From contig NZ_CP028365.1 of the NCBI RefSeq assembly GCF_003033925.1, positions 1,612,001 through 1,676,000 on the forward strand: a stretch of 64,000 nt of DNA, in the 5' to 3' direction. Position 1 is the stretch's first letter. Each line of letters opens with the position of its first letter. The notes below the pieces were generated by a model that saw only the letters and a program-made list of their open reading frames with translations, was not told the origin of the DNA and made no database searches. This DNA comes from Tannerella serpentiformis (lineage in GTDB: Bacteria; Bacteroidota; Bacteroidia; Bacteroidales; Tannerellaceae). Of this stretch, positions 1 through 64,000 are shown piece after piece. The translations under genes were made by a program, and so were the position numbers.

Positions 1-1266
1 ACAGCCACGTTACTCACGTTAATCATCGTCCCTGTGCTATATGCTTTGGAAGAGAAATCGGGGCGGCTATCGTTCAAACGGTCGCTTCCCCTTACGCTGT
101 TAATCATAGCATTTGGGGTAGGTGCTCCCGTCCAAGCCCGTTCTCAACAGAAAGTAGATCTCAAACAAGCCCTTGTGTTGGCCGAGCAGTATTACCCGAC
201 GATGAAAGCTGCGCAATTGTCCGTAGATCATGAAACGGCGATGAAGGCCGGCGTAAACGACATTGGGACGACCGAATTCTCTGCCGGTGCAGACGAAATC
301 GGTAGGGGAAATGAGGGCACTTTCACCCTGCTCAGTGTGCGGCAAAACCTTCACTTTTTGGGTAACAAGGCGCGCAGTCGCCATCAATCTCAAATGGTGT
401 CCACGGCCAGCGCTGCGGCAGAACTCACCCGCAAGCAGTTGCAGAAGAGGGTCAGCCAGGCCTATGTCCAAGCCTATGTCGCCGGCCAACGAATGGAGGT
501 TTATGCGACAATAGACTCTATCTATGGTAGCTTTGAAATGGCGGCAAAAGCGAAATACGATGCCCGAGAAACCTCCTATCTGGAATACCTCACGGCCAGG
601 AAGAAGGCCATACAGACGGCTGAAGAAAAGCGGCAGGCTGCAGATGACTATCGCATAGCCGTGATGCAGCTCTCGCTGTGGTTAGGCGATGGTGTCTACG
701 AGCCGACGGTTGCCCCGGAAGAGCCTTTGCAGGTCGCGGATAGAGACAGCGTAGCCGATAGCCCACTGTCGAGACTTTACGCCGAGAAAGTGAAGCTGGC
801 AACTGAGAATATCTCTTTGGAAAAATCGAAATCACTCCCCACGTTCTTCGTAGAAGGAGGAACGAAAATGATGGGAAATCGCATGGGCTATTGGAGCATC
901 GACGTCGGGGTGAGCGTTCCCCTGTTCAGAAAGTCTTATCGGGCACGGGAGAAGGCAGCACGCATCGAGCGTGATATGGCTACGGCTGACTTCGAGGCGG
1001 CTCAAATAGCACTCCGCGCAACGGAGAACAGCCTCATGGCACAGTATCAGAAGTGGAAACGTTTGCTGATGTATTATCATCAAACGGCCTTACCCACCGC
1101 ACGCGAGCAGCAGAAAGGGGCCGCAGCGGCTTATCGCTTAGGGGCCACCGACTATATCGGATTCATTCAGACTATGGGCGATGCCGTCCAAACAGAACTC
1201 GACTATTGGACGGCCTACGAACAGTTACTTCAAACACAAATCGATTTACAATATCTCAACCTATGA
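1..1266 (+). CDS. Partial CusA-type RND efflux pump fused to a C-terminal TolC domain (5' end outside window)
   Basis: The reading frame is open from base 1. The first codons read TATLLTLIIVPVLYALEE, which matches the last transmembrane helix of HME/HAE RND pumps. The frame then runs without a stop through a hydrophobic stretch (LPLTLLIIAFGVGAPVQA) into about 390 residues of an outer-membrane efflux (TolC/CusC) domain with the usual long helical segments. A start at base 34 would leave no proper beginning, so I read this as the tail of one long polypeptide. Bacteroidetes CusA/CzcA pumps with a fused TolC domain are known. Expected role: export of Cu/Ag or Zn/Cd/Co across both membranes. The stop overlaps the next start (ATGA), so the adaptor is translationally coupled. 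The metal specificity cannot be read from this fragment. Confidence 0.82.
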   Translation, partial: TATLLTLIIVPVLYALEEKSGRLSFKRSLPLTLLIIAFGVGAPVQARSQQKVDLKQALVLAEQYYPTMKAAQLSVDHETAMKAGVNDIGTTEFSAGADEIGRGNEGTFTLLSVRQNLHFLGNKARSRHQSQMVSTASAAAELTRKQLQKRVSQAYVQAYVAGQRMEVYATIDSIYGSFEMAAKAKYDARETSYLEYLTARKKAIQTAEEKRQAADDYRIAVMQLSLWLGDGVYEPTVAPEEPLQVADRDSVADSPLSRLYAEKVKLATENISLEKSKSLPTFFVEGGTKMMGNRMGYWSIDVGVSVPLFRKSYRAREKAARIERDMATADFEAAQIALRATENSLMAQYQKWKRLLMYYHQTALPTAREQQKGAAAAYRLGATDYIGFIQTMGDAVQTELDYWTAYEQLLQTQIDLQYLNL

Positions 1267-2441
1267 CGACAATGAAAAAGAAAGCATGCTTATATATCGC
1301 CGCAGCCCTGCTCGTAGCATCATGCGGCACAAAGAATGAACAGGAAGAAGGCCGAAGCGAGGACTTGCCCGAAAAGAACACCGTGGAGCTTACCGACAAA
1401 CAAATGCAACAGCTGAACATCACGACCGGTGCATTGGCCGATCACACCTTTGCCGGAACCATTCAAGCAAGTGGGCGGCTCACCACCTCGCCGCAAGGCG
1501 AGGCTTCGATAGCGCCCAAGATGGGGGCCAATGTGGAGCGCGTGCTGGTCAGGGAAGGGCAAGAGGTGACGAAGGGGCAAGTGTTGGCCTACCTGTCTCA
1601 TCCAGACTTATTAGAGATCCAGTCGCGTTATCTCACGGCGGTTAACCGTCGCGATTATCTCAGTAAAGAGTACCAGCGACAAACTCAGATGATGGACGAA
1701 AAGGTAGGCGCCGGCAAAGACTACGACAGAACAAAATCGGAACTGCAAATCATCAACAGCGAGATTCGCATGCTGACGACACAACTGCAACAATTGGGAA
1801 TCGCACCCTCATCCCTAAGGGCCGGAAAGGCAGTCTCGGCCATTGCCGTAACCAGCCCCATAGCCGGAACCGTGGAGCGGATCGATGTGGAGACGGGGCA
1901 GTATGCCGCCCCTGAAACGCCTATGATGAGAATCATAAACACGCAAAGCCTCTTCGCCGAATTGCAGGTCTATCAGAGCGATCTGCCCCGATTGCAAAAA
2001 GGGCAAGAAGTCGATCTGCAGGTGCAGGCTGCCGGAGATGGAGGAAAGGTCTTCAAGGGTAAAATCTACGCCATCGGGAAAACGTTTGACAGCAACATGC
2101 AGTCCGTCCCCGTAAGGGTGGATATGGATGGGGCTAAGGATGCACTCATCTCAGGTCTCTATGTGGAAGCGCAAATTGCAGCAGGCGTTTCGACGATGAA
2201 AGCTGTACCGGCAGAAGCCGTGGTGGATGAAGAGGATAAGTCGTACATCTTCGCGGCGGTAAGAGTCGGTGACAAATGGACGTTTACCCCCATTGCTGTG
2301 ACGAAAATCAAAGAAGAGAATGGCATGGTGGCAGTAAAGCCCGTCCAAGAAGATTTGAAGATGGAGGGAAGAACGGTGGCTCTTTCTGGGGCTTACTATC
2401 TACTCTCCGAAATGAAAAAAGGAGAGACCGGCGAGGAGTAG
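1263..2441 (+). CDS. CusB/HlyD-family periplasmic adaptor lipoprotein of RND metal efflux
   Basis: This 392-residue protein starts at the ATG that overlaps the previous stop (ATGA). An open frame extends further upstream, but only this start gives a signal peptide: MTTMKKKACLYIAAALLVASC, with a lipobox cysteine (VASC). The body has the layout of a membrane fusion protein: a barrel-sandwich half (GANVERVLVREGQEVTKGQV), a helical hairpin (about residues 120-180), the second lipoyl half (SPIAGTVERIDVETGQYA) and a beta-barrel with a membrane-proximal domain. It should link the inner-membrane RND pump to the TolC domain. No metal-binding His/Met-rich tail is visible. Confidence 0.88.
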   Translation: MTTMKKKACLYIAAALLVASCGTKNEQEEGRSEDLPEKNTVELTDKQMQQLNITTGALADHTFAGTIQASGRLTTSPQGEASIAPKMGANVERVLVREGQEVTKGQVLAYLSHPDLLEIQSRYLTAVNRRDYLSKEYQRQTQMMDEKVGAGKDYDRTKSELQIINSEIRMLTTQLQQLGIAPSSLRAGKAVSAIAVTSPIAGTVERIDVETGQYAAPETPMMRIINTQSLFAELQVYQSDLPRLQKGQEVDLQVQAAGDGGKVFKGKIYAIGKTFDSNMQSVPVRVDMDGAKDALISGLYVEAQIAAGVSTMKAVPAEAVVDEEDKSYIFAAVRVGDKWTFTPIAVTKIKEENGMVAVKPVQEDLKMEGRTVALSGAYYLLSEMKKGETGEE

Positions 2442-2472
2442 CAGAGGCGATAAAGCCTTCCTTTCCTCGATG

Positions 2473-2935
2473 GGGAAATGGCCTCTCCCGAAGGTTGGAC
2501 CCATTTCCTCAGTCGGGAAATGACCTCTCCCGAAGGTTGGACCCATTTCCTCAGTCGGGAAATGGCCTTTCCCGAAGGTTGGACCCATTTCCTCAGTCGG
2601 GAAATGGCCTCTCCCGAAGGTTGGACCCATTTCCTGACTCGGGAAATGGCCTCTCCCGAAGGTCGGACCCATTTCCTCAGTCGGGAAATGACCTCTCCCG
2701 AAGGTTGGGCCCATTTCCGAGGCTCGGGAGTGGCCTCTCCCGAAGGTTGGGCCCATTTCCGAGGCTCGGGAATGCCCTCTCCCGAAGGTTGGACCCATTT
2801 CCGAGGTTCGGGAATGCCCTCTCCCGAAGGTTGGACCCATTTCCGAGGCTCGGGAATGCCCTCTCCCGAAGGTTAGACCCATTTCCGAGGCTCGGGAATG
2901 GCCTCTCCCGAAGGTTGGATTCCTTTGAGGCTTGG
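2473..2935. repeat. Array A: about eleven tandem 42-bp repeats inside the metal-efflux cluster
   Basis: Units begin at 2473, 2515, 2557, 2599, 2641, 2683 and continue with near-identical sequence to about 2935. Across each unit junction the sequence CCATTTCC-(7 nt)-GGAAATGG forms a hairpin with 8-bp arms. From about 2711 the loop changes from TCAGTCG to GAGGCTC, so the array has two sub-blocks. Because 42 is a multiple of three and the unit lacks stops in several frames, long low-complexity frames run through it on both strands. I do not believe any of them is translated. The array fills the gap between the adaptor and the P-type ATPase. Confidence 0.93.
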
Positions 2936-3001
2936 GGAAGAAGGTGGCTGGCATACGTCGAATCATTACTGCATAAGAATTGCATATCCAATCACATCAT
3001 C

Positions 3002-4885
3002 ATGATAAAGAACAAGAAATTACAGCGAATCATCCTCTCCGCACTCCTACTCATCGCAGCCGTGGCGGTGGAGAGAAACGCCGTGTTGCCCGTATGGCAA
3101 CTACTGTTGATCTACTTGCCTTCCTACCTGCTCGTGAGTTACGACATCTTGGCTGAAGCCTGGGAGGGCATTATGGAACGAGATCCATTCAACGAACATC
3201 TGCTGATGAGCATAGCTACGCTTGGCGCTATGCTGATCGGCTTCCTGCCCGGCGCCGAGCCGGAGTTCACCGAGGCTGTCTTTGTGATGCTCTTCTTTCA
3301 GGTGGGCGAACTGTTTGAAGAATATGCCGAGGATCGCAGCCGACGCTCCATCGCCGAGCTGATGGACATCCGTCCGGATACGGCCACGGTGGAGCGTAAC
3401 GGTGTAACCGAGGCGGTGCACCCCGAGACTGTAGCCGTGGGAGAGCTGCTTGTGCTGCGACCAGGAGACAAAGTGCCGATGGACGGCATCGTCATCGAAG
3501 GGACATCAAGCCTGAACACCGTGGCGCTGACGGGCGAGAGTGTTCCGCGCACAGTGGGCCGCGGCGACAGGGTCATCTCGGGCTGCGTCAATGTCAGCGG
3601 AATGATCAAGATGCGGGTGGAGAAGAGCTTCGGCGAATCTACCGTCTCCAAGATCATTCGTCTGGTAGAAAGCGCCGGAGAGAACAAGTCGAAGAGCGAA
3701 AACTTCATCACCCGTTTTGCGAAGGTCTATACTCCCATCGTGGTCTATATCTCTCTTGCGCTGGCCATCCTGCCGCCACTGCTCTCGGGCGACTTTGTAG
3801 CCGTCTTCCCGCTTTGGCTGAATCGCGCACTCACCTTCTTAGTTGTGTCCTGCCCCTGCGCCTTGGTGCTATCCATCCCTCTGACCTTCTTTGGTGGCAT
3901 CGGTGGGGCTTCGCGACAAGGCATCCTTATCAAGGGCGGAAACTACATGGACACGTTGGCCAAGGCGGACACGGTGGTGTTTGACAAGACGGGCACCCTC
4001 ACGCGGGGCGTGTTCAGCGTAAACGCCATACACCCCAAGGCAATCAGCGATCGGGAGCTGCTCCATTTAGCCGCTCACGTAGAGCGTTTCTCCACGCACC
4101 CCATCGCACAGTCGCTGCGTGAGGCATACCCCGAAGAGTCGGACGACTGCACGGTGAAGGATGTGGAGGAGATAGCCGGACATGGCATCCGCGCTCAAGT
4201 CAATGGCCGCAGCGTGAGCGTGGGTAACACGAAAATGATGGACAGCATTGGCGCCCAATGGCTGCCTTGCAAGCTGATAGGTACAATCATACATCTGGCT
4301 GTGGATGGCACATACATGGGGCACATCGTCATCTCTGACGAGATCAAAGACGACGCCAGCGAAGCCATTGATGCGCTTAAAGCCTTGGGCGTACGAAAGA
4401 CCGTCATGCTTACCGGCGACCGCAAAGAGGTGGGTGAGGATGTGGCCAAGCGGATCGGAATCGACGAGGTGCAGACCGGATTGTTACCGGCCGATAAGGT
4501 GAGCCACCTTGAGCGATTGATGAAGGAGAAGAAAGCCGGAGGCAGTCTGCTCTTCGTCGGCGACGGCATCAACGATGCGCCTGTACTAGCCCGTGCGGAC
4601 GTAGGCGTGGCTATGGGTGCCCTCGGATCGGACGCAGCAGTAGAGGCTGCCGATGTGGTATTGATGGACGATCGTCCGTCGAAGGTGGCAGGAGCCATAT
4701 CCATCTCTCGCAAGACCATCGGTGTGGCCATGCAGAACGCATGGTTTGCTATTGTGATCAAGGTGCTCGTACTCCTTTTGGCCGGATTTGGCATCGCCAC
4801 GATGTGGATGGCCGTCTTTGCAGATGTCGGCGTCACCGTCTTAGCCGTGTTCAATGCCATGCGGACACTGCGAGTGAAGAGTTGA
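3002..4885 (+). CDS. P1B-type heavy-metal-translocating ATPase (Zn/Cd/Pb type likely)
   Basis: This 627-residue protein starts at ATG 3002 just before a hydrophobic N-terminus. The frame is open further upstream only because of the 42-bp repeats. Visible motifs in order: TGES actuator loop, CPC in a membrane helix (C284-P285-C286), phosphorylation motif DKTGTLT (D328), the HP dipeptide of P1B pumps (STHPIA) and the hinge GDGINDAP (from residue 520). CPC with this overall form fits the ZntA/CadA/HMA2 group, but substrate is inferred. There is no N-terminal HMA metal-binding domain, which is common in Bacteroidetes. It lies in the same direction as the RND genes and probably works with them in metal export. 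Confidence 0.93.
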   Translation: MIKNKKLQRIILSALLLIAAVAVERNAVLPVWQLLLIYLPSYLLVSYDILAEAWEGIMERDPFNEHLLMSIATLGAMLIGFLPGAEPEFTEAVFVMLFFQVGELFEEYAEDRSRRSIAELMDIRPDTATVERNGVTEAVHPETVAVGELLVLRPGDKVPMDGIVIEGTSSLNTVALTGESVPRTVGRGDRVISGCVNVSGMIKMRVEKSFGESTVSKIIRLVESAGENKSKSENFITRFAKVYTPIVVYISLALAILPPLLSGDFVAVFPLWLNRALTFLVVSCPCALVLSIPLTFFGGIGGASRQGILIKGGNYMDTLAKADTVVFDKTGTLTRGVFSVNAIHPKAISDRELLHLAAHVERFSTHPIAQSLREAYPEESDDCTVKDVEEIAGHGIRAQVNGRSVSVGNTKMMDSIGAQWLPCKLIGTIIHLAVDGTYMGHIVISDEIKDDASEAIDALKALGVRKTVMLTGDRKEVGEDVAKRIGIDEVQTGLLPADKVSHLERLMKEKKAGGSLLFVGDGINDAPVLARADVGVAMGALGSDAAVEAADVVLMDDRPSKVAGAISISRKTIGVAMQNAWFAIVIKVLVLLLAGFGIATMWMAVFADVGVTVLAVFNAMRTLRVKS

Positions 4886-4930
4886 ATCTCTCTCTCTACA
4901 CAAAGGCATATCACATGAAAGAGGAATGAA

Positions 4931-4999
4931 AAAGAAGGGGAGTAAGGTGTAGTCAGAATGGTTTCATCTATCCTGACTACACCTCAACCCCTCTTCTTT
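4931..4999. terminator. Long hairpin after the P-type ATPase, terminator-like
   Basis: The arms AAAGAAGGGG-(4)-AGGTGTAGTCAG and CTGACTACACCT-(3)-CCCC-(1)-TTCTTT are complementary around a loop of about 16 nt. It lies between the ATPase stop and the convergent recombinase stop and could end transcription from both sides. An attachment-site role next to the integrases cannot be excluded. Confidence 0.6.
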
Positions 5000-5091
5000 C
5001 ACTGTATTACCCCCATTGTAGTCATGTAGTAAGATAGAATCAGTGAAAGGGAAAAAGTATGCCGTTTTACGTTAGACAGCCGTCCTAGGAA

Positions 5092-6300
5092 TCACACTGA
5101 AGCCGCTTGTTGCTTTTGGATCAGCTTGTCCATGTCTTCCGAGATCTTTTTGTCCGTCACCTGCGCATAGATCTGCGTGCTGGAGATGGAGGCATGTCCC
5201 ATCATCTTGGCGATGCTCTCTATCGGGATGCCTGCGCTGAGCGACAGGGTTCCGAACGTGTGGCGTGCCATGTGGAAAGACAGTCGTTGCCTGACGCCAC
5301 ACGCCAGTCCCACAGTACTCAGTTTGCTATTCATCACACTGCGGCTGCAACTGCGTGGAAAGATAAGGTCCTCGCCTTTTCCTTTCACCGCCTGATTCTC
5401 CCGGCATCTGCTAAGGATCTCCTCCGCGATCGGATGTAGCGGCACGACAGACTCGACTTTTGTCTTCTGCCGTTCCTTGCGGATATACCTCCCGCCATCG
5501 GCAGCTGTTTGAATGTGCGAGAACTTCAGGCGTTCCATATCCGCAATGGCCAGTCCGGTGAAGCAGGAAAAGAGGAACATCTGCCGGGCCTGCTCTGCGT
5601 CCCTGTCGTTCACTTTCAGCGCCATGAGCTTGGCCACGTCGCTCTTTTGCAAGAATCGAATCTTCCTTTCCTCTTTTTCATAGGTGACATCTTCAAAAGG
5701 ATGGCAGCGGATGACTTTCAAGTCTACCGCACGATACATCAATCGACTCAATCGGCAGAGGTGCTTGTTCATGGTCGATGCCGCCAAACCGCGTTTTTTG
5801 AGAAAGAAGCGGAAGTCCTCAAACAGATCTTCCGTAATGCCTACGAGGGGGATGTCTCGCCCTCCGTTTTCCTTCATGAACGCCCGAAGCAGCTTGTCCG
5901 AATAGATCAGGTTTTGGTAGGTGCTTTCAGCTTTCGACTTGCCTACGCATGCCTTCACAGATTGCAGTTCCGCCTCGCTCATGGCCAAAAGGGTGGTCGG
6001 TACGGCGGCAACGCCCTGCAAGCGGTTCTTGAGCAGTTCTGCACTGACTATGCCGTCCTTCGTGAGCATTTCCGCGTAAGTCTTTTCCACAAGCTCCTTG
6101 AACGCTGCGAGGCGTTGGTTGATTTTCTTTTCGCCGGCTGTCCCCTGTCTGCTGTTCCATTCGGCCGGCAGACATTCCTCACCTGTGGTAATAGCTGTGC
6201 TCCTACCATCGATAGTGACGCGGCAAAAGATGGCTGTCTTGCCGTCTGCTTTTGTCTTCTGCCTGTTGATGTAGAACAGGATCTTGAATGTACTTCTCAT
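5092..6300 (-). CDS. Tyrosine recombinase (Bacteroidetes integrative-element type), second of a tandem pair
   Basis: This 402-residue integrase has an N-terminal arm-binding region (MRSTFKILFYINRQKTK), a central SAM-like core-binding domain and a C-terminal catalytic domain. The catalytic box reads HMARHTFGTLSLSAGI, followed by GHASISSTQIYAQV with the tyrosine nucleophile. The usual first catalytic arginine region reads FTGLAIADMERL and has no Arg in the canonical place, as reported for the IntDOT group. The start is 12 bp after the stop of the upstream recombinase gene, so the two are probably co-transcribed. The pair is typical of one end of integrative/conjugative or mobilizable elements. 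Confidence 0.92.
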   Translation of the reverse strand: MRSTFKILFYINRQKTKADGKTAIFCRVTIDGRSTAITTGEECLPAEWNSRQGTAGEKKINQRLAAFKELVEKTYAEMLTKDGIVSAELLKNRLQGVAAVPTTLLAMSEAELQSVKACVGKSKAESTYQNLIYSDKLLRAFMKENGGRDIPLVGITEDLFEDFRFFLKKRGLAASTMNKHLCRLSRLMYRAVDLKVIRCHPFEDVTYEKEERKIRFLQKSDVAKLMALKVNDRDAEQARQMFLFSCFTGLAIADMERLKFSHIQTAADGGRYIRKERQKTKVESVVPLHPIAEEILSRCRENQAVKGKGEDLIFPRSCSRSVMNSKLSTVGLACGVRQRLSFHMARHTFGTLSLSAGIPIESIAKMMGHASISSTQIYAQVTDKKISEDMDKLIQKQQAASV

Positions 6301-6312
6301 GTTGGTCTGTGG

Positions 6313-7542
6313 TTAAATGGTTAGGTGCAAATCTTCGGTGAAGGCGATTAAGCGATCGAACTCCTCGAATAACTTCTGCGGTGTCACCTTCGCATATCGC
6401 TCGGTCATGCGCACTGTGCTATGTCCAAGCATCTTGCTGACGGTCTCGATGGGCACGCCCTGTTCCAAGGTGATGAGCGTAGCGAAGGTGTGTCGAGCGG
6501 TGTGTGTGGTGAAGGGCAGCGTGATACCGGCCCGCAGTCGGAGGGCTTTCAGATGCGATTGATAGGTTATGTAATGGATGTGAGGAAGCAACGTATCCCT
6601 CGATTCATCATGCAATTTGTTCATCAGTTGAAGGGCCTCGGGCAACAGCTTTACACGGCAGAGGACACCCGTCTTCTGCCGGTTGAACTTCAGCCAAAGG
6701 GCGCCTTCGTCGTCGCAGACAAGATGCCCACGGTTCAGTGCCATTAGATCGCAATAGGCGGCGCCGGTGTAACAGGCGAAAAGAAACACATCGCGCGCTG
6801 TCTCCAAGTCAGCCTCCCAGCCGTCAAAACAGAGCGCCTTTAACATGTCCAACGCTTCCCTATCGAGCGCTTTGGGCAGTCGACTGTCTCCCTTGTCTAC
6901 ATGCACATTGTCGAATAACAAGGTGTCTGCCGCGCCTTCTCGATACGCCAGCTTGCAGACCTTTTTGACAAGGACGACCATGTTGTAGCAGGTGCTTTGT
7001 TTTAGCCCTACCTCTCCGGTTGCGAACTGCTCGAACCGCTTGACGAAGTCTTCCGTGAGCTGCGAAAAGGTCAAGTCCGAAGCGTTATGCTTCGCCCGAA
7101 TGAACTGTTGCAGCCTCATTCTTGTCTGACGATACAAGACCAAAGACTCTCTTTTGATGTCTATCCCGACGTGCTCCTCCATATCCTCGATCAGGCCGTC
7201 AAACCGCTCCAAAAGCATGGTTCGACTCTGCACGCTGCCTTGGAAATGCTCCTTGATGTCGGTTGCGTCAAATGGAGATCCCTTGGCAAGCAAGGACTGA
7301 TAGGAAGACTGAACGGCAAGAAGGAGGTTGTCCAATCGTCCATTGACTTCGACCGCCTCACGGCTCTTCCCGTCCACCCGACTTTCGCGCGGGTTCCACA
7401 AATCGGGATTGCAGAACAGCTTGCAACTGAACTGTGCAATGGAACGCCCCAGCGTGATCCGTCCCATGATCGGCGCCTTGCCCGACCTGTCGCGACTGCT
7501 CTTTTTGAGGTAGAGCAACACCTTCATTTTCATGTCATCCAT
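6313..7542 (-). CDS. Tyrosine recombinase (Bacteroidetes integrative-element type), first of a tandem pair
   Basis: This recombinase has up to 409 residues. The start may be MDDMKMKV at 7542 or the internal MKMKVLLYL nine bases later. Domains are as in its neighbour: an arm-binding N-terminus, a SAM-like domain, and a catalytic domain with HTARHTFATLITLEQG then GHSTVRMTERYAKV (Tyr nucleophile). The position of the first catalytic Arg reads CYTGAAYCDLMAL, so it lacks the canonical residue. It is only distantly similar to the other integrase, so the pair is not a recent duplication. Its promoter should lie in 7543-7840, next to array B. Confidence 0.92.
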   Translation of the reverse strand: MDDMKMKVLLYLKKSSRDRSGKAPIMGRITLGRSIAQFSCKLFCNPDLWNPRESRVDGKSREAVEVNGRLDNLLLAVQSSYQSLLAKGSPFDATDIKEHFQGSVQSRTMLLERFDGLIEDMEEHVGIDIKRESLVLYRQTRMRLQQFIRAKHNASDLTFSQLTEDFVKRFEQFATGEVGLKQSTCYNMVVLVKKVCKLAYREGAADTLLFDNVHVDKGDSRLPKALDREALDMLKALCFDGWEADLETARDVFLFACYTGAAYCDLMALNRGHLVCDDEGALWLKFNRQKTGVLCRVKLLPEALQLMNKLHDESRDTLLPHIHYITYQSHLKALRLRAGITLPFTTHTARHTFATLITLEQGVPIETVSKMLGHSTVRMTERYAKVTPQKLFEEFDRLIAFTEDLHLTI

Positions 7543-7835
7543 ACGCTTTGAAAACTGTGGGCAAAATTACCCGGTTCAAAGCGTCCGTTACCTGTGCAGA
7601 ATCCTGTATATCAATGCAAAAGAACCGTGTGCGAGAAAGACTCAGTTACCTGCTTTTGCACCCTCGTTACCTGTCGCGGGGCGGGGTAATGCTTTGGTAA
7701 CTGAACTTCTGCCTAAAATCGCACTTTTCTGCCTTTTACGCTCGACGCAATCGGAAGCATATCGACCCCTTTCTGCCTAATTATCAGTCCACTTACTCCG
7801 ACATCGAGACTTCTGCTTTTGAGGGGAATAGTTGG
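7543..7835. other. Intergenic leader of the recombinase pair; no gene seen
   Basis: About 290 bases separate the recombinase start from the 22-bp repeats. I see no supported gene. It should contain the integrase promoter and possibly one attachment end, but no direct repeat or tRNA 3' end could be recognised. Confidence 0.4.
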
Positions 7836-8110
7836 TTCGGAACGTATCACAACCACGTTCCGAGGTACCCAAGACCACGTCCGGAACGTATCGCAACCAC
7901 GTTCCGAGGTACCCAAGACCACGTTCGGAACGTATCAAGACCACGTCCCGAACCTATCGACACCACGTCCGGAACGTATTACAACCACCTCCCTAACGTA
8001 TTACAACCACCTCGGAACGTATTACAACCACCTCACCAACGTATTCTAACCACCTCGGAACGTATTACAACCACCTCACCAACGTATTTCGACCACCTCG
8101 GAACGTATTA
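7836..8110. repeat. Array B: tandem repeats of about 21-22 bp (GGAACGTATTACAACCACC type)
   Basis: About a dozen units of a 21-22 bp motif lie in tandem with small variations (cacaaccac, caagaccac, gacaccac, and a 'ccctaacg' variant near 8000). In the left part two neighbouring units join as ACGTTC/GAACGT-like palindromes. The same motif recurs in the opposite orientation at 51453-51790. The array lies between the integrases and the rprY terminator. Confidence 0.92.
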
Positions 8111-8147
8111 AGGGGCTGCCTCGTAACATCCTTCCGATACATAGAAA

Positions 8148-8190
8148 AGAGGGGCGGAGCACCCTTGTTGCTGGGTGTCCGTCCCTCTCT
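8148..8190 (-). terminator. Rho-independent terminator of the rprX-rprY operon
   Basis: Read on the minus strand, a GC-rich stem AGAGAGGGACGGACACCC pairs with GGGTGCTCCGCCCCTCT around a short loop and is followed by TTTTC. It lies about 55 bp past the response-regulator stop. Confidence 0.85.
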
Positions 8191-8244
8191 TGCGGTGTTT
8201 ACAGCGTCGCCCCGGGGAGGGGGGCGCTGCGTGCGGGAGACTCC

Positions 8245-8976
8245 TTAGTCGATGAGTCCTTCTTCGCGTGCCTGATCCTCGCCCGACTGGGTGATGAGCT
8301 TGTAGCCCTTCCCGTGGATGTTGATGATCTCGATGTTGGGATCGTCGCGGAGCAGCTTGCGCAGCTTGGTGATGTAGACGTCCATGCTGCGGGCGTTGAA
8401 GTAGTTGTCGTCTACCCAGATGGTCTTCAGGGCGTAGTTACGCTCCAGCACCTCGTTGGCATGGGCGCAGAGGAGGGTCAGCAGCTCGCACTCTTTGGTG
8501 GTGAGCTTGGTCATCTTCTCGCCGATGGTGAGGGTCTGCTTCTGGGTGTCGAACATGAACTGGCCGATGCGATAGAAGGGCACGTCTTTGGGCTTCTTGC
8601 CCTTGACGCGGCGCAGGATGGCTTCGATGCGCGAGAGGAGCACCTCCATGCTGAAGGGCTTCGTGAGGTAGTCGTCGGCGCCGTTCTTGAAGCCCTCGAG
8701 CACGTCCTCGTTCATCGTCTTGGCGGTGAGGAAGACCAGGGGCACGTCGGGGTTGATCTGGCGGATGTCCTGCGCCAGGGTAAAGCCGTCCTTCTTGGGC
8801 ATCATCACGTCCAAGAGGCAGATGTCATACTTGGCTTCGGAAAAGCCCTTCAGACCTGCTTCGCCATCGGTGAAGAGGTCGGTGGTAAAACCTTTGGCCT
8901 GGAGGTATTCGCGGAGGATCATACCCAGGTTCTCGTCGTCTTCGCAGAGGAAGATTCTCAATTTTTCATCCATCAT
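8245..8976 (-). CDS. rprY: OmpR-family response regulator, RprY-like
   Basis: This is a 243-residue regulator. I place the start at ATGATGGATGAAAAA (8976), 10 bp after the kinase stop; a longer open frame would overlap the kinase by about 100 bases without family support. The receiver domain has the acidic pair (EDDEN) and phospho-acceptor Asp55 (DICLLDVMMPKKDG, numbered from MDEK). The winged-helix domain (TTKECELLTLLCAHAN ... MDVYITKLRKLL ... NIHGKGYKLI) is OmpR type. It shares an operon with the kinase upstream. Bacteroidetes RprY has been linked to oxidative and membrane stress; that role here is by homology. Confidence 0.9.
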   Translation of the reverse strand: MMDEKLRIFLCEDDENLGMILREYLQAKGFTTDLFTDGEAGLKGFSEAKYDICLLDVMMPKKDGFTLAQDIRQINPDVPLVFLTAKTMNEDVLEGFKNGADDYLTKPFSMEVLLSRIEAILRRVKGKKPKDVPFYRIGQFMFDTQKQTLTIGEKMTKLTTKECELLTLLCAHANEVLERNYALKTIWVDDNYFNARSMDVYITKLRKLLRDDPNIEIINIHGKGYKLITQSGEDQAREEGLID

Positions 8977-8986
8977 AATGCTTGTA

Positions 8987-10516
8987 CTATTTAATGAGTG
9001 GTAAAGTGATAATGAATTTGGTTCCTGATTTCGATTCCTGTTGTTCGGCGCGGATCGTGCCGCCGTGATCTTCGACGATCTTGTGGACATAGGCCAGGCC
9101 CAGTCCGAAGCCTTTCACGTCGTGCACATTGCCGGTGGGGACACGATAGAAGCGAACGAAGATCTTCTTCAGGTGTTCTTTTTTGATGCCGATCCCGTTG
9201 TCCTCGATGAGGAATTGGAGCTTGCCGTTCTCGTTGCGGGTGCGGGCCATGAGGCGCAGGGGCACTTCCTTTCGGCGATACTTGACGGCGTTGTCCAGCA
9301 GGTTGAAGAGCACGTTGGTCAGGTGCATCTGATCGGCGTAGATGGTGGAGTCCAAGGCGCCGAGATCGAGGTCGATCGTGCCGCCATATTTCTCCACCTT
9401 GAGCGTGAAGGTGCTCACCACGGAGGCCAGGAGGTCGTTCGCGTCGATCTCCTTGAGCTTGAGCGCCGTCTTCTGTCGTTCAAAGAGCGACATCTGCAAG
9501 ACCTTCTCCACGAGGAAGCCCAGCCGCCGCGATTCGTCGTTGATGACGGTCGAGATGTGTTTGAACACCTCGGGTTGCTTCGTGAGGTCCGTGTCGCGGA
9601 GCATCTGGGCGGCCAGTGAGATGGTCGATACGGGCGTCTTGAGCTCGTGGGTCATGTTGTTGACGAAGTCGGTTTTCATCTCCGAGAGTCGCTTCTGGCG
9701 GAAGATGATGTAGATGGTGGTGATGAACGTGACGAGCAGGATGAACGAGAAGACGATCGAGGGCACCAAGAAGGAGACCGACCCCGAGATGTAGTCGCGC
9801 TTCGTAGGGAAATAGACCTTGAGGTAGTTCCACTTCGAGGGCGGATCGTTGGGGTAGAGCACCTGCGTGACCACGTCGGCGGCCCGGGGAGGCTTCTCGA
9901 ACGATTCGTTTTGATAGACCGTTACGCCGTCCTTGTTCACCACGGCGAAGATGTAGGGCAGATCCAGACCGCTGTTGATGAGCTCAGCGCGGAGGTAGCT
10001 GTCGAGCGTACGGAAGTCCACGCGTTCATTGATGGGCTTGAGGTAGGCCGTGTAGACCAGATCATAGAGCACCTCGTCGATCAGTCCGGCCTGATACTGG
10101 TAGCGCTTCAGCAGGTTCTTCTGTTGCTCCTCGGAGGCGCGGATGATGGTGTTCTTATGCGGCGGGTTGGCGGTGACGGTTTTGGTCGAGATCTCGATAT
10201 GCTCGAAACCGCTGTCGGGGCCGCCTTGGATGTAGACTTCGCTGTGGGTGATGTTCTGGGCGATGGCCTGTCGGTCGGGAGGGTTCTTATACATGAAGCT
10301 GCTGCCATAGGTGTCGATGTCCTCCTCCATGTATTTGCGGGCCTCGTCTTTCTCCAGCGCCGATGAGACTTCCTCAAGGCAGTGGCGCACGGTGGCGTCG
10401 AACTGCTCATTGCTGGTCTTCATAATGATGCTGATGTAGTTGACTTGCAGATAGAGTAGCCCCGCAAAGGCGAAGGCCATCACTATGGCAAGCATCCAAA
10501 TCGTTGACTTCTTCAT
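8987..10516 (-). CDS. rprX: Sensor histidine kinase, RprX-like
   Basis: This 509-residue kinase has transmembrane helix 1 at about residues 7-27, a periplasmic sensor of about 220 residues and helix 2 at about 247-272. The HisKA box MTHELKTPVSTIS carries phospho-acceptor His290. The HATPase domain shows the N box (NLLDNAVKYR), G1 (DNGIGIKKEH) and G2 (GFGLGLAYVHKI). There is no HAMP domain between helix 2 and the H box, which fits the RprX family. The gene is first in a two-gene operon with rprY. Confidence 0.9.
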   Translation of the reverse strand: MKKSTIWMLAIVMAFAFAGLLYLQVNYISIIMKTSNEQFDATVRHCLEEVSSALEKDEARKYMEEDIDTYGSSFMYKNPPDRQAIAQNITHSEVYIQGGPDSGFEHIEISTKTVTANPPHKNTIIRASEEQQKNLLKRYQYQAGLIDEVLYDLVYTAYLKPINERVDFRTLDSYLRAELINSGLDLPYIFAVVNKDGVTVYQNESFEKPPRAADVVTQVLYPNDPPSKWNYLKVYFPTKRDYISGSVSFLVPSIVFSFILLVTFITTIYIIFRQKRLSEMKTDFVNNMTHELKTPVSTISLAAQMLRDTDLTKQPEVFKHISTVINDESRRLGFLVEKVLQMSLFERQKTALKLKEIDANDLLASVVSTFTLKVEKYGGTIDLDLGALDSTIYADQMHLTNVLFNLLDNAVKYRRKEVPLRLMARTRNENGKLQFLIEDNGIGIKKEHLKKIFVRFYRVPTGNVHDVKGFGLGLAYVHKIVEDHGGTIRAEQQESKSGTKFIITLPLIK

Positions 10517-10764
10517 TCTCTTCTGTTTCCTGTCCCCGTTTTTAACACAACAAAGAACGGGTATTTCGGTTTAACATTTTACGAAGGGGTAAAAAAATGA
10601 GCGTAGCGGGGTCAGGGTGCAGGATCGTTTTCATGGGTGTATATATATAGGTATAGGCCGATCGGCCTTGGATGGCGCATACAGTGCCCCCCTCGGAAGG
10701 CGGCCTTTTTCACTTTGCCCTAACTCGGAGCCTCCCCCGAAAAGGCAGAATCTTACTGCCTACT

Positions 10765-10772
10765 TACCTTTG
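10765..10772 (+). promoter_or_regulatory. Bacteroidetes -7 box (TACCTTTG) ahead of the ftsE-like gene
   Basis: TAnnTTTG matches the sigma-ABfr -7 consensus. I see no good TTTG at the -33 distance. If real, transcription would start near 10779, which favours the internal start at 10820 over the one at 10787. Confidence 0.5.
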
Positions 10773-10819
10773 CCCCCGAAGAAAAAATGATCATTCCCTC
10801 GAAAACGAATCAAATAGAA

Positions 10820-11527
10820 ATGGAACGCGATACCCTTGTGCGACTCGAAAACGTGGAGCTGACCTTGGACAGCGATGTCATCCTACGCGACGCCACCTTC
10901 TCGCTCCTCAGCGGTGAGTTTGTTTACGTCATCGGACGTGTCGGATCGGGCAAAAGCAGTCTCCTGCGCGCCCTCTACGCCGAGCTGCCCGTAGCCGGTG
11001 GCCAGGCCTCCATCATGGGATACGACCTGCACGGCATCAGCCTTCGCGACACGGCCGGACTGCGCCGCCGCCTCGGCATCGTCTTCCAAGACTTTCAGCT
11101 GCTCACTGATCGCACCGTCCGGCGCAACCTCGAGTTTGTCCTCCGTGCCACCGGATGGAAAAACCCCGACGACATCGATCGGCGTATCACCGAGACACTC
11201 CGCCAAACCGGCATCCCCGACAAAGCCGAGCGCATGCCTCACGAACTCTCTGGCGGCGAACAGCAACGCGTGGCCATCGCCCGCGCCCTACTCAACATGC
11301 CCGCCATCATCTTAGCCGATGAGCCTACAGGCAATCTCGATCCGGAAACAGGCCGGCACATCGTCCGACTCCTCCACGACATCTGTCGCAGCGGTACGGC
11401 GGTCGTCATGACCACACATAACTACGACCTCGTCCGCCGCTATCCTGCACGCGTCGTCAAATGTGAAGACGGTCGCCTCACCTCCCTCGAGGCACCCATC
11501 GAATCAGCAAACATCATCACCCCCTAA
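10820..11527 (+). CDS. ftsE: FtsE-like ABC transporter ATP-binding protein
   Basis: The protein has 235 residues from the ATG at 10820 ([12 protein letters not shown]). An earlier in-frame ATG at 10787 would leave almost no leader after the -7 box. Motifs: Walker A (GRVGSGKSS), Q-loop ([13 protein letters not shown]), signature [16 protein letters not shown], Walker B ([12 protein letters not shown]) and the switch His in MTTHNYDLV. The QLLTDRTV and [11 protein letters not shown] segments and the short single-domain length fit FtsE, the cell-division partner of FtsX. No ftsX is present in the window. The aspartokinase follows after 13 bp in the same direction. Confidence 0.87.
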
Positions 11528-11540
11528 AAACATTACCCAC

Positions 11541-12881
11541 ATGAACGTATTGAAATTCGGAGGCACCTCCGTCGGCTCCGCTGAACGGATCAAAAACGTG
11601 GCACGCCTCATCACCACCGGCGACGAGCCACGCATCGTCGTCCTCTCCGCCATGGCCGGCACGACCAACGCCCTTGTCGAAATAGCCGACTACCTCTACA
11701 AGAAAAACCCCGACGGCGCCAACGAGGTCATCAACCGCCTCTCGCTCAAATACGCCGAGGCGATCAACGACCTCTACGCAACGCCAGAATACCGCCAGCG
11801 CGCTGAAGAGAGCGTCACGGCGCATTTCGACCTCATCCGCTCACTCATCAAGGACATGTTCACCTCCTTCGAGGAGCGCATCATCTTGGCCCGTGGCGAA
11901 CTCATGTCCACCGAAATGATGCACCTCTACCTCGCGGAGCAGGGCATCACCTCCACTCCCCTATCGGCCCTCGACTTCATGCGCACCGATAAGAATGCCG
12001 AGCCGGACGCCTTCTTTATCAAGGAGAACCTCCTCAACCTCCTCGATCAGTATCCCGACGAAAAGCTCTTCATCACCGAAGGCTACATCTGTCGCAATGC
12101 CTATGGCGAGATAGACAACCTCCAGCGTGGTGGCAGCGACTACACCGCTTCGCTCATCGGGGCCGCCGTCCGCGCCTCCGAAGTCCAGATCTGGACCGAC
12201 ATTGACGGCATGCACAACAATGACCCGCGCATTGTCGATGGGACCACGCCCGTCCATCGCCTCAATTTCGACGAGGCCGCCGAGCTGGCCTACTTCGGCG
12301 CCAAGATCCTCCACCCCACCTGTATCCTGCCTGCCAAGCAGAGCAACATCCCCGTCCGCCTGCTCAATACCATGCAGCCCGACGCTCCCGGAACGCTCAT
12401 CTCAAATGAGACAGATCGTGGAACAATCAAAGCCGTCGCCGCCAAAGACAACATCACCGCCATTTGGATCAAAAGCGGACGCATGCTCCTGGCCACCGGC
12501 TTTATGCGCAAAGTCTTCGAGACCTTCGAGAACCATCGTACCCCCGTCGATATGGTCACCACCTCCGAAGTGGGTATCTCCGTCACCATTGATAACCCCA
12601 AGCACCTTGAAGAGATCGTTGACGATCTCAAGCGCTACGGTACCGTCACCGTCGACCGTGATCTGGTCATCGTCTGTGTCGTTGGCGACCTCTCCTGGCA
12701 GCACCTCGGCCTCGAAGTCCGCATCATCAGTGCCCTTCGCGACATCCCAGTCCGCATGATCTCCTACGGCGGCAGTAATTACAACCTTTCTCTCCTTATC
12801 CCCGCTGCCGACAAAGCACGCGCGCTCCGGGCTCTCAGCCGCCACCTCTTCGACGCGCCAGAAGCCACCGCAGAGCAATGA
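11541..12881 (+). CDS. lysC: Aspartate kinase, monofunctional LysC type
   Basis: This 446-residue enzyme starts at ATG 11541 (MNVLKFGGTSVGS). The amino-acid-kinase domain (about 1-290) shows KFGGTSVGS, the RGGSDYTASLIGAA nucleotide loop and WTDIDGMHNNDPRIV. Two C-terminal ACT domains follow (MVTTSEVGISVTI; IRIISALRDIPVRMIS-like segment). It phosphorylates aspartate at the head of the Lys/DAP/Thr/Met pathway, and the ACT domains suggest feedback control. A longer open frame begins inside ftsE but lacks family support. Its stop overlaps the next start (ATGA). Confidence 0.93.
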   Translation: MNVLKFGGTSVGSAERIKNVARLITTGDEPRIVVLSAMAGTTNALVEIADYLYKKNPDGANEVINRLSLKYAEAINDLYATPEYRQRAEESVTAHFDLIRSLIKDMFTSFEERIILARGELMSTEMMHLYLAEQGITSTPLSALDFMRTDKNAEPDAFFIKENLLNLLDQYPDEKLFITEGYICRNAYGEIDNLQRGGSDYTASLIGAAVRASEVQIWTDIDGMHNNDPRIVDGTTPVHRLNFDEAAELAYFGAKILHPTCILPAKQSNIPVRLLNTMQPDAPGTLISNETDRGTIKAVAAKDNITAIWIKSGRMLLATGFMRKVFETFENHRTPVDMVTTSEVGISVTIDNPKHLEEIVDDLKRYGTVTVDRDLVIVCVVGDLSWQHLGLEVRIISALRDIPVRMISYGGSNYNLSLLIPAADKARALRALSRHLFDAPEATAEQ

Positions 12882-13176
12882 ATTCACGAATAAATATGCG
12901 AACCATTACTACTCATCGAAGCGTCGGGAAAGCCGCTCTCTTGCTCTTCTTCCCCGCTGTTGCCCTCCTACTACAATCAGCTGTCACGCTCTACTTACAT
13001 GCCGTTGCGCTCTACATAGCCGCTCTCGTCCTCCCTATGACCATCCTCCCCCGACCGCCCTACTCCTTTATCGGCGGTACGGTCTGCCCGCGGGCGTCGT
13101 CGTCAAATATGCCCTCGTCTCCCTCGTGCTTATCACCCTCTCCACCCTTCTCCCTTTGCTCTTCTCCAGCGTGTGA
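12878..13176 (+). pseudogene. Small membrane protein gene with a frameshift in a C-run
   Basis: The frame starts with an ATG overlapping the lysC stop and encodes a basic N-terminus and two hydrophobic helices (AALLLFFPAVALLLQ; AVALYIAALVLPMTIL). At ATCCTCCCCCGACC (five C after CT, near 13050) the frame degenerates into Ser/Pro-rich sequence. Adding one C gives a sensible continuation, ALLLYRRYGLPAGVVVKYAL, with another helix and a stop at 13174-13176. I read it as one polytopic protein of about 100 residues broken by a 1-nt deletion, or a sequencing error in the homopolymer. Family not recognised. Confidence 0.6.
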
Positions 13177-13193
13177 CACTGCCAGCATCCTTT

Positions 13194-13278
13194 ATCCCCA
13201 ATTGGAACATTAGAGCAATCCACAACTCCCTAAATCATGGTGCTTGATCGAGAGATGTTCTAATGATCGATTGGGGAT
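13194..13278. terminator. Inverted repeat after the small membrane gene
   Basis: Arms ATCCCCAAT...ATTAGA and TCTAAT...ATTGGGGAT pair with a small internal mismatch around a loop of about 44 nt. It may be a terminator or a decayed mobile-element end; there is no T-run. Confidence 0.4.
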
Positions 13279-13373
13279 GAATCGTATCCGTGATAGTGTG
13301 AAGCCGCTTCGCTCCTCCTGTCCTCCTCTTATCCAAACGCAGAAACCCCATCAAGATCTCATTAGGCCCTTCG

Positions 13374-13387
13374 TAACGTGAGTTCGA
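13374..13387. mobile_element. Possible IS982-type terminal remnant
   Basis: The 14-mer TAACGTGAGTTCGA is identical to the sequence just outside the transposase remnant at 61555-61568. This suggests an old insertion-sequence end in the stretch between lysC and rpsL. No transposase coding is seen here. Confidence 0.35.
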
Positions 13388-13446
13388 TGTAGGAATAAAG
13401 CCAGCAAGAAAGTTTCTACGGAAGCTACACGATGACCCAAACGCCT

Positions 13447-13575
13447 TTGGAAATGCTTGCAACATTGTTGCAACGAGGAAAAAGTGCTTTTTGGTGCTTG
13501 CAAGACTGTTGCCACGGGGAAAAAGTGGTTTTTGGCGCTTGCAACAATCTTGCAAGCTCCCAAAAGCACTTTGGC
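13447..13575. repeat. Array C: three 41-bp palindromic repeats upstream of rpsL
   Basis: Three units with 41-bp period carry TTGCAA/TTGCAA-like palindromes (CTTGCAACATTGTTGCAA) followed by AAAAAGTG and TTTTTGG. The last unit is partly decayed. The design resembles the array at 34501-34810 (TTGCAG...CTGCAA then AAAAAGTTTTT). It lies about 300 bases upstream of the str-operon promoter. Confidence 0.8.
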
Positions 13576-13870
13576 CGTTACAGCGCTCTATCAAAGACAT
13601 CTTTCCGGGATAAGGATCCTCATTTTCTTTCGCCGAATCCGCATTTCGTAACATGGGAAACAAACATCTCGATCGAATGCAACCAAGATCAATCGAAATA
13701 CACCTCTCAGAAATACCCCAGAGTTTTCCCTCGCGAGTTGTCCCTTTGTCGAGAATGAGGGCGTTACGAAAACTATCTTGCCCCTCCCAAATACGTCGTT
13801 TCCCATCCCTCGCTATCTATGTTCTTGCAACACGGAATGCCTTGAAACCCAAATTCATTTCATGTCTCCA

Positions 13871-13901
13871 TTTGCGAGATAGAAAATAGCGCGTATCTTT
13901 G
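13871..13901 (+). promoter_or_regulatory. Promoter of the str/S10 ribosomal operon
   Basis: TTTG at 13871-13874 and TATCTTTG at 13894-13901 are separated by 19 bp. This matches the Bacteroidetes primary sigma consensus (TTTG-N19-TAnnTTTG). It lies 52 bases before the rpsL start. Confidence 0.85.
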
Positions 13902-13953
13902 CCACCCGAATTTGGAATAAGAAAAAACGTAAACGTGTTTAAACAGTAGAAAG

Positions 13954-14370
13954 ATGCCTACAATTCAACAGTTAGTAAGAAAAGGCAGAGAGTCACTCGT
14001 CGTGAAGGGCAAGTCTCCTGCTCTTGATGCCTGCCCGCAGCGAAGAGGTGTGTGCGTGCGCGTCTATACGACCACGCCGAAGAAGCCTAATTCTGCGATG
14101 CGTAAAGTGGCTCGTGTTCGTTTGACCAATCATAAGGAGGTGAACTCCTATATTCCGGGTGAGGGGCACAACCTACAAGAGCACTCCATCGTTATGGTAC
14201 GTGGTGGCCGTGTGAAAGATCTGCCTGGTGTTCGCTATCATATTGTTCGTGGCACGCTCGATACAGCGGGTGTAGCAGGACGTACGCAGCGGCGTTCAAA
14301 GTATGGTGCTAAGCGTCCGAAGCCGGGAGCTGCTTCGGCTGGAAAGACCGCAGGGAAGGGTAAGAAGTAA
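13954..14370 (+). CDS. rpsL: 30S ribosomal protein S12
   Basis: The product has 138 residues, normal length. The conserved decoding-site loops [11 protein letters not shown] and [13 protein letters not shown] are intact, with the lysines where classical streptomycin-resistance substitutions occur unchanged. A basic tail ([19 protein letters not shown]) follows. First gene of the long ribosomal operon, just downstream of a clear promoter. A 170-bp gap separates it from rpsG. Confidence 0.97.
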
Positions 14371-14540
14371 GTACACTGCGAGAGAGAAGATATAAGAGTT
14401 CGAAATTTCATAATCGGTTTGAGTGATTGGGATAGATAGAGATTGATGACATTGAGGGTTGAGTAAATGACTCGGAGGAGTCGTTGAAGACAGGATAAAG
14501 AATCAACAACCAAGCGCGAAAACGAAAATTCTGAAGACAA

Positions 14541-15017
14541 ATGAGAAAATCAAAGCCAAAGAAACGGCAGATCCTCCCGGATCCTGTCTATGGTGATGTG
14601 CGGGTTACAAAGTTTGTAAACCATCTGATGTACGACGGTAAGAAAACAGTGTCGTACGAAATCTTTTATACCGCATTGGAACGCGTGAAGGCAAAAATGC
14701 CAAACGAAGAGAAGTCAGCGCTCGAAATTTGGAAGGCGGCGCTCGAAAATATAACCCCGCAAGTAGAAGTGAAGTCTCGCCGAGTAGGCGGAGCTACATT
14801 TCAGGTTCCTACTGAGATCCGCCCGGATCGTAAGGAGTCCATTTCAATGAAAAATTTAATAGAGTACGCTCGCAAACGCGGGGGAAAGTCGATGTCGGAG
14901 AAGCTGAGTGCCGAGATTGTCGATGCGTTCAATAGTCAAGGTGGCGCATTCAAGCGTAAGGAAGACATGCACCGCATGGCTGAAGCCAACCGTGCGTTTG
15001 CCTATTTCCGTTTCTAA
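14541..15017 (+). CDS. rpsG: 30S ribosomal protein S7
   Basis: This 158-residue protein shows the S7 hallmarks: [15 protein letters not shown]-terminus, [10 protein letters not shown] in the RNA-binding region and the C-terminal [18 protein letters not shown]. It nucleates assembly of the 30S head. In many bacteria S7 binds its own mRNA; the 170-base gap before this gene could hold such a site, but I cannot show it. Confidence 0.97.
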
Positions 15018-15038
15018 CAATGAGCAATAAAAAAGAAG

Positions 15039-17165
15039 ATGAGTAAGGCTGACGAAATACTGAAATATACACGGAATATCGGCATCATGGCGCATATCGA
15101 TGCTGGGAAAACAACGACATCGGAACGTATTCTTTTTTACACAGGTCTAACACACAAGATCGGTGAGGTGCACGATGGTGCCGCTACGATGGACTGGATG
15201 GCGCAGGAACAGGAGCGAGGAATCACGATTACGTCTGCTGCTACTACGACTTTCTGGAACTACAATAAGGAGAAGTACAAAATTAATTTGATTGATACCC
15301 CCGGACACGTAGACTTTACCGTTGAGGTGGAGCGTTCTCTACGTATCTTAGACGGAGCCGTAGCAGCGTTTTGTGCTGTAGGTGGGGTTGAGCCACAGTC
15401 GGAGACGGTATGGCGTCAAGCCGATAAATACAATGTGCCTCGTATCGGATATGTGAACAAAATGGATCGTTCGGGTGCCAACTTCTTTGAAGTGGTACGT
15501 CAGGTGCATGACGTGCTGGGTGCTACACCTTGTCCGATTCAAATACCGATTGGTGCGGAAGAAAGTTTTAAAGGCGTCGTTGATTTGGTAACGATGAAGG
15601 CGATCTATTGGCACGACGAGACGATGGGCGCCGAGTATGAAATCGATGAGATTTCGGCTGATTTACAAGCTGAGGCGCAAGAATGGCGTGACAAGATGCT
15701 GGAAACCATTGCGGAATTCGATGATGCGGTGATGGAGAAGTATTTCGATGATCCGTCGAAGATTACTGAAGACGAAATTCGTGCTGCTATTCGCAAGGGG
15801 ACGTTGTCAATGAAGATCAACCCGATGATATGTGGGTCTTCTTTTAAGAATAAAGGTGTGCAGACTCTGCTTGACGCTGTTTGTGCGTACTTGCCTAGCC
15901 CGGCGGATACACCGGCAGTGACAGGACATGATCCGCGCAATTCAGAGGTCGTAATTGAGCGTAAACCTCTTCCTGAAGAGCCCTTGACAGCACTGGCATT
16001 TAAGATTGCAACGGATCCTTATGTGGGGCGTTTGTGCTATTTCCGCGTATATTCTGGAGTGGTAATAGCGGGGTCGTATGTTTTGAATACACGCTCTGAC
16101 AAGAAGGAGCGTATCTCTCGTTTGTTCCAAATGCACTCGAACAAACAGAATCCAATGGAAAAAATTGGTTGTGGAGATATTGGAGCTGGTGTCGGTTTCA
16201 AGGATATACGTACAGGTGATACACTTTGCGACGAAAACCATCCGATTACTCTCGAATCAATCGAATTTCCCGATCCAGTTATAGGTGTTGCGGTTGAGCC
16301 TAAGACACAGAAGGATCTTGATAAATTGGGAGTAGGCTTAGCCAAGTTGGCGGAAGAAGATCCAACATTCCGTGTAGAGACGAATGAAGAGACGGGACAA
16401 ACCGTTATTCGCGGTATGGGCGAGCTCCATCTTGAAATTATTATCGATCGCTTGCGCCGTGAGTTTAAAGTTGAATGTAATCAGGGACGCCCACTTGTAT
16501 CGTATAAGGAGGCTATCACAAAGCCGGTTGAGCTGCGTGAAGTTTACAAGAAGCAGACAGGTGGTCGTGGTAAATTTGCTGATATCATTGTGCGTCTCGA
16601 GCCTGCTGATCCTGATTTTGAAGGCCACTTGCAATTTGTGGATGAAGTGAAAGGTGGAAACGTTCCCAAAGAGTTCATTCCATCCGTGCAAAAAGGTTTT
16701 GAGAAGGCAATGACTAACGGTGTACTGGCGGGTTATCCATTGGATAGCATGAAGGTGACGTTGATAGATGGCTCTTTCCATCCGGTGGACTCTGACCAAT
16801 TGTCATTCGAGATATGTGCTATTCAGGCCTTCAAGAATGCATCAGAGAAGGCGGCTCCTGTTCTTATGGAACCCATTATGAAGCTGGAGGTTGTTACTCC
16901 AGAGGAAAATATGGGAGATGTGATTGGCGACTTAAACAAGCGTCGTGGACAAGTCGAGGGTATGGAGTCAAGCCGTACGGGCACTCGCATCGTAAAAGCA
17001 AAGGTGCCGTTAGCTGAGACCTTTGGCTATGTGACAGCTTTGCGTACTATCACCTCTGGTCGTGCAACATCGTCTATGCAATTCTCTCACTATGCCCAGG
17101 TATCCCCATCAATTGCCAAGCAAGTGCTGACAGAGGTGCAAGGTCGGGTCGATTTGATTAAATAA
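15039..17165 (+). CDS. fusA: Translation elongation factor G
   Basis: The product has 708 residues, full length for EF-G. GTPase motifs: [15 protein letters not shown] (G1), [14 protein letters not shown] (switch), DTPGHVDFT (G3), [10 protein letters not shown] (G4). Domains II-V follow, with the domain IV tip region and a C-terminal [20 protein letters not shown]. It catalyses ribosome translocation and recycling with GTP. It sits in the usual str position between rpsG and rpsJ. Confidence 0.97.
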
Positions 17166-17182
17166 TATAGTAACATAGCGAT

Positions 17183-17488
17183 ATGAGCCAAAAAATCAGA
17201 ATAAAATTAAAGTCTTACGATTATTCTTTAGTTGATAAATCGTCAGAGAAGATTGTGAAGACAGTAAAGGCTACCGGGGCCGTAGTAAGCGGCCCTATCC
17301 CCTTGCCAACACATAAGCGGATTTTTACCGTGAATCGCTCGACTTTCGTTAACAAAAAGTCGCGTGAGCAGTTTGAACTTTCTTCGTATAAGCGTTTGAT
17401 TGACATCTATAGTTCAACTGCGAAGACGGTAGATGCGTTGATGAAACTAGAGCTCCCCAGTGGTGTAGAGGTTGAAATAAGAGTGTGA
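17183..17488 (+). CDS. rpsJ: 30S ribosomal protein S10
   Basis: The product is 101 residues and begins [16 protein letters not shown], a recognisable S10 start. It contains the loop [17 protein letters not shown]. It lies 17 bp after fusA, so the str and S10 operons are fused as usual in Bacteroidetes. S10 is a head protein and in many bacteria also the NusE antitermination partner. Confidence 0.97.
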
Positions 17489-17510
17489 AATAGTTTAATA
17501 GATAAGCGAA

Positions 17511-18128
17511 ATGCCGGGATTGTTAGGAAAAAAAATCGGAATGACATCCATTTTCAGTACCGAGGGAAAGAATCTTCCATGTACTGTTATCGAAGTAGGT
17601 CCTTGTGTAGTTACGCAAATAAAAACCGTAGAGAATGACGGCTACGAGGCAATTCAGTTGGGCTTTCAAGAGAAGAAAGAAAAGCATACGACAAAGCCGG
17701 AAGCTGGCCATTTCAAGAAAGCGGGTGTAGCTCCACAAAGATACTTGGCTGAGTTCAAAAATTTCAGCGCTGAGTATAAGCTTGGCGATGTACTCACAGT
17801 GGATTTCTTGAATGACACAACATATGTAGACGTCGTCGGTACTTCTAAAGGGAAGGGTTTTCAAGGAGTCGTTAAACGTCATGGATTTGGTGGTGTAGGT
17901 CAGAGTACACACGGACAGCATAATCGTGCTCGTAAGCCAGGTAGTATCGGTGCCTGTTCTTATCCAGCAAAGGTGTTTAAAGGTACACGTATGGGAGGGC
18001 AGATGGGCAATGTTCGTGTAACTGTCCAAAATTTGGAAGTGATCAAGATCCTTCCGGAGAATAACCTTCTGCTAGTGAAAGGTTCTATTCCGGGAGCGAA
18101 AGGTTCAATCGTATTAATAGAGAAGTGA
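17511..18128 (+). CDS. rplC: 50S ribosomal protein L3
   Basis: The product has 205 residues. It begins [16 protein letters not shown] and carries the extended loop that reaches the peptidyl-transferase centre ([20 protein letters not shown]) and [10 protein letters not shown], the substrate-glutamine motif context. It initiates 50S assembly. Followed after 4 bp by rplD. Confidence 0.97.
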
Positions 18129-18132
18129 GTGT

Positions 18133-18762
18133 ATGATACTGAGCGTATTGAATAGAAGAGGAGAAGATACTGGTAGAACCGTAGAATTAAGTGACGCTGT
18201 ATTTGGTATCGAACCGAGTGACCACGCCATCTATTTGGATGTAAAACAATATATGGCTAACAATCGTCAAGGGACACATAAATCAAAGGAAAGGAGTGAG
18301 GTCTCTGGAAGTACGCGTAAACTTATCCGCCAAAAAGGTGGTGGAGGAGCTCGTAGAGGGGATATTAATTCTCCTGTACTTGTAGGTGGTGGGCGTGTTT
18401 TTGGCCCGAGACCGCGCGATTATAGTTTTAAGCTAAATAAGAAGGTAAAGCTTCTAGCACGTAGATCAGCTCTTTCTCATAAAGCAAAAGACAATGCAAT
18501 TATGATTGTCGAGGATTTTACGATGGATGTTCCGAAAACTAAGGAGTTCATAGCGATAGTGAAGGATTTAAAGTTAGAGGGCAAGAAAATGTTGTTCGTG
18601 CTTCCAGAGAACAATCGTGCTATTTATCTGTCGGCACGTAATCTATCCCAGACTAGGGTGATGAATGTCTCAGAATTAAATACTTATCGGGTAATGGATG
18701 CTGCGGCTCTTGTGTTTACAGAGAGATCGATAGCAGTGGTTGAACAACTTTTAAATGCGTAA
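18133..18762 (+). CDS. rplD: 50S ribosomal protein L4
   Basis: The product has 209 residues. The tunnel-lining extension is visible ([32 protein letters not shown]). It binds 23S rRNA and, in enterobacteria, represses the S10 operon; that regulation is not shown here. Its stop (TAA) is embedded in a strong Shine-Dalgarno for rplW. Confidence 0.97.
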
Positions 18763-18767
18763 GGAGG
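18761..18767 (+). promoter_or_regulatory. Strong Shine-Dalgarno (AAGGAGG) before rplW
   Basis: A perfect AAGGAGG overlaps the rplD stop and stands 7 nt before the second of two adjacent ATG codons (18775). Such motifs are uncommon before Bacteroidetes genes, so it helps decide the start. Confidence 0.7.
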
Positions 18768-18774
18768 CGAAATG

Positions 18775-19068
18775 ATGGGATTAATTATTAAGCCGATATT
18801 AACAGAAAAGCAAACTCTAATCACAGAAAAAAGGCCAAATCGCTATGGATTTTATGTGACTCCTGACGCGAATAAATTAGAAATTAAGAGGGCCGTTGAG
18901 GAAATGTATAAGGTGAGTGTAGAGAGCGTAAATACGATGAACTATTTCGGTAAACGAAAGAGCCGTTATACGAGATCTGGCGTTATCAATGGTAAGCAAT
19001 CTGCTTATAAAAAGGCAATCGTTTCATTAAAAGAGGGAGAGGTGATTGACTTCTTTGCGAATATTTAA
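18775..19068 (+). CDS. rplW: 50S ribosomal protein L23
   Basis: The product has 97 residues from MGLIIKPILTEKQ. The ATG three bases earlier is also possible, but spacing to the Shine-Dalgarno and the family N-terminus favour 18775. The conserved NKLEIKRAVEEMYKVSVESVNT segment and the tunnel loop (FGKRKSRYTRSGVINGKQ) are present. It sits at the tunnel exit and docks trigger factor and SRP. Confidence 0.95.
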   Translation: MGLIIKPILTEKQTLITEKRPNRYGFYVTPDANKLEIKRAVEEMYKVSVESVNTMNYFGKRKSRYTRSGVINGKQSAYKKAIVSLKEGEVIDFFANI

Positions 19069-19077
19069 TAGAGAAAA

Positions 19078-19902
19078 ATGGGTATACGTAAATTAAAGCC
19101 CACATCACCAGGGCAGAGGCATAAGGTTATTGGTGCATTTGATAAGATTACCGCAAGTACACCGGAGAAGTCTCTTGTTGTAGGTAAGAAGAAAACAGGA
19201 GGACGAAATAACACTGGTAAAATGACTATGCGTTATATCGGTGGAGGGCATAAACGTCGTTTTCGTCTTATTGATTTTAAGAGAAATAAAGATGGTGTTC
19301 CGGCAACAGTAAGATCTATAGAATACGATCCTAATAGGACCTCTCGTATTGCGTTGCTGTATTATGCCGATGGAGATAAACGATATATCGTGGCACCAAA
19401 CGGCTTGGAGGTTGGTCAGACAGTAATGTCTGGAAAAGATGCGCCTCCTGAGATAGGAAATTCGTTGCCTATGCAAAATATTCCGGTCGGCACGATTATT
19501 CATAACATAGAACTTCGTCCTGGGCAAGGGGCTAAGTTGGTTCGTTCCGCAGGTGCATTTGCACAATTAACATCAAAAGAAGGGACTTATACGGTCATAA
19601 AGATGCCTTCAGGTGAAACTCGGCGAATACTTTCTGCATGTAAGGCTACGGTGGGAAGCGTGGGAAATTCTGATCATGCTCTTGAAAAATCAGGGAAGGC
19701 TGGACGTTCAAGATGGTTGGGACGTCGTCCGCATAATCGTGGTGTTGTAATGAATCCGGTAGATCACCCGATGGGTGGTGGTGAAGGACGTGCTTCAGGA
19801 GGTCTTCCTCGTTCTCGTAAGGGCTTATATGCAAAGGGACTAAAAACAAGAGCTCCTCAAAAAGCATCCTCTAAGTATATCATTGAGAGAAGAAAGAAAT
19901 AA
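19078..19902 (+). CDS. rplB: 50S ribosomal protein L2
   Basis: The product has 274 residues. It contains [20 protein letters not shown], the OB-fold core, and the near-catalytic-centre loop [17 protein letters not shown] with the conserved histidine. It is required for subunit joining and peptidyl-transferase architecture. Ten bp from rplW. Confidence 0.97.
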
Positions 19903-19921
19903 ACTGATTAATTGAGAGAAT

Positions 19922-20188
19922 ATGAGTCGTTCGCTAAAAAAAGGTCCATATATCAACATTAAATTGGAGAAGAAAATCTTGGTCATGAATGAATCGGGCA
20001 AAAAAGCTGTAGTAAAAACGTGGGCACGAGCATCAATGATATCTCCTGATTTTGTAGGGCATACTATAGCTGTCCATAATGGGAATAAGTTTATACCAGT
20101 GTTTATTACCGAAAATATGGTAGGACACAAATTGGGAGAATTCTCACCGACACGTATATTTCGAGGACATGCCGGGAGTAAGAAGTAA
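19922..20188 (+). CDS. rpsS: 30S ribosomal protein S19
   Basis: The product has 88 residues. It begins [15 protein letters not shown] and ends [17 protein letters not shown], both S19 signatures. It forms a head complex with S13. Regular spacing within the S10 cluster. Confidence 0.97.
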
Positions 20189-20211
20189 AATAATAGAAAG
20201 GTAAATATAGA

Positions 20212-20655
20212 ATGGGCAAGAGAAAGAAGGTATCAGCAGACGCCAGAAAAGAGTCCCTGAAGAATGTCTCTTTTGCTAAGTTGCGAAATGTGCCTAGTTC
20301 GCCTCGTAAGATGCGCTTGATCGTTGATACAATTCGTGGTATGGAAGTATTCAGAGCATTAGGTGTATTGAGATTCTCAAATAAAGATGCTGCGATACCG
20401 GTGGAAAAGCTTCTTCGTTCAGCTATCGCTAATTGGGAACAAAAAAATGAACGTCGAGCTGAAAGCGGAGAACTATTTGTTGCATCTGTAAATGTAGATG
20501 CTGCGACGACCCTTAAACGTATGCGTCCCGCTCCCCAAGGAAGAGGTTTCCGCATTAGGAAACGTTCGAATCACATAACATTGTTCGTTGATACAAAGAA
20601 TATGGCCTCTAAGGTGTTGAGTGTAAGTGATAAGAATAAGGACGATCAAAATTAA
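20212..20655 (+). CDS. rplV: 50S ribosomal protein L22
   Basis: The product has 147 residues, slightly long because of a basic N-terminal lead and an acidic tail (SDKNKDDQN). Core motifs: [18 protein letters not shown] and [19 protein letters not shown], the latter being the tunnel beta-hairpin. Seven bp before rpsC. Confidence 0.96.
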
Positions 20656-20661
20656 GAATAG

Positions 20662-21417
20662 ATGGGACAGAAAATAAATCCGATTAGTAATCGTTTAGGT
20701 ATTATTCGAGGTTGGGATTCTAACTGGTATGGGGGTAATAGCTATGGAGATACATTGCTGGAAGATAGTAAAATCCGCAGTTATCTGAATACCCGTCTGG
20801 CTAAAGCAAGTGTATCACGGATTGTTATTGAGCGCACGTTGAAACTTGTAACGATCACAGTGTGTACTTCGCGTCCAGGTATCATTATAGGTAAGGCTGG
20901 TGCAGAAGTGGATAAGCTGAAAGAGGAGTTAAAGAAAGTCACAGATAAAGATGTGCAGATTAACATCTTTGAGGTAAAACGTCCGGAATTGGATGCCGTG
21001 ATTGTCGCTAATAATATTGCTCGTCAGCTAGAAGGAAAGATTGCGTATCGCCGTGCCATTAAGATGGCAATAGCTTCGACCATGAGGATGGGAGCGGAAG
21101 GAATTAAGATACAGGTTTCAGGACGGTTAAATGGTGCCGAAATGGCGCGTTCAGAAATGTATAAGGAAGGTCGTACACCTCTCCACACGTTTCGGGCGGA
21201 TATCGATTATGCATTGGCTGAAGCCTTGACAAAGGTTGGTCTGATCGGTGTTAAGGTTTGGATTTGTCGTGGAGAGATATACGGCAAAAAGGATCTAGCT
21301 CCCTCTTTTTCTACACCTCGGGATTTTGCACGCCGTGCAGGAGATGGCGGTGTGAGACGCGATAACCGTGGAGGTAAATCATATAGAAGAAGGGATAGAG
21401 ATAGGATTAGTCGTTAA
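20662..21417 (+). CDS. rpsC: 30S ribosomal protein S3
   Basis: The product has 251 residues. It begins [14 protein letters not shown], has the KH domain loop ([15 protein letters not shown]) and the C-terminal domain ([17 protein letters not shown]). A basic tail ([16 protein letters not shown]) extends beyond many homologues. Part of the mRNA entry helicase site. Confidence 0.97.
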
Positions 21418-21435
21418 TTTGAATAAGACAGGATT

Positions 21436-21870
21436 ATGTTACAACCGAAGAAAACTAAATACAGGAGGTCTCAGAAGGGGCGCGCAAAGGGTTGTGCGCA
21501 ACGAGGTAACCAGTTAGCTTTTGGTTCATTTGGCATCAAGTCATTAGGAACAAAATGGATTACTGGTAGACAAATTGAAGCCGCGCGTATTGCTGTTACA
21601 AGACATATGCAGCGTCAGGGGCAGGTTTGGGTTCGCATCTTTCCAGATAAACCGATTACAAAGAAGCCGTTAGACGTACGTATGGGTAAAGGAAAAGGAA
21701 ATCCGGAAGGATTTGTAGCTTCGATTACACCGGGACGTCTTATCTTTGAAGTAGAAGGAGTGTCTTTTGAAATCGCAAAGGAAGCATTGCGTTTGGCTGC
21801 TCAGAAGCTTCCGGTAACGACGAAGTTTGTTGTTCGTCATGATTATGATATGCAGAATGAAATGGCATAA
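21436..21870 (+). CDS. rplP: 50S ribosomal protein L16
   Basis: The product has 144 residues. It begins [19 protein letters not shown] and contains RITRHMQR-type and [14 protein letters not shown] segments of L16. It contacts the A-site tRNA. Followed after 5 bp by rpmC. Confidence 0.97.
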
Positions 21871-21875
21871 ATGTT

Positions 21876-22079
21876 ATGAAGATAAAAGAAATAAGAGAGT
21901 TGAGCATTAAAGAGCTGCATGAAAGGATTGATGCGGAAAGCTCTTCTCTTAATCAGAATAGGATTAATCATAGTATTTCGCCGCTGGACAATCCCTCTGC
22001 TATTAAGGAACAGCGTCGTTCTATTGCTAGATTAAATACGGAGTTGCGTCAACGTGAATTGAATGACAATAAGGTTTGA
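21876..22079 (+). CDS. rpmC: 50S ribosomal protein L29
   Basis: The product has 67 residues in two helices, with the [19 protein letters not shown] start and the [20 protein letters not shown] motif of L29. It sits near the tunnel exit. One base separates its stop from the rpsQ start. Confidence 0.95.
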
Positions 22080-22080
22080 T

Positions 22081-22338
22081 ATGGGAACAAGAAACTTGAG
22101 AAAAGAAAGGACAGGGATAGTCTTTAGCAACAAGATGGATAAGAGCATTACTGTTGCTGTACGATGGAAAGAGAAGCATCCCATTTATGGCAAGTTTGTC
22201 AATAAGACAAAGAAATATCATGCCCATGACGAGAGGAACGAATGTAATGAGGGTGATACTGTAAGAATTATGGAGACGCGTCCGTTGAGTAAGACGAAAA
22301 GATGGCGTTTGGTTCAGATCATAGAAAGGGCAAAATGA
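22081..22338 (+). CDS. rpsQ: 30S ribosomal protein S17
   Basis: The product has 85 residues from ATG 22081 ([20 protein letters not shown]). An earlier in-frame ATG overlaps rpmC and adds no conserved residues. The OB-fold core and [14 protein letters not shown] are present. It binds 16S rRNA helices 7 and 11. Confidence 0.95.
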
Positions 22339-22339
22339 T

Positions 22340-22705
22340 ATGATACAGCAGGAGACAAGATTAGTAGTAGCCGATAATAGTGGGGCTAAAGAAGCCCTCT
22401 GCATCCGTGTTTTAGGAGGTACGCGTAAACGCTATGCTACCGTTGGCGATATTATAGTTGTAACGGTGAAGAGTGTAATCCCTTCGAGTGATATGAAAAA
22501 AGGGGCAGTCTCAAAGGCGATTATTGTACGGACGAAAAAAGAGATCCGTCGTCAAGACGGTTCTTATATTCGTTTCGATGATAATGCATGTGTATTGCTT
22601 AATCAGGCTGGGGAAATTAGGGGAAGCCGTATTTTTGGACCTGTTGCTCGTGAGCTGCGTGGAGCTAATATGAAGATTGTTTCATTAGCACCAGAGGTGC
22701 TGTGA
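22340..22705 (+). CDS. rplN: 50S ribosomal protein L14
   Basis: The product has 121 residues, typical length. It begins [20 protein letters not shown] and ends [15 protein letters not shown]; both are L14 signatures. It forms part of the intersubunit face with L3 and L19. One base after rpsQ. Confidence 0.97.
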
Positions 22706-22725
22706 TTTATAAAGGAATTGATGCA

Positions 22726-23043
22726 ATGAGTAAGTTACATGTAAAGAAAGGGGATACCGTATACGTAAATACAGGAGAAGATAAAGGAAAGACTGGGCGT
22801 ATTCTGGAAGTCCTTGTGAAAGAGAATAGAGCGGTTGTAGAGGGTATCAATATTGTAACGAAACATACAAAACCTAATGCGCAAAATCCTCAGGGAGGCC
22901 GTGTTACAAAGGAGGCTTCGATTCATATTTCTAATTTGAATTTGTTGGATCCAAAGAGTGGAAAGCCTTCGCGTATTGGTCGTAAAGAGGTGAATGGGAA
23001 ATTAGTCCGTTATATGAAAAGATCAGGAGAGGAAATAAAGTAA
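22726..23043 (+). CDS. rplX: 50S ribosomal protein L24
   Basis: The product has 105 residues from ATG 22726 ([20 protein letters not shown]). A GTG at 22702 overlapping rplN is in frame but adds residues not expected in L24. The KOW motif ([18 protein letters not shown]) and [17 protein letters not shown] are visible. It initiates 50S assembly. Its stop overlaps the rplE start (TAATG). Confidence 0.95.
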
Positions 23044-23606
23044 TGGGTGCGATTGCTACAGTAAAACAAGATTATAGAGAGAGAATTGTCCCAGCTCTAA
23101 AGAAAGAATTTGACTACTCCTCAGTGATGCAGGTTCCTGTACTGAAGAAAATTGTGATCAATCAGGGGCTGGGGATGGCTACGGCTGATAAGAAAATCAT
23201 TGATGTCGCAATTGATGAGCTATCTCTTATTACGGGCCAAAAAGCTATTGCTACTTATTCGAAGAAAGATATTTCAAACTTCAAACTTCGTAAGAAGATG
23301 CCTATTGGTGTGATGGTTACTCTCCGCCATGATAGGATGTATGAATTTTTAGAGCGTTTGATACGTGTTGCTTTACCACGTATCAGGGATTTTAGAGGCA
23401 TCGAGAGCAAACTTGATGGCAGAGGAAATTACACTTTAGGCATCGAGGAGCAGATTATCTTCCCAGAGATAAATATCGATAATATCACAAAGATATTGGG
23501 AATGAATATCACTTTCGTAACTTCTGCGAAGACGGATGAAGAAGGGTTTGCTCTTCTTCGTGAATTTGGGCTGCCTTTTAGAAATATCAAAAAGAATCAA
23601 GCGTAA
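23043..23606 (+). CDS. rplE: 50S ribosomal protein L5
   Basis: The product has 187 residues. Signatures: [30 protein letters not shown] and [11 protein letters not shown]. It binds 5S rRNA and bridges to the 30S head. It overlaps both neighbours by one base, implying translational coupling from rplX through rpsN. Confidence 0.97.
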
Positions 23607-23875
23607 TGGCGAAGGAATCAATGAAAGCTCGTGAAATGAAACGGGCAAAATTAGTGGCTAAGTATGCTGCTAAACGTGCGCAGTTGAAGAAAGAAGGGAA
23701 TTATGAGGCCTTGCAGGCGATCCCTAAAAATGCTTCACCTGTTCGTCTACACAATCGTTGTAAAATAACGGGACGGCCTAAGGGGTATATGCGTCAATTT
23801 GGTATCTCGCGTATTCAGTTTCGTGAGATGGCTTCGCATGGATTAATCCCTGGTGTAAAGAAGGCTAGTTGGTAA
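23606..23875 (+). CDS. rpsN: 30S ribosomal protein S14 (zinc-free form)
   Basis: The product has 89 residues with a single cysteine, so this is the zinc-independent (C-minus) form. The conserved ending [17 protein letters not shown] and [11 protein letters not shown] is clear. Start overlaps the rplE stop by one base. Confidence 0.97.
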
Positions 23876-23925
23876 AAGAGAGTGACAAATATTGTCCAGA
23901 TTCGCTGGATTAATTTAAACGAGAT

Positions 23926-24321
23926 ATGACAGATCCCATTGCAGATTATTTGACTAGATTGCGAAATGCAATAAAAGCTCGGCACCGTGTTGTTGAGGTG
24001 CCTGCATCAAACTTGAAAAAAGAAATCACAAAGATTCTTTTTGAGAAAGGCTATATCCTCAATTTCAAATTTATGGATGAAGGGGTACAAGGCACGATTA
24101 AAATTGCTTTAAAATATGATGCTGTAAACAAGGTGAATGCGATTAAAAGATTAGATCGCGTTTCTTCTCCTGGTTTACGTCGCTATGTAGGTTATAGAAA
24201 TATGCCAAGAGTTTTAAATGGTTTGGGCATAGCGATTCTTTCTACTTCTAAGGGAGTGATGACTAACAAGGAAGCCAGCGAACAGAAAATCGGTGGTGAG
24301 GTTTTGTGCTACGTTTATTGA
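23926..24321 (+). CDS. rpsH: 30S ribosomal protein S8
   Basis: The product has 131 residues, from MTDPIADYLTRLRNAIKA to the S8 C-terminal STSKGVMTNKEASEQKIGGE and EVLCYVY. It organises the 16S central domain and is a classic spc-operon repressor in E. coli. A 50-bp gap precedes it. Confidence 0.97.
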   Translation: MTDPIADYLTRLRNAIKARHRVVEVPASNLKKEITKILFEKGYILNFKFMDEGVQGTIKIALKYDAVNKVNAIKRLDRVSSPGLRRYVGYRNMPRVLNGLGIAILSTSKGVMTNKEASEQKIGGEVLCYVY

Positions 24322-24322
24322 T

Positions 24323-24331
24323 AGGAGGAGG
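24323..24331 (+). promoter_or_regulatory. Strong Shine-Dalgarno (AGGAGGAGG) before rplF
   Basis: A purine-rich AGGAGGAGG stands 6 nt before ATG 24338 and right after the rpsH stop. It selects that ATG over an in-frame GTG/ATG-like start upstream. Confidence 0.65.
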
Positions 24332-24337
24332 TTAGTA

Positions 24338-24889
24338 ATGTCTAGAATTGGGAAATTACCCATAGAGGTTCCAAGTGGTGTAGCCGTTACAATAAAAGAT
24401 GATCTTGTTACGGTCAAAGGTCCGAAGGGAGAGCTTTCTCAAAGGGTAAACTCGGATATTAAGGTTTCTCTTGAGAATGGAATATTAAAAGTTGAAAGAC
24501 CTACCGATGCTAAAGAGCATCGAGCACTGCATGGTCTGTATCGTGCTTTAATACATAATATGGTTGTAGGCGTTTCTGAGGGATATAAGAAACAACTTGT
24601 ATTAGTGGGGGTTGGTTATCGCGTGGCGAATAATGGTCAGATTTTAGATCTGTCCTTAGGTTATACGCACAACATTTATCTTCAATTGCCTCAAGAAGTG
24701 AAGGTCGAAACGAAATCTGAACGCAACCAGAGCCCAATGATCATTTTAGAGTCGGCTGATAAACAGTTGCTTGGTCAAATCTGTGCGAAAATTCGATCTT
24801 TCCGGATGCCAGAGCCATATAAGGGCAAAGGTATCAAGTTTATGGGTGAAGAGATCCGTAGAAAATCAGGTAAATCTGCAGCGAAGTAA
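24338..24889 (+). CDS. rplF: 50S ribosomal protein L6
   Basis: The product has 183 residues from MSRIGKLPIEVPSGV. Two L6 repeats are seen, ending with the motif PEPYKGKGIKFMGEEIRRK. An open frame extends upstream into rpsH but is not conserved. Binds 23S rRNA near the factor site. Confidence 0.96.
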   Translation: MSRIGKLPIEVPSGVAVTIKDDLVTVKGPKGELSQRVNSDIKVSLENGILKVERPTDAKEHRALHGLYRALIHNMVVGVSEGYKKQLVLVGVGYRVANNGQILDLSLGYTHNIYLQLPQEVKVETKSERNQSPMIILESADKQLLGQICAKIRSFRMPEPYKGKGIKFMGEEIRRKSGKSAAK

Positions 24890-24912
24890 AGCAACGAAAG
24901 GAGTAGGTAAAA

Positions 24913-25257
24913 ATGGTAACGAAAGAAGCAAGGCGCTTAAGAATAAAGCAAAGTATACGGAATAAAGTATCCGGGACCTCAGAGTGTCCACGTTTGACTG
25001 TCTTCAGAAGTAATAAGCAGATTTATGCGCAAGTGATAGATGATACGACAGGGAAAACATTGGCTGCGGCTTCATCCTTAAAGGTAATTGATGGCGGTCC
25101 AAAAAAGGAGATTGCGGCGAAAGTCGGTGAGACCATTGCTAAAAATGCACAAGAGGCAGGAGTGCATGCGGTCGTTTTTGATCGTAATGGATACTTGTAT
25201 CATGGTAGAGTAAAAGAATTAGCGGATGCTGCTCGGAGAGGCGGTCTTAAATTTTGA
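24913..25257 (+). CDS. rplR: 50S ribosomal protein L18
   Basis: The product has 114 residues with [20 protein letters not shown] and the C-terminal [20 protein letters not shown] motif. Binds 5S rRNA with L5. The upstream GAAAGGAGTAGG is a fair ribosome site. Confidence 0.96.
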
Positions 25258-25262
25258 AGGAA

Positions 25263-25778
25263 ATGGCAGTAAACAATAGAGTAAAATCGACTAGTGATTT
25301 AGATTTGAAGGATCGTTTGGTCGCAATCAATCGTGTAACAAAAGTAACTAAGGGTGGTCGCACGTTTAGTTTTGCAGCGATTGTTGTGGTCGGAAATGAA
25401 GACGGCGTAATTGGCTGGGGCTTAGGAAAAGCCAGTGAAGTGACTACAGCTATAGCGAAAGGCACAGAGTCTGCCAAAAAGAATCTTATCAGAATACCCA
25501 TTCATAAAGGTACGATCCCTCACGAACAAACTGCTAAATTTGGTGGAGCTGAGGTGATTATTAAGCCTGCCACTCATGGTACTGGAGTGAAGGCAGGAGG
25601 TGCAATGCGTGCTGTTTTAGAAAGTGTTGGTGTAACAGACGTGTTGGCTAAATCCAAAGGCTCATCAAATCCTCATAATTTAGTAAAGGCTACGATTGCG
25701 GCTTTGAATGAATTAAGAAGTCCTGTAATGGTTGCTCAGAATCGTAACGTCTCTATTGAGAAGGTTTTTAAGGGATAA
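25263..25778 (+). CDS. rpsE: 30S ribosomal protein S5
   Basis: The product has 171 residues from ATG 25263 ([13 protein letters not shown]). A TTG nine bases upstream overlaps the rplR stop and is less likely. Core: [20 protein letters not shown] and [19 protein letters not shown]. Takes part in decoding accuracy with S4 and S12. Confidence 0.96.
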
Positions 25779-25793
25779 ATCGAGAACAGTCAA

Positions 25794-25970
25794 ATGGCAA
25801 CAATTAAGATAAAACAAGTCAGAAGTAGGATCAAATGCCCCAAAGTACAGAAGAGAACTTTGGATGCCTTGGGATTGAGGAAGCTGAACCGTGTAGTTGA
25901 ACATGAAGACAGTCCATCGATTCGTGGAATGATAGAGGTTGTGAAGCATTTGGTTTTAGTTGAAGAATAG
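25794..25970 (+). CDS. rpmD: 50S ribosomal protein L30
   Basis: This short gene encodes 58 residues: MATIKIKQVRSRIKCPKVQK, then RTLDALGLRKLNR and a valine-rich end typical of L30. It fills the expected position between rpsE and rplO. Confidence 0.95.
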   Translation: MATIKIKQVRSRIKCPKVQKRTLDALGLRKLNRVVEHEDSPSIRGMIEVVKHLVLVEE

Positions 25971-26017
25971 TAATGAAAGGGATGCTTAAAGATGGCGTCC
26001 TATAAAATCATATTGAT

Positions 26018-26488
26018 ATGAACTTATCGAACTTAAAACCGGCTTCTGGCTCGGTAAAGACAAGAAAACGTATAGGGCGAGGCCCAGGATCTGGCTTGGG
26101 CGGAACCTCTACAAGAGGTCATAAAGGAGCGAAATCTCGTTCTGGCTATAAGCACAAGATCGGCTTTGAGGGTGGACAGATGCCAATACAACGGCGCTTA
26201 CCTAAGTTTGGTTTCAAGAATATAAATCGCATATCTTATAAGGCTATCAATCTCTCTACTCTACAAGAATTAGCTGAGTCAAAGAACTTGACTCATATTG
26301 GCTTGCAAGAATTGAGAAATGCCGGATTTATTTCTGCGTCTCAATTGGTCAAGATTTTGGCGAAGGGAACACTTACTTCCAAGATTGAAGTGGAGGCACA
26401 TGCTTTTTCTAAGAAAGCAGAAGATGCGATCATCACACTTGGAGGATCTGTTTCCAAATTGGGCGGAAAGTCCGAAAAAGCGGAATAG
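26018..26488 (+). CDS. rplO: 50S ribosomal protein L15
   Basis: The product has 156 residues. The glycine-rich start NLKPASGSVKTRKRIGRGPG and SGLGGTSTRGHKGAKSRSG are L15 signatures. Followed directly (3 bp) by secY, the usual arrangement. Confidence 0.97.
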   Translation: MNLSNLKPASGSVKTRKRIGRGPGSGLGGTSTRGHKGAKSRSGYKHKIGFEGGQMPIQRRLPKFGFKNINRISYKAINLSTLQELAESKNLTHIGLQELRNAGFISASQLVKILAKGTLTSKIEVEAHAFSKKAEDAIITLGGSVSKLGGKSEKAE

Positions 26489-26491
26489 ATT

Positions 26492-27832
26492 ATGAGAGCA
26501 GTTGAGACGATTAAAAATATCTGGAAGATAGAAGACCTGCGGAAGCGTATTCTGATTACGCTTCTTCTGGTCCTTATCTATCGTTTCGGAACATATATCG
26601 TACTTCCCGGGATAGATCCGAAGGACTTGACTGCGCTTGGGGAACAGACCAGAGGTGGTTTGATGGCTCTATTGGATATGTTTTCCGGAGGAGCCTTTTC
26701 AAATGCATCCATCTTTGCATTAGGAATTATGCCATATATCTCGGCCTCCATTGTGATGCAGTTGGCAGCAATTGTGATTCCGTCGTTCCAGAAGATGCAG
26801 CGAGAAGGTGAAAGTGGGCGAAGAAAAATCAACCAATGGACACGCTATCTTACCGTGATCGTGTTGATTCTTCAAGGATCGGCCTATTTGGTGAATCTGA
26901 ATGTACAGCTTCGGAGCGCAGGGGCCAGTATGCCCACCGATTGGTGGTTCAGAATTTCTTCTACTATAATTATGGCCGGAGGAAGCATGTTCGTCCTATG
27001 GCTAGGTGAGAGAATTACGGATAAAGGTATCGGCAATGGTATTTCGTTTATCATCTTGATCGGTATTATCGCCCGATTACCCCATTCACTTTTTGAGGAG
27101 TTTACTTCGCGTGTGACGGAAAAATCGGGAGGTTTGGTCATGTTCCTGTTTGAGATACTGTTTTTATTGCTTGTGATGGCAGGCGCCATTCTGTTGGTGC
27201 AAGGTACACGCAAAGTGGTCGTGCAGTATGCAAAGCGGATTATAGGCAATAAGCAGTACGGTGGCGCACGGCAATATATCCCTCTGAAAGTAAATGCCGC
27301 GAATGTGATGCCGATCATCTTTGCTCAGGCGATTATGTTTATTCCGATCTCGCTTGCCGGATTCTCTAATTCCGGAGAGAATAGCTCTTTTATGCGAGCT
27401 TTTATGGATAATACAGGCTTTTGGTACAACTTCGTCTTTGCACTGTTGATTATCGCATTCACGTATTTCTATACCGCGATTACGATTAATCCAACGCAGA
27501 TGGCGGACGATTTGAAACGCAACAATGGTTTTATCCCAGGTATAAAGCCGGGACGAGCTACGAGGGAATATCTTGACGAAATCATGAGCCGGATCACATT
27601 CCCCGGGGCTATTTTTTTGGCCATTGTCGCTATCATGCCTGCATTTGCACGGATATTAGGAATCAGTCAGGGTTTCGCTCAATTCTTCGGTGGAACTTCA
27701 TTGCTGATTTTGGTCGGAGTCGTGCTCGATACGTTACAGCAAATAGAGAGTCATCTGTTGATGCGTCATTATGACGGCTTGTTAAAATCTGGCCGTATTA
27801 AAGGAAGGACAGGAGCTATAGCTGCCTACTGA
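26492..27832 (+). CDS. secY: Preprotein translocase subunit SecY
   Basis: The product has 446 residues with ten predicted membrane helices. It begins with the ETIKNIWKIEDLRKRIL amphipathic segment; the plug and pore helices (GGAFSNASIFALGIMPYISA) and the cytosolic loop (KRNNGFIPGIKPGRATREYL) are recognisable. It forms the Sec channel with SecE/SecG. It is part of the ribosomal operon, with map following after one base. Confidence 0.97.
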   Translation: MRAVETIKNIWKIEDLRKRILITLLLVLIYRFGTYIVLPGIDPKDLTALGEQTRGGLMALLDMFSGGAFSNASIFALGIMPYISASIVMQLAAIVIPSFQKMQREGESGRRKINQWTRYLTVIVLILQGSAYLVNLNVQLRSAGASMPTDWWFRISSTIIMAGGSMFVLWLGERITDKGIGNGISFIILIGIIARLPHSLFEEFTSRVTEKSGGLVMFLFEILFLLLVMAGAILLVQGTRKVVVQYAKRIIGNKQYGGARQYIPLKVNAANVMPIIFAQAIMFIPISLAGFSNSGENSSFMRAFMDNTGFWYNFVFALLIIAFTYFYTAITINPTQMADDLKRNNGFIPGIKPGRATREYLDEIMSRITFPGAIFLAIVAIMPAFARILGISQGFAQFFGGTSLLILVGVVLDTLQQIESHLLMRHYDGLLKSGRIKGRTGAIAAY

Positions 27833-27833
27833 T

Positions 27834-28616
27834 ATGATATACATCAAAACGGATGAAGAGATAGAATTGATGCGCGAGGCGAACCAGTTGGTGGGGAAGA
27901 CGCTCGGTGAATTAGCTAAGCATATCGCACCGGGAGTTACAACCCTGCAACTGGATCGTATCGCCGAAACGTTCATTCGCGATCATGGGGCAGAGCCGGC
28001 CTTTTTAGGTTACGGTGGTTTTCCCAATTCGATTTGTGCCTCGGTAAACGAGAATGTGGTACACGGTATACCGTCTGATAAGGTGATCCTGAAAGATGGA
28101 GATATTATATCGGTAGACTGTGGAACAAAGCTGAATGGCTTCGTAGGTGATTCAGCTTATACGTTTTGTGTTGGAAACGTTTCGGAACCAGTCAAGGATC
28201 TGTTGCGTACAACGAAAGAAGCCCTTTATAAGGGAATCGAACAAGCACAAGTCGGCCGTCGGGTAGGTGATATAAGCCATGCTGTACAGGAATGGTGTGA
28301 GAAGAAGAACTATTCGGTGGTTCGCGAATTGGTTGGACACGGTTGCGGGCGAGAGATGCACGAGGATCCGGAGGTGCCGAATTATGGCCGTCGAGGATGT
28401 GGACCACTTTTAAAAAGTGGCATGTGCATTTGTATCGAGCCGATGATCAATCAGGGAAGTAAGAACGTCGTCTTTGAGGCTGATGGCTGGACCGTAAGGA
28501 CAAAAGATCGCAAATGCTCAGCTCATTTTGAGCATTGCATTGCGATACGTCCTGAGGGCCCGCTTATTCTATCATCATTCGAGTATTTAGAAGCAGTAGT
28601 AGGTAAAGAGATATAA
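27834..28616 (+). CDS. map: Type I methionine aminopeptidase
   Basis: The product has 260 residues. Pita-bread fold motifs: [20 protein letters not shown], metal-binding D in [20 protein letters not shown] in [20 protein letters not shown], and E in ICIEPMI and HFEHCIAI. It removes N-terminal Met from nascent proteins; the location beside secY and infA is typical. Confidence 0.96.
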
Positions 28617-28624
28617 GCGAGCAT

Positions 28625-28843
28625 ATGGCTAAGCAAGCAGCAATAGAGCAGGACGGCGTCATCGTGGAAGCATTATCGAATGCCATGTTCCGCGTCGAGC
28701 TGGAGAATGGGCATGAGATCACGGCGCATATATCGGGGAAGATGCGAATGCATTACATCAAGATTCTACCCGGTGATAAGGTGCGTGTGGAAATGTCTCC
28801 CTATGATTTATCGAAAGGTCGGATATCATTCCGATACAAGTGA
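28625..28843 (+). CDS. infA: Translation initiation factor IF-1
   Basis: The product has 72 residues, exact IF-1 length, with an S1-like OB fold ([50 protein letters not shown]). It binds the 30S A site during initiation. Confidence 0.97.
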
Positions 28844-28846
28844 ATA

Positions 28847-29053
28847 AGAAGCTGTTTGGTGATTATTTCGGAGGATGTTTCCGGGTTGTTTTGTTTTCAT
28901 CATCTCTCCACGGGCACAGCGAGCCTATGTGAGGATTGATGATAAAGCAAGGTTTGAAAACAGACTTGGAGCCTCGAAATAGAAAGAGTCGAATCGTCCG
29001 CCCCCAAACAGCTCCTTGAAAACAATCATCCAATAGATTTCAGAACAGCTTCT
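28847..29053. repeat. Candidate MITE-like insert between infA and rpmJ
   Basis: The 232-bp gap begins with AGAAGCTGTT (28847-28856) and ends with its exact inverse AACAGCTTCT (29044-29053). A related inverted copy (CCAAACAGCTCC) lies at about 29005-29016. The left end, AGAAGCTGTTTGG followed by an ATTATTTCGG-like run, closely matches 51420-51445 next to array G. No coding is seen. A small non-autonomous element is plausible but unproven. Confidence 0.45.
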
Positions 29054-29075
29054 AAAATAAAAACGAGATAGAACG

Positions 29076-29192
29076 ATGAAAGTAAGAACCTCTTTGAAGA
29101 AACGGACTCCGGATTGCAAGATCGTGCGTCGTCAAGGGCGTCTGTATTTGATTAATAAGAAGAACCCGAAATTTAAGGTTCGGCAGGGTTGA
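29076..29192 (+). CDS. rpmJ: 50S ribosomal protein L36
   Basis: This 38-residue protein starts [19 protein letters not shown] and ends [10 protein letters not shown]. It has one cysteine only, so it is the zinc-free form normal in Bacteroidetes. It fills the expected place between infA and rpsM. Confidence 0.93.
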
Positions 29193-29246
29193 AAGACCTG
29201 TATGTGTGCGTAAAACGAGAAGTGAACAAATTACTAATAAACGAAT

Positions 29247-29627
29247 ATGGCGATAAGAATAGTAGGTGTGGACTTACCACAAGACAAGAGAGGGGAAATC
29301 GCATTGACCTATATTTTCGGTATCGGTCGGAGTGCGTCCAACTCGATTTTAGCGAAAGCTGGCGTTGATAAGAATATCAAGGTCAAGGACTGGACCGATG
29401 ATCAGGCGGCGAAGATCCGCGAGGTGATCGGTGAAGGATATAAGGTCGAAGGTGACCTGCGCTCAGAGGTGCAGTTAAATATCAAGCGTCTGATGGATAT
29501 CGGTTGCTATCGCGGAGTACGTCACCGCATCGGCCTTCCGGTCAGAGGCCAGAGCACGAAAAACAATGCTCGCACGCGCAAGGGCAAGAAGAAGACGGTT
29601 GCAAACAAGAAGAAAGCCACAAAATAA
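29247..29627 (+). CDS. rpsM: 30S ribosomal protein S13
   Basis: The product has 126 residues. Signatures: [20 protein letters not shown], the helix-two-turn-helix region and [20 protein letters not shown]. The basic tail ([13 protein letters not shown]) contacts tRNA. From here onward codons become visibly GC-richer than in the S10/spc part. Confidence 0.97.
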
Positions 29628-29639
29628 TCAGCAGTAGAA

Positions 29640-30029
29640 ATGGCAAAGAAAGTAGTCGCAGCAAAGAAGCGGAAAGTCAAAGTGGAAGCCGTTGGGGAAG
29701 CCCATATCCACTCATCGTTCAACAATATCATCGTGTCGCTGACCAACAGTGATGGTCAGGTTATCAGCTGGTCGTCAGCCGGTAAAATGGGCTTCCGCAG
29801 CTCCAAAAAGAACACACCGTATGCCGCACAGATGGCGGCGCAAGATTGTGCAAAGGTGGCCTATGACTTGGGCCTACGTAAGGTGAAAGTGTATATCAAA
29901 GGTCCGGGTAATGGCCGTGAGTCAGCTATTCGTACGATCCACGGTGCAGGCATCGAAGTAGCGGAGATTATCGACGTGACTCCGCTGCCACATAATGGTT
30001 GCCGTCCGCCTAAAAGAAGGAAAGTATAA
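29640..30029 (+). CDS. rpsK: 30S ribosomal protein S11
   Basis: The product has 129 residues with [35 protein letters not shown] and the C-terminal [16 protein letters not shown]. It lines the mRNA exit. A 170-bp gap follows before rpsD; it is non-coding and may carry an S4-responsive leader, which I could not verify. Confidence 0.97.
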
Positions 30030-30199
30030 CAGACAGAGAGATCAGAATGGCAGCACACGGACGTGTGAGAATCTGCTTTCGGAAAGGGGGCGTGATAGAT
30101 TGCACTATTCACAACCCTCTCTGCAATCGCGGCTGAACAGTTCCCCCCCTCCGGAATCGCCTCACCACGGCGCTGCTAATTCAATAAACAAAGAAGAAA

Positions 30200-30805
30200 A
30201 TGGCAAGATATACAGGACCCAAAACAAAGATCGCTCGCAAATTTGGCGAGCCTATATTCGGCGCTGACAAGACCCTGTCGAAGAAGAATTATCCTCCCGG
30301 ACAGCACGGTAACAACCGCAGACGCAAGACCTCAGAATACGGCATTCAGCTGCGCGAGAAGCAGAAAGCAAAATACACCTACGGCGTGCTCGAGCGCCAG
30401 TTCCGCAACCTCTTTGAGAAGGCGGCGCGCTCACGTGGTATCACCGGTGAGGTGTTACTGCAACTGCTGGAGTGCCGTTTGGACAACATCGTGTTCCGCC
30501 TCGGACTGGCCAAGACGCGTGCCGCTGCCCGTCAGTTGGTGCTGCATCGCCACGTTGTCGTAGACGGTAAGGTGGTCAACATTCCCTCCTACAGCGTAAA
30601 ACCGGGTCAGATCGTTAGCGTACGCGAGAAATCGAAGTCGCTCGAGGTGATCGGCGACGCACTCTCGGGATACAATCACGGCAAATATTTGTGGATCGAG
30701 TGGGATCAAAGCGTGATGGGCGGCAAGCTGCTTCATTTACCTGCCCGCGAGGATATCCCCGAAAACATCAAGGAACAGTCGATCGTCGAGTTGTACTCTA
30801 AATAA
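30200..30805 (+). CDS. rpsD: 30S ribosomal protein S4
   Basis: The product has 201 residues. It begins [20 protein letters not shown] and has the S4 RNA-binding domain ([39 protein letters not shown]). It nucleates the 30S body. No zinc-binding cysteine cluster is present at the N-terminus. Confidence 0.97.
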
Positions 30806-30812
30806 TGATCTC

Positions 30813-31976
30813 ATGGCGATATTAGCATTTCAAAAACCGGATAAAGTATTGATGCTGGAGGCGAGCAGCACCTTCGGGAAGTTTGAGTTTCGTCCTTTGG
30901 AGCCGGGCTACGGTATCACGATCGGTAATGCGTTACGCCGTATTCTTTTATCCTCACTGGAGGGCTATGCCTTCTCGTCGGTGAAGATCGAAGGAGTGGA
31001 TCATGAGTTTGCTACGATTCCGGGGGTGATGGAAGACATGACGAACATCATCCTTAACCTCAAGCAGGTCCGCTTCAAATGCCTCGGAGCTCCTCTTAGC
31101 GAAGAGGATGACGAGGAGGAAGAAGCGGAAACCGAAGAGGTAGAAGCTGAAAAGGCACCGGAAGAAAAAGAAGAAAAGAAGACAGAAGGCGACGACGAAG
31201 GAGAAGAGGCCGAAGAAGCTGGAGAAGACGAAGTCGTCGAAGAGGAAGACGAGCCGGAAGCCCTGCCGAAAGTTTGGATCAACGTATCCGATACGGACGT
31301 GCTGAAGGCCGGTGCACTGCAACCGGCAGGCTTTGAGGTGCTCAATCCCGAAATGGAGATCTGTCACCTTGCCCCGGGCACTTCTTTCCAGATGGAACTC
31401 ACGCTCAGCAAAGGCCGTGGCTATGTGCCGGCCGATGAGAATAGAGATCCATCCAATTCGGATGTGCAAGTGATCGCCATCGACTCGATTTTCACCCCGA
31501 TTCGCAACGTAAAGTACACGGTCGAGAATTTCCGTGTCGAGCAGAAGACGGACTATGAAAAGCTCGTCCTCGAGATCGAAACGGACGGCTCCATCCATCC
31601 TAAGGACGCCTTGCGAGAGGCCGCCAAGATTTTGATCCATCACTTCATGCTCTTCTCTGACGACCGCATCGCGGTGGAGACACCCGAGCAGCCGGGAGTC
31701 GGTGGAACGGACGAAGAGTTCGACGAAGAGCTGGCCCGCATGCGTCAGCTGCTCAAGACGAAGCTGACCGACATGAACCTCTCTGTGCGGGCGCTCAACT
31801 GCCTGAAGTCGGCCAACGTAGAGACGGTCGGCGAGCTGGTGCAGTACAACAAGAGCGACCTCCTGAAGTTCCGCAACTTCGGAAAGAAGTCGCTCACCGA
31901 GCTTGACGAACTGTTGGATAGCCTCGAGCTGTCGTTCGGGATGGACATTACAAAGTATAAATTAGATAAGGACTAA
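30813..31976 (+). CDS. rpoA: RNA polymerase alpha subunit with an acidic insertion in the N-terminal domain
   Basis: The product has 387 residues against about 330 in related Bacteroidetes. The dimerisation domain ([20 protein letters not shown]), the continuation ([24 protein letters not shown]) and the C-terminal helix-hairpin-helix ([20 protein letters not shown]) are all normal. Between RFKCLGAPL and LPKVWINV (about residues 96-150) is an extra run of roughly 55 residues, of which I count 34 Glu or Asp, four Lys and no aromatics. It falls in subdomain 2 of the alpha N-terminal domain, after the beta strand near residue 90. Frame and flanking motifs are intact, so it is not a frameshift. 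Function of the insert is unknown. Confidence 0.97.
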
Positions 31977-31981
31977 ACACG

Positions 31982-32458
31982 ATGAGACATAACAAGAAAG
32001 TAAATCATTTGGGGCGTACCAAGGCGCATCGCGAGGCGATGCTGGCGAACATGGCCTCGTCGCTGATCAAGCACAAGCGCATCTTCACGACCACAGCCAA
32101 GGCCAAGTCGCTGAGGAAATACATCGAGCCGCTGATCACCAAGTCGAAGGACACGTCGGTGCATTCGCAGCGTATCGTCTTTTCTTCGTTGCAGGACAAG
32201 TATGCCGTGAAGGAGCTCTTCACCGAAATCTCGTCCAAGGTCATGGATCGGCCGGGAGGATACACCCGCATCATCAAGACCGGGCTGCGCGAAGGCGATA
32301 ATGCCGCCATGTGCTTCATCGAGCTGGTGGACTATAACGAGAACATGCTCAAGACCGCCAAGACGCGTAAGCAGTCGACAAGGACACGTCGCTCGCGCAA
32401 GAAGTCGGCCGTTGATGCCACCGTCGAGGCCGAGACCACCGAGGGCGCAGCCGAGTAA
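31982..32458 (+). CDS. rplQ: 50S ribosomal protein L17
   Basis: The product has 158 residues. It begins [20 protein letters not shown] and contains [20 protein letters not shown]. The C-terminal third is an extension: a basic stretch ([15 protein letters not shown]) then an acidic end. Last gene of the supercluster, five bp after rpoA. Confidence 0.97.
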
Positions 32459-32533
32459 CTCCCCCCCTCGATGAATGATAATAGCTAATAGACCATCTGC
32501 CCGCCTTCATCGTTAGAGACGGACAGAAGCAAT

Positions 32534-32580
32534 AAGGCCGGGGCCAACATTCCTGAAACAATGGAGTGGGCTCCGGCCTT
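32534..32580 (+). terminator. Terminator-like hairpin after rplQ
   Basis: AAGGCCGG...GGAATG-side and GGAG...CCGGCCTT arms form a GC-rich stem around a short loop about 75 bp after the rplQ stop. The T-run is weak (TTCGTTATG). It should end the ribosomal operon and may also serve the convergent toxin gene. Confidence 0.7.
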
Positions 32581-32603
32581 CGTTATGTCCGGGGGGGGAG
32601 AGA

Positions 32604-32942
32604 CTATAGCCCGCTTTCCCTCTTTAATGCGTTCAGCTCTTTGATCGAAATGCTTGCGCGGTCAGATTTGTCATAGATATAGAGCAAACCGACCTCAGCC
32701 TCGTCGGTAGAGAATAGGATGGTAAGTGTGATGACACGTGCGCCACCACGCTTACCCGAGGATTTCGACTTAATAGCAAGTCGCACCTTCCGAAATCCAT
32801 TGCCAAGATCAGCACCCAGCATTGGGTTGGCTTTCAATTCAGCGATCAGTCGAATGAGGTCATGTCTCAATGATTTGTAGCGTTTGAGAAGTCGTTTTGA
32901 TGCTCGTTCGAAAGGCTGAAGGATGATAACCTTACAATTCAC
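32604..32942 (-). CDS. RelE/ParE-superfamily toxin-like protein
   Basis: The product has 112 residues. It has a basic N-terminal helix (FERASKRLLKRYKSLRHDL), a central ANPMLGADLGNGFRKVRL segment, basic GKRGGARVI and a final beta strand GLLYIYDKSD. This fits RelE/ParE-type toxins of Bacteroidetes. The start overlaps the 3' end of the upstream small gene by 11 bp, the classic antitoxin-toxin arrangement. Whether it is a ribosome-dependent RNase or a gyrase poison cannot be told. Confidence 0.72.
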   Translation of the reverse strand: MNCKVIILQPFERASKRLLKRYKSLRHDLIRLIAELKANPMLGADLGNGFRKVRLAIKSKSSGKRGGARVITLTILFSTDEAEVGLLYIYDKSDRASISIKELNALKRESGL

Positions 32943-33180
32943 TAAGAAACTCCTCCACCGGACGACCTTTGACTTTTCCCTCCCGTGCCGCTTTAGCTAC
33001 GAGGAATGCCTCTTTCAATTCAGCCATGATCTCCTCTTTGGTCATCGGCCTGTAATCGTCGTCCTCAGGCGCATGTGCGGTGATAAAATCCTTTATCTGC
33101 GTAAGGATGTTCGCATCCTCAATGTTGAGCACACGACGGATGATGTCGTTCTGCTCCGTCTGTAAATTAACTGTTGCCAT
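32932..33180 (-). CDS. Putative antitoxin of the RelE/ParE-like module
   Basis: This 82-residue acidic protein begins MATVNLQTEQNDIIRRVLNI and has a central acidic segment (APEDDDYRPMTKEEIMAELK) and a short basic stretch (AAREGKVKGRPVEEF). It resembles small antitoxins that precede RelE/ParE toxins in Bacteroides, but no defined DNA-binding fold is obvious to me. First gene of the pair. Confidence 0.6.
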   Translation of the reverse strand: MATVNLQTEQNDIIRRVLNIEDANILTQIKDFITAHAPEDDDYRPMTKEEIMAELKEAFLVAKAAREGKVKGRPVEEFLSEL

Positions 33181-33293
33181 AATGATTCGATGTGATGATT
33201 AGTAGCCGCAAAGATCCGTGAATGGGGGCGATGTCAGTCCATTCCTTGGGCGGTATTTTTCTGCTTTTGTGTCCTGCCTCTCCTGCCGGTAGG

Positions 33294-33388
33294 GTAGGGG
33301 CGTATTGCATACGCCCCACATGTACCCGGTCTCCTGATCATACGCCCTTTGCGAGGTGTTCTATGGGGCGTATGCAATACGCCCCTAC
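33294..33388. repeat. Perfect 25-bp inverted repeat of self-palindromic arms between two TA modules
   Basis: GTAGGGGCGTATTGCATACG...(33294-33318) and its exact reverse complement (33364-33388) flank 45 bp. Each arm is itself a near palindrome (GGGGCGTAT-TGC-ATACGCCCC), and a partial third copy (CATACGCCC) lies in the loop. It could be a REP-like element, a bidirectional terminator for the flanking TA genes, or a regulator site. Confidence 0.85.
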
Positions 33389-33401
33389 CTCCACCCCCGT
33401 G

Positions 33402-33803
33402 TCAGCGTGCGTCGGCTAACTGCTTGGCTATGGTGTGCAGACCGGCCACAATGCGCTCGCGTTGTCGGGCTCTGGGGGTACGATTGCCATTGATGTAGTG
33501 CGAAAGTTGTCGGGCGTTGATCCCTGTGGCGCGACTCATAGCGCTCAGTGTGACCACGTCGCCGTAGTACTTGAGCAGGGCGCCAGCGGTGAGCTCGAAA
33601 CCGAGCGTAAACTCCCGGGCGGTAATCCATCCGGGCAGTTCACCCTCGTCCACCCCTTCGAGATGAAAGTCCAAGGCCGAGGCATAAGCCTCTTTGACCT
33701 CGTTCAATGTCTTGCCGGTAGCCACACAGCCCGCCACCTCCGGAGCCGATGCGCCGAAGTTGTCGCCCGTCCATTCCACAATTACGGTCAGTTTCTTATT
33801 CAT
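33402..33803 (-). CDS. hicB: HicB-family antitoxin with C-terminal HTH
   Basis: The product has 133 residues. The N-terminal HicB fold (KLTVIVEWTGDNFGASAPEV...CVATGKTLNEVKEAYASAL) is followed by a helix-turn-helix (LSAMSRATGINARQLSHYIN) with an RNA-recognition-free operator-binding look. It should neutralise HicA and autorepress the operon. Lies directly downstream of hicA (46-bp gap). Confidence 0.87.
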   Translation of the reverse strand: MNKKLTVIVEWTGDNFGASAPEVAGCVATGKTLNEVKEAYASALDFHLEGVDEGELPGWITAREFTLGFELTAGALLKYYGDVVTLSAMSRATGINARQLSHYINGNRTPRARQRERIVAGLHTIAKQLADAR

Positions 33804-33849
33804 ATCTCATTGTTCTCCTTTCTTTATGTCGAGGCATTCTCAGCGCTAA

Positions 33850-34044
33850 TCAACGCCATCCCGCCTGTTTGCTGATGCTGTTTATCATGAATTGGCTCTG
33901 CGTTTCGCTCATCTTTCCGTTTATCGTCACGGTGCCCCTTTTCGTCGGATGCTTGAACTGTCGGTGCGACCCTCGTTGCCTAGCCAGATACCATCCATCA
34001 GCCTTCAGCCGAGAGATGATTTCGGACGTTTTCATTCTATCCAT
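33850..34044 (-). CDS. hicA: HicA-family mRNA interferase toxin
   Basis: The product is 64 residues, or 61 if the internal MKTSEIISRL is used. It has the dsRBD-like HicA fold with the catalytic His in RQRGSHRQFKHP and the TVTINGK strand. HicA cleaves mRNA independently of the ribosome. The toxin gene precedes the antitoxin, as usual for hicAB. Confidence 0.87.
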   Translation of the reverse strand: MDRMKTSEIISRLKADGWYLARQRGSHRQFKHPTKRGTVTINGKMSETQSQFMINSISKQAGWR

Positions 34045-34231
34045 TGCCGCTTATTCCCTTCGTGCATTGTCCTCTTTTCAGAGGCAAAGATAGCTCGTCG
34101 CGCCTCCGTCGCCATATATATAAATGTGTCCCCGCCCTCCCGAATGATCATTAAAAGCGGGCGGTTGGTCATTCATCGGACAGGCAGCGCCCCCAAGTAA
34201 ACAGGAAAGTTTTCATTCCACGCGAGGTTTT

Positions 34232-34239
34232 TACCTTTG
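34232..34239 (+). promoter_or_regulatory. Bacteroidetes -7 box (TACCTTTG), likely promoter for the DUF6261 gene
   Basis: TACCTTTG with a T-run (GTTTTC) about 19-22 bp upstream fits the Bacteroidetes promoter. Transcription from here would carry array D in a leader of about 640 nt ahead of the gene at 34880. Confidence 0.55.
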
Positions 34240-34500
34240 CGCCCATCAGGTTCTGATCAACAGGGGGATCCTCAAATGTACATCGCCACTACACATCGCC
34301 ACACGCACGCCAACCATCGTTGTTACAACGATCTGCACGCGCCGAGCACAGCCCGACGTCACTGCCTCGTTGCGCCTTGTGTGGCCCCGCATCGCCCCCT
34401 CCGATCTGTTAAAAGAGACACTTCATGTGGTCTTATCGCCTCGCCCCTCGCTGGGACAGATTTCGCCATGCATCCTCACGGCTCGCTTTTCGAAAGTGTT

Positions 34501-34810
34501 TGCAGCGTTCCTGCAAAGTCCAAAAAGTTTTTTGTGGCGTTTGCAGCGTTCCTGCAAAGGCCAAAAAGTTTTTCGAGGCGTTTGCAGCATTCCTGCAAAG
34601 GCCAAAAAGTTTTTCGGGGCGTTTGCAGCATTCCTGCAAAGGCCAAAAAGTTTTTCGAGGCGTTTGCAGCATTCCTGCAAAGGCCAAAAAGTTTCTCGAG
34701 GCGTTTGCAGCATTCCTGCAAAGGCCAAAAAGTTTTTCGAGGTGCTTGCAGCATTCCTGCAAAGGCCAAAAAGTTTTTCGAGGTGCTTGCAGCGTTTCTG
34801 CAAGCACCCA
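34501..34810. repeat. Array D: eight 41-bp palindromic repeats in the leader of the DUF6261 gene
   Basis: Units start at 34501, 34542, 34583, 34624, 34665, 34706, 34747 and 34788, an exact 41-bp period. Each has TTGCAG-CATTC-CTGCAA and then AAAAAGTTTTT, so both halves can form small hairpins. The last unit is diverged. The surrounding 34045-34500 and 34811-34879 hold no supported gene; frames that run through the repeats cycle with the period and look non-coding. Confidence 0.93.
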
Positions 34811-34879
34811 AGTATTTGCTTTTATCCCAGCGAATGACATGACTCAATTAGCTATATCCACCTTTTAATCAGTATTTAT

Positions 34880-35818
34880 ATGCCCGAATCAGAGCAAAAA
34901 GTGCCCGTAGGCACACCCACAGCTAAAGAAATAGCCGGAATCGATTTAATCCGTATGAATAACGGTGCGCATTTCGGCTTTATCCAAACCGTCTGCGAAC
35001 GCATCGAGAAGGAGACAACCATCACGGCCAACCCTATCGCCAAGGCAGCCGCCGACGGTCTCAAAGCCGCCCTCAAGGAAGAAGACGCCTGGCTGGCCGT
35101 CTCCCGCAAGAGCGACCTGACGGAGGAGATCATGGCCGCCGACAGCGAGCGCGATGCCCTCTACATGGGCTATCGCTCGGCCGTCAAAGGCTTCACCCGA
35201 TCCTCCACGCCGGAGAAGGCCAAAGCCGCCACGACGCTCTGGAACAACCTCACCGCTCACCGCATCAACTCCAACATGCAGCTCGAGCGCGAGACCTTCC
35301 TCATCGTCAACCTCACCGACGACTGCGAAAAGAAGTACGCCACCGAGGTGCAGAAGCTTGGCCTGAAGCCCTACGTCGAGTCGCTCAAGGCCGCCAACGA
35401 GAAAGTCAAGCAGCTCCTTGACGACCGCAACAACAGCCGCGTCAGCCAGACCGCCGGCGCCCTCCGCACGGCTCGCCGCGCCTCCGATGCCGCCTACCTC
35501 TGGCTCGCCCGCGTGGTCAACTCCCTCGTCGTGCTCGACAACGGCACCGCCAAGTGTGACGCCTTCATCGACTACATGAACGTCGTCATCAAGCGCTACA
35601 AAGAGCAAGTCCTCACCTCCAAAAAGCATACGGACGACACGCCCGACAAGCCTAAGGAGCCCAAGAAACCCGCCGATCCGAAGGAACCGAAAGATCCCAA
35701 GAAGCCGGCCGATCCGAAGGATCCGAAAAAGCCCGACGCTCCCAAACAACCGGACGAGAAGCCAAAGCCCGGTGGCGGCGACAGTGGCAACCCCGACATC
35801 ACGCTTCCGGAGGAATGA
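34880..35818 (+). CDS. DUF6261-family protein with Lys-Pro-rich tail
   Basis: The product has 312 residues. No signal peptide is seen. The N-terminal part (IAGIDLIRMNNGAHFGFIQT) matches the start of DUF6261 proteins found across Bacteroidetes; the body is alpha-helical. From about residue 250 the sequence turns into repeats of PKEPK/KKPADPK, then a glycine-rich end. Function is unknown. It lies after array D and before the giant surface protein with a hairpin between. Confidence 0.75.
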   Translation: MPESEQKVPVGTPTAKEIAGIDLIRMNNGAHFGFIQTVCERIEKETTITANPIAKAAADGLKAALKEEDAWLAVSRKSDLTEEIMAADSERDALYMGYRSAVKGFTRSSTPEKAKAATTLWNNLTAHRINSNMQLERETFLIVNLTDDCEKKYATEVQKLGLKPYVESLKAANEKVKQLLDDRNNSRVSQTAGALRTARRASDAAYLWLARVVNSLVVLDNGTAKCDAFIDYMNVVIKRYKEQVLTSKKHTDDTPDKPKEPKKPADPKEPKDPKKPADPKDPKKPDAPKQPDEKPKPGGGDSGNPDITLPEE

Positions 35819-35853
35819 TCTGGCCGAAGAGAATTAGCATAGAATAAATCATC

Positions 35854-35877
35854 GTGCCCCCCCTCATCGGGGGGCAC
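35854..35877 (+). terminator. Hairpin after the DUF6261 gene
   Basis: GTGCCCCCC and GGGGGGCAC form a perfect 9-bp GC stem with a six-base loop, followed by AAATACTC. It lacks a T-run but is compact and 36 bp past the stop. Confidence 0.6.
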
Positions 35878-35907
35878 AAATACTCATCTTATTAAATACA
35901 TATCGAT

Positions 35908-38900
35908 ATGAAAAAGAAACGACTTCGATTAGTAACGACCATCGCCCTGCTGGCAGCCCTTGCAGGCGGCAGCGGCGGCGTAGCGTGGGGGCAAGCCTAC
36001 AAGAATAGGTATGTCACCAGCAACGGCCGGGTGGAGCTAAGGCGAGCCAGTCAGCCAGGTACCATTAAGCAGATTGATAATGCTGGTGATGCGAATAATG
36101 AATTTGGCGCCGGAGAATCTGTGACGATTAAACGCAATGGGTCGAATGAAATAATCGCTTGGCCTGCGACGAACAACGTTGTTTTGGCTTCTCCCATTAC
36201 GGACATTCAATTGGGTAGCGATAAGAGTAAGAACATCGTGGTTCATTCGTATGGTGGAAATGGTTATGGTATCGGTTGGGTGTCTGTGGCACGAACCATT
36301 ACAAATGGTTGTGGTACAAATCATAATGCCGGAGATGCGGCACCCATAGACCGCTCTCGCTTGGTGGCCGCAAATAATGGTCCCAGAGGTTTTGAAAAAT
36401 TCGAGCCTGGATATTTCCAAGCATGGCAAACTTCCGGTGTCGGTGGTAGTAATTATAGTGGGAATTATACTGGAACTATAGAGAACCGGAATGCTCCGGG
36501 TGCTGCATTTGGAGGGACCCTTGGAAGTCCAATCATCTATTCGTTCAACTACTTCAATATGTATAGTTTCACGATAAAGGATGCCAATGGCAACTGCCAA
36601 AACCCGTGGAATGCATTGACAGGAAGAGCACCTTATTTTGGATGGGATGGGTGTTCTTTTTCCGCATCAAGCGGCAATATTGCTCCATGCGGCTATGCTC
36701 TTTTTGATATGAAGATAAACAGTGGCCCCTCAGCAAATGGTTCAGTTAATTTTGCTGTAGCTCATCATTATGGAGTATTAGCTACTTTGGATGCAAATGC
36801 CATCGGTCCGGGATCGGTGTATACAACATCCATAGAGAGGACAATAGATCATATTCCAGAACCCACTTTCCCCAACCTCAAATATCCGGTCGGTGTGGAC
36901 GATGGTGTGAACTTGTTGCAGTTCAACGGAAGCTCACTTCACGATGCTGCTGCTCTGCAAGCACAATACACTACACATCCTCCCAAAGAATCAGGAAGCG
37001 CCCTTGCGCCACTTGACAACTATAAACGCCCTACTACCGTAGCCATAGAAGGATCCGGTAATGTGGTCAGCAATATCTTCTTTGAAGGCATTGAATGGTG
37101 GTATAAGAAGAATACGGTGCGTGCACAGTATGATAACAGTATTTCTTACGGTACTCAAACATGCTGTTCCGGTACGATGAATGCTTATGGCTTCAGTGTA
37201 GCTTGGGCCGAAGAGATTAAAAAAGGGCAGAATCATTTGGATGCAGCTGTGGAGTTGTTGAAGGGTGCACGTGTTTGTGTGAACGGCAATGTGCTGGACA
37301 AAACCGGGAACATTACTAACACACCAGAGATAACAACGGGTGCGAATGCACAAACTGACGCCGTTATTGTTGTGCCATACTATAATCGTTTTACGATGCG
37401 CACAAAAGGCAACTTCCAGGCTAACATGGTGCATTTGAATATGGACTCTGTAGATACAAGGAATGTACTTTATGGACAGGCCCATTTCCCGATCGCTAAC
37501 AACGATAACATCCTGTTGAAATCAACCGCAGGCGATTTCCAGGATTTTGCGGGTCTGCCCAACATGTTTGTGTATCCGAATTATACCGTTCCGTTCCATA
37601 ACTACAACGCTGTTACGGCCTCGAAAAAGCCATACAACCGAACCGAAGGTGCGGTGTTTGGTATATATGGGGATTATTTGTTCGTGAACAAAATGGCAGA
37701 TATTCATACGGACACGACAACGACTTACAACAACCATAACATGGGTGTAATCGAAGTCGGCCCCCGTACTGCTAACAAGAGCCATTTCCATGTCTATGGC
37801 AACGGTATGCTGAAAAACTATGAGAGCTGCAATGGCCCTTCTGCCAACTTCGCTATGCAGTTCGGTGATCAAAGAGGAACGATCCACTACGGCGGTACAC
37901 CGGCGTTCAAGATCAATACTAACGACACGCTATATATTGTCAACTTCGGTAACAACGGAACGAATACTTGTGCGGCCAAACTGCAATTCCATACGACTTC
38001 AGTGGATTCAATTGCTGAGGCATTTAGTGGAACCGGAAAAGGAGCTTTGCAGATTCAGGCGCTGAACAACGTAGAGTTTAATGCCGATGGTACTACATGG
38101 AATAATACGACCAACGGTAATAACATCTATGTACTGTCTGATGCTGGTAATATCGTTTCTCAGAAGTTGACGATCAACAGTGATAATTCCGGTACGGATC
38201 CGGGGCATGGTCTGATCAACTTTATGGCAGCGGGCAAGACCGACGTCATCGGTGCATGCTTACCGGGTACTCGCAATAAGGACAACGGAAATATCTACCT
38301 CAACGATGAATTCAAGATTGAGCGTGCGCAGACGGCTTCTACGCAGACGAACTTTATCGCTCGGAATAATATCCGTACGGCGAAGTTCACCTCGACGCAC
38401 CTCAACGAGGATACGACGAACATCATTTCTCGCGACGGCGACATCTATCTCGGATACAGCGCAGGATCGAGCGTATATAATTCATCAGACGCTTATGGCG
38501 CTTCTTCCACCACCGGAGACGCGAATGATTTCAAGTACGACGCCAATGCTTCGACAAAGGATGGCCAGCTGAACATCATGGCCGGTTGGGATGACTCTAA
38601 ACCGGTTATGACTGGTACGGAAGGCATGGAAGGTGGTAATGTTTACTTCACGCGCATCATCACAGACTTAAAAGATGCCCAGAAGCATAACACGACGATC
38701 GCCATCCCCTATTCGAGCGAATATATCTGCGATGTGAGAGAAGACTTGTACAAGCGTTCCGGCGAATCAATGGTGAAGTATGAGCACTCAGGTATCATCG
38801 GTGGCCTCGGTCGTTGTGGTGAAGAAACTACAGCCGGCTGGGCTAAATACGCTGGCGCACTGGATAACCCGGGAACCCTTGCTGCACTCAATAGCATGGC

Positions 38901-41418
38901 TGTGAACGATCGTTCGTTAAAGTACAAAGGCAATGAAGGGAACTTGATTCTTGATGCCGGCAAGCGTGGTAACATCATTCTGAACAAGGGAGCTCAGATC
39001 GAATTCCAAGATAAGACGGGTAACGCCACCTTCCGTACGCGTGCAGGTGATATTGATATGCGCGATGTCTTTGACGCTGAAAAGATGAAGGGTAGCTTGC
39101 TCTTCTTGGCTCAGCTGGAGAACTTCAGCAAGCTCTCGGAGATTGGCGTCTGCGGTTGCGATGAGATGCGTAACAACGTCTATCTGCAAGACTTTGAATA
39201 CAAAGCCACGGGCAATAGTGGTAGCGTATTCATAGGTGCAGACAACAATATCAAGTTGAACTACGGCGGTTTGACGAACATTGGTACGCGTCAGGATCCG
39301 TTCCTGAGCACCGACTACAAAGAAGATCCATTAACACATGCTCCACTGAAAGTTGGTCGTGGTTATAAAGGAAAAGATAATGGTTGTGGAACGAACTATC
39401 ACTGCGACTTGAATGGTGATGAGAATAAGGCACGCCTCCTGTTGCTGAACTTTAGTGGTACGGTCACCTCTGGCGGTTTCGCAGCCGTAGCTTCGGATAT
39501 GATTGATGTCTATACGGATCTGAAATATAAAGGTGGTAACGGTTCAGGTCTGAGCACGGTGCCGGAAACCGGTACGCTCCACGGTGAGAATGTGGCTGGT
39601 TACGGTCTCTTTATGAAGACGCAGGGTAACAAGCACAACTGGACGGACAACATCCTCCTGCAAGCACCGAAGTGCCCCACGACGTGCTCCCCGACGGGGT
39701 GTGGTACGCCTGGCCGTCCGGCTACGGGCTTCTTGCATAACACGGTGCGCATGACCTTCCACAGCGACGCACGCTTCTACGCCGAAAACCAGCACGTACA
39801 CCTCGAGTCTCCGGTGATCGAGACCTTCGGTGTACTGGAATTGAATGCCGAGGATAACGCCGGCGCCAAGGCGATGATTACGATCAAGACGGACTCGCTG
39901 ATCTGCCACGATAGCTTGATCCGTAAGGGTAAGGGCAAGGTGCAGCTGACGACATGGAGCGGCCTACCGAAGGACCAGCCGATCATCAAGCTCGGTTACA
40001 GCCGTAAGGCCGCGCCCTTCATGGAATACGCTTACGACGATGGTGGAACGCAGAAGATCTGCCGCGAGTGCGTCTCACACTATAAAGGCAAAGTGTATCC
40101 TCCGGGCGAAACGCCGCTCGATACGATGTTCGTCAAGTTTGGCCCCGACACCGAGTGGGAGCGTCAGAACGTGATGGTGGTTGATCATACCGTGATCTCC
40201 TTCCTCACCGACTCGTTCGACCATGTGAAGGGTGGCGATGTATTAAACGCCCGCTACTTCGTAGACACGACTAAGATCCGCAACCAGGTAGAGTTCTGGA
40301 CCGACGCCAAGCATGAGCGTGACGGTCACCTCGAACTGATCTCTGAGGAGCAAATGGGCTCGAAGGATTACGCTGGTCTCTACACACGTCACTTGCACTT
40401 GGAGCCGATCGGCGCTTGCGGTCGCCCGACGAGTGAGCTGTGGCTCCCGGGTCTTGCACTCGACGTGATCACGACGTCAACGTTTGGTGGTTTCGGTATC
40501 CAGTACACCGACGTGCACGTAGAGAACGGTGCGAACCTGAATCCGGGCTTCACCTCGCTGCGCCTCCGCGGACAGTGCTACGAGCAGGCTTGCGGTACGC
40601 TGACGATGAAGGATCTCCGTCTCGACGGAGGCTCTGAGCTCCACTTCTCTGTCGGTACGACGAAGGGCTTGAATGGTGAATACAGCGACGCGATCGATGT
40701 AGACCGTCTGACGACCTACGGCCCGGTGAACGTGAACATCGAGATCCGTCCGTGCGAGAAGATGCAGAAACGTTGCTATCCGATCATGTACTACAAGTCG
40801 GTGACGCCGAACAGCCTCAACAACCTGAAGCTGAACCCGCGTAAGGTGAAGATCGACGGCGAGGAGTATCCGCTGTCGCTGAACGTATCGACCGACGGCA
40901 TTGTCTACGTCTGCGTAGGCGACGCAGTAACGCCTGGCTTGACGCATACGGTAACGATGCCGGAGACGGCTGGCGTGAAGACGACCCCGAGCAAGGGTAT
41001 CTATCCGCTGCCGACGCGCACCAGCTTCCGCTTCAGCGCTACTTACTCGGGTGCGAAGCCACTCGTAGTTCGCACGAACCGCAAGGTCAACGGCCAGCAG
41101 GAAGTGCTGAACGGCGTGAAGAATGCGAACGGCGAATACGAGTACATCGTGCCGAGCGTACAGCAAGAAGTGACGCTGACCTTCGGTCCGGATGTGGTTG
41201 CGAACGAGCTGCTGACGGCTGGAACGGCCGTTTGGTCACACGGTGAGAAGATCTACATCCGTGTAGAGCGTGCAGACATTGCCAGCATCTATTCCGTAGC
41301 TGGCCAGTTAGTGAAGCGCGTTGACCTTCCCGAAGGCGACACGTCGATCCCGATGAGTCGCGGTGCGTACGTGATCACCTTGAAGGATGGTTCCGTTCAT
41401 AAGGTGATTGTGAAGTAA
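35908..41418 (+). CDS. Very large exported surface protein with T9SS C-terminal sorting domain
   Basis: The product has 1836 residues. It has a cleavable signal (about 1-29, ending VAWGQA). The body is rich in Asn/Gly/Thr and short beta-strand patterns with many 'GNI', 'GDI' and 'NNI' turns, which suggests an elongated beta-helix; clustered cysteines recur (TTCSPTGCGTPG; ICRECVSH). The last 80 residues match a type A T9SS signal: ADIASIYSVAGQLVKRVDLP, then SRGAYVITLKDGSVHKVIVK. So it is probably exported by the type IX system and anchored on the surface. The 5' half is visibly AT-richer than the 3' half, suggesting a mosaic gene. It is not clearly a known adhesin or S-layer protein to me. Confidence 0.75.
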   Translation: MKKKRLRLVTTIALLAALAGGSGGVAWGQAYKNRYVTSNGRVELRRASQPGTIKQIDNAGDANNEFGAGESVTIKRNGSNEIIAWPATNNVVLASPITDIQLGSDKSKNIVVHSYGGNGYGIGWVSVARTITNGCGTNHNAGDAAPIDRSRLVAANNGPRGFEKFEPGYFQAWQTSGVGGSNYSGNYTGTIENRNAPGAAFGGTLGSPIIYSFNYFNMYSFTIKDANGNCQNPWNALTGRAPYFGWDGCSFSASSGNIAPCGYALFDMKINSGPSANGSVNFAVAHHYGVLATLDANAIGPGSVYTTSIERTIDHIPEPTFPNLKYPVGVDDGVNLLQFNGSSLHDAAALQAQYTTHPPKESGSALAPLDNYKRPTTVAIEGSGNVVSNIFFEGIEWWYKKNTVRAQYDNSISYGTQTCCSGTMNAYGFSVAWAEEIKKGQNHLDAAVELLKGARVCVNGNVLDKTGNITNTPEITTGANAQTDAVIVVPYYNRFTMRTKGNFQANMVHLNMDSVDTRNVLYGQAHFPIANNDNILLKSTAGDFQDFAGLPNMFVYPNYTVPFHNYNAVTASKKPYNRTEGAVFGIYGDYLFVNKMADIHTDTTTTYNNHNMGVIEVGPRTANKSHFHVYGNGMLKNYESCNGPSANFAMQFGDQRGTIHYGGTPAFKINTNDTLYIVNFGNNGTNTCAAKLQFHTTSVDSIAEAFSGTGKGALQIQALNNVEFNADGTTWNNTTNGNNIYVLSDAGNIVSQKLTINSDNSGTDPGHGLINFMAAGKTDVIGACLPGTRNKDNGNIYLNDEFKIERAQTASTQTNFIARNNIRTAKFTSTHLNEDTTNIISRDGDIYLGYSAGSSVYNSSDAYGASSTTGDANDFKYDANASTKDGQLNIMAGWDDSKPVMTGTEGMEGGNVYFTRIITDLKDAQKHNTTIAIPYSSEYICDVREDLYKRSGESMVKYEHSGIIGGLGRCGEETTAGWAKYAGALDNPGTLAALNSMAVNDRSLKYKGNEGNLILDAGKRGNIILNKGAQIEFQDKTGNATFRTRAGDIDMRDVFDAEKMKGSLLFLAQLENFSKLSEIGVCGCDEMRNNVYLQDFEYKATGNSGSVFIGADNNIKLNYGGLTNIGTRQDPFLSTDYKEDPLTHAPLKVGRGYKGKDNGCGTNYHCDLNGDENKARLLLLNFSGTVTSGGFAAVASDMIDVYTDLKYKGGNGSGLSTVPETGTLHGENVAGYGLFMKTQGNKHNWTDNILLQAPKCPTTCSPTGCGTPGRPATGFLHNTVRMTFHSDARFYAENQHVHLESPVIETFGVLELNAEDNAGAKAMITIKTDSLICHDSLIRKGKGKVQLTTWSGLPKDQPIIKLGYSRKAAPFMEYAYDDGGTQKICRECVSHYKGKVYPPGETPLDTMFVKFGPDTEWERQNVMVVDHTVISFLTDSFDHVKGGDVLNARYFVDTTKIRNQVEFWTDAKHERDGHLELISEEQMGSKDYAGLYTRHLHLEPIGACGRPTSELWLPGLALDVITTSTFGGFGIQYTDVHVENGANLNPGFTSLRLRGQCYEQACGTLTMKDLRLDGGSELHFSVGTTKGLNGEYSDAIDVDRLTTYGPVNVNIEIRPCEKMQKRCYPIMYYKSVTPNSLNNLKLNPRKVKIDGEEYPLSLNVSTDGIVYVCVGDAVTPGLTHTVTMPETAGVKTTPSKGIYPLPTRTSFRFSATYSGAKPLVVRTNRKVNGQQEVLNGVKNANGEYEYIVPSVQQEVTLTFGPDVVANELLTAGTAVWSHGEKIYIRVERADIASIYSVAGQLVKRVDLPEGDTSIPMSRGAYVITLKDGSVHKVIVK

Positions 41419-41473
41419 CGATCCCGTTCCTATCGTATGGGTGGGCCCCGGTGTCCGCCCATACATCAAAGAA

Positions 41474-41512
41474 GAATCCCCGGCATAGCTGATGAGGCTG
41501 TGTCGGGGATTC
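41474..41512 (+). terminator. Terminator of the giant surface protein gene
   Basis: GAATCCCCGGCATAGC and GGCTGTGTCGGGGATTC pair around a short loop and are followed by GGTGTTTTT. It lies 56 bp after the stop. Confidence 0.85.
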
Positions 41513-41681
41513 GGTGTTTTTGGATGGGGGAGTGCTTCTTTCTCTTCCTACTATCTTTTTCCGTATTGGATAAAAAAGAAAATCAGGGCCTCGCCGAAGC
41601 CGGAGGGTTTGACCGGATACGTGATCATCTATCCACGTCGTATGTACCCGACCGACTTGGCGGGCATCCCTGATGCCCTTT

Positions 41682-42482
41682 TTAGTTTTTGGCTTCAAAC
41701 AGCCACTCGAGGAAGTCTGGGCGGCGGAAGGCGTTGTACCAACTGCCATGGCCGACGCCAGGTAGTTCGATATACTCGACCGAAGCACCTGCGCGCCGCA
41801 ATGCCGCCGCAGCCTCACGCGAGAAACGTACGGGTACGACCGGATCGGCGTCGCCGTGAATGAGACGGAAACGTGTCCGTGTGCCACGCAGCAGCTCTAA
41901 CCGGTGCACGTTTACGCCGCCACAGATGGCCACCGCGGCAGCGAACCGCTGCGGCCGACGACTGACTAAGTCGAGCGTGCCCATGCCGCCCATCGAGAGT
42001 CCAACTACATAGATGCGCATCGTGTCGATGGGGAATTGTGTGATCGTGTGCTCCAGCAGCTCATCGGCCAGCCGCAGCGGACGCGACATAGGCTGAGACA
42101 GAGGGAAGGGATTCGCTCCACGCCCGAAATGGTCTTGCCGCAGGATGGCCGGCCAGAACTCGTCCGATGGGCACTGCGGAAAGAGTACGTAGGCAGGGAA
42201 CTGTCGTCTGGCGGTGGAGTCGACAAAGCGTGCCGCGCCGTGTCGCAGCTGTGCGCAGTTGTCGCGGCCGCGCTCACCCGCACCGTGCAGGAAGAGCACG
42301 AGCGGATAATGCTGTCCGGGCACGACCGTGTCCGGCGTCAACAGTCGGTAAGGCAGCGAATCGCCGTTGGCCGAGACGTACACCGCGGCCCGATAGCCAA
42401 GGCTGTCGCATTGCGCTGCGACACGTCCGACAGTAGCCGTGGCCAGAAGGAGTAGGAGGGGGGATAAAAACTTGACGTTCAT
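41682..42482 (-). CDS. Secreted alpha/beta hydrolase (esterase/dienelactone-hydrolase-like)
   Basis: The product has 266 residues. It starts with a signal peptide (to about VGRVAAQ). The oxyanion loop VLFLHGAGERGRDN, nucleophile elbow GLSMGGMG, acid IHGDADPVVP and catalytic histidine GVGHGSW give a complete triad. This form matches the carboxylesterase/phospholipase-like group of periplasmic hydrolases. The substrate is unknown. Upstream it faces array E. Confidence 0.85.
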   Translation of the reverse strand: MNVKFLSPLLLLLATATVGRVAAQCDSLGYRAAVYVSANGDSLPYRLLTPDTVVPGQHYPLVLFLHGAGERGRDNCAQLRHGAARFVDSTARRQFPAYVLFPQCPSDEFWPAILRQDHFGRGANPFPLSQPMSRPLRLADELLEHTITQFPIDTMRIYVVGLSMGGMGTLDLVSRRPQRFAAAVAICGGVNVHRLELLRGTRTRFRLIHGDADPVVPVRFSREAAAALRRAGASVEYIELPGVGHGSWYNAFRRPDFLEWLFEAKN

Positions 42483-42533
42483 GTGGGGTTTGAATGGAGA
42501 TTAAACGGTGTTTGAATGGAGTGGTAAGGCTAC

Positions 42534-42793
42534 GTCGATCCGATCGACGGGGCCATTCTGATCTGAAAACAGCCGTCGATTCGATCGACGAGGCCATTTC
42601 GATCTAAAAACAGCCGTCGATCCGGTCGACGGGGCCATTTCGATCTGAAAACAGTCGTCGATTCAATCGACGGGGTTATTTCAATCTGAAAACAGTCGTC
42701 GATTCGATCGACGAGGCCATTTCGATCTAAAAACCGCTGTCGATTCAATCGACGGGACGTTTCACGCTGAAGGTGGCCGTCGATCCGGTCGAC
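42534..42793. repeat. Array E: seven 41-bp palindromic repeats (GTCGAT-TCG-ATCGAC)
   Basis: Units start at 42534, 42575, 42616, 42657, 42698, 42739 and 42779. Each has a 15-nt palindrome (GTCGATTCGATCGAC and close variants) and a conserved linker GGGGCCATTTCGATCTGAAAACAG. Palindrome variants (tccga, tccgg, ttcaa) keep the pairing through compensated changes. The array lies between the start of the hydrolase gene and the terminator of the Ig-like protein gene. Confidence 0.93.
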
Positions 42794-42819
42794 GGAACCT
42801 TGCCGCCGGCATAAAAAGC

Positions 42820-42868
42820 GGGCTGCCCGCCGGCGAAGAGGTGTGAACCTCTCCGTGGCAGGCAGCCC
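42820..42868 (-). terminator. Terminator of the first Ig-like surface protein gene
   Basis: On the minus strand GGGCTGCCTGCC pairs with GGCGGGCAGCCC, with an inner AGAGGT/ACCTCT helix, and is followed by CGCTTTTTATG. It lies about 30 bp past the stop at 42898. Confidence 0.85.
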
Positions 42869-42897
42869 TATCAATACAAATGAAAACAAGTCCGTGG

Positions 42898-44517
42898 TTA
42901 AGGGATGGCCACCTTGCGGCTAACCTCGCCCAAGGTGACGATGTAGAGGCCGCTCGGGAGCGCGATGAAGCGGTCGCCTACGACGGTCTCTTTGCGGTAA
43001 AGCGCGCCGGAGATGCTGTATACAGCCAGCGTGCGGGCCTTGTCAGACTGTACGCGGAGACCATTCTCGGCGCTCCAGATGTTGACACCGGCAGCGGTCT
43101 CAACGTTCGGGCTGGGATCGTAAACGGTCACTTCGCAGGAGTCTTTGAAGCCGCCTTCGAGGCTTGTCACGCTCACGTAAACGGTGCCCGTCTTGAGGCC
43201 CTTGATGACGCCGTTAGCATCGACGGTGGCGATGGACGTGTCAGCGGACAGGAACTTGACGCGCTGATCGGAGGCGTTGGCCGGGCTGAAGGCTACGGCC
43301 AAGGTGTCGGTGGTGTTCAGCTTCAGGCGAATCTTCTGCTTGTCCAACTTGATGGCCTTCAGTTCGACGGCATTGCGGACGTAGATGTAGCAGGTGTCCT
43401 TGAAGTTGCCATCCTCGGTCTCACCGACGATCATGGCCACGCCTACAGTCTTTCCTGTTACAACGGCGGTGGTGTCCGTCAGTCGCTCCACAGCGGCGAA
43501 AGAGGGGTTGGTGGAGGTCCACGTTACCTTCTTATTCAGCGCTTCGGCGGGCAGGATGCGTGCCGTCAGCGTGTCCTTCTTGCCTACGGGCAGGGAGACG
43601 GTGTCCTTATCGATGGTCATTGCAGTGACGTGGATTGGGTCGAGCACCTTGATGACGCGGTTTGCCGTGACACCGTTGGTGGAGGTGACGGTTAGGCGGG
43701 CTATGCCCGGTGTGGCAGCGGATTGGATCTTAACCGTAAGGCCGCTGTTGGAGGCGATCGTCACGAGGCCCGGTGTGGCGGGTGCGATCGGAACGATAGA
43801 CCACTGCAGCGTGTTGATGTTGTCAGCATTGGCTGGGGTAGCCACGGCCTGAACGTCCAGCTCGCTATTGATCTGCATGGGGATCGTGTCCGTGGTGATG
43901 GCGAAGTTGAGGCCTGTGATGGGGTTATCGACTTTCACCAAGAAGGTGTCTGTCTTCATGCCTGCGCCCTTGCCGGCCGATACCGTGATGCGGGCCGTTC
44001 CGACAGCTTTGGCGGTGATGATGCCTTGCAATCCTACGGTCTGCACTTCGGCCACAGCGCTGTTTGACGAAGAGTAAAGCACTTCCTGCAATGCATTGTT
44101 GGGGAAGACGGAGGCGGTGAGTGTCTTTGTCGTCCCGATACCCATCGTCGTGTCGCGAGACACAGCGCCGAAGCTCACGCTGTCAACGGCGTGGTTGATT
44201 TGGAGCTTGACGGAGTCTTTGGCCGCGCCATAACTGATGACAACCCATCCTTCGTAATTCGTTCCACTGGGGGCAGTGATCACGCCCCATGTGCTGTCAG
44301 CGGCAGACTTGGCGACGTATGCGGAAGCGGGGTTTGTGCTCCATGACAAGACTTCGCCTGGAGCGGAGATCGTGGCTTTGACGGAGTCCTTCTGTCCGTA
44401 GATCAGTTGGATCGTCTCGTGACTGTTCAGCTGCACCGTGGCTTGCGCCCGTGCTTCGCTGGTGAACAAGGCCATCGCGCCTGCGACGGCCAGTAGTTGG
44501 ATGGTAATCTTCTTCAT
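42898..44517 (-). CDS. Exported Ig-like (Big_2) repeat protein with T9SS-type C-terminus
   Basis: The product has 539 residues from ATG 44517 (MKKITIQLLAVAGAM, signal ending ARAQA). An upstream in-frame ATG has no signal and is less likely. It carries about five bacterial Ig-like group 2 domains of roughly 80 residues each, with recurring VKLDKQKIRLKLNTTDTLAV, PANASDQRVKFLSADTSIA and GLKTGTVYVSVTS patterns. The last 75 residues (TLAVYSISGALYRKETVV...PSGLYIVTLGEVSRKVAIP) resemble a type A T9SS sorting domain. Probably a surface adhesin or structural protein. A shorter paralogue follows upstream on the same strand (44638-45762). Confidence 0.83.
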   Translation of the reverse strand: MKKITIQLLAVAGAMALFTSEARAQATVQLNSHETIQLIYGQKDSVKATISAPGEVLSWSTNPASAYVAKSAADSTWGVITAPSGTNYEGWVVISYGAAKDSVKLQINHAVDSVSFGAVSRDTTMGIGTTKTLTASVFPNNALQEVLYSSSNSAVAEVQTVGLQGIITAKAVGTARITVSAGKGAGMKTDTFLVKVDNPITGLNFAITTDTIPMQINSELDVQAVATPANADNINTLQWSIVPIAPATPGLVTIASNSGLTVKIQSAATPGIARLTVTSTNGVTANRVIKVLDPIHVTAMTIDKDTVSLPVGKKDTLTARILPAEALNKKVTWTSTNPSFAAVERLTDTTAVVTGKTVGVAMIVGETEDGNFKDTCYIYVRNAVELKAIKLDKQKIRLKLNTTDTLAVAFSPANASDQRVKFLSADTSIATVDANGVIKGLKTGTVYVSVTSLEGGFKDSCEVTVYDPSPNVETAAGVNIWSAENGLRVQSDKARTLAVYSISGALYRKETVVGDRFIALPSGLYIVTLGEVSRKVAIP

Positions 44518-44637
44518 GTTCTTTCCTATTAGGGGGTTTGAATAATCGAGGTGATGTGCAGTATAAACAACCGCGGTCAAGGATAAGTTCAAGAGAGGAG
44601 GATTCCCAGTCCCCCTTCTCTTGGCTGATATACTGGC

Positions 44638-45762
44638 TTATTGAACAAGGATTTTGCGCCTCGTTCGGTCTACGGCGACAATGTAGAGACCGCGGCGGAG
44701 CGGCACGAAACGGTCGCCCGGCGTGAGGCTCTCGCGATGGGCCAGGGCGCCGGTCAGGGTGTAAATCTCGAGTCGTGCGGGGCGGTCGACGTGTACCATC
44801 ACGCCACCATCGACGTTACGAATGGCCGTCGTCTTGTCCACTTCGACGGAGGCCGTCGTGTTCGGATCGACGGTGATCACGGTGCACGAATCGAGTCGGC
44901 CGTCAGCCGCTTCAGCTACGACGAGCGCGGTATCGGCCACGGTAGCGCCGATCAGCTCGGCTGCTTGACCGATAGAGTCAACCGGTAGGACCTTGACTGC
45001 ACCGCTTACAACGGTCCACTTTACTCGTTGATCCGTCGCATTGCGCGGGAGGAGGGTGGCGCGGAGTGTGTCGGTTTTATTGATGTCCACTCGGATTGTG
45101 TCGTGGTTGAGCGTCAGACGCTCCACGGGGATGCGGCGGGTGATGATGACGCATGTGTCGCGTTTGCCCGATTCGTCCAGCGCACCCACGATGAGCAGAC
45201 TGGTGTCCGCATCGGCCGCAGCAATGACGCGGGTCACGCTATCCGTAGTGCCAAGCACGCGCGCGCCACCCACGGTGGTCCATCCGAGCTTCTTATCCGA
45301 GGCGTTGTAGGGGAAGATGCGGGCCATGACGGAGGCCGTGTCGCCGGTGCGCAGTCGGATGGTGTCGCGCTTCAGGCGGAGGCTGTCGACATAGATCTTG
45401 GGCGTAACCACCACAATACAGCGGGCTGCCACCTCATTGACGCGCACAACGATGACCGTCTTGCCCGGCTTCCAAGCCTTGACGATGTAGACGGAATCGT
45501 AGGGGTTGGTCGAATGGGGCGGGGCGATGGAGGCTACGACGGGGATGGAGACGCGATTGTCCCAATAGAATACGCGGGCACTGGGATAGGCATAGGCGCG
45601 GAGGGAATCTTCCTGGCCGACGTACATCCGCAGGGTGTCCTTCTCGATCTTGACGATTTGCTGCACTTTCTGCACTTGCGCTGAGGCGCTGTAGGGAAAG
45701 GCTCCTGCGATCGCAAAGAGGATCGCCATACAGAAATAAAAGGAGGTTTTTCTCACACTCAT
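44638..45762 (-). CDS. Exported Ig-like (Big_2) repeat protein with T9SS-type C-terminus, shorter paralogue
   Basis: The product has 374 residues. It has a signal peptide (MSVRKTSFYFCMAILFAIAG...SASAQ). Three Ig-like group 2 domains follow (VDSLRLKRDTIRLRTGDTAS; VERLTLNHDTIRVDINKTDT), then a T9SS-type C-terminus (RLEIYTLTGALAHRESLTP...RRGLYIVAVDRTRRKILVQ). It shares domain order and end with the protein at 42898-44517, from which it is separated by 120 bp, so the two probably form an operon and a paralogue pair. Confidence 0.82.
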   Translation of the reverse strand: MSVRKTSFYFCMAILFAIAGAFPYSASAQVQKVQQIVKIEKDTLRMYVGQEDSLRAYAYPSARVFYWDNRVSIPVVASIAPPHSTNPYDSVYIVKAWKPGKTVIVVRVNEVAARCIVVVTPKIYVDSLRLKRDTIRLRTGDTASVMARIFPYNASDKKLGWTTVGGARVLGTTDSVTRVIAAADADTSLLIVGALDESGKRDTCVIITRRIPVERLTLNHDTIRVDINKTDTLRATLLPRNATDQRVKWTVVSGAVKVLPVDSIGQAAELIGATVADTALVVAEAADGRLDSCTVITVDPNTTASVEVDKTTAIRNVDGGVMVHVDRPARLEIYTLTGALAHRESLTPGDRFVPLRRGLYIVAVDRTRRKILVQ

Positions 45763-45913
45763 ATGGGGCTATTTATGGATTTGAATAATAGTGGATGATC
45801 CGAAAAGATAAAGGGGGATAAGGGGCATCCCAAATCCCCTATCTGCCTGATTACAGGCTTAACACTGACGCACAAAAGTATCCCTTTCCCTAAGCCTCGG
45901 CCGGAAGAGCGTC

Positions 45914-45921
45914 TATATTTG
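45914..45921 (+). promoter_or_regulatory. Bacteroidetes -7 box (TATATTTG) before thiN
   Basis: TATATTTG lies 24 bp before the ATG of the thiamine pyrophosphokinase gene. No clear -33 TTTG was found at ideal spacing. Confidence 0.5.
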
Positions 45922-45944
45922 CGAGGTTTTAACAATCGACTGAC

Positions 45945-46610
45945 ATGGATATTCTACCTGATTTTTCCGGCCCCAAAAACGCCTCAGAGACGGACGCGGT
46001 GATCCTTGCGGCGGGTGATTTCCCTACGCATCCGATCCCGCTGGGGCTACTGGCGAGGGCGGCCGAGGGGCGCATCATCTGCTGCGACGGTGCGGCTGAC
46101 CGACTGCTGCGCGAGGGCTTCACGCCGTTGGCTGTCGTGGGCGACGGCGACTCGATCTCGCCCGAGGCACGCCGCCGTTTATCCGACCGCCTGCACATAG
46201 AATCGGAGCAGGACACGAACGACCTGAGTAAGGCCGTGCGCTACGCTGTCTCTCAAGGGATGCGCCACCTCACGATCCTCGGCGCCACGGGCCGCCGCGA
46301 GGACCATACGCTGGGCAACATCAGTCTGCTGGCCGACTATCAGGCGCGTGGGCTGGACGTGGAGATGTGGACCGACTACGGCGTCTTCACCCCCGCCACA
46401 GGCTGCCAGACGTTCGCCTCGCGGGCTGGCCAACAGGTCTCCGTCTTCTGTCTGGACGACGCGCCGCTTACCCTCCGCGATGTGCGCTGGCCGCTTGAAG
46501 GGCGACGCATCACTCGATGGTGGCAGGCTACGCTCAACGAGGCCCTCACGGATAGGTTCCGCATCGAGACACGGGGCTGCATCATCGTCTTCCGTACCTA
46601 CGCAGATTGA
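45945..46610 (+). CDS. thiN: Thiamine pyrophosphokinase
   Basis: The product has 221 residues. Diagnostic motifs: CCDGAADRLLREGFTPLAVV, GDGDSISPEA, QDTNDLSKAVRYA and GATGRREDHTLGNISLL. It converts thiamine plus ATP to thiamine diphosphate. No thiamine riboswitch could be recognised in the short leader. An MFS permease follows after 84 bp. Confidence 0.93.
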   Translation: MDILPDFSGPKNASETDAVILAAGDFPTHPIPLGLLARAAEGRIICCDGAADRLLREGFTPLAVVGDGDSISPEARRRLSDRLHIESEQDTNDLSKAVRYAVSQGMRHLTILGATGRREDHTLGNISLLADYQARGLDVEMWTDYGVFTPATGCQTFASRAGQQVSVFCLDDAPLTLRDVRWPLEGRRITRWWQATLNEALTDRFRIETRGCIIVFRTYAD

Positions 46611-46694
46611 GCCTTTCCCCCGCACGTCATCATTTCACCGCTTTATCATTCATAATCAACCCCGATTTATCCACACTTTTATCTCAGTAACACT

Positions 46695-47975
46695 ATGAAC
46701 CTGAAACTTCGCTTGATCATTATGAACTTCTTGCAGTTCGCTGTGTGGGGCACGTACCTCACCTCCATGTCGCGCTACCTCGGGCCTGCGGGCATGGGCG
46801 AACACATCGGACTTTTCTATTCCGTGCAAGGTCTCGTCTCCATCTTCATGCCCACGCTGTTCGGCATCCTGGCCGACCGCTACGTGCCGGCGCAACGCAT
46901 GCTCGCTCTCTGCCACTTAGCCTCCGGACTCTTCATGGCCGCCGCGGGTGCCTATGGGCTCTCGGCCGGACCGTCCGTTGCCTTCGGAACCTTCTTTGCG
47001 CTCTACACACTGGGCGTAGCTTTCTACATGCCTACGCTGGCACTCTCCTACTCCGTGGCCTACAGCCTGCTTGAACAGGGTGGCTACGACACGGTACGCG
47101 ACTTTCCGCCTATCCGCATTTTCGGCACCATCGGCTTCATCTGCTCCATGTGGGCGGTCGATCTGACGGGCTTCCAAACCTCCGCCATGCAGTTTGTCAT
47201 CTGCGGTGCGCTGGGCACTCTGCTGGCTCACTATGCCTTCACGCTGCCCCATATACCCGTCAGCCGAAGCATGGAGCGCAAGTCGTTCGTCGAGGCCCTT
47301 GGGCTGAATGCCTTCCGACTCTTCCGCAAGCGTCAGATGGCCGTCTTCTTCATCTTCTCGATGATGTTAGGCGTCTCGTTGCAGATCACGAACGGCTTTG
47401 CCAACCCCTTCATCGCCTCCTTCGAGTCGGTGGCCGAATATGCCAACACCTTCGGCGTGCAGCACGCCAACATCCTCATCTCTCTCTCGCAGGTTTCCGA
47501 GACGCTCTGCATCCTGCTCATCCCCTTCTTCCTAAGGCGTTACGGCATTAAGACGGTCGTGCTGATTGCGATGGTGGCTTGGATCCTGCGCTTTGCCCTC
47601 TTCGGCATCGGCAATCCCGGCGGGGGCGTCTGGCTGCTCGTGCTGTCGATGATTGTCTACGGTGTGGCTTTTGACTTCTTCAATATCTCTGGCTCGCTCT
47701 TCGTCGATCGGGAGACGGATCCCTCGATTCGCTCCAGTGCGCAGGCCCTCTTTTTCCTGATGACCAGCGGCGTCGGCGCCACAGTGGGCACGCTCGGTGC
47801 ACAGGCCGTGGTGAACACCTTCTGCCAATGGACGGACGTGGAGACGGCCGGCGGTGTCAAGACGCTCTTGGTGGGCGATTGGTCTACGGTGTGGTACCTC
47901 TTTGCGGGGTATTCGCTCCTCGTGACCGTCTTCTTCGCCATCCTTTTCCCTTATAAGCACAAGCGCGGGGGCTGA
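46695..47975 (+). CDS. MFS nucleoside:H+ symporter-like permease (NupG/XapB type)
   Basis: The product has 426 residues with twelve predicted helices. The start MNLKLRLIIMNFLQFAVWGTY and the helix 1-2 region (YLGPAGMGEHIGLFYSVQGL) match the NHS family of nucleoside permeases, as does the RDFPPIRIFGTIGFICSMW loop. It should import nucleosides with protons. Cotranscription with thiN is possible. Confidence 0.82.
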   Translation: MNLKLRLIIMNFLQFAVWGTYLTSMSRYLGPAGMGEHIGLFYSVQGLVSIFMPTLFGILADRYVPAQRMLALCHLASGLFMAAAGAYGLSAGPSVAFGTFFALYTLGVAFYMPTLALSYSVAYSLLEQGGYDTVRDFPPIRIFGTIGFICSMWAVDLTGFQTSAMQFVICGALGTLLAHYAFTLPHIPVSRSMERKSFVEALGLNAFRLFRKRQMAVFFIFSMMLGVSLQITNGFANPFIASFESVAEYANTFGVQHANILISLSQVSETLCILLIPFFLRRYGIKTVVLIAMVAWILRFALFGIGNPGGGVWLLVLSMIVYGVAFDFFNISGSLFVDRETDPSIRSSAQALFFLMTSGVGATVGTLGAQAVVNTFCQWTDVETAGGVKTLLVGDWSTVWYLFAGYSLLVTVFFAILFPYKHKRGG

Positions 47976-48006
47976 TCGTCGGCCTATCGGGATGCATAAA
48001 TCGCAG

Positions 48007-48052
48007 AAAGCCTCCGGATACATGGTGTCGTCCATGCGTCCGGAGGCTTTTT
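48007..48052 (+). terminator. Terminator of the thiN-permease unit
   Basis: AAAGCCTCCGGA...CATGG and CCATG...TCCGGAGGCTTTTT form a strong stem with a six-base loop and a T-run. It lies 30 bp after the permease stop. Confidence 0.92.
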
Positions 48053-48083
48053 GTTATCCTCTTAATTCGGATGCTGGTGAGCT

Positions 48084-48478
48084 TAGAAGTTTCTTCCACG
48101 GTATCCCCACCTGCTGTCAGCCCTCTGGAAGAAACTTCCACGGGGCTCTCACCTGCTTTTACCCCTCTGGAAGAAACTTCCACGGTGTTCGCACCTGCTG
48201 TCAGCCCTCTGGAAGAAACTTCCACGGGGCTTTCACCCGCTGTTACCCCTCTGGAAGAAACTTCCACGGGGCTCTCACCCGCTGTCAGCCCTCTGGCAGA
48301 AACTTCCACGGGACTCTTACCCGCTGTCAGCCCTCTGGAAGAAACTTCCAAGGGGCTCTCACCCGCTGTCAGTCCTCTGGAAGAAACTTCCACGGGGTTC
48401 GCACCTGCTGTTACCCCTCTGGAAGAAACTTCCACGGGGTTCGCACCTGCTGTTACCCCTCTGGAAGAAACTTCCCAG
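48084..48478. repeat. Array F: nine 42-bp repeats (TGGAAG-AAA-CTTCCA) between convergent genes
   Basis: Full units begin at 48123, 48165, 48207, 48249, 48291, 48333, 48375, 48417 and 48459 with an exact 42-bp period; a decayed copy precedes at about 48084. Each has TGGAAGAAACTTCCA and a linker CGGGGCTCTCACCCGCTGTC-like. One unit reads TGGCAG, breaking the palindrome. The array starts just after the permease terminator and ends 12 bp before the DUF4954 stop. Confidence 0.93.
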
Positions 48479-48490
48479 CGTGTCAAACGT

Positions 48491-50335
48491 TCAGAGCATA
48501 GCTCGCGCCTGCTCCGCCTTATGTTCCATCTCGCTGAGGAGGGGGGCCAGGAAGGGGTCAGTGGCGATCTCTCCGCGCACTTGTAGGAAGTCGGTCTGCC
48601 GATCGCTCTCGGGGCAGTCGGCGCCGTAGCTGATTTGCGACACGCCGAAGTACTCCAAGGCGGCCTCCTTAGAGAGGCGATGGCGGACGGTGTCGAGCGT
48701 CGAGACGTAGCGCTTCAGATGCTCGCGGCGCTTGTCTGCGTCGGAGAGGTCGTAACGGTCCGTGACGTAGCGCCCGAGGTATTCCTCATATCGCGCATGT
48801 GCCTGACGAAACGCGGCGTCGGCCCCGAAGAGGTCGTCGTGGACGATCTCCTCAAGCGTTTCATGGGGCATAACTAACCCCGACAGGTCGATCCACGGGC
48901 CGCGGCCCGGCCCCTCGGAGTCGTCGATGGTGCCGCCGCAGACGAGGTAATCGCCTACGAAGATGTCGAGCGCCTCGCGATAGTAGGTGATGCCTTTCTG
49001 CAACGAGTGGCGATGGATGGAGCAGTTGCCGAAGGTGTAGTATTTGGCGTCGGGCTTCTCCTCTTTCAGTCGCGAGAGGAGGTTGACGGCCGCCAGGATG
49101 CGGTCGATGAGGTCGGGATTGAGGAAGTCGTAACGGATCAGGTCGCGCGGACTGTCGGCGGTGCGATGGTCGCGGTTGGGCCACTTTGTGGCGTCGCGGA
49201 GGGTGCCCGTGCGGAAGAGGTTGACGGCCGGGATGAGCATCGACTGCCCGTCCTCGTCCATGAGGTAGGAGAATGGAAGCGCGTGCGTATCCGGGTGGTT
49301 GCGGTGCTCGCCGGTGATCATCGAATAGGCACCGAAGTGAGCTGGCGCCTGTACGTAGGAGTTGCTACCGAATTTCGTTCCGCGCTCGGCCACAGACTGG
49401 TGGACAGCGCCGAGCTTGTAGGCATGGTTGCTCATGTTTGACCCGCTGCCCATGTTGGCGAACGAGAGGCTGCAGGCGATCGAGAGGCTCGATTTGTGGT
49501 GCGAAACGGTGTGCGGGGCAGCGAAGACTGAGACGGCCTCGCCCTTGGCGAACATCCCATTGGCAAACAGTAGGCAGTCGATGGCCGTGAAGCCCTGCTC
49601 TACTAAGCAGGCCTCGCCCACGAAGCAGCGTTCGATGAACGCGCCGTCCACGACGCGTGCACCGGGGGCCAGAATAAAGTCGCGAGCCATGACGCCGACG
49701 CCTACCTCTGTCGGTGCCTCGGGCTGGCTCAGTATGGTACCGTTCTGCAACAGTGTTGCGCCGCAGACCGTGGCCCTGTCGCCGATACGCACATCCACGA
49801 TACGTCCGCATCCCTCCACTGTAGCCCCCTCGCCCACATATCCGCGTGGCGCCGCCGCGATGGTGGCGGCATAGGCGTCGATGCGATCGAACGTGCGGCG
49901 GAGTGTCTCCGTGCGGTGTCGATGGAAGACCATGAGGTGGGCCGTCTGGGCCGTAAGTCCGTCGAAGAGGGGGACAGCACGGCCACCGTTCTCATTGACC
50001 GCAGCCACGCGCACCCCGTTACCGGCCGTCGTGCCCGCGCGATAGGTCATCGTGCCGATGTCAGTGAGTCGGGCGCCACGGCCTATCTCATAGCCGGCCA
50101 GGGCGGAGCGTACGCCGTTAATGCGTACGCCGTCGCCCACCATGCAGTCGCAGATCGTCGCGTCCCGGAGGTCGACAGCGCTACCCAGGCTGATCTGCCC
50201 CGAGAAGCGTACGTGGCGCAACCGTGTGGGGTCGAACCCCACATCGGCTACCTCCACGCGCTGCCAATCCTCGGCCTCGCAGCCACTGGCCACGAGCGCG
50301 TCGATCTCGCATTGCGTCAGTTTTCTGTACGGCAT
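48491..50335 (-). CDS. DUF4954-family protein (left-handed beta-helix acyltransferase-like)
   Basis: The product has 614 residues. Residues about 40-260 carry hexapeptide-like turns (ISLGSAVDLRDATICDCMVG; GEGATVEGCGRIVDVRIGDR) as in nucleotidyl/acyltransferase beta-helices. The middle contains SLSIACSLSFANMGSGSNMS NHAYKLGAVHQS, well conserved in the family. The C-terminal half is helical. DUF4954 is found mainly in Bacteroidetes and its role is not known; sugar or nucleotide-sugar handling is only a guess. It lies 12 bp after the small gene at 50348-50656. Confidence 0.85.
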   Translation of the reverse strand: MPYRKLTQCEIDALVASGCEAEDWQRVEVADVGFDPTRLRHVRFSGQISLGSAVDLRDATICDCMVGDGVRINGVRSALAGYEIGRGARLTDIGTMTYRAGTTAGNGVRVAAVNENGGRAVPLFDGLTAQTAHLMVFHRHRTETLRRTFDRIDAYAATIAAAPRGYVGEGATVEGCGRIVDVRIGDRATVCGATLLQNGTILSQPEAPTEVGVGVMARDFILAPGARVVDGAFIERCFVGEACLVEQGFTAIDCLLFANGMFAKGEAVSVFAAPHTVSHHKSSLSIACSLSFANMGSGSNMSNHAYKLGAVHQSVAERGTKFGSNSYVQAPAHFGAYSMITGEHRNHPDTHALPFSYLMDEDGQSMLIPAVNLFRTGTLRDATKWPNRDHRTADSPRDLIRYDFLNPDLIDRILAAVNLLSRLKEEKPDAKYYTFGNCSIHRHSLQKGITYYREALDIFVGDYLVCGGTIDDSEGPGRGPWIDLSGLVMPHETLEEIVHDDLFGADAAFRQAHARYEEYLGRYVTDRYDLSDADKRREHLKRYVSTLDTVRHRLSKEAALEYFGVSQISYGADCPESDRQTDFLQVRGEIATDPFLAPLLSEMEHKAEQARAML

Positions 50336-50347
50336 GGGCCGGAGGCT

Positions 50348-50656
50348 TTACTTCTTCTTTCCGCCCAGCATGCCAGCCAGGTCGTCCATGATGTTGCCGT
50401 CCTTGTTCTTGTCGATCATGCCGGTGATCTTGTCGACAACACCTTGGCCCTTGCCGCCAAGGTTGCTCACGACGCCGCTAACCAGTCCGCTGAGGCCCTC
50501 GCCGCTGCCGGCATGTTTAGACACTACGTCGAGGATCATCGGCAGTGCAGCCTGGAGCGCGCCCGAGGCCTGCGACTCGTTCAATCCCGTCTTCTCTACA
50601 ATCGTTTTGATGATCGACTGCGTGGCCGATCCGCTGAATAAATCATTCAAGTTCAT
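50348..50656 (-). CDS. Small DUF937-like protein
   Basis: The product has 102 residues from ATG 50656 (MNLNDLFSGSATQSIIKTIV). A much longer open frame upstream has no supporting motif. It has a helical core (ASGALQAALPMILDVVSKHA), a glycine-rich middle, and an EF-hand-like DKNKDGNIMDDLAGML. The whole resembles DUF937/YidB-type small proteins. First gene of an operon with DUF4954. Confidence 0.65.
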   Translation of the reverse strand: MNLNDLFSGSATQSIIKTIVEKTGLNESQASGALQAALPMILDVVSKHAGSGEGLSGLVSGVVSNLGGKGQGVVDKITGMIDKNKDGNIMDDLAGMLGGKKK

Positions 50657-50696
50657 TGTCGTATAGGTTTTTGTGAGTGAATAAAAAAATGTCGGC

Positions 50697-50704
50697 CAAA
50701 AGTA
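50697..50704 (-). promoter_or_regulatory. Bacteroidetes -7 box (TACTTTTG) for the DUF937-like/DUF4954 operon
   Basis: On the minus strand TACTTTTG lies 40 bp before the ATG at 50656. The -33 element is poor, so this is only moderate support. Confidence 0.45.
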
Positions 50705-50873
50705 CGGGTGACTTTCTGAATGCGTCGTCGCTGCCGCGATTGTTAACCATTCTCCATGACATTTAGGCAGCTCCGGAGAGCTCCCGCCTGACCTATAGAC
50801 ATAGGTGAGGCGAGAGAGAAACTTAACGGTGGAGAAAGTGAGGTGCGACCTAAATCGTGTCGCTTCTTGGGCG

Positions 50874-50881
50874 TAGCTTTG
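50874..50881 (+). promoter_or_regulatory. Bacteroidetes -7 box (TAGCTTTG) for the HD hydrolase gene
   Basis: TAGCTTTG lies 30 bp before ATG 50911. It supports this start over the ATG at 50857, which would precede the promoter. Confidence 0.5.
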
Positions 50882-50910
50882 GGTGCATAAACAGTAAGAA
50901 GAGAATAGGT

Positions 50911-51381
50911 ATGGGAACTCAAAGCAACTGGGTTGAAGCTGCCGCGCGAGTGGCTCGACGACTGCATGATGGGCAGAAAGACAAGGCTGGGATGGACTAT
51001 TTTGAGGGTCATCTGCGTTTTGTGGCCTCATTAGGGCGTACCTGGCAAGAGCAGGTGGTCGGCTATCTCCACGATGCAAGCGAGGATACCCCGCACACCG
51101 TGGAGCAAGTCTTGAAATTGTTGGAAGAAGAAGCTCAAACAGCGATGGAGCCAAACGATAGGGCAGAGATCGCGCAAGCACTGAAGCTGCTCAATCATCA
51201 TACGGCCAGTGACCGCCAGACCTATATCCATCACATCGGCGAGCATGCACTGGCGCGCGCCGTCAAGCTGAATGACCTAACGCACAATATGGATATGAAG
51301 CGTCTACCGTCCCCCACGGAAAAGGATTACCAGCGTTTAGCTCGGTATCGGCAGGAGTACGAATATCTCGCTCAGCAATAA
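50911..51381 (+). CDS. Small HD-domain hydrolase, RelA/SpoT-hydrolase-like (Mesh1-type candidate)
   Basis: The product has 156 residues. Its HD pattern is: His19 in ARRLHDGQKDKAGMDYFEGH, His34, then the HD pair H54-D55 in VVGYLHDASEDTP, and KLNDLTHNMDM near the end. The order and spacing follow SpoT-like (p)ppGpp hydrolase domains, where the equivalent motifs read AHxGQ, HDVxED and KLADxxHN. No synthetase or TGS domain is present. Phosphohydrolase on ppGpp or another nucleotide is inferred. Confidence 0.65.
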   Translation: MGTQSNWVEAAARVARRLHDGQKDKAGMDYFEGHLRFVASLGRTWQEQVVGYLHDASEDTPHTVEQVLKLLEEEAQTAMEPNDRAEIAQALKLLNHHTASDRQTYIHHIGEHALARAVKLNDLTHNMDMKRLPSPTEKDYQRLARYRQEYEYLAQQ

Positions 51382-51452
51382 ACCGCCCCCTCCACTTCGC
51401 ATGGCTTAGTGTTCTTCGAAGAAGCTGTTTGGGATTTATTTCGGGGGGGGAT

Positions 51453-51790
51453 AACGTTCCGAGGTGGTCGTAATACGTTAGGGAGGTGGTTGTGATACGT
51501 CCGGAACGTGGTTGTGATACGTTCGGAACGTGGTTATGATACGTTCGGAACGTGGTTACGATACGTCCGGAACGTGGTTGCGATACGTTCGGAACGTGGT
51601 TGTGATACGTTCAGAACGTGGTTACGATACGTCCGGAACGTGGTTGCGATACGTTCGGAACGTGGTTGTGATACGTTCAGAACGTGGTTACGATACGTCC
51701 GGAACGTGGTTGCGATACGTTCGGAACGTGGTTGCGATACGTTCGGAACGTGGTTAAATACCCCTCGGAACGTGGTTAAATACCCTTCAG
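51453..51790. repeat. Array G: tandem 22-bp repeats, inverted copy of array B
   Basis: About fifteen units of GATACGTTCGGAACGTGGTT type lie in tandem with 22-bp period. The unit junction ACGTTC-G-GAACGT is a 13-nt palindrome. The first two units (CCGAGGTGGT.GTAATACG then TTAGGGAGGTGGTTGT) match array B at about 7971-8016 in reverse complement, including the order of variants. The array directly abuts the truncated toprim/AAA gene. Confidence 0.92.
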
Positions 51791-51793
51791 GAC

Positions 51794-53136
51794 GTGATTC
51801 CTGCCCTTTTGTTCTATCATCAATCCTCACACGGCTTTCACGCCATCTGTTTCAACAGCGAGACGGCACAAATACCGGAGAATATCATAGAAAGGCTCGT
51901 CTCCGCTTCCGTCACATCATCCTACTCTACGATACGGATGAAACGGGCAAACGAGAATCGGAGCGACAGGTGGAACAGCTTGCGGGGTATCATGTGCTTA
52001 ATCTGACGCTTCCTCTTCAAGGCAGCAAAGGCGAAAAAGACATCTCCGACTACTTCCAATTAGGGTATGGAAAAAAGGATTTGAAGGCACTGTTGTCCGA
52101 CATGTTTTCCAATCTGTACGTGCAAACCATGATGATGCTGCGCTCGTGCGAGATCGATTATGACAATCCGCCCGATGCATCCAGGTCGGTGGTGGCTGTG
52201 AACGGCGTGCCGCTCGGTACACAGGATAATCTGTTTTGCATCACGGGTGGAGAGGGTACAGGGAAAAGCAACTACATCACCGCCATCTTGGCCGGCACTC
52301 TGGGAGAAACTATGCTACCCGCCGAACGGACGCTGGGCTTGGAAGTCACAGCCAATCCCAAGCGGCTGGTCGTCCTGCATTACGACACGGAGCAGTCCGA
52401 GGCGCAGCTCCACAAAAACTTGGGCAAGACGTTGCGACGTGCCTCGCTCGCGGCCGTGCCCGACTTTTACCATTCGCTCTATTTGGCCTCCCTCTCCCGC
52501 AAAGACCGTTTGAAGCTGATTCGCGAAAGCATGGACCTGTTCCATCACCGGCACGGCGGTATCCATCTTGTGGTCATCGACGGCATCGCCGACCTGATCC
52601 GATCGGCCAACGACGAGACGGAGTGCATTGCCATCGTGGACGAATTCTATCAGCTGGCCGGCATCTACAACACGTGTATTATCTGTGTGCTTCACTTCGT
52701 GCCCAACGGGATCAAGCTGCGCGGGCATATCGGTTTGGAGCTGCAACGCAAAGCCGCCGGCATCCTGTCTATCGAGAAGGATGACGATCCCGAATACTCG
52801 GTCGTGAAGGCGCTGAAGGTGCGCGACGGTAGTCCGCTCGACGTCCCGATCATGCTTTTCGGATGGGATAAGCAGCAAGACATGCATGTCTACCGCGGTG
52901 AGAAATCGAAAGAGGACAAGGAGCGACGAAAGGCTGACGAATTGATCGCCGTGGTCAAAGAAATCTTCTTGCATACCTCCAAACTGTCCTACAAAAGCCT
53001 GAGCGAACTACTCATTCAGGAGATGGAGATCAAGGATCGCACAGCCAAGCGATACATCGCTTACATGAGGGAGCAGGGCATCCTGTCGCAGGACACCGCG
53101 GGTAACTATCAAAAGGGAGAGCGATGTCGTACGTAG
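51794..53136 (+). pseudogene. Truncated, frameshifted toprim-AAA ATPase gene from a mobilizable element
   Basis: The start of the protein is missing at array G. The first piece (GFHAICFNSETAQIPENIIE) is in one frame. The second (HIILLYDTDETGKRESERQV...GEKDISDYFQLG), the acidic part of a toprim domain, is in another, so a frameshift lies near 51900. The rest is intact: a RecA-like ATPase with Walker A GGEGTGKSN and Walker B-like HLVVIDGIADLI, then a C-terminal winged-helix-like region. Such toprim/ATPase proteins accompany mobilization genes in Bacteroides elements. The distal 410 codons could still be translated. Confidence 0.75.
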
Positions 53137-53429
53137 AAGAGCCTTTTGACAAGTGGCAAAAGCAGCTGCTTGACAGTCTGGCGCGGATGGAGGGGAAGCT
53201 CGACCGCCTGTTGGTATTGCGCGAACAGACGATTGATACGACAGTCCACCCACCGCTGAAGCCCGAATACCTGGACATCATCGACATCTCCAAACTCCTG
53301 AAAGTGGAGTAGAAGACGGTCTACAATTGGGTGTCGTCAGGGAAGATTCCCTATCTCAAGGCCAACGGTCGGCTGCTGTTTCGGCGGGAGGAGATTGATG
53401 AGATGTTGCGCAAACAAACAGCAGAATGA
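53124..53429 (+). pseudogene. Excisionase-type HTH gene with an in-frame stop
   Basis: The frame starts inside the end of the AAA gene (MSYVEEPFDKWQKQLLDSL). It reaches DIIDISKLLKVE, a TAG stop at 53310-53312, and then continues in the same frame as [20 protein letters not shown] and [12 protein letters not shown] to a normal stop at 53427-53429. The latter is the recognition half of a MerR/excisionase helix-turn-helix. TAG in place of CAG (Gln) is the simplest reading. Confidence 0.75.
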
Positions 53430-53446
53430 CAGCCCCAGCGCAGCTC

Positions 53447-53485
53447 AAGATTTCGGCAATCATGTTACGACGCTGCCGAAATCTT
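53447..53485 (+). terminator. Terminator after the HTH gene remnant
   Basis: AAGATTTCGGCA and TGCCGAAATCTT form a perfect 12-bp stem around a 15-base loop and are followed by AGTTTTCT. Confidence 0.85.
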
Positions 53486-53682
53486 AGTTTTCTCATTCTG
53501 CCGATATCGGATCAAGGGCTAACACACCTCTGTTCAGAACTAGTTCTTTACGACGAAAAGAAAAGGACTTATTTTTGCAACGAAAATGAATGCGCCGCAC
53601 ACGAAAAATGTGCGCTTCAATGATAACAGTACCTGCTTGGCATCCCGTAAGATCTGCCAGCGGGTCATTTTTTTCTAATAGT

Positions 53683-54612
53683 ATGGCAAACAAAGCGTCA
53701 CGCTCCATTCGAGATCAGATCGAACTATTGAAACAAAGGGGAATGATCATTCATGATCAGAAAGCAGCTGCACTTCATCTGAGCTGCATCAGTTATTACC
53801 GTCTGAAGGGTTATTGGTGGGAAATGCAGTGTGACAAGGACCGTCATCTCTTCGCCGAGGGAGCGTGTTTCGAAGCGGTCATTGCTCATTACCTTTTTGA
53901 CAAGGAGTTGCGATTGATCTTGTTCGACGCCATCGAATCAATTGAAATCGCATTGCGAGCAAAGATGATTTATCATCTCTCCCAATCTTATGGTGGTTTA
54001 TTTTATGCGGACAGTTCGCTTTTTGTAGACGAATCGCTTTACAGGCAACATCTACGTGATCTCAAGGAGGAGTTTATGCGCAGCGGTGAAGTCTTCGCCA
54101 AGGAATACAAGCGGAAATATGGCATATGGGAGCGTGGGTGCTGCGTTGCTTTGGCCGAACAGCCCGACGCGTGGATCGTTTTTGAAGTGGCTACGTTCGG
54201 GACGCTTTCCAAGATGTACAAGAATCTTAGACATCAGTTGTCAGAGAAGTCACGCATAGCGAATGATTTCGGCCTCAATCGGCATAACGAATTGTCAAGT
54301 TGGTTGGAAGCAATTTCTTACCTCCGGAATATCGTAGCACATCACTCCCGAGTGTGGAGCCGCAATATGGTCAAACGTCCGATGGAGATCAAAAAACCGA
54401 AAGGAACATGGCTGAGTCGCCCCTTGCCGGAAGCGGGGAAGAAGAAGCCCTATTTCATCATTACCGCCATGCTCTATCTGTGTAATGCGATTCACACCGG
54501 AGGGACTTATAAACAGAAAATACTTGCTCTGATAAAGAAAAATCCGGAGATCCCGATCTTCAGACTCGGCTTTCTTGATCATTGGGAAGACGAACCGATT
54601 TGGTGCGAGTGA
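53683..54612 (+). CDS. Abi_2-family abortive infection protein (AbiD/AbiF-like)
   Basis: The product has 309 residues from ATG 53683 (MANKASRSIRDQIELLKQRG). A longer frame upstream crosses the terminator region and is unlikely. Family signatures: LSCISYYRLKGYWWEM, HYLFDKELRLILFDAIESIE and RAKMIYHLSQ, and near the C-terminus a HEPN-type R-x4-H motif in YLRNIVAHHSRVWSRN. Abi_2 proteins protect against phage by halting infected cells, likely by RNA cleavage. It appears intact while its neighbours are decayed. Confidence 0.88.
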   Translation: MANKASRSIRDQIELLKQRGMIIHDQKAAALHLSCISYYRLKGYWWEMQCDKDRHLFAEGACFEAVIAHYLFDKELRLILFDAIESIEIALRAKMIYHLSQSYGGLFYADSSLFVDESLYRQHLRDLKEEFMRSGEVFAKEYKRKYGIWERGCCVALAEQPDAWIVFEVATFGTLSKMYKNLRHQLSEKSRIANDFGLNRHNELSSWLEAISYLRNIVAHHSRVWSRNMVKRPMEIKKPKGTWLSRPLPEAGKKKPYFIITAMLYLCNAIHTGGTYKQKILALIKKNPEIPIFRLGFLDHWEDEPIWCE

Positions 54613-54623
54613 TCTAAAAGCCG

Positions 54624-54650
54624 TGAGAGAGGGCTTACACCCCTCTCTCA
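54624..54650. terminator. Bidirectional hairpin between abi and helicase remnant
   Basis: TGAGAGAGGG and CCCTCTCTCA form a 10-bp stem with a seven-base loop, 12 bp after the abi stop and just before the convergent stop. Confidence 0.75.
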
Positions 54651-54656
54651 TGTAGT

Positions 54657-55742
54657 TCACCTCCACTTCACCTTCCCGATCACCACACGACTCGCCGCGT
54701 CGTGCTCCACCCTATCCGCTTGAGGTAGACGGGCACCGTTTCCTTTTTCAACCACGTTCTTGTCCGCTGCCTGCTCCTCTTTTTCCGGCGGCGTCGGTGG
54801 TGCAAGTGAGAGTGCAATCTTCCGATCCAGCTCCGCCGCGTTCCTCTTCAGCGCGCGTAGCTCGTCCTCTTTCCGCCAGACGCCTGAGGCGGCTGCCTCA
54901 AAGGCTGGGATCTGCTCCTTCACCTTGGCCAACTCCTTCTCGTGCGTCTCGATGACTTTCGGGATCCGCTCTAGTGCGTTCAGGAAGTTTTGGCAAGCGA
55001 GCTTCGGATCAGCGGCCAGACGACCATTGTTATAGGTATAGTAAATGCCGCTGCAGCCTTGCACGAAAAAGCGGTTGACGGAGCAATCGAAAAGATCCTT
55101 CGCCGTGCTTTCCGTCTTCACCATGACCGGGAAACCATAGATCTCACCGATCTTGTTGTACTCGCCTTCGGTGCGCGCCTTCTCCGCAATCTCCTGCAAG
55201 CGCGCAGCCACAGCCTTAACGTCCGCACCATCCGGCACACCTTTTACCGACAGCTTATTGACCGGCACACCGTCGGCGTTACGCTTTACTTGGCTCTCAA
55301 AATGTGCTCGATCCGCCTGGGCTTCCCGGATCTTGTCTGAATGGAAAACGACAGAGCCCTTGATCTCCTCGAGCTTGGCTGCGGCCGTGTCGCGCTCTTT
55401 AAGGAAGCCCTTTCGCTCCGATTCCAAAGTGACGATCTTCTTCTCCAGCTTCGCTTTCTCGAGTAGATCAGTGTTGCCCGACAGCACGGCCACATACTCC
55501 GAGAAGTTCATGCCGCTGTCCTCGTCCATCGAACCTTCGTCGATGGAGCGACTGCCGAGCGTGTTCGTCTTGAGTTGATTGATGAAGAGCTGTTTGTTGT
55601 GAAGCAAGTTGAACTTGTAACTGTCGAGCGAGCGCTCCACGGCATAGATGATCACGTCCACCTTGTTGTCGGCAAACTGTTTGGCTACCTCGTTGCCTTT
55701 ACGGACGGCACGCCCGTTGCGCTGCTCGAGATCGGAAGGCCT
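54657..55742 (-). pseudogene. Exon 2 of a SNF2-type helicase/methylase remnant (3' part)
   Basis: After the intron the frame continues as RPSDLEQRNGRAVRKGNEVA (helicase motif VI, Q-x2-GR-x2-R), ALERSLDSYKF-like and an extended coiled-coil domain (EKKIVTLESERKGFLKERDT). It ends in a proline-rich acidic tail. Large proteins combining N-6 methylase and SNF2 helicase domains with this C-terminus occur on Bacteroides conjugative elements. Only the last third of such a protein is left here, in two exons. Confidence 0.78.
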
Positions 55743-58205
55743 ATCGGGTAGGTCAAGGGCATTACTACCCTCTTCCCCCCTAAGAACCGTACATGAGAGT
55801 TTCCCCTCATACGGCTCAAGCTTTTCTAAATCCCTATTCTTATATAGAGACCGGCTCATATTACTTGTTGTTGTCATTGGATTTGTGGGATAATTTGAAA
55901 CATTCATCATGAACCAATAGATTGCACTTTCGCCCATTTTGGACGGTAGGCATCACATTCCATGCCTTGTGCGTGTCTATCGGCTCACCGCATATTGGAC
56001 ATTTTCTTCCTTGCTTTTCCCATAGGCGAAGCAAAGACTTACGTCCTTTCAGTGGAACAAGCATTTTCGACTTCATTCTTTGGTTGAAGTATAAACGACA
56101 GTCCACGTCAAACGGATTCATATCCCCTTTCATCTGCGTATATTGCAGAAAAGGGAATGAGGAAGCCAAAGTCAACAATGTGAGTTGGTCTTCCTTTCCA
56201 TTTGACTTCTTGAACTTGGCAGCAAAAGTCCAGCTGTTACCTCGGATATTATGCCAATAGCGGTCTTTAATCCATCGCTTCCCTTTCTTGGAGTGGCGAC
56301 GTTTAGCCCATTGCCATAGGGAGAGGAATATCTGATGGTCAACTCTGTGAAAGGAATCACGCGTTGCGCCATGCTGATAGTAAGCTCCCCATCCTCGGAT
56401 TTTAGCATTCAACATTCTGATTAAGGACTCCTGCCTGCACCCCTTGTTGCCTTTTATTACCTTACGGATATTCTCCATAAAGCGTTTTTCGGCTTTCTTG
56501 GTAGGCTTGGTCAATATTTCATTGCTGTATTTGCGGATATTGAAACCGAGAAAATCGAAACCGTCACAAATATTGGTTATCACCGTCTTTTCTTCTGATA
56601 AGGTCAGACCTCTTTCAGACATAAAGTCGGCTACCAATGGCTTTATTTCCTTTTCAAGTGTTTCACGGTTCTCGCAGGTAATTATAAAGTCATCAGCGTA
56701 GCGGACAAGATTCACCATTGGCGAATATAACTTGCCTTTGATTCTAACTCGTTTATATTTCTCTGCAAGGACTTTCTGCAATCCGTCCAATGTCATATTG
56801 GCAAGCGTGGGAGAGATAATGCCACCTTGTGGTGTTCCCTCCTCTGTCGGGAACATCTGTTTGTTGAAGATATAGCCGCATTTCAGCCACTTACGGAGCA
56901 TTGCCTTATCCATAGGGATGTTGGCAAGCAGCCATTCATGGCTGATATGGTCGAAGCACCCCTTTATGTCACCCTCCAGAATCCATTCGGGAGAATAGCC
57001 TTTCCGGAGAATGTTATGACATTGCTGAACAGCATCCATACAGCGGCGTTCCTTGCGGAAACCGTATGAACGTGTGTCGGCTGTTGTTTCCGACACTGGT
57101 TCCAATGCCATGAGGTAGAGTGCTTGCATGGCTCTGTCTTTCATTGTCGGTATTCCCAACGGTCGCAGTTTGCCATTACTCTTTTTGATGTGGACTCTTC
57201 TCAATGGCTTCGGCTGATAGCCTCTGCGTTTGAGTTCGCTTATCGCTTGTGTTTTTGCTTCGGGTTTCTCCCATGTTTCCATGTCCACCCCGGGGGTGTT
57301 GCCACCTCCGTTGGAAGTAACTCTCTTTACGGCTAAGGCTTTTGCGTAAAAAGAGTGGGTCAGCGTCCACTGCAAGGCTTTCACCTTGCCCGTTCTGCCT
57401 TCCTTCTGAGCCTTTACAATACGCGCTTGTAGCTTTCTGACAGCCAACTCCGCTTCAGTCCAGTCTATTCTGTCCCAAAGTGTTTGCTGATTGTCAGCAG
57501 GCGCACACGATGTCTTGTTGTCGTTCATTTGCTTTCCTCCTTTTAAAAGTTCTAAAAGTTAATTGTAAAGAATCACCATTTGATGACATTCGGTTTGTTT
57601 GTCTACCGAGTGTCATCACAGAAGTTTGCCCACTTTCGTGTCGGATGATGTTACCCAAATCAACCCGTGATGTCGGCTCAATCCGTATCCGCTCCATTAC
57701 AGAACGGCATTCGCTTTTTCTGCTGTCTTATACCTGCACACCGTTCGGCTTCCATTGCTGTCAGCTCACCCGTCATTTTGACATGACGGGTGATATACAG
57801 GCTTACCATGTTCCACATAGATAACTAACGGATAGGTTAGGTTCTGTCTCATCCTCCGTCGGTGCTTATATCCGTGTAATCCTACCTTGGAGAGGATTAA
57901 CCGACCGCTTCCCTTTTGGGGATAGTGTACCAGTATCTTACACTCTTTCGTGACGTTACGAAGTTTACTGACAGTTCGCTTACGCTAACCATACTATCCA
58001 GTCTCGCCACTCTACGGTATGATACTAACCGTGCTTGACTTTCCCTCACGGTTCTGTCTTGTCTTACGAAAGTGTACTTTGTCCCGACCGCTTAATACAA
58101 CGTTAAGGTGCATTGGTCGGTAGGCTACCGCTGACGGAACAGCGGGTTAAAGCTGATACCCATAAGTATCATTTCAACAATTATCTATGCGACTTCATGT
58201 CGCAC
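55743..58205 (-). mobile_element. Full-length bacterial group II intron (2463 nt)
   Basis: The 5' end on the minus strand reads GTGCGACATGAAG, a canonical group II start, at 58205. The 3' end at 55743 follows domain V (34 nt at 55784-55817, GAGCCGTATGAGG...CTCATGTACGGTTC) and a domain VI hairpin with a bulged A-rich region, ending in ...CCCGAT. Excision joins GCTTGG (W) to AGGCCTTCC (R-P-S) in frame. A complete maturase is encoded in domain IV. The 57529-58205 portion is the ribozyme domains I-III and contains no other gene. Confidence 0.92.
55861..57528 (-). CDS. ltrA: Group II intron reverse transcriptase/maturase with HNH endonuclease domain
   Basis: The product has 555 residues. RT blocks: VHIKKSNGKLRPLGIPTMKD, ILEGDIKGCFDHISH, GTPQGGIISPTLANM and the catalytic YADD in LVRYADDFIITCEN. 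Domain X maturase region (GWGAYYQHGATRDSFHRVDH) follows, and the C-terminus is an HNH-type zinc-finger endonuclease (CPICGEPID...VHDECF). All key residues are present, so retrohoming and splicing are possible. It sits in intron domain IV on the sense strand. Confidence 0.95.
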   Translation of the reverse strand: MNDNKTSCAPADNQQTLWDRIDWTEAELAVRKLQARIVKAQKEGRTGKVKALQWTLTHSFYAKALAVKRVTSNGGGNTPGVDMETWEKPEAKTQAISELKRRGYQPKPLRRVHIKKSNGKLRPLGIPTMKDRAMQALYLMALEPVSETTADTRSYGFRKERRCMDAVQQCHNILRKGYSPEWILEGDIKGCFDHISHEWLLANIPMDKAMLRKWLKCGYIFNKQMFPTEEGTPQGGIISPTLANMTLDGLQKVLAEKYKRVRIKGKLYSPMVNLVRYADDFIITCENRETLEKEIKPLVADFMSERGLTLSEEKTVITNICDGFDFLGFNIRKYSNEILTKPTKKAEKRFMENIRKVIKGNKGCRQESLIRMLNAKIRGWGAYYQHGATRDSFHRVDHQIFLSLWQWAKRRHSKKGKRWIKDRYWHNIRGNSWTFAAKFKKSNGKEDQLTLLTLASSFPFLQYTQMKGDMNPFDVDCRLYFNQRMKSKMLVPLKGRKSLLRLWEKQGRKCPICGEPIDTHKAWNVMPTVQNGRKCNLLVHDECFKLSHKSNDNNK

Positions 58206-58829
58206 CCAAGCTATATCGAGGTGATGGACTGCCACCGCACGTTGCTGGGCGTTCACGCCCGTGCCGAGCATGGATGTCGAGCCGAAGACGATACGGATGT
58301 CACCACGGTTCACGGCCTCTACCATCGCTTTCTTGGCTTTCTCATTCTTGCATTCTTGGATGAAGCGAATCTCTGATGAGGGGATGCCGTAATCCTCCAC
58401 GAGCTTGCGTTTGATTTCCGAGTACACGTTCCATTCGCCCGGCTTGTATGTTCCGAGATCGGAGAAGACGAATTGCGTACCCTTTTGCTCGTCATACTTA
58501 CGGTAATACTCGCAGAGTAGCTTGGCGCAATGGCTGGCTTTGTTGTCGATGTGATCCGAGTATTTCATCGGATCGATCATCCGCATATCGAGGCTCATTT
58601 TGCGGGCGAGATCTGTGGCGATAAGCATCTTGGCCTTCTCCTCCTTTTCACTCAGCGGGGCACGATCTAAGATCGTAGCATCGCCTGTCTTAGCAAACTC
58701 CATCAGCTTACCAATGAACGCCTCTTGCTCGGGCGTGGGTGGAATGTGGTGTAGGATCTCGCGCTTCTCCGGACGGTCGATGCCGATGTCACCTGCCGTG
58801 CGGAAATCGCAAATCTCCCCATAAAACAA
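58206..58829 (-). pseudogene. Exon 1 of a SNF2-type helicase remnant (5' truncated)
   Basis: The 208 codons up to the intron encode the helicase C-terminal lobe: [40 protein letters not shown] and the motif V region [20 protein letters not shown] then HHLDIAW at the intron. The upstream two thirds (helicase motifs I-III and methylase) are absent; the similarity stops near 58800. The piece is in the same frame as exon 2 after intron removal. Confidence 0.78.
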
Positions 58830-59476
58830 AAGAATGGGGGCTTAAGTGTTTGCCAATGAGTGGATACTGATTGCTCTACTCACCCAAAGGGAACGAATAA
58901 GAAACGAGCGAGGTGCGCCTGCTTTCGTTACTTTGCAGTAGCCATAAGACATCTCATTTCTCGTCCGCAAAGGTGCGCTAAAATCTTCGGCAAATGTCAC
59001 AGCAAAAGTTTGAAGGCATGCGAAAATCCTGCAATGGCTACGAAGGCCCACCCTTCGATGATTAGATAACAGTTCCTTGTCGAATTGCTATCGATGGCGA
59101 AGGGCATTTCCTTTGCTCTCATATCGGGCTTAAGAAGCGATTGAAGAATGGCCACTTGTCAGAAAGTTGCCTCTCTCAGAAAGTTCCACAGGATACGAGA
59201 AGCGAGGGAGAGCGAAGTTCTTCATCTATTAAAAAAGTTTGATTTGTAAAAAAAGAGCTTTTAGGAATAAAACACCAAGAATCACGGAAAACAACTTTCG
59301 TATTACAGCTATACGTACTATATTTGCGTCGAATGTTTAACAGGCCACTTTTATGAAGGTCATAGATAATACTCCACCAGACCAGTCTGGGCGCCCTTAG
59401 GAGCCGCACCCCGGAGGCGCAGCGAGATAAATCGATCCGGATGCGGAATCGTGATTAACGGAAAACATGATGAAAA
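58830..59476. other. Intergenic stretch upstream of the helicase remnant; a promoter but no gene
   Basis: I see no supported gene. It begins at the break in the helicase gene. A direct repeat of CTCAGAAAGTT near 59155-59187 and the promoter at 59296-59326 are the only structures noted. Confidence 0.5.
59296..59326 (+). promoter_or_regulatory. Bacteroidetes promoter before the lipoprotein-protease pair
   Basis: TTTC at 59296-59299 and TATATTTG at 59319-59326 are separated by 19 bp, close to the TTTG-N19-TAnnTTTG consensus. It would give a leader of about 145 nt before ATG 59477. Confidence 0.6.
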
Positions 59477-59908
59477 ATGAAGACGAAGTTCATTTTATGG
59501 TTTAGTGCACTCTTTCTTCTGCTGATAGCGGGGGTAGGGTGTGAGAAGGACTCTCCTTCTGAACTGGTCGGCACATGGGTGCTGATAGGTTTTGGAGATG
59601 TAACCGGCAAAACTTTCCGAGAACCTGAACCCAGAGATTGCGAGAAGTGCTATACAATCTCATTCCTAACGAATGCAACGTTCAGAGGGAATACCCCTAC
59701 TAATGATGTAGTAGGAACATATACGGCAAATGGAGGCGTATTTCGCATCACGAATTGGGGCGGTACTGAGGTGAATGAGATATTAGATGGACCTCAATAT
59801 GTCGAAGCCATGTGCAAAGCTTTCCACTACGAAATAGCTTCTGAACAACTTAGGTTGTACTATAATGAAGATAAGAATTACTTACTGTTCAAAAGAAAAC
59901 AACAATGA
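59477..59908 (+). CDS. Small lipoprotein, META/lipocalin-like fold
   Basis: The product has 143 residues with a lipoprotein signal (FLLLIAGVGC, Cys22). The mature part is short beta strands: ELVGTWVLIGFGDV, CYTISFLTNATFRGNTPTND, VVGTYTANGGVFRITNWGG, and LRLYYNEDKNYLLFKRK. The GTW...F.G.T..N pattern is like META-domain or lipocalin-like Bacteroidetes lipoproteins. Its stop overlaps the start of the following protease gene (ATGA), so the two were a coupled pair, possibly protease and partner or inhibitor. Confidence 0.7.
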   Translation: MKTKFILWFSALFLLLIAGVGCEKDSPSELVGTWVLIGFGDVTGKTFREPEPRDCEKCYTISFLTNATFRGNTPTNDVVGTYTANGGVFRITNWGGTEVNEILDGPQYVEAMCKAFHYEIASEQLRLYYNEDKNYLLFKRKQQ

Positions 59909-61384
59909 GACGTACTGTTTTTTTATAGGTCTTTTTATCTGCGCTCTTTTTTTAGTTAAAGCACAGATAAGTACCGATGAAGAACCTATGAGTTTTCGGG
60001 AAAATAGCGCACCTTCCCGCTTCTCGGTACCGCAGGATATTAGGATCATGCCTGCGTTGGATATGAATCGCATCGAACAAGAAGATGTGCAAGATGAAGC
60101 AAACGGCCTTCCGCCTCGCTTCGGTTATCCTCACAAGGTTAGCCTCAATCTGGGAAATTCCGGTCGATGGCAAGAACTATCTAACGGAGATAGATTATGG
60201 CAATTGACCATACGCTGCCCACAGGCTCTTTCCATAAACCTACTTTATGATAGGTTTTGGATTCCGGAGGGGGGGAAGTTCTTTATTTATACGACTGACC
60301 GAAAATACTCGCTCGGTGCCTTTACTTCTATGAATAATAAAGGCGGCCGAGACAATGTGCAGGGCTTTGCCACAGGGCTACTGTATGGGGATTAGATTAC
60401 GCTGGAGTATTACCAACCGAGACAGGTCGCCGAACAGGCTATAATTTCCATAGCTTACGTAGTACAGGGCTACAGATACATTGAATTGCCCAGTAATATG
60501 ACAACAAGAGATTTAGGTTCATCGGGAAGTTGTCAAGTAAATGTAAACTGTTCGGAAGGACAAAGCTGACAGAAGGAAAAGAATGCTGTAGCAATGATAT
60601 TGGTAAACGGTACCCGATATTGCACTGGTTCTCTAATCAATACTACAGCAAACGATAATCGCCCATTGCTTTTAACGGCACATCATTGTTTAGGTGGTCC
60701 CGGGAATAATTATATCCAATACGATGCAATCAATAATCCAGCTTTAAATCATTGGTCTTTTTATTGGCATTATGAGGCGCCCAAATGTGGTAATGTATCC
60801 ATAGAACCGCCTCATTTATCAACTATAGGAGCTACAGTGATAGCAAACAACGAAGCCTCGGATTTTGCACTGTTAAGACTAGCCGAAGATCCTCGCAACA
60901 AACGAGGAGTAACACCTTACTATTTAGGCTGGGATCGTTCTGGGTACCCTGGAACGAGAGGAGTCGGTATTCATCATCCGAGTGGAGATGTGAAGAAAAT
61001 ATCTACACATAACATCACTCCCTCTAATTCTAATTGCTTCTCTTCAGGAGAAAAAAATTACAATTTCTGGAAGATAAATTGGATGAGAACAGCTAATGGA
61101 ATTTCTGTTACAGAAGGTGGATCGTCTGGCTCTCCTTTGTTGAATCAGCAGAGAAGAGTTATCGGGCAACTTTATGGTCCAGGCACGTGTCCTAACCCAA
61201 ATTGTTCAGATCCATCAAAGGATATTGCGGTTGCCTTTACTTTCTTGCAAGGTCAAGTCCTGCTGATGGAGCGAAAAATCTCCACCGCAGGGCTTTTCTC
61301 TTCTGTCTGCCGAGAACGGTTTTCATTCAAGTCCAATTTATTGTACGGTTGTATTTTTCGCTCCAACCTTGCGAAAGTAGGCTG
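59905..61384 (+). pseudogene. Decayed lysyl-endopeptidase-like S1 serine protease gene
   Basis: The start ATGAGACGTACTG overlaps the lipoprotein stop. A run of seven T (59918-59924) breaks the frame; eight T would give a signal peptide MRRTVFFIGLFICALFLVKA. In the following frame there are two more stops: TAG at 60393-60395 (before ITLEYYQP) and TGA after CSEGQS near 60570. The catalytic part is otherwise clear: His in LLTAHHCLGG, Asp in EASDFALLRL, Ser in GGSSGSPLLNQ. The 3' end loses similarity after VAFTF near 61235. Homology is to secreted lysyl endopeptidases of Bacteroidetes. It cannot make a full product as it stands. Confidence 0.85.
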
Positions 61385-61554
61385 ACCGCCAAAGAGAAAT
61401 GCCCGAACGAATACGGCATACTCAGGCTCTTTGGACGCAAGCGATAAAATAAGCATTCTACCTGTTAATCGTACGGACGATTTATCTATCTAACCACAGA
61501 GAGATAGATAATTCTTACGTTCGTCCAAACGGTCTATCGTTCGAACTATCTATT

Positions 61555-61930
61555 TAACGTGAGTTCGACGGATTCAGAACGATGTAAGGGGAGTGTAAAT
61601 GAGGCTTTGTGCATTGATAGACGGCTTCTTTGGAAACAGGAAATAGGTGGTAATTGCCTATAATAAGTTGATGATGAAGCGGTCAAAGTATCTATGTATG
61701 GAGTGTTCCACCTGCGAAATGTTCTTAAGTTCATCATTCACCGTTTCAATAAAGCAGCGATAACCAGAACCGTGGAAAGGAATCATTACCAGCATAACTT
61801 CTGTCTTTGACATCATAGAATCACGACGATGCTTTCGTTTTCCGGTAGGTTTTAGCGTATATTTTGCCGTCATTACATCAAAAAACTTGCAGGAATCGAC
61901 TACCATACAAAATATTTCAGTAACTCCTCC
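61555..61930 (-). mobile_element. IS982-family transposase remnant with internal deletion
   Basis: On the minus strand the frame reads KHRRDSMMSKTEVMLVMIPF and HGSGYRCF, the start of an IS982 transposase, and then jumps directly to IETVNDELKNISQVEHSIHR and YFDRFIINLL, its end. The central catalytic part is lost. After NLL a TAG precedes the normal tail (AITTYFLFPKKPSINAQSLI). The outer end TAACGTGAGTTCGA (61555-61568) recurs at 13374-13387. Confidence 0.75.
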
Positions 61931-62704
61931 ATAGGTGATTATTACGGTTTTTATTTATAACTGTTTGTATATTAGCTCCTTAATGCTACAACGAATTTCA
62001 CTAATCACCAAATCCATAGACACTTATAATTTGTCGAGATCACGGTAACATAAAAGCAAAAACAAGAGAGACTGTGATCTATAAGAGGCTTTACGCGGAT
62101 ACCATCAGTAGTGAGAACATTAATCTTAATATAAAGATTTACACGCTCATAACAGCTGTTTTTTAGGGAATCTCTGCGCTTTCTCTCCTCGCATTAGGGC
62201 AGAACGGAGGGAGGGAAGGACTGTTCAGATGTAAAGATTATTCCCATCTGCTTTTTAATCTACGACCTTTTGTGTTCTAAAAGATGCGCTTTTGATGTGC
62301 AAAAGGGCATCTTTTAGAATGTAAAAGGCACCTTTTACAAGCCCGTTTGTAACCTATTGATATCTTGATGGTTACAAAGGTGATAAAGAAGGGGTATGGT
62401 AGGGAAAGTGAAAGATAGCGAAGTGAGAAGTGTAAGGATTTTTGTTACTGTTCATTCCGTTGTGTTTTTCAAGGTAAGGTCAGTGCGCTTTGTCATCGGG
62501 GTAGCGGCTTTACCGATTCAAAAGGTGGGTGAACAGACTGAGAAACGGCGGGATTGGCAATCAAAAATGTGTCTTTCAGTCGGTGATTTTTTAACGTTCC
62601 AACGACAGTTTACAAGGAATTAATTGTGTTTCAGCGACAGAACCATGACCAATAATATGGACCATTATGGATATACAGTAAGCTGAGAGGCTACTTAATA
62701 GATT
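61931..62704. other. AT-rich intergenic region with palindromes; no gene seen
   Basis: About 770 bases without a supported gene. It contains the hairpins at 62275-62339. Base composition is visibly AT-richer than the rest of the window and continues so into the permease gene, suggesting acquired DNA. Confidence 0.5.
62275..62339. repeat. Pair of palindromes built from TAAAAGATGC / GTAAAAGG motifs
   Basis: TTCTAAAAGATGC (62275-62287) and GCATCTTTTAGAA (62307-62319) are an exact 13-bp inverted repeat. Immediately after, TGTAAAAGG-CA-CCTTTTACA (62320-62339) forms a second palindrome. I recall similar AAAAGGGCATCTTTT intergenic motifs from Prevotella genomes, but this is from memory and unchecked. 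Confidence 0.7.
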
Positions 62705-62758
62705 CAGCTCGCACGCTCTATGTCCTCCTTTAAAAAGGACAAAGAGCTTCACGAGCTG
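62705..62758. terminator. Long hairpin downstream of the sugar permease gene
   Basis: CAGCTCG...GCTCT...TGTCC and GGACA...AGAGC...CGAGCTG arms pair around TCCTTTAAAAA. It lies about 80 bp past the permease stop (minus strand). Confidence 0.6.
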
Positions 62759-62839
62759 TAGAAGGAGAAGTTTTCAATTCAACTTATATCACTTCTCAAA
62801 TAGATTACCGATATCCTTATGCTATAGAAGAAGAAGTTT

Positions 62840-64000
62840 TTATCTCAACTTATAGCCCTTGAATGCATAGAAAAGGATATAAGAGAAGCTGACAAAACAG
62901 ATCCCATACGCATATTGAATGTTGCTAACATCCTTAATAAGTCCGAACAACACAGTGATAGCAGCACCACCGATAAGTCCCATTGTCATTAGTGATGAGC
63001 CCTCCTTGGTATATTTACCCAAGTCCATAAGAGCCAAAGGCCAGAATGCTGGCCACATCAATGAGCAGCCTAATGCCATGATACCTACAGCATAAATACT
63101 ATAAACACCCGGGAGTAACAATACAAGTAGCGTTCCAAACAGTGCAACGAAGGAACAGATCTGTAAGGCTTTCGTCTGTGAAAGATACTTAGGAATAAGA
63201 ATAATACCTGCGATATATCCTATACTGATGCTGATTGGGGTAATCCATGAGTACGTATGAGGATGAGGAAGACCTAATTCACTTGCATAATCTATAAGTG
63301 TACCCAAGACGATGGTCTCTGAACCAACATAAAAGAATATGGCAATTGCTCCAAGAACAAGATGTGGGAACTGGAAGACAGAATGCTTACTGTTTGCGTA
63401 GTCGGATACTGCTGAATCTGCATCGGCGTCATCTTCTCCAGCAGCTTTCACCTCTGGCAATGGTGACATGAGTGCTACGACACCTAAGATTACAAATAAG
63501 CAGATTATAACCAAGAACGGTTTGTCAAGATCTTCCAAGCCAACACCTCCACTATTACTTGCAAAAAGAGCAATAAACAAAGGTGATACAGGCCATGCTA
63601 ACTTGTTTATCATGCCCATAATAGAGATTCTTTTTGCTGCACTCTCCGTTGGTCCAAGGATTGTTACATAAGGATTTATGGCAGCTTGTAGGAACGTATT
63701 AGCTGTTCCACAAAGGAAAGATGCCAATAAAAAGATAATGAAACTCCTTTCAGCTGCAGAGAGAATAAACACTCCGAAGGCTATAGCAAACATGGCAAAA
63801 GCTGCAGCCATCGTACGCTTATATCCAATTTTACTTATCAATAAGCCTGCTGGATAACCAAAGATAAGGAATGGTAAGAACGTAGCACCTATAAGCATAT
63901 ATGCTTCTGTGGACGAAACGCTTAGCGAAACCTTCAATACTGGTACTAATAAGGAATTGATTCCCAATGCAAAGCCACAAGTAAAGAACATGAAAGCAAG
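62840..64000 (-). CDS. FHS-family sugar:H+ permease (glucose/galactose or fucose type), N-terminus outside window
   Basis: The gene is open to base 64000; 386 residues are visible. The last in-window residues upstream of MFFTCGFALGINSLLVPVL are in frame, so the true start is beyond the edge. Motifs: GYPAGLLISKIGYKRTM (MFS loop 2-3), INPYVTILGP (substrate-binding asparagine region of FucP/GluP), and YVGSETIVLGTLIDYASELG. About eleven helices are visible. It imports a hexose with protons. The composition is AT-richer than the core genes. Confidence 0.88.
   Translation of the reverse strand, partial: LAFMFFTCGFALGINSLLVPVLKVSLSVSSTEAYMLIGATFLPFLIFGYPAGLLISKIGYKRTMAAAFAMFAIAFGVFILSAAERSFIIFLLASFLCGTANTFLQAAINPYVTILGPTESAAKRISIMGMINKLAWPVSPLFIALFASNSGGVGLEDLDKPFLVIICLFVILGVVALMSPLPEVKAAGEDDADADSAVSDYANSKHSVFQFPHLVLGAIAIFFYVGSETIVLGTLIDYASELGLPHPHTYSWITPISISIGYIAGIILIPKYLSQTKALQICSFVALFGTLLVLLLPGVYSIYAVGIMALGCSLMWPAFWPLALMDLGKYTKEGSSLMTMGLIGGAAITVLFGLIKDVSNIQYAYGICFVSFSYILFYAFKGYKLR

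Follow-up and report, generated by a model that had tools for sequence, protein, structure and literature searches.

Intergenic tandem arrays with a near-constant unit length in Tannerella serpentiformis and their association with mobile elements

Tandem arrays that differ in sequence and agree in unit length raise the question of what sets that length. Seven arrays of this kind lie in a 64,000-nucleotide stretch of the Tannerella serpentiformis genome (the window; coordinates are window positions, 1-64,000, forward strand). All seven, with the 41/42-bp or approximately 22-bp periods given by the initial annotation, were recovered with TRF: A1 (2462-2919; 42-bp unit, 10.9 copies), A2 (7838-8110; 22/44-bp unit), A3 (13454-13555; 41-bp unit, 2.5 copies), A4 (34498-34803; 41-bp unit, 7.5 copies), A5 (42533-42795; 41/82-bp unit), A6 (48108-48475; 42-bp unit, 8.8 copies) and A7 (51464-51796; 22/66-bp unit, about 14 copies). 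Each is located between predicted genes (7/7, simple gene finder), as had been claimed. Their units are contiguous and head to tail, without unique spacers, so that the organization of a CRISPR array is not found.

The seven arrays had been described as unrelated, which proved incorrect. A2 and A7 constitute a single 22-bp family in opposite orientations, and A3 and A4 belong to one superfamily, of which 46 pieces were detected across the genome with blastn. The A1 and A6 families each have five more loci in the genome, with flanks common to three of those of A6; A5 is the only window array for which the genome search gave no second match. The accompanying claim of one palindrome per unit, with arms of 6-8 bp, holds in part. 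The unit consensus has arms of 8 bp in A1 (TTTCC/GGAAA stem with 7-nt loops of several kinds, from inspection of the units), 8 bp in A3, 7 bp in A4, 8 bp in A5 (CGTCGAT..ATCGACG, at both the start and the end of the array) and 6 bp in A7 (CGTTCGGAACG). The 6-bp arms of A6 do not go beyond shuffles (p 0.10), and the 22-bp consensus of A2 contains no palindrome, the sequence forming instead a fold whose 8-bp arms extend beyond a single unit. Moreover, a second palindrome is located half a unit away in A3 (TTGCAACATTGTTGCAA and AAAAAGTGCTTTTT, with about 20 bp between them), in A4 and, weakly, in A5. As single-stranded DNA, about three units of each of the seven arrays (six for A2 and A7) have a stronger fold than dinucleotide-shuffled controls (z -2.3 to -5.7).

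A systematic sample of the genome (20 segments of 20 kb, or 400 kb of 3.01 Mb; 464 kb with the window) shows the extent of the population. TRF detected 68 tandem arrays in the sample, 53 of them with a period of 40-43 bp, and these 53 occupy 3.5% of the sampled bases. A lesser group has periods of 20-23 bp, and a single array falls within 24-39 bp. Together, sample and window contain 58 arrays of 40-43 bp, which represent 40 sequence types. Most of these types share no sequence link that would point to common descent, and a process that sets the period is possible. The comparison set, 80 named Bacteroidales loci covering 1.40 Mb, contains 20 arrays of mixed periods. In genomes of the same genus, 13 of the 15 arrays of G014 have periods of 21, 23, 41 or 42 bp, and the periods in G016 are 21, 21, 22, 42 and 63 bp. 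A strong palindrome is present in half of the 40 types (5% of shuffles); the other half, to which the one-palindrome description does not apply, lack one. Periods elsewhere in the genome are thus not random, nor are palindromes absent, and the view that length and form are constant and sequence is variable was upheld at this scale. The palindrome varies more than the period does.

Among arrays of more than three copies, 48/57 have units of 40-43 bp, compared with 10/19 for those with three or fewer (p 0.01 in a post hoc comparison; p 0.06 when arrays in coding sequence and at edges are removed), which hints that expansion itself favours that length. A stricter formulation, that no young arrays of other periods exist, is ruled out by the 9/19 arrays of up to three copies that have other periods. 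The 41/42-bp unit does not appear to be a dimer of a 21-bp unit, since there is no excess self-similarity at a half-unit shift among the 58 arrays (40 types).

Some of the arrays are carried by mobile elements. A3 is enclosed in a 269-bp MITE (13376-13644, plus strand) with an exact left terminal repeat, ACGTGAGTTCGA, a degenerate right one (5/12 mismatches) and TTCGTA on both flanks. The same repeat bounds an IS982-type insertion sequence remnant at 61557-62045, exact at 61557 and inverted with 3 mismatches at the end at 62045, which contains a transposase fragment on the minus strand. Exact copies number 34 in the genome, compared with 0 for the reversed control. When the surroundings of 30 copies were examined, 14 were found to make seven inverted pairs with both ends exact, five of which have flanking duplications of 6-7 bp; with a second end of at most 2 mismatches, 14 pairs result, 7/14 with target duplications of 6-7 bp. 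The A3/A4 family is found inside MITEs with these ends, which match those of degraded IS982-type insertion sequences, and the array sequence differs greatly among copies of the MITE family. No terminal repeats were seen around A4. The IS982 transposase pieces of this genome contain stops, and the search found none without interruption, so that present mobility is conjectural. In Paramuribaculum, an uninterrupted transposase lies between ACGTGAGTTCGA-type ends (called IS982 by NCBIfam, one comparison being just below the cut-off). A weak IS982 match at genome position 2200886 was rejected as an intact IS982 transposase: its 292-aa frame is not flanked by two exact ACGTGAGTTCGA ends and presumably encodes an IS5-type transposase.

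A second group of vehicles is of the ISAs1 type, whose terminal repeats (at most 1 mismatch) occur 18 times in the genome and 0 times for the control. Three ISAs1-type MITEs (352, 394 and 478 bp) each contain a 42-bp array whose sequence is unlike the A3/A4 family, and all three have 10-bp flanking repeats, one exact but in a tandem-repeat target and two with 9/10 letters. A further element of 1145 bp contains pieces of an ISAs1 transposase. The 22-bp A2 family is joined to a different structure, a 2.85-kb unit (5011-7866, minus strand) with two tyrosine recombinase genes (5092-6300 and 6313-7542; Pfam, with NCBIfam matches below curated cut-offs). A2 terminates this unit, which is present at four places in the genome and has a 22-bp array at its end every time (blastn and junctions).

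The share of arrays for which such vehicles account is limited. An IS982-type repeat (at most 1 mismatch) was found within 300 bp of only 5 arrays across the 464 kb that sample and window make up, and flanking inverted repeats exceed 99% of random pairs in 6/57 arrays, in some through the palindrome of the array itself. Most arrays have no visible mobile-element ends. Among the features of MITEs with internal minisatellites, intergenic repeats of about 22-23 or 41 nt, arranged head to tail, are present here, and terminal inverted repeats shared with insertion sequences together with target-site duplications were found for two families only.

Variation within families suggests that arrays change in place. 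In one family the palindrome arms covary: 192/195 and 191/195 pairs are Watson-Crick, where 102 and 120 were expected, in counts that include related arrays. This family has five arm types, and more than one type occurs in 10/29 clusters, mostly as blocks. The copies of one MITE family range from no array through a single unit to many, and their units are of several different sequences. The position of array ends was examined in all 33 of the 58 arrays with a main palindrome score of at least 5.5 and at least 3 copies, again with related arrays included. Starts (13/33) and ends (15/33) coincide with a palindrome edge more often than the 5.6 expected for each; these counts, like the second harmonic, were picked after the values had been viewed, so that their p-values are optimistic. 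The first harmonic is not significant in these arrays (p 0.23 and 0.10), and offsets near half a unit are not enriched (7/33 each, 7.2 expected). A comparison of copy number between strains, as the initial annotation had suggested, was possible at one orthologous site in the sister genomes G014 and G041, which have approximately 6.4 and 2.4 copies, the latter counted by eye. The DUF4954 gene between A6 and A7 gave no orthologous-site anchor, as no relatives were confirmed in the genome contigs searched and none were found in G014 or G041. The common generating process put forward for the arrays is partly supported, because some families share vehicles, arms covary in one family and array ends coincide with palindrome edges in excess of expectation.

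The arrays are, on balance, probably intergenic and often palindromic minisatellites, partly spread by non-autonomous mobile elements that carry them, and evolving in place afterwards. MITEs would be moved in trans by the transposases of full elements, and units would be added or removed through slippage or through unequal exchange between adjacent palindromes, which would produce the form palindrome-(linker-palindrome)n. Concerted change could then turn the sequence over with persistence of unit length and pairing, and the length would stay at about 41/42 bp because any change of length must reach every unit. Old or fragmentary copies would account for the arrays that lack mobile-element ends. 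No host function is inferred; most likely, the arrays are tolerated passengers of intergenic DNA. An additional proposition, which appears improbable, is that this lineage has a physical or enzymatic process, independent of sequence, by which a length of two or four helical turns is measured off and tandem arrays of that unit are built or maintained from any intergenic seed. Unrelated sequences, among them unrelated MITE families of two genera, would then arrive at 21-23 and 41-42 bp.

Helical geometry may alternatively be under selection. Dyads spaced every two turns (about 21 bp) would lie on one face of the DNA, and a nucleoid protein, gyrase or a structure-specific protein would read shape and spacing rather than sequence, the 41/42-bp unit, about four turns long, providing two dyads and the 21-23-bp unit one. 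The two peaks of period and their recurrence in G014 and G016 are consistent with this, as are the predominance of 40-43-bp units among arrays of more than three copies and the single-stranded folding of the seven window arrays. In addition, 9/20 types with a strong palindrome have a second one at least 19 bp from the first (3.9 expected, p 0.009). However, a strong palindrome is missing from half of the types, and the two halves of the unit are dissimilar. The lengths of 14 MITEs are out of helical phase (R 0.24, p 0.46 at 10.5 bp; minimum p 0.10 at 10.3), which also gives no support to MITE ends held in phase as the cause of the 41/42-bp unit. Orientation towards genes resembles that of other long gaps: gaps with an array are co-directional, divergent and convergent in 34, 13 and 7 cases, compared with 107, 34 and 25 for all gaps of at least 150 bp. 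Selected geometry is a possible but rather unlikely explanation.

The same orientation counts, with no clear convergent or downstream preference, make it quite doubtful that the arrays act as RNA, namely as transcribed strings of hairpins by which transcripts of the neighbourhood would be terminated, protected or regulated. Palindromic units and intergenic position would fit such a role, and promoter elements with bidirectional activity are reported for BrickBuilt elements of P. gingivalis (PMC4596501). Nevertheless, pairing as RNA should favour G-U intermediates in the direction of transcription, and in co-directional arrays G-U and A-C intermediates number 25 and 21, small numbers without a clear excess; moreover, none of the three Rfam matches (gathering score) in the window, to which this search was confined, is located at an array. 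The alternation of palindromes in short extragenic arrays also resembles REP sequences and BIMEs (cf. PMC3733652, PMC2817692), whose movement would depend on a tyrosine transposase of the RAYT (TnpA-REP) type; a Y1 transposase gene with similar repeats on both flanks is present in the genome. This gene is the only one of its kind, is nearest to an IS200 model and scores just below the cut-off. The tags GTAG, GGAG and CGTC show no enrichment at any place in the unit (6, 10 and 8 found in the 40 types, compared with 11.0, 11.8 and 11.2 in shuffles), and two array families belong instead to MITEs of DDE transposases, so that this origin is very improbable. Chance or artefact, whether coding repeats, CRISPR arrays or assembly error, is refuted. 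Four of the 61 arrays with a period of 40-43 or 22 bp do overlap predicted coding sequence, but 54 are intergenic (gene finder; the other three are at stretch ends), units follow each other without spacers, the whole genome is in one contig and independent assemblies from the genus have the same lengths.

For the favoured reading, minisatellites partly carried by mobile elements, precedents exist, contrary to the suggestion that no family of this sort was known. Two MITE families of P. gingivalis have internal repeats of 23 nt (BrickBuilt) and 41 nt (MITE464/MITEPgRS) (PMC4596501), and the arrays described here would therefore be of the same kind, at a far larger scale. The comparison covered architecture and the terminal repeats given in Table 2 of PMC4596501. 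BrickBuilt is an intergenic MITE in which a leader, a minisatellite of head-to-tail repeats, each about two helical turns long, and a tail are enclosed by terminal repeats shared with an insertion sequence, and its repeat number varies among strains (PMC4596501). It comprises 19 elements, or 0.44% of the P. gingivalis genome, with one repeat family (PMC4596501), whereas 53 arrays of 40-43 bp were found here in 400 kb, and 40 sequence types with the window included. In sample and window, the BrickBuilt terminal repeat has no match near an array; the P. gingivalis-type terminal repeat GAGACCTTTGCA has four matches, none near an array. MITE464/MITEPgRS likewise contains 41-nt tandem repeats within a MITE (PMC4596501), but its terminal repeat, GAGACTGTTGCA, has 0 matches with at most 1 mismatch in the same DNA. 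The left terminal repeat of MITE239, of the MITE239/MITE700/ISPg3 group, starts with ACGTGAGTTCGA, as does the MITE around A3; MITE239 and MITE700 seem to be without encompassed minisatellites, and ISPg3 is placed in IS5 (PMC4596501), whereas NCBIfam names the transposase with ACGTGAGTTCGA-type ends IS982.

Among the open-access PMC articles listed in literature searches, none reported this pattern in Tannerella. Dozens of sequences with one unit length, occupying about 3.5% of a systematic sample, are unusual for a bacterial genome. They place two curiosities of P. gingivalis, its 23- and 41-nt MITE repeats, within a broader pattern seen in a Tannerella-like genus, and the determinants of minisatellite unit length become testable in bacteria. 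Array DNA may go missing from draft assemblies of the genus; in this respect, two of the sampled G014 contigs start at an array.

The seven tandem-repeat arrays of the initial annotation were all recovered by TRF in the window, which spans bases 1,612,001-1,676,000 of a single 3,013,500-bp contig: A1 (2462-2919, period 42 bp), A2 (7838-8110, 22/44 bp), A3 (13454-13555, 41 bp), A4 (34498-34803, 41 bp), A5 (42533-42795, 41/82 bp), A6 (48108-48475, 42 bp) and A7 (51464-51796, 22/66 bp). As single-stranded DNA, the seven arrays fold better than shuffled sequences. They had been described as unrelated, which does not hold for all: A2 and A7 form one family (22 pieces in a search of the own genome), and A3 and A4 belong to the same superfamily of 41-bp palindromic arrays, the A4 family alone giving 46 blastn pieces. 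The same search placed the A1 and A6 families at six loci each and the A5 family at one. Two A1 loci are 100% identical within a duplicated region (the array over 458 bp, together with the compared flanks); array and neighbouring genes look identical at window positions 962-4419 and genome positions 2261118-2264575. Beside A7 (51508-54612) are encoded an AAA_25 protein and then an Abi_2 (abortive-infection-like) protein. The region 55743-58146 carries, on the minus strand, a group II intron that encodes a maturase (55861-57528) and has an Rfam match at either end.

Such arrays are abundant throughout the genome. Counting those with a TRF score of at least 100 in 20 evenly spaced stretches of 20 kb (400 kb) yielded 68 arrays, which cover 4.3% of bases at a density of 17 per 100 kb. 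The period is 40-43 bp in 53 of the 68, and these occupy 3.5% of bases; extrapolation gives roughly 400 arrays of this period in the whole genome. When the window is added to the sample, the period is 40-43 bp in 54 of 66 intergenic arrays at this score. Of 61 arrays with a period of 40-43 or 22 bp in sample and window, 54 are intergenic, four overlap a predicted CDS and three touch a stretch end, with gene positions taken from a home-made gene finder. By the orientation of the flanking genes, the intergenic arrays divide into 34 co-directional, 13 divergent and 7 convergent; the corresponding figures for every gap of 150 bp or longer are 107, 34 and 25. Telomere-like arrays with 7-bp units were also seen (CTACCCT x34 at locus L151, 4273-4513; TAGAGGG x15 at locus L134, 18790-18894).

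Sequence is far more variable than length. Single-linkage clustering of 65 unit consensuses (20-44 bp) produced 37 clusters, 25 of them single; the largest cluster (n=14) may merge dissimilar units. Applied to the 58 arrays of 40-43 bp, a k-mer rule leaves 40 sequence-distinct types, and the TRF consensus unit measures 42 bp in 24 of these, 41 bp in 15 and 43 bp in one. A palindrome score of at least 5.5 is reached by 20 of these types, against 5.2% of shuffled units. In nine of the 20, the second-best palindrome is at least 19 bp, or half a unit, away from the first (3.9 expected, p 0.009); with related arrays still included, this is so in 17 of 35 (about 6 expected). Within the 25 arrays passing filters, the rate of deviation from the consensus is 5.2% for stem bases and 9.0% for other bases. 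The A3/A4 superfamily contains, in 29 clusters, 195 copies of a 17-nt palindrome, TTGCxx.....xxGCAA, found by requiring exact outer arms and including non-independent copies from the same array. Its two variable arm positions are Watson-Crick paired in 192 and 191 copies (102 and 120 expected for independent arms). The arm types AG, GG, AA, AC and GC occur at 14, 12, 9, 3 and 2 clusters, respectively. More than one type is present in 10 clusters, mostly blockwise.

Alignment of the flanks of the A3/A4 superfamily revealed many copies with a leader and a tail, both ending in ACGTGAGTTCGA, which has 34 exact genomic copies (reversed control, 0). Among the 30 copies examined for pairing, seven pairs have both ends exact (179-350 bp), five with 6-7 bp duplications. 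When the second end may carry up to two mismatches, the pairs number 14 (127-601 bp), seven with duplications; in one of the 14, at locus L239, the partner end is probably spurious and lies inside an IS. The MITE around A3 (13376-13644) has TTCGTA on both sides and a degenerate right terminal repeat. Among the paired MITEs, those of 127 and 152 bp lack an array, one of 227 bp has a single palindrome-linker-palindrome, and others carry arrays that reach about 10 units; array sequence varies between copies. The IS with the same ends belongs to the IS982 family, of which the genome holds 14 matching pieces, some overlapping; two are above the family cut-off and have internal stops. In Paramuribaculum intestinale, an uninterrupted 300-aa IS982-family protein lies between ACGTGAGTTCGA-like ends.

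A second terminal repeat, CAGGGCAACCGNATCAAA, occurs 18 times in the genome with at most one mismatch (control, 0). Three pairs (352, 394 and 478 bp) enclose a 42-bp array and are flanked by 10-bp repeats, exact in one case and with one mismatch in two; the exact case is nested in another 41-bp array, and the repetitiveness of that array could itself look like a duplication. Of two further pairs, one of 187 bp lacks an array and one of 1145 bp encodes pieces of an ISAs1 transposase. A2 is attached to a 2.85-kb unit that carries two tyrosine recombinase genes; the unit is present at four genomic places, with a 22-bp array at the same end in all four. A single Y1 (IS200-like) transposase gene lies between similar flanking repeats in a RAYT-like layout (locus L214, 1205-2405); these repeats differ from those of the arrays. 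Most arrays show no such mobile-element ends: in sample and window only five lie within 300 bp of an IS982-type repeat, and flanking inverted repeats exceed 99% of random pairs in six of 57 arrays tested.

Arrays also differ between G014 and G041, two genomes of the same genus whose DNA is mostly 84-95% identical where aligned. At one site a 42-bp array has about 6.4 units in G014 and about 2.4 in G041, the latter read by eye and absent from the TRF list at score 80. Two further G014 arrays lie within segments of 2.2 and 1.4 kb absent from G041. Among 33 arrays of sample and window with a strong palindrome and at least three copies, 13 starts and 15 ends fall within 3 bp of the main-palindrome edge (5.6 expected each), a count chosen after the values were seen and including some related arrays.

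MITEs that contain an internal minisatellite are already known from Porphyromonas gingivalis, namely BrickBuilt (23 nt; 19 copies, which make up 0.44% of the genome) and MITE464/PgRS (41 nt) (PMC4596501); the present arrays form a larger and more diverse variant of this kind. In Table 2 of the same source, the left terminal repeat of P. gingivalis MITE239 is identical to that of the A3 MITE. The best account, we think, is one in which mobile elements would disperse the arrays, units would be gained and lost locally, and the array sequence would turn over with pairing and unit length retained. This account leaves unit length itself unexplained. An inherited length is the simplest view of the 41/42-bp units, since one MITE family already carries many sequences at 40-42 bp. 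Length may instead be set by selection or by a mechanism that depends on two and four helical turns. Copy number leans slightly toward this helical-turn reading: among arrays that exceed three copies, 48 of 57 have a period of 40-43 bp, against 10 of 19 with three or fewer (Fisher p 0.01, post hoc); the figures are 43 of 51 and 8 of 14 once coding and edge arrays are removed (p 0.06, post hoc).

In a comparison of EF-G, the named relatives that head the list, which may omit the source genome itself, are a Tannerella MAG (90%) and Parabacteroides massiliensis (89%). By the TRF procedure applied to the 400-kb sample, G014 has 15 arrays in 258 kb, 13 with periods of 21, 23, 41 or 42 bp; the same-genus genome G016 has five in 129 kb (21, 21, 22, 42 and 63 bp), and G018 three in 90 kb (36, 36 and 52 bp). 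G041 has four in 160 kb (8, 41, 186 and 221 bp). No arrays were found in 80 kb each of P. massiliensis and Bacteroides ilei, and Porphyromonas levii has two in 66 kb, both of 22 bp. Three genomes from other families of the order have seven in 362 kb, none with a period of 20-23 or 40-43 bp, and 80 named Bacteroidales EF-G loci (1.40 Mb) have 20 of mixed period. These counts may be low, since the stretches are non-random, most of the genomes are drafts and two G014 contigs (C2 and C125) start at an array. The 7-bp arrays are present in G014 and G041 too. A Mediterranea MAG locus (L101, 1-259) opens with a 41-bp array of unrelated sequence, a hint that the same unit length is present in other families.
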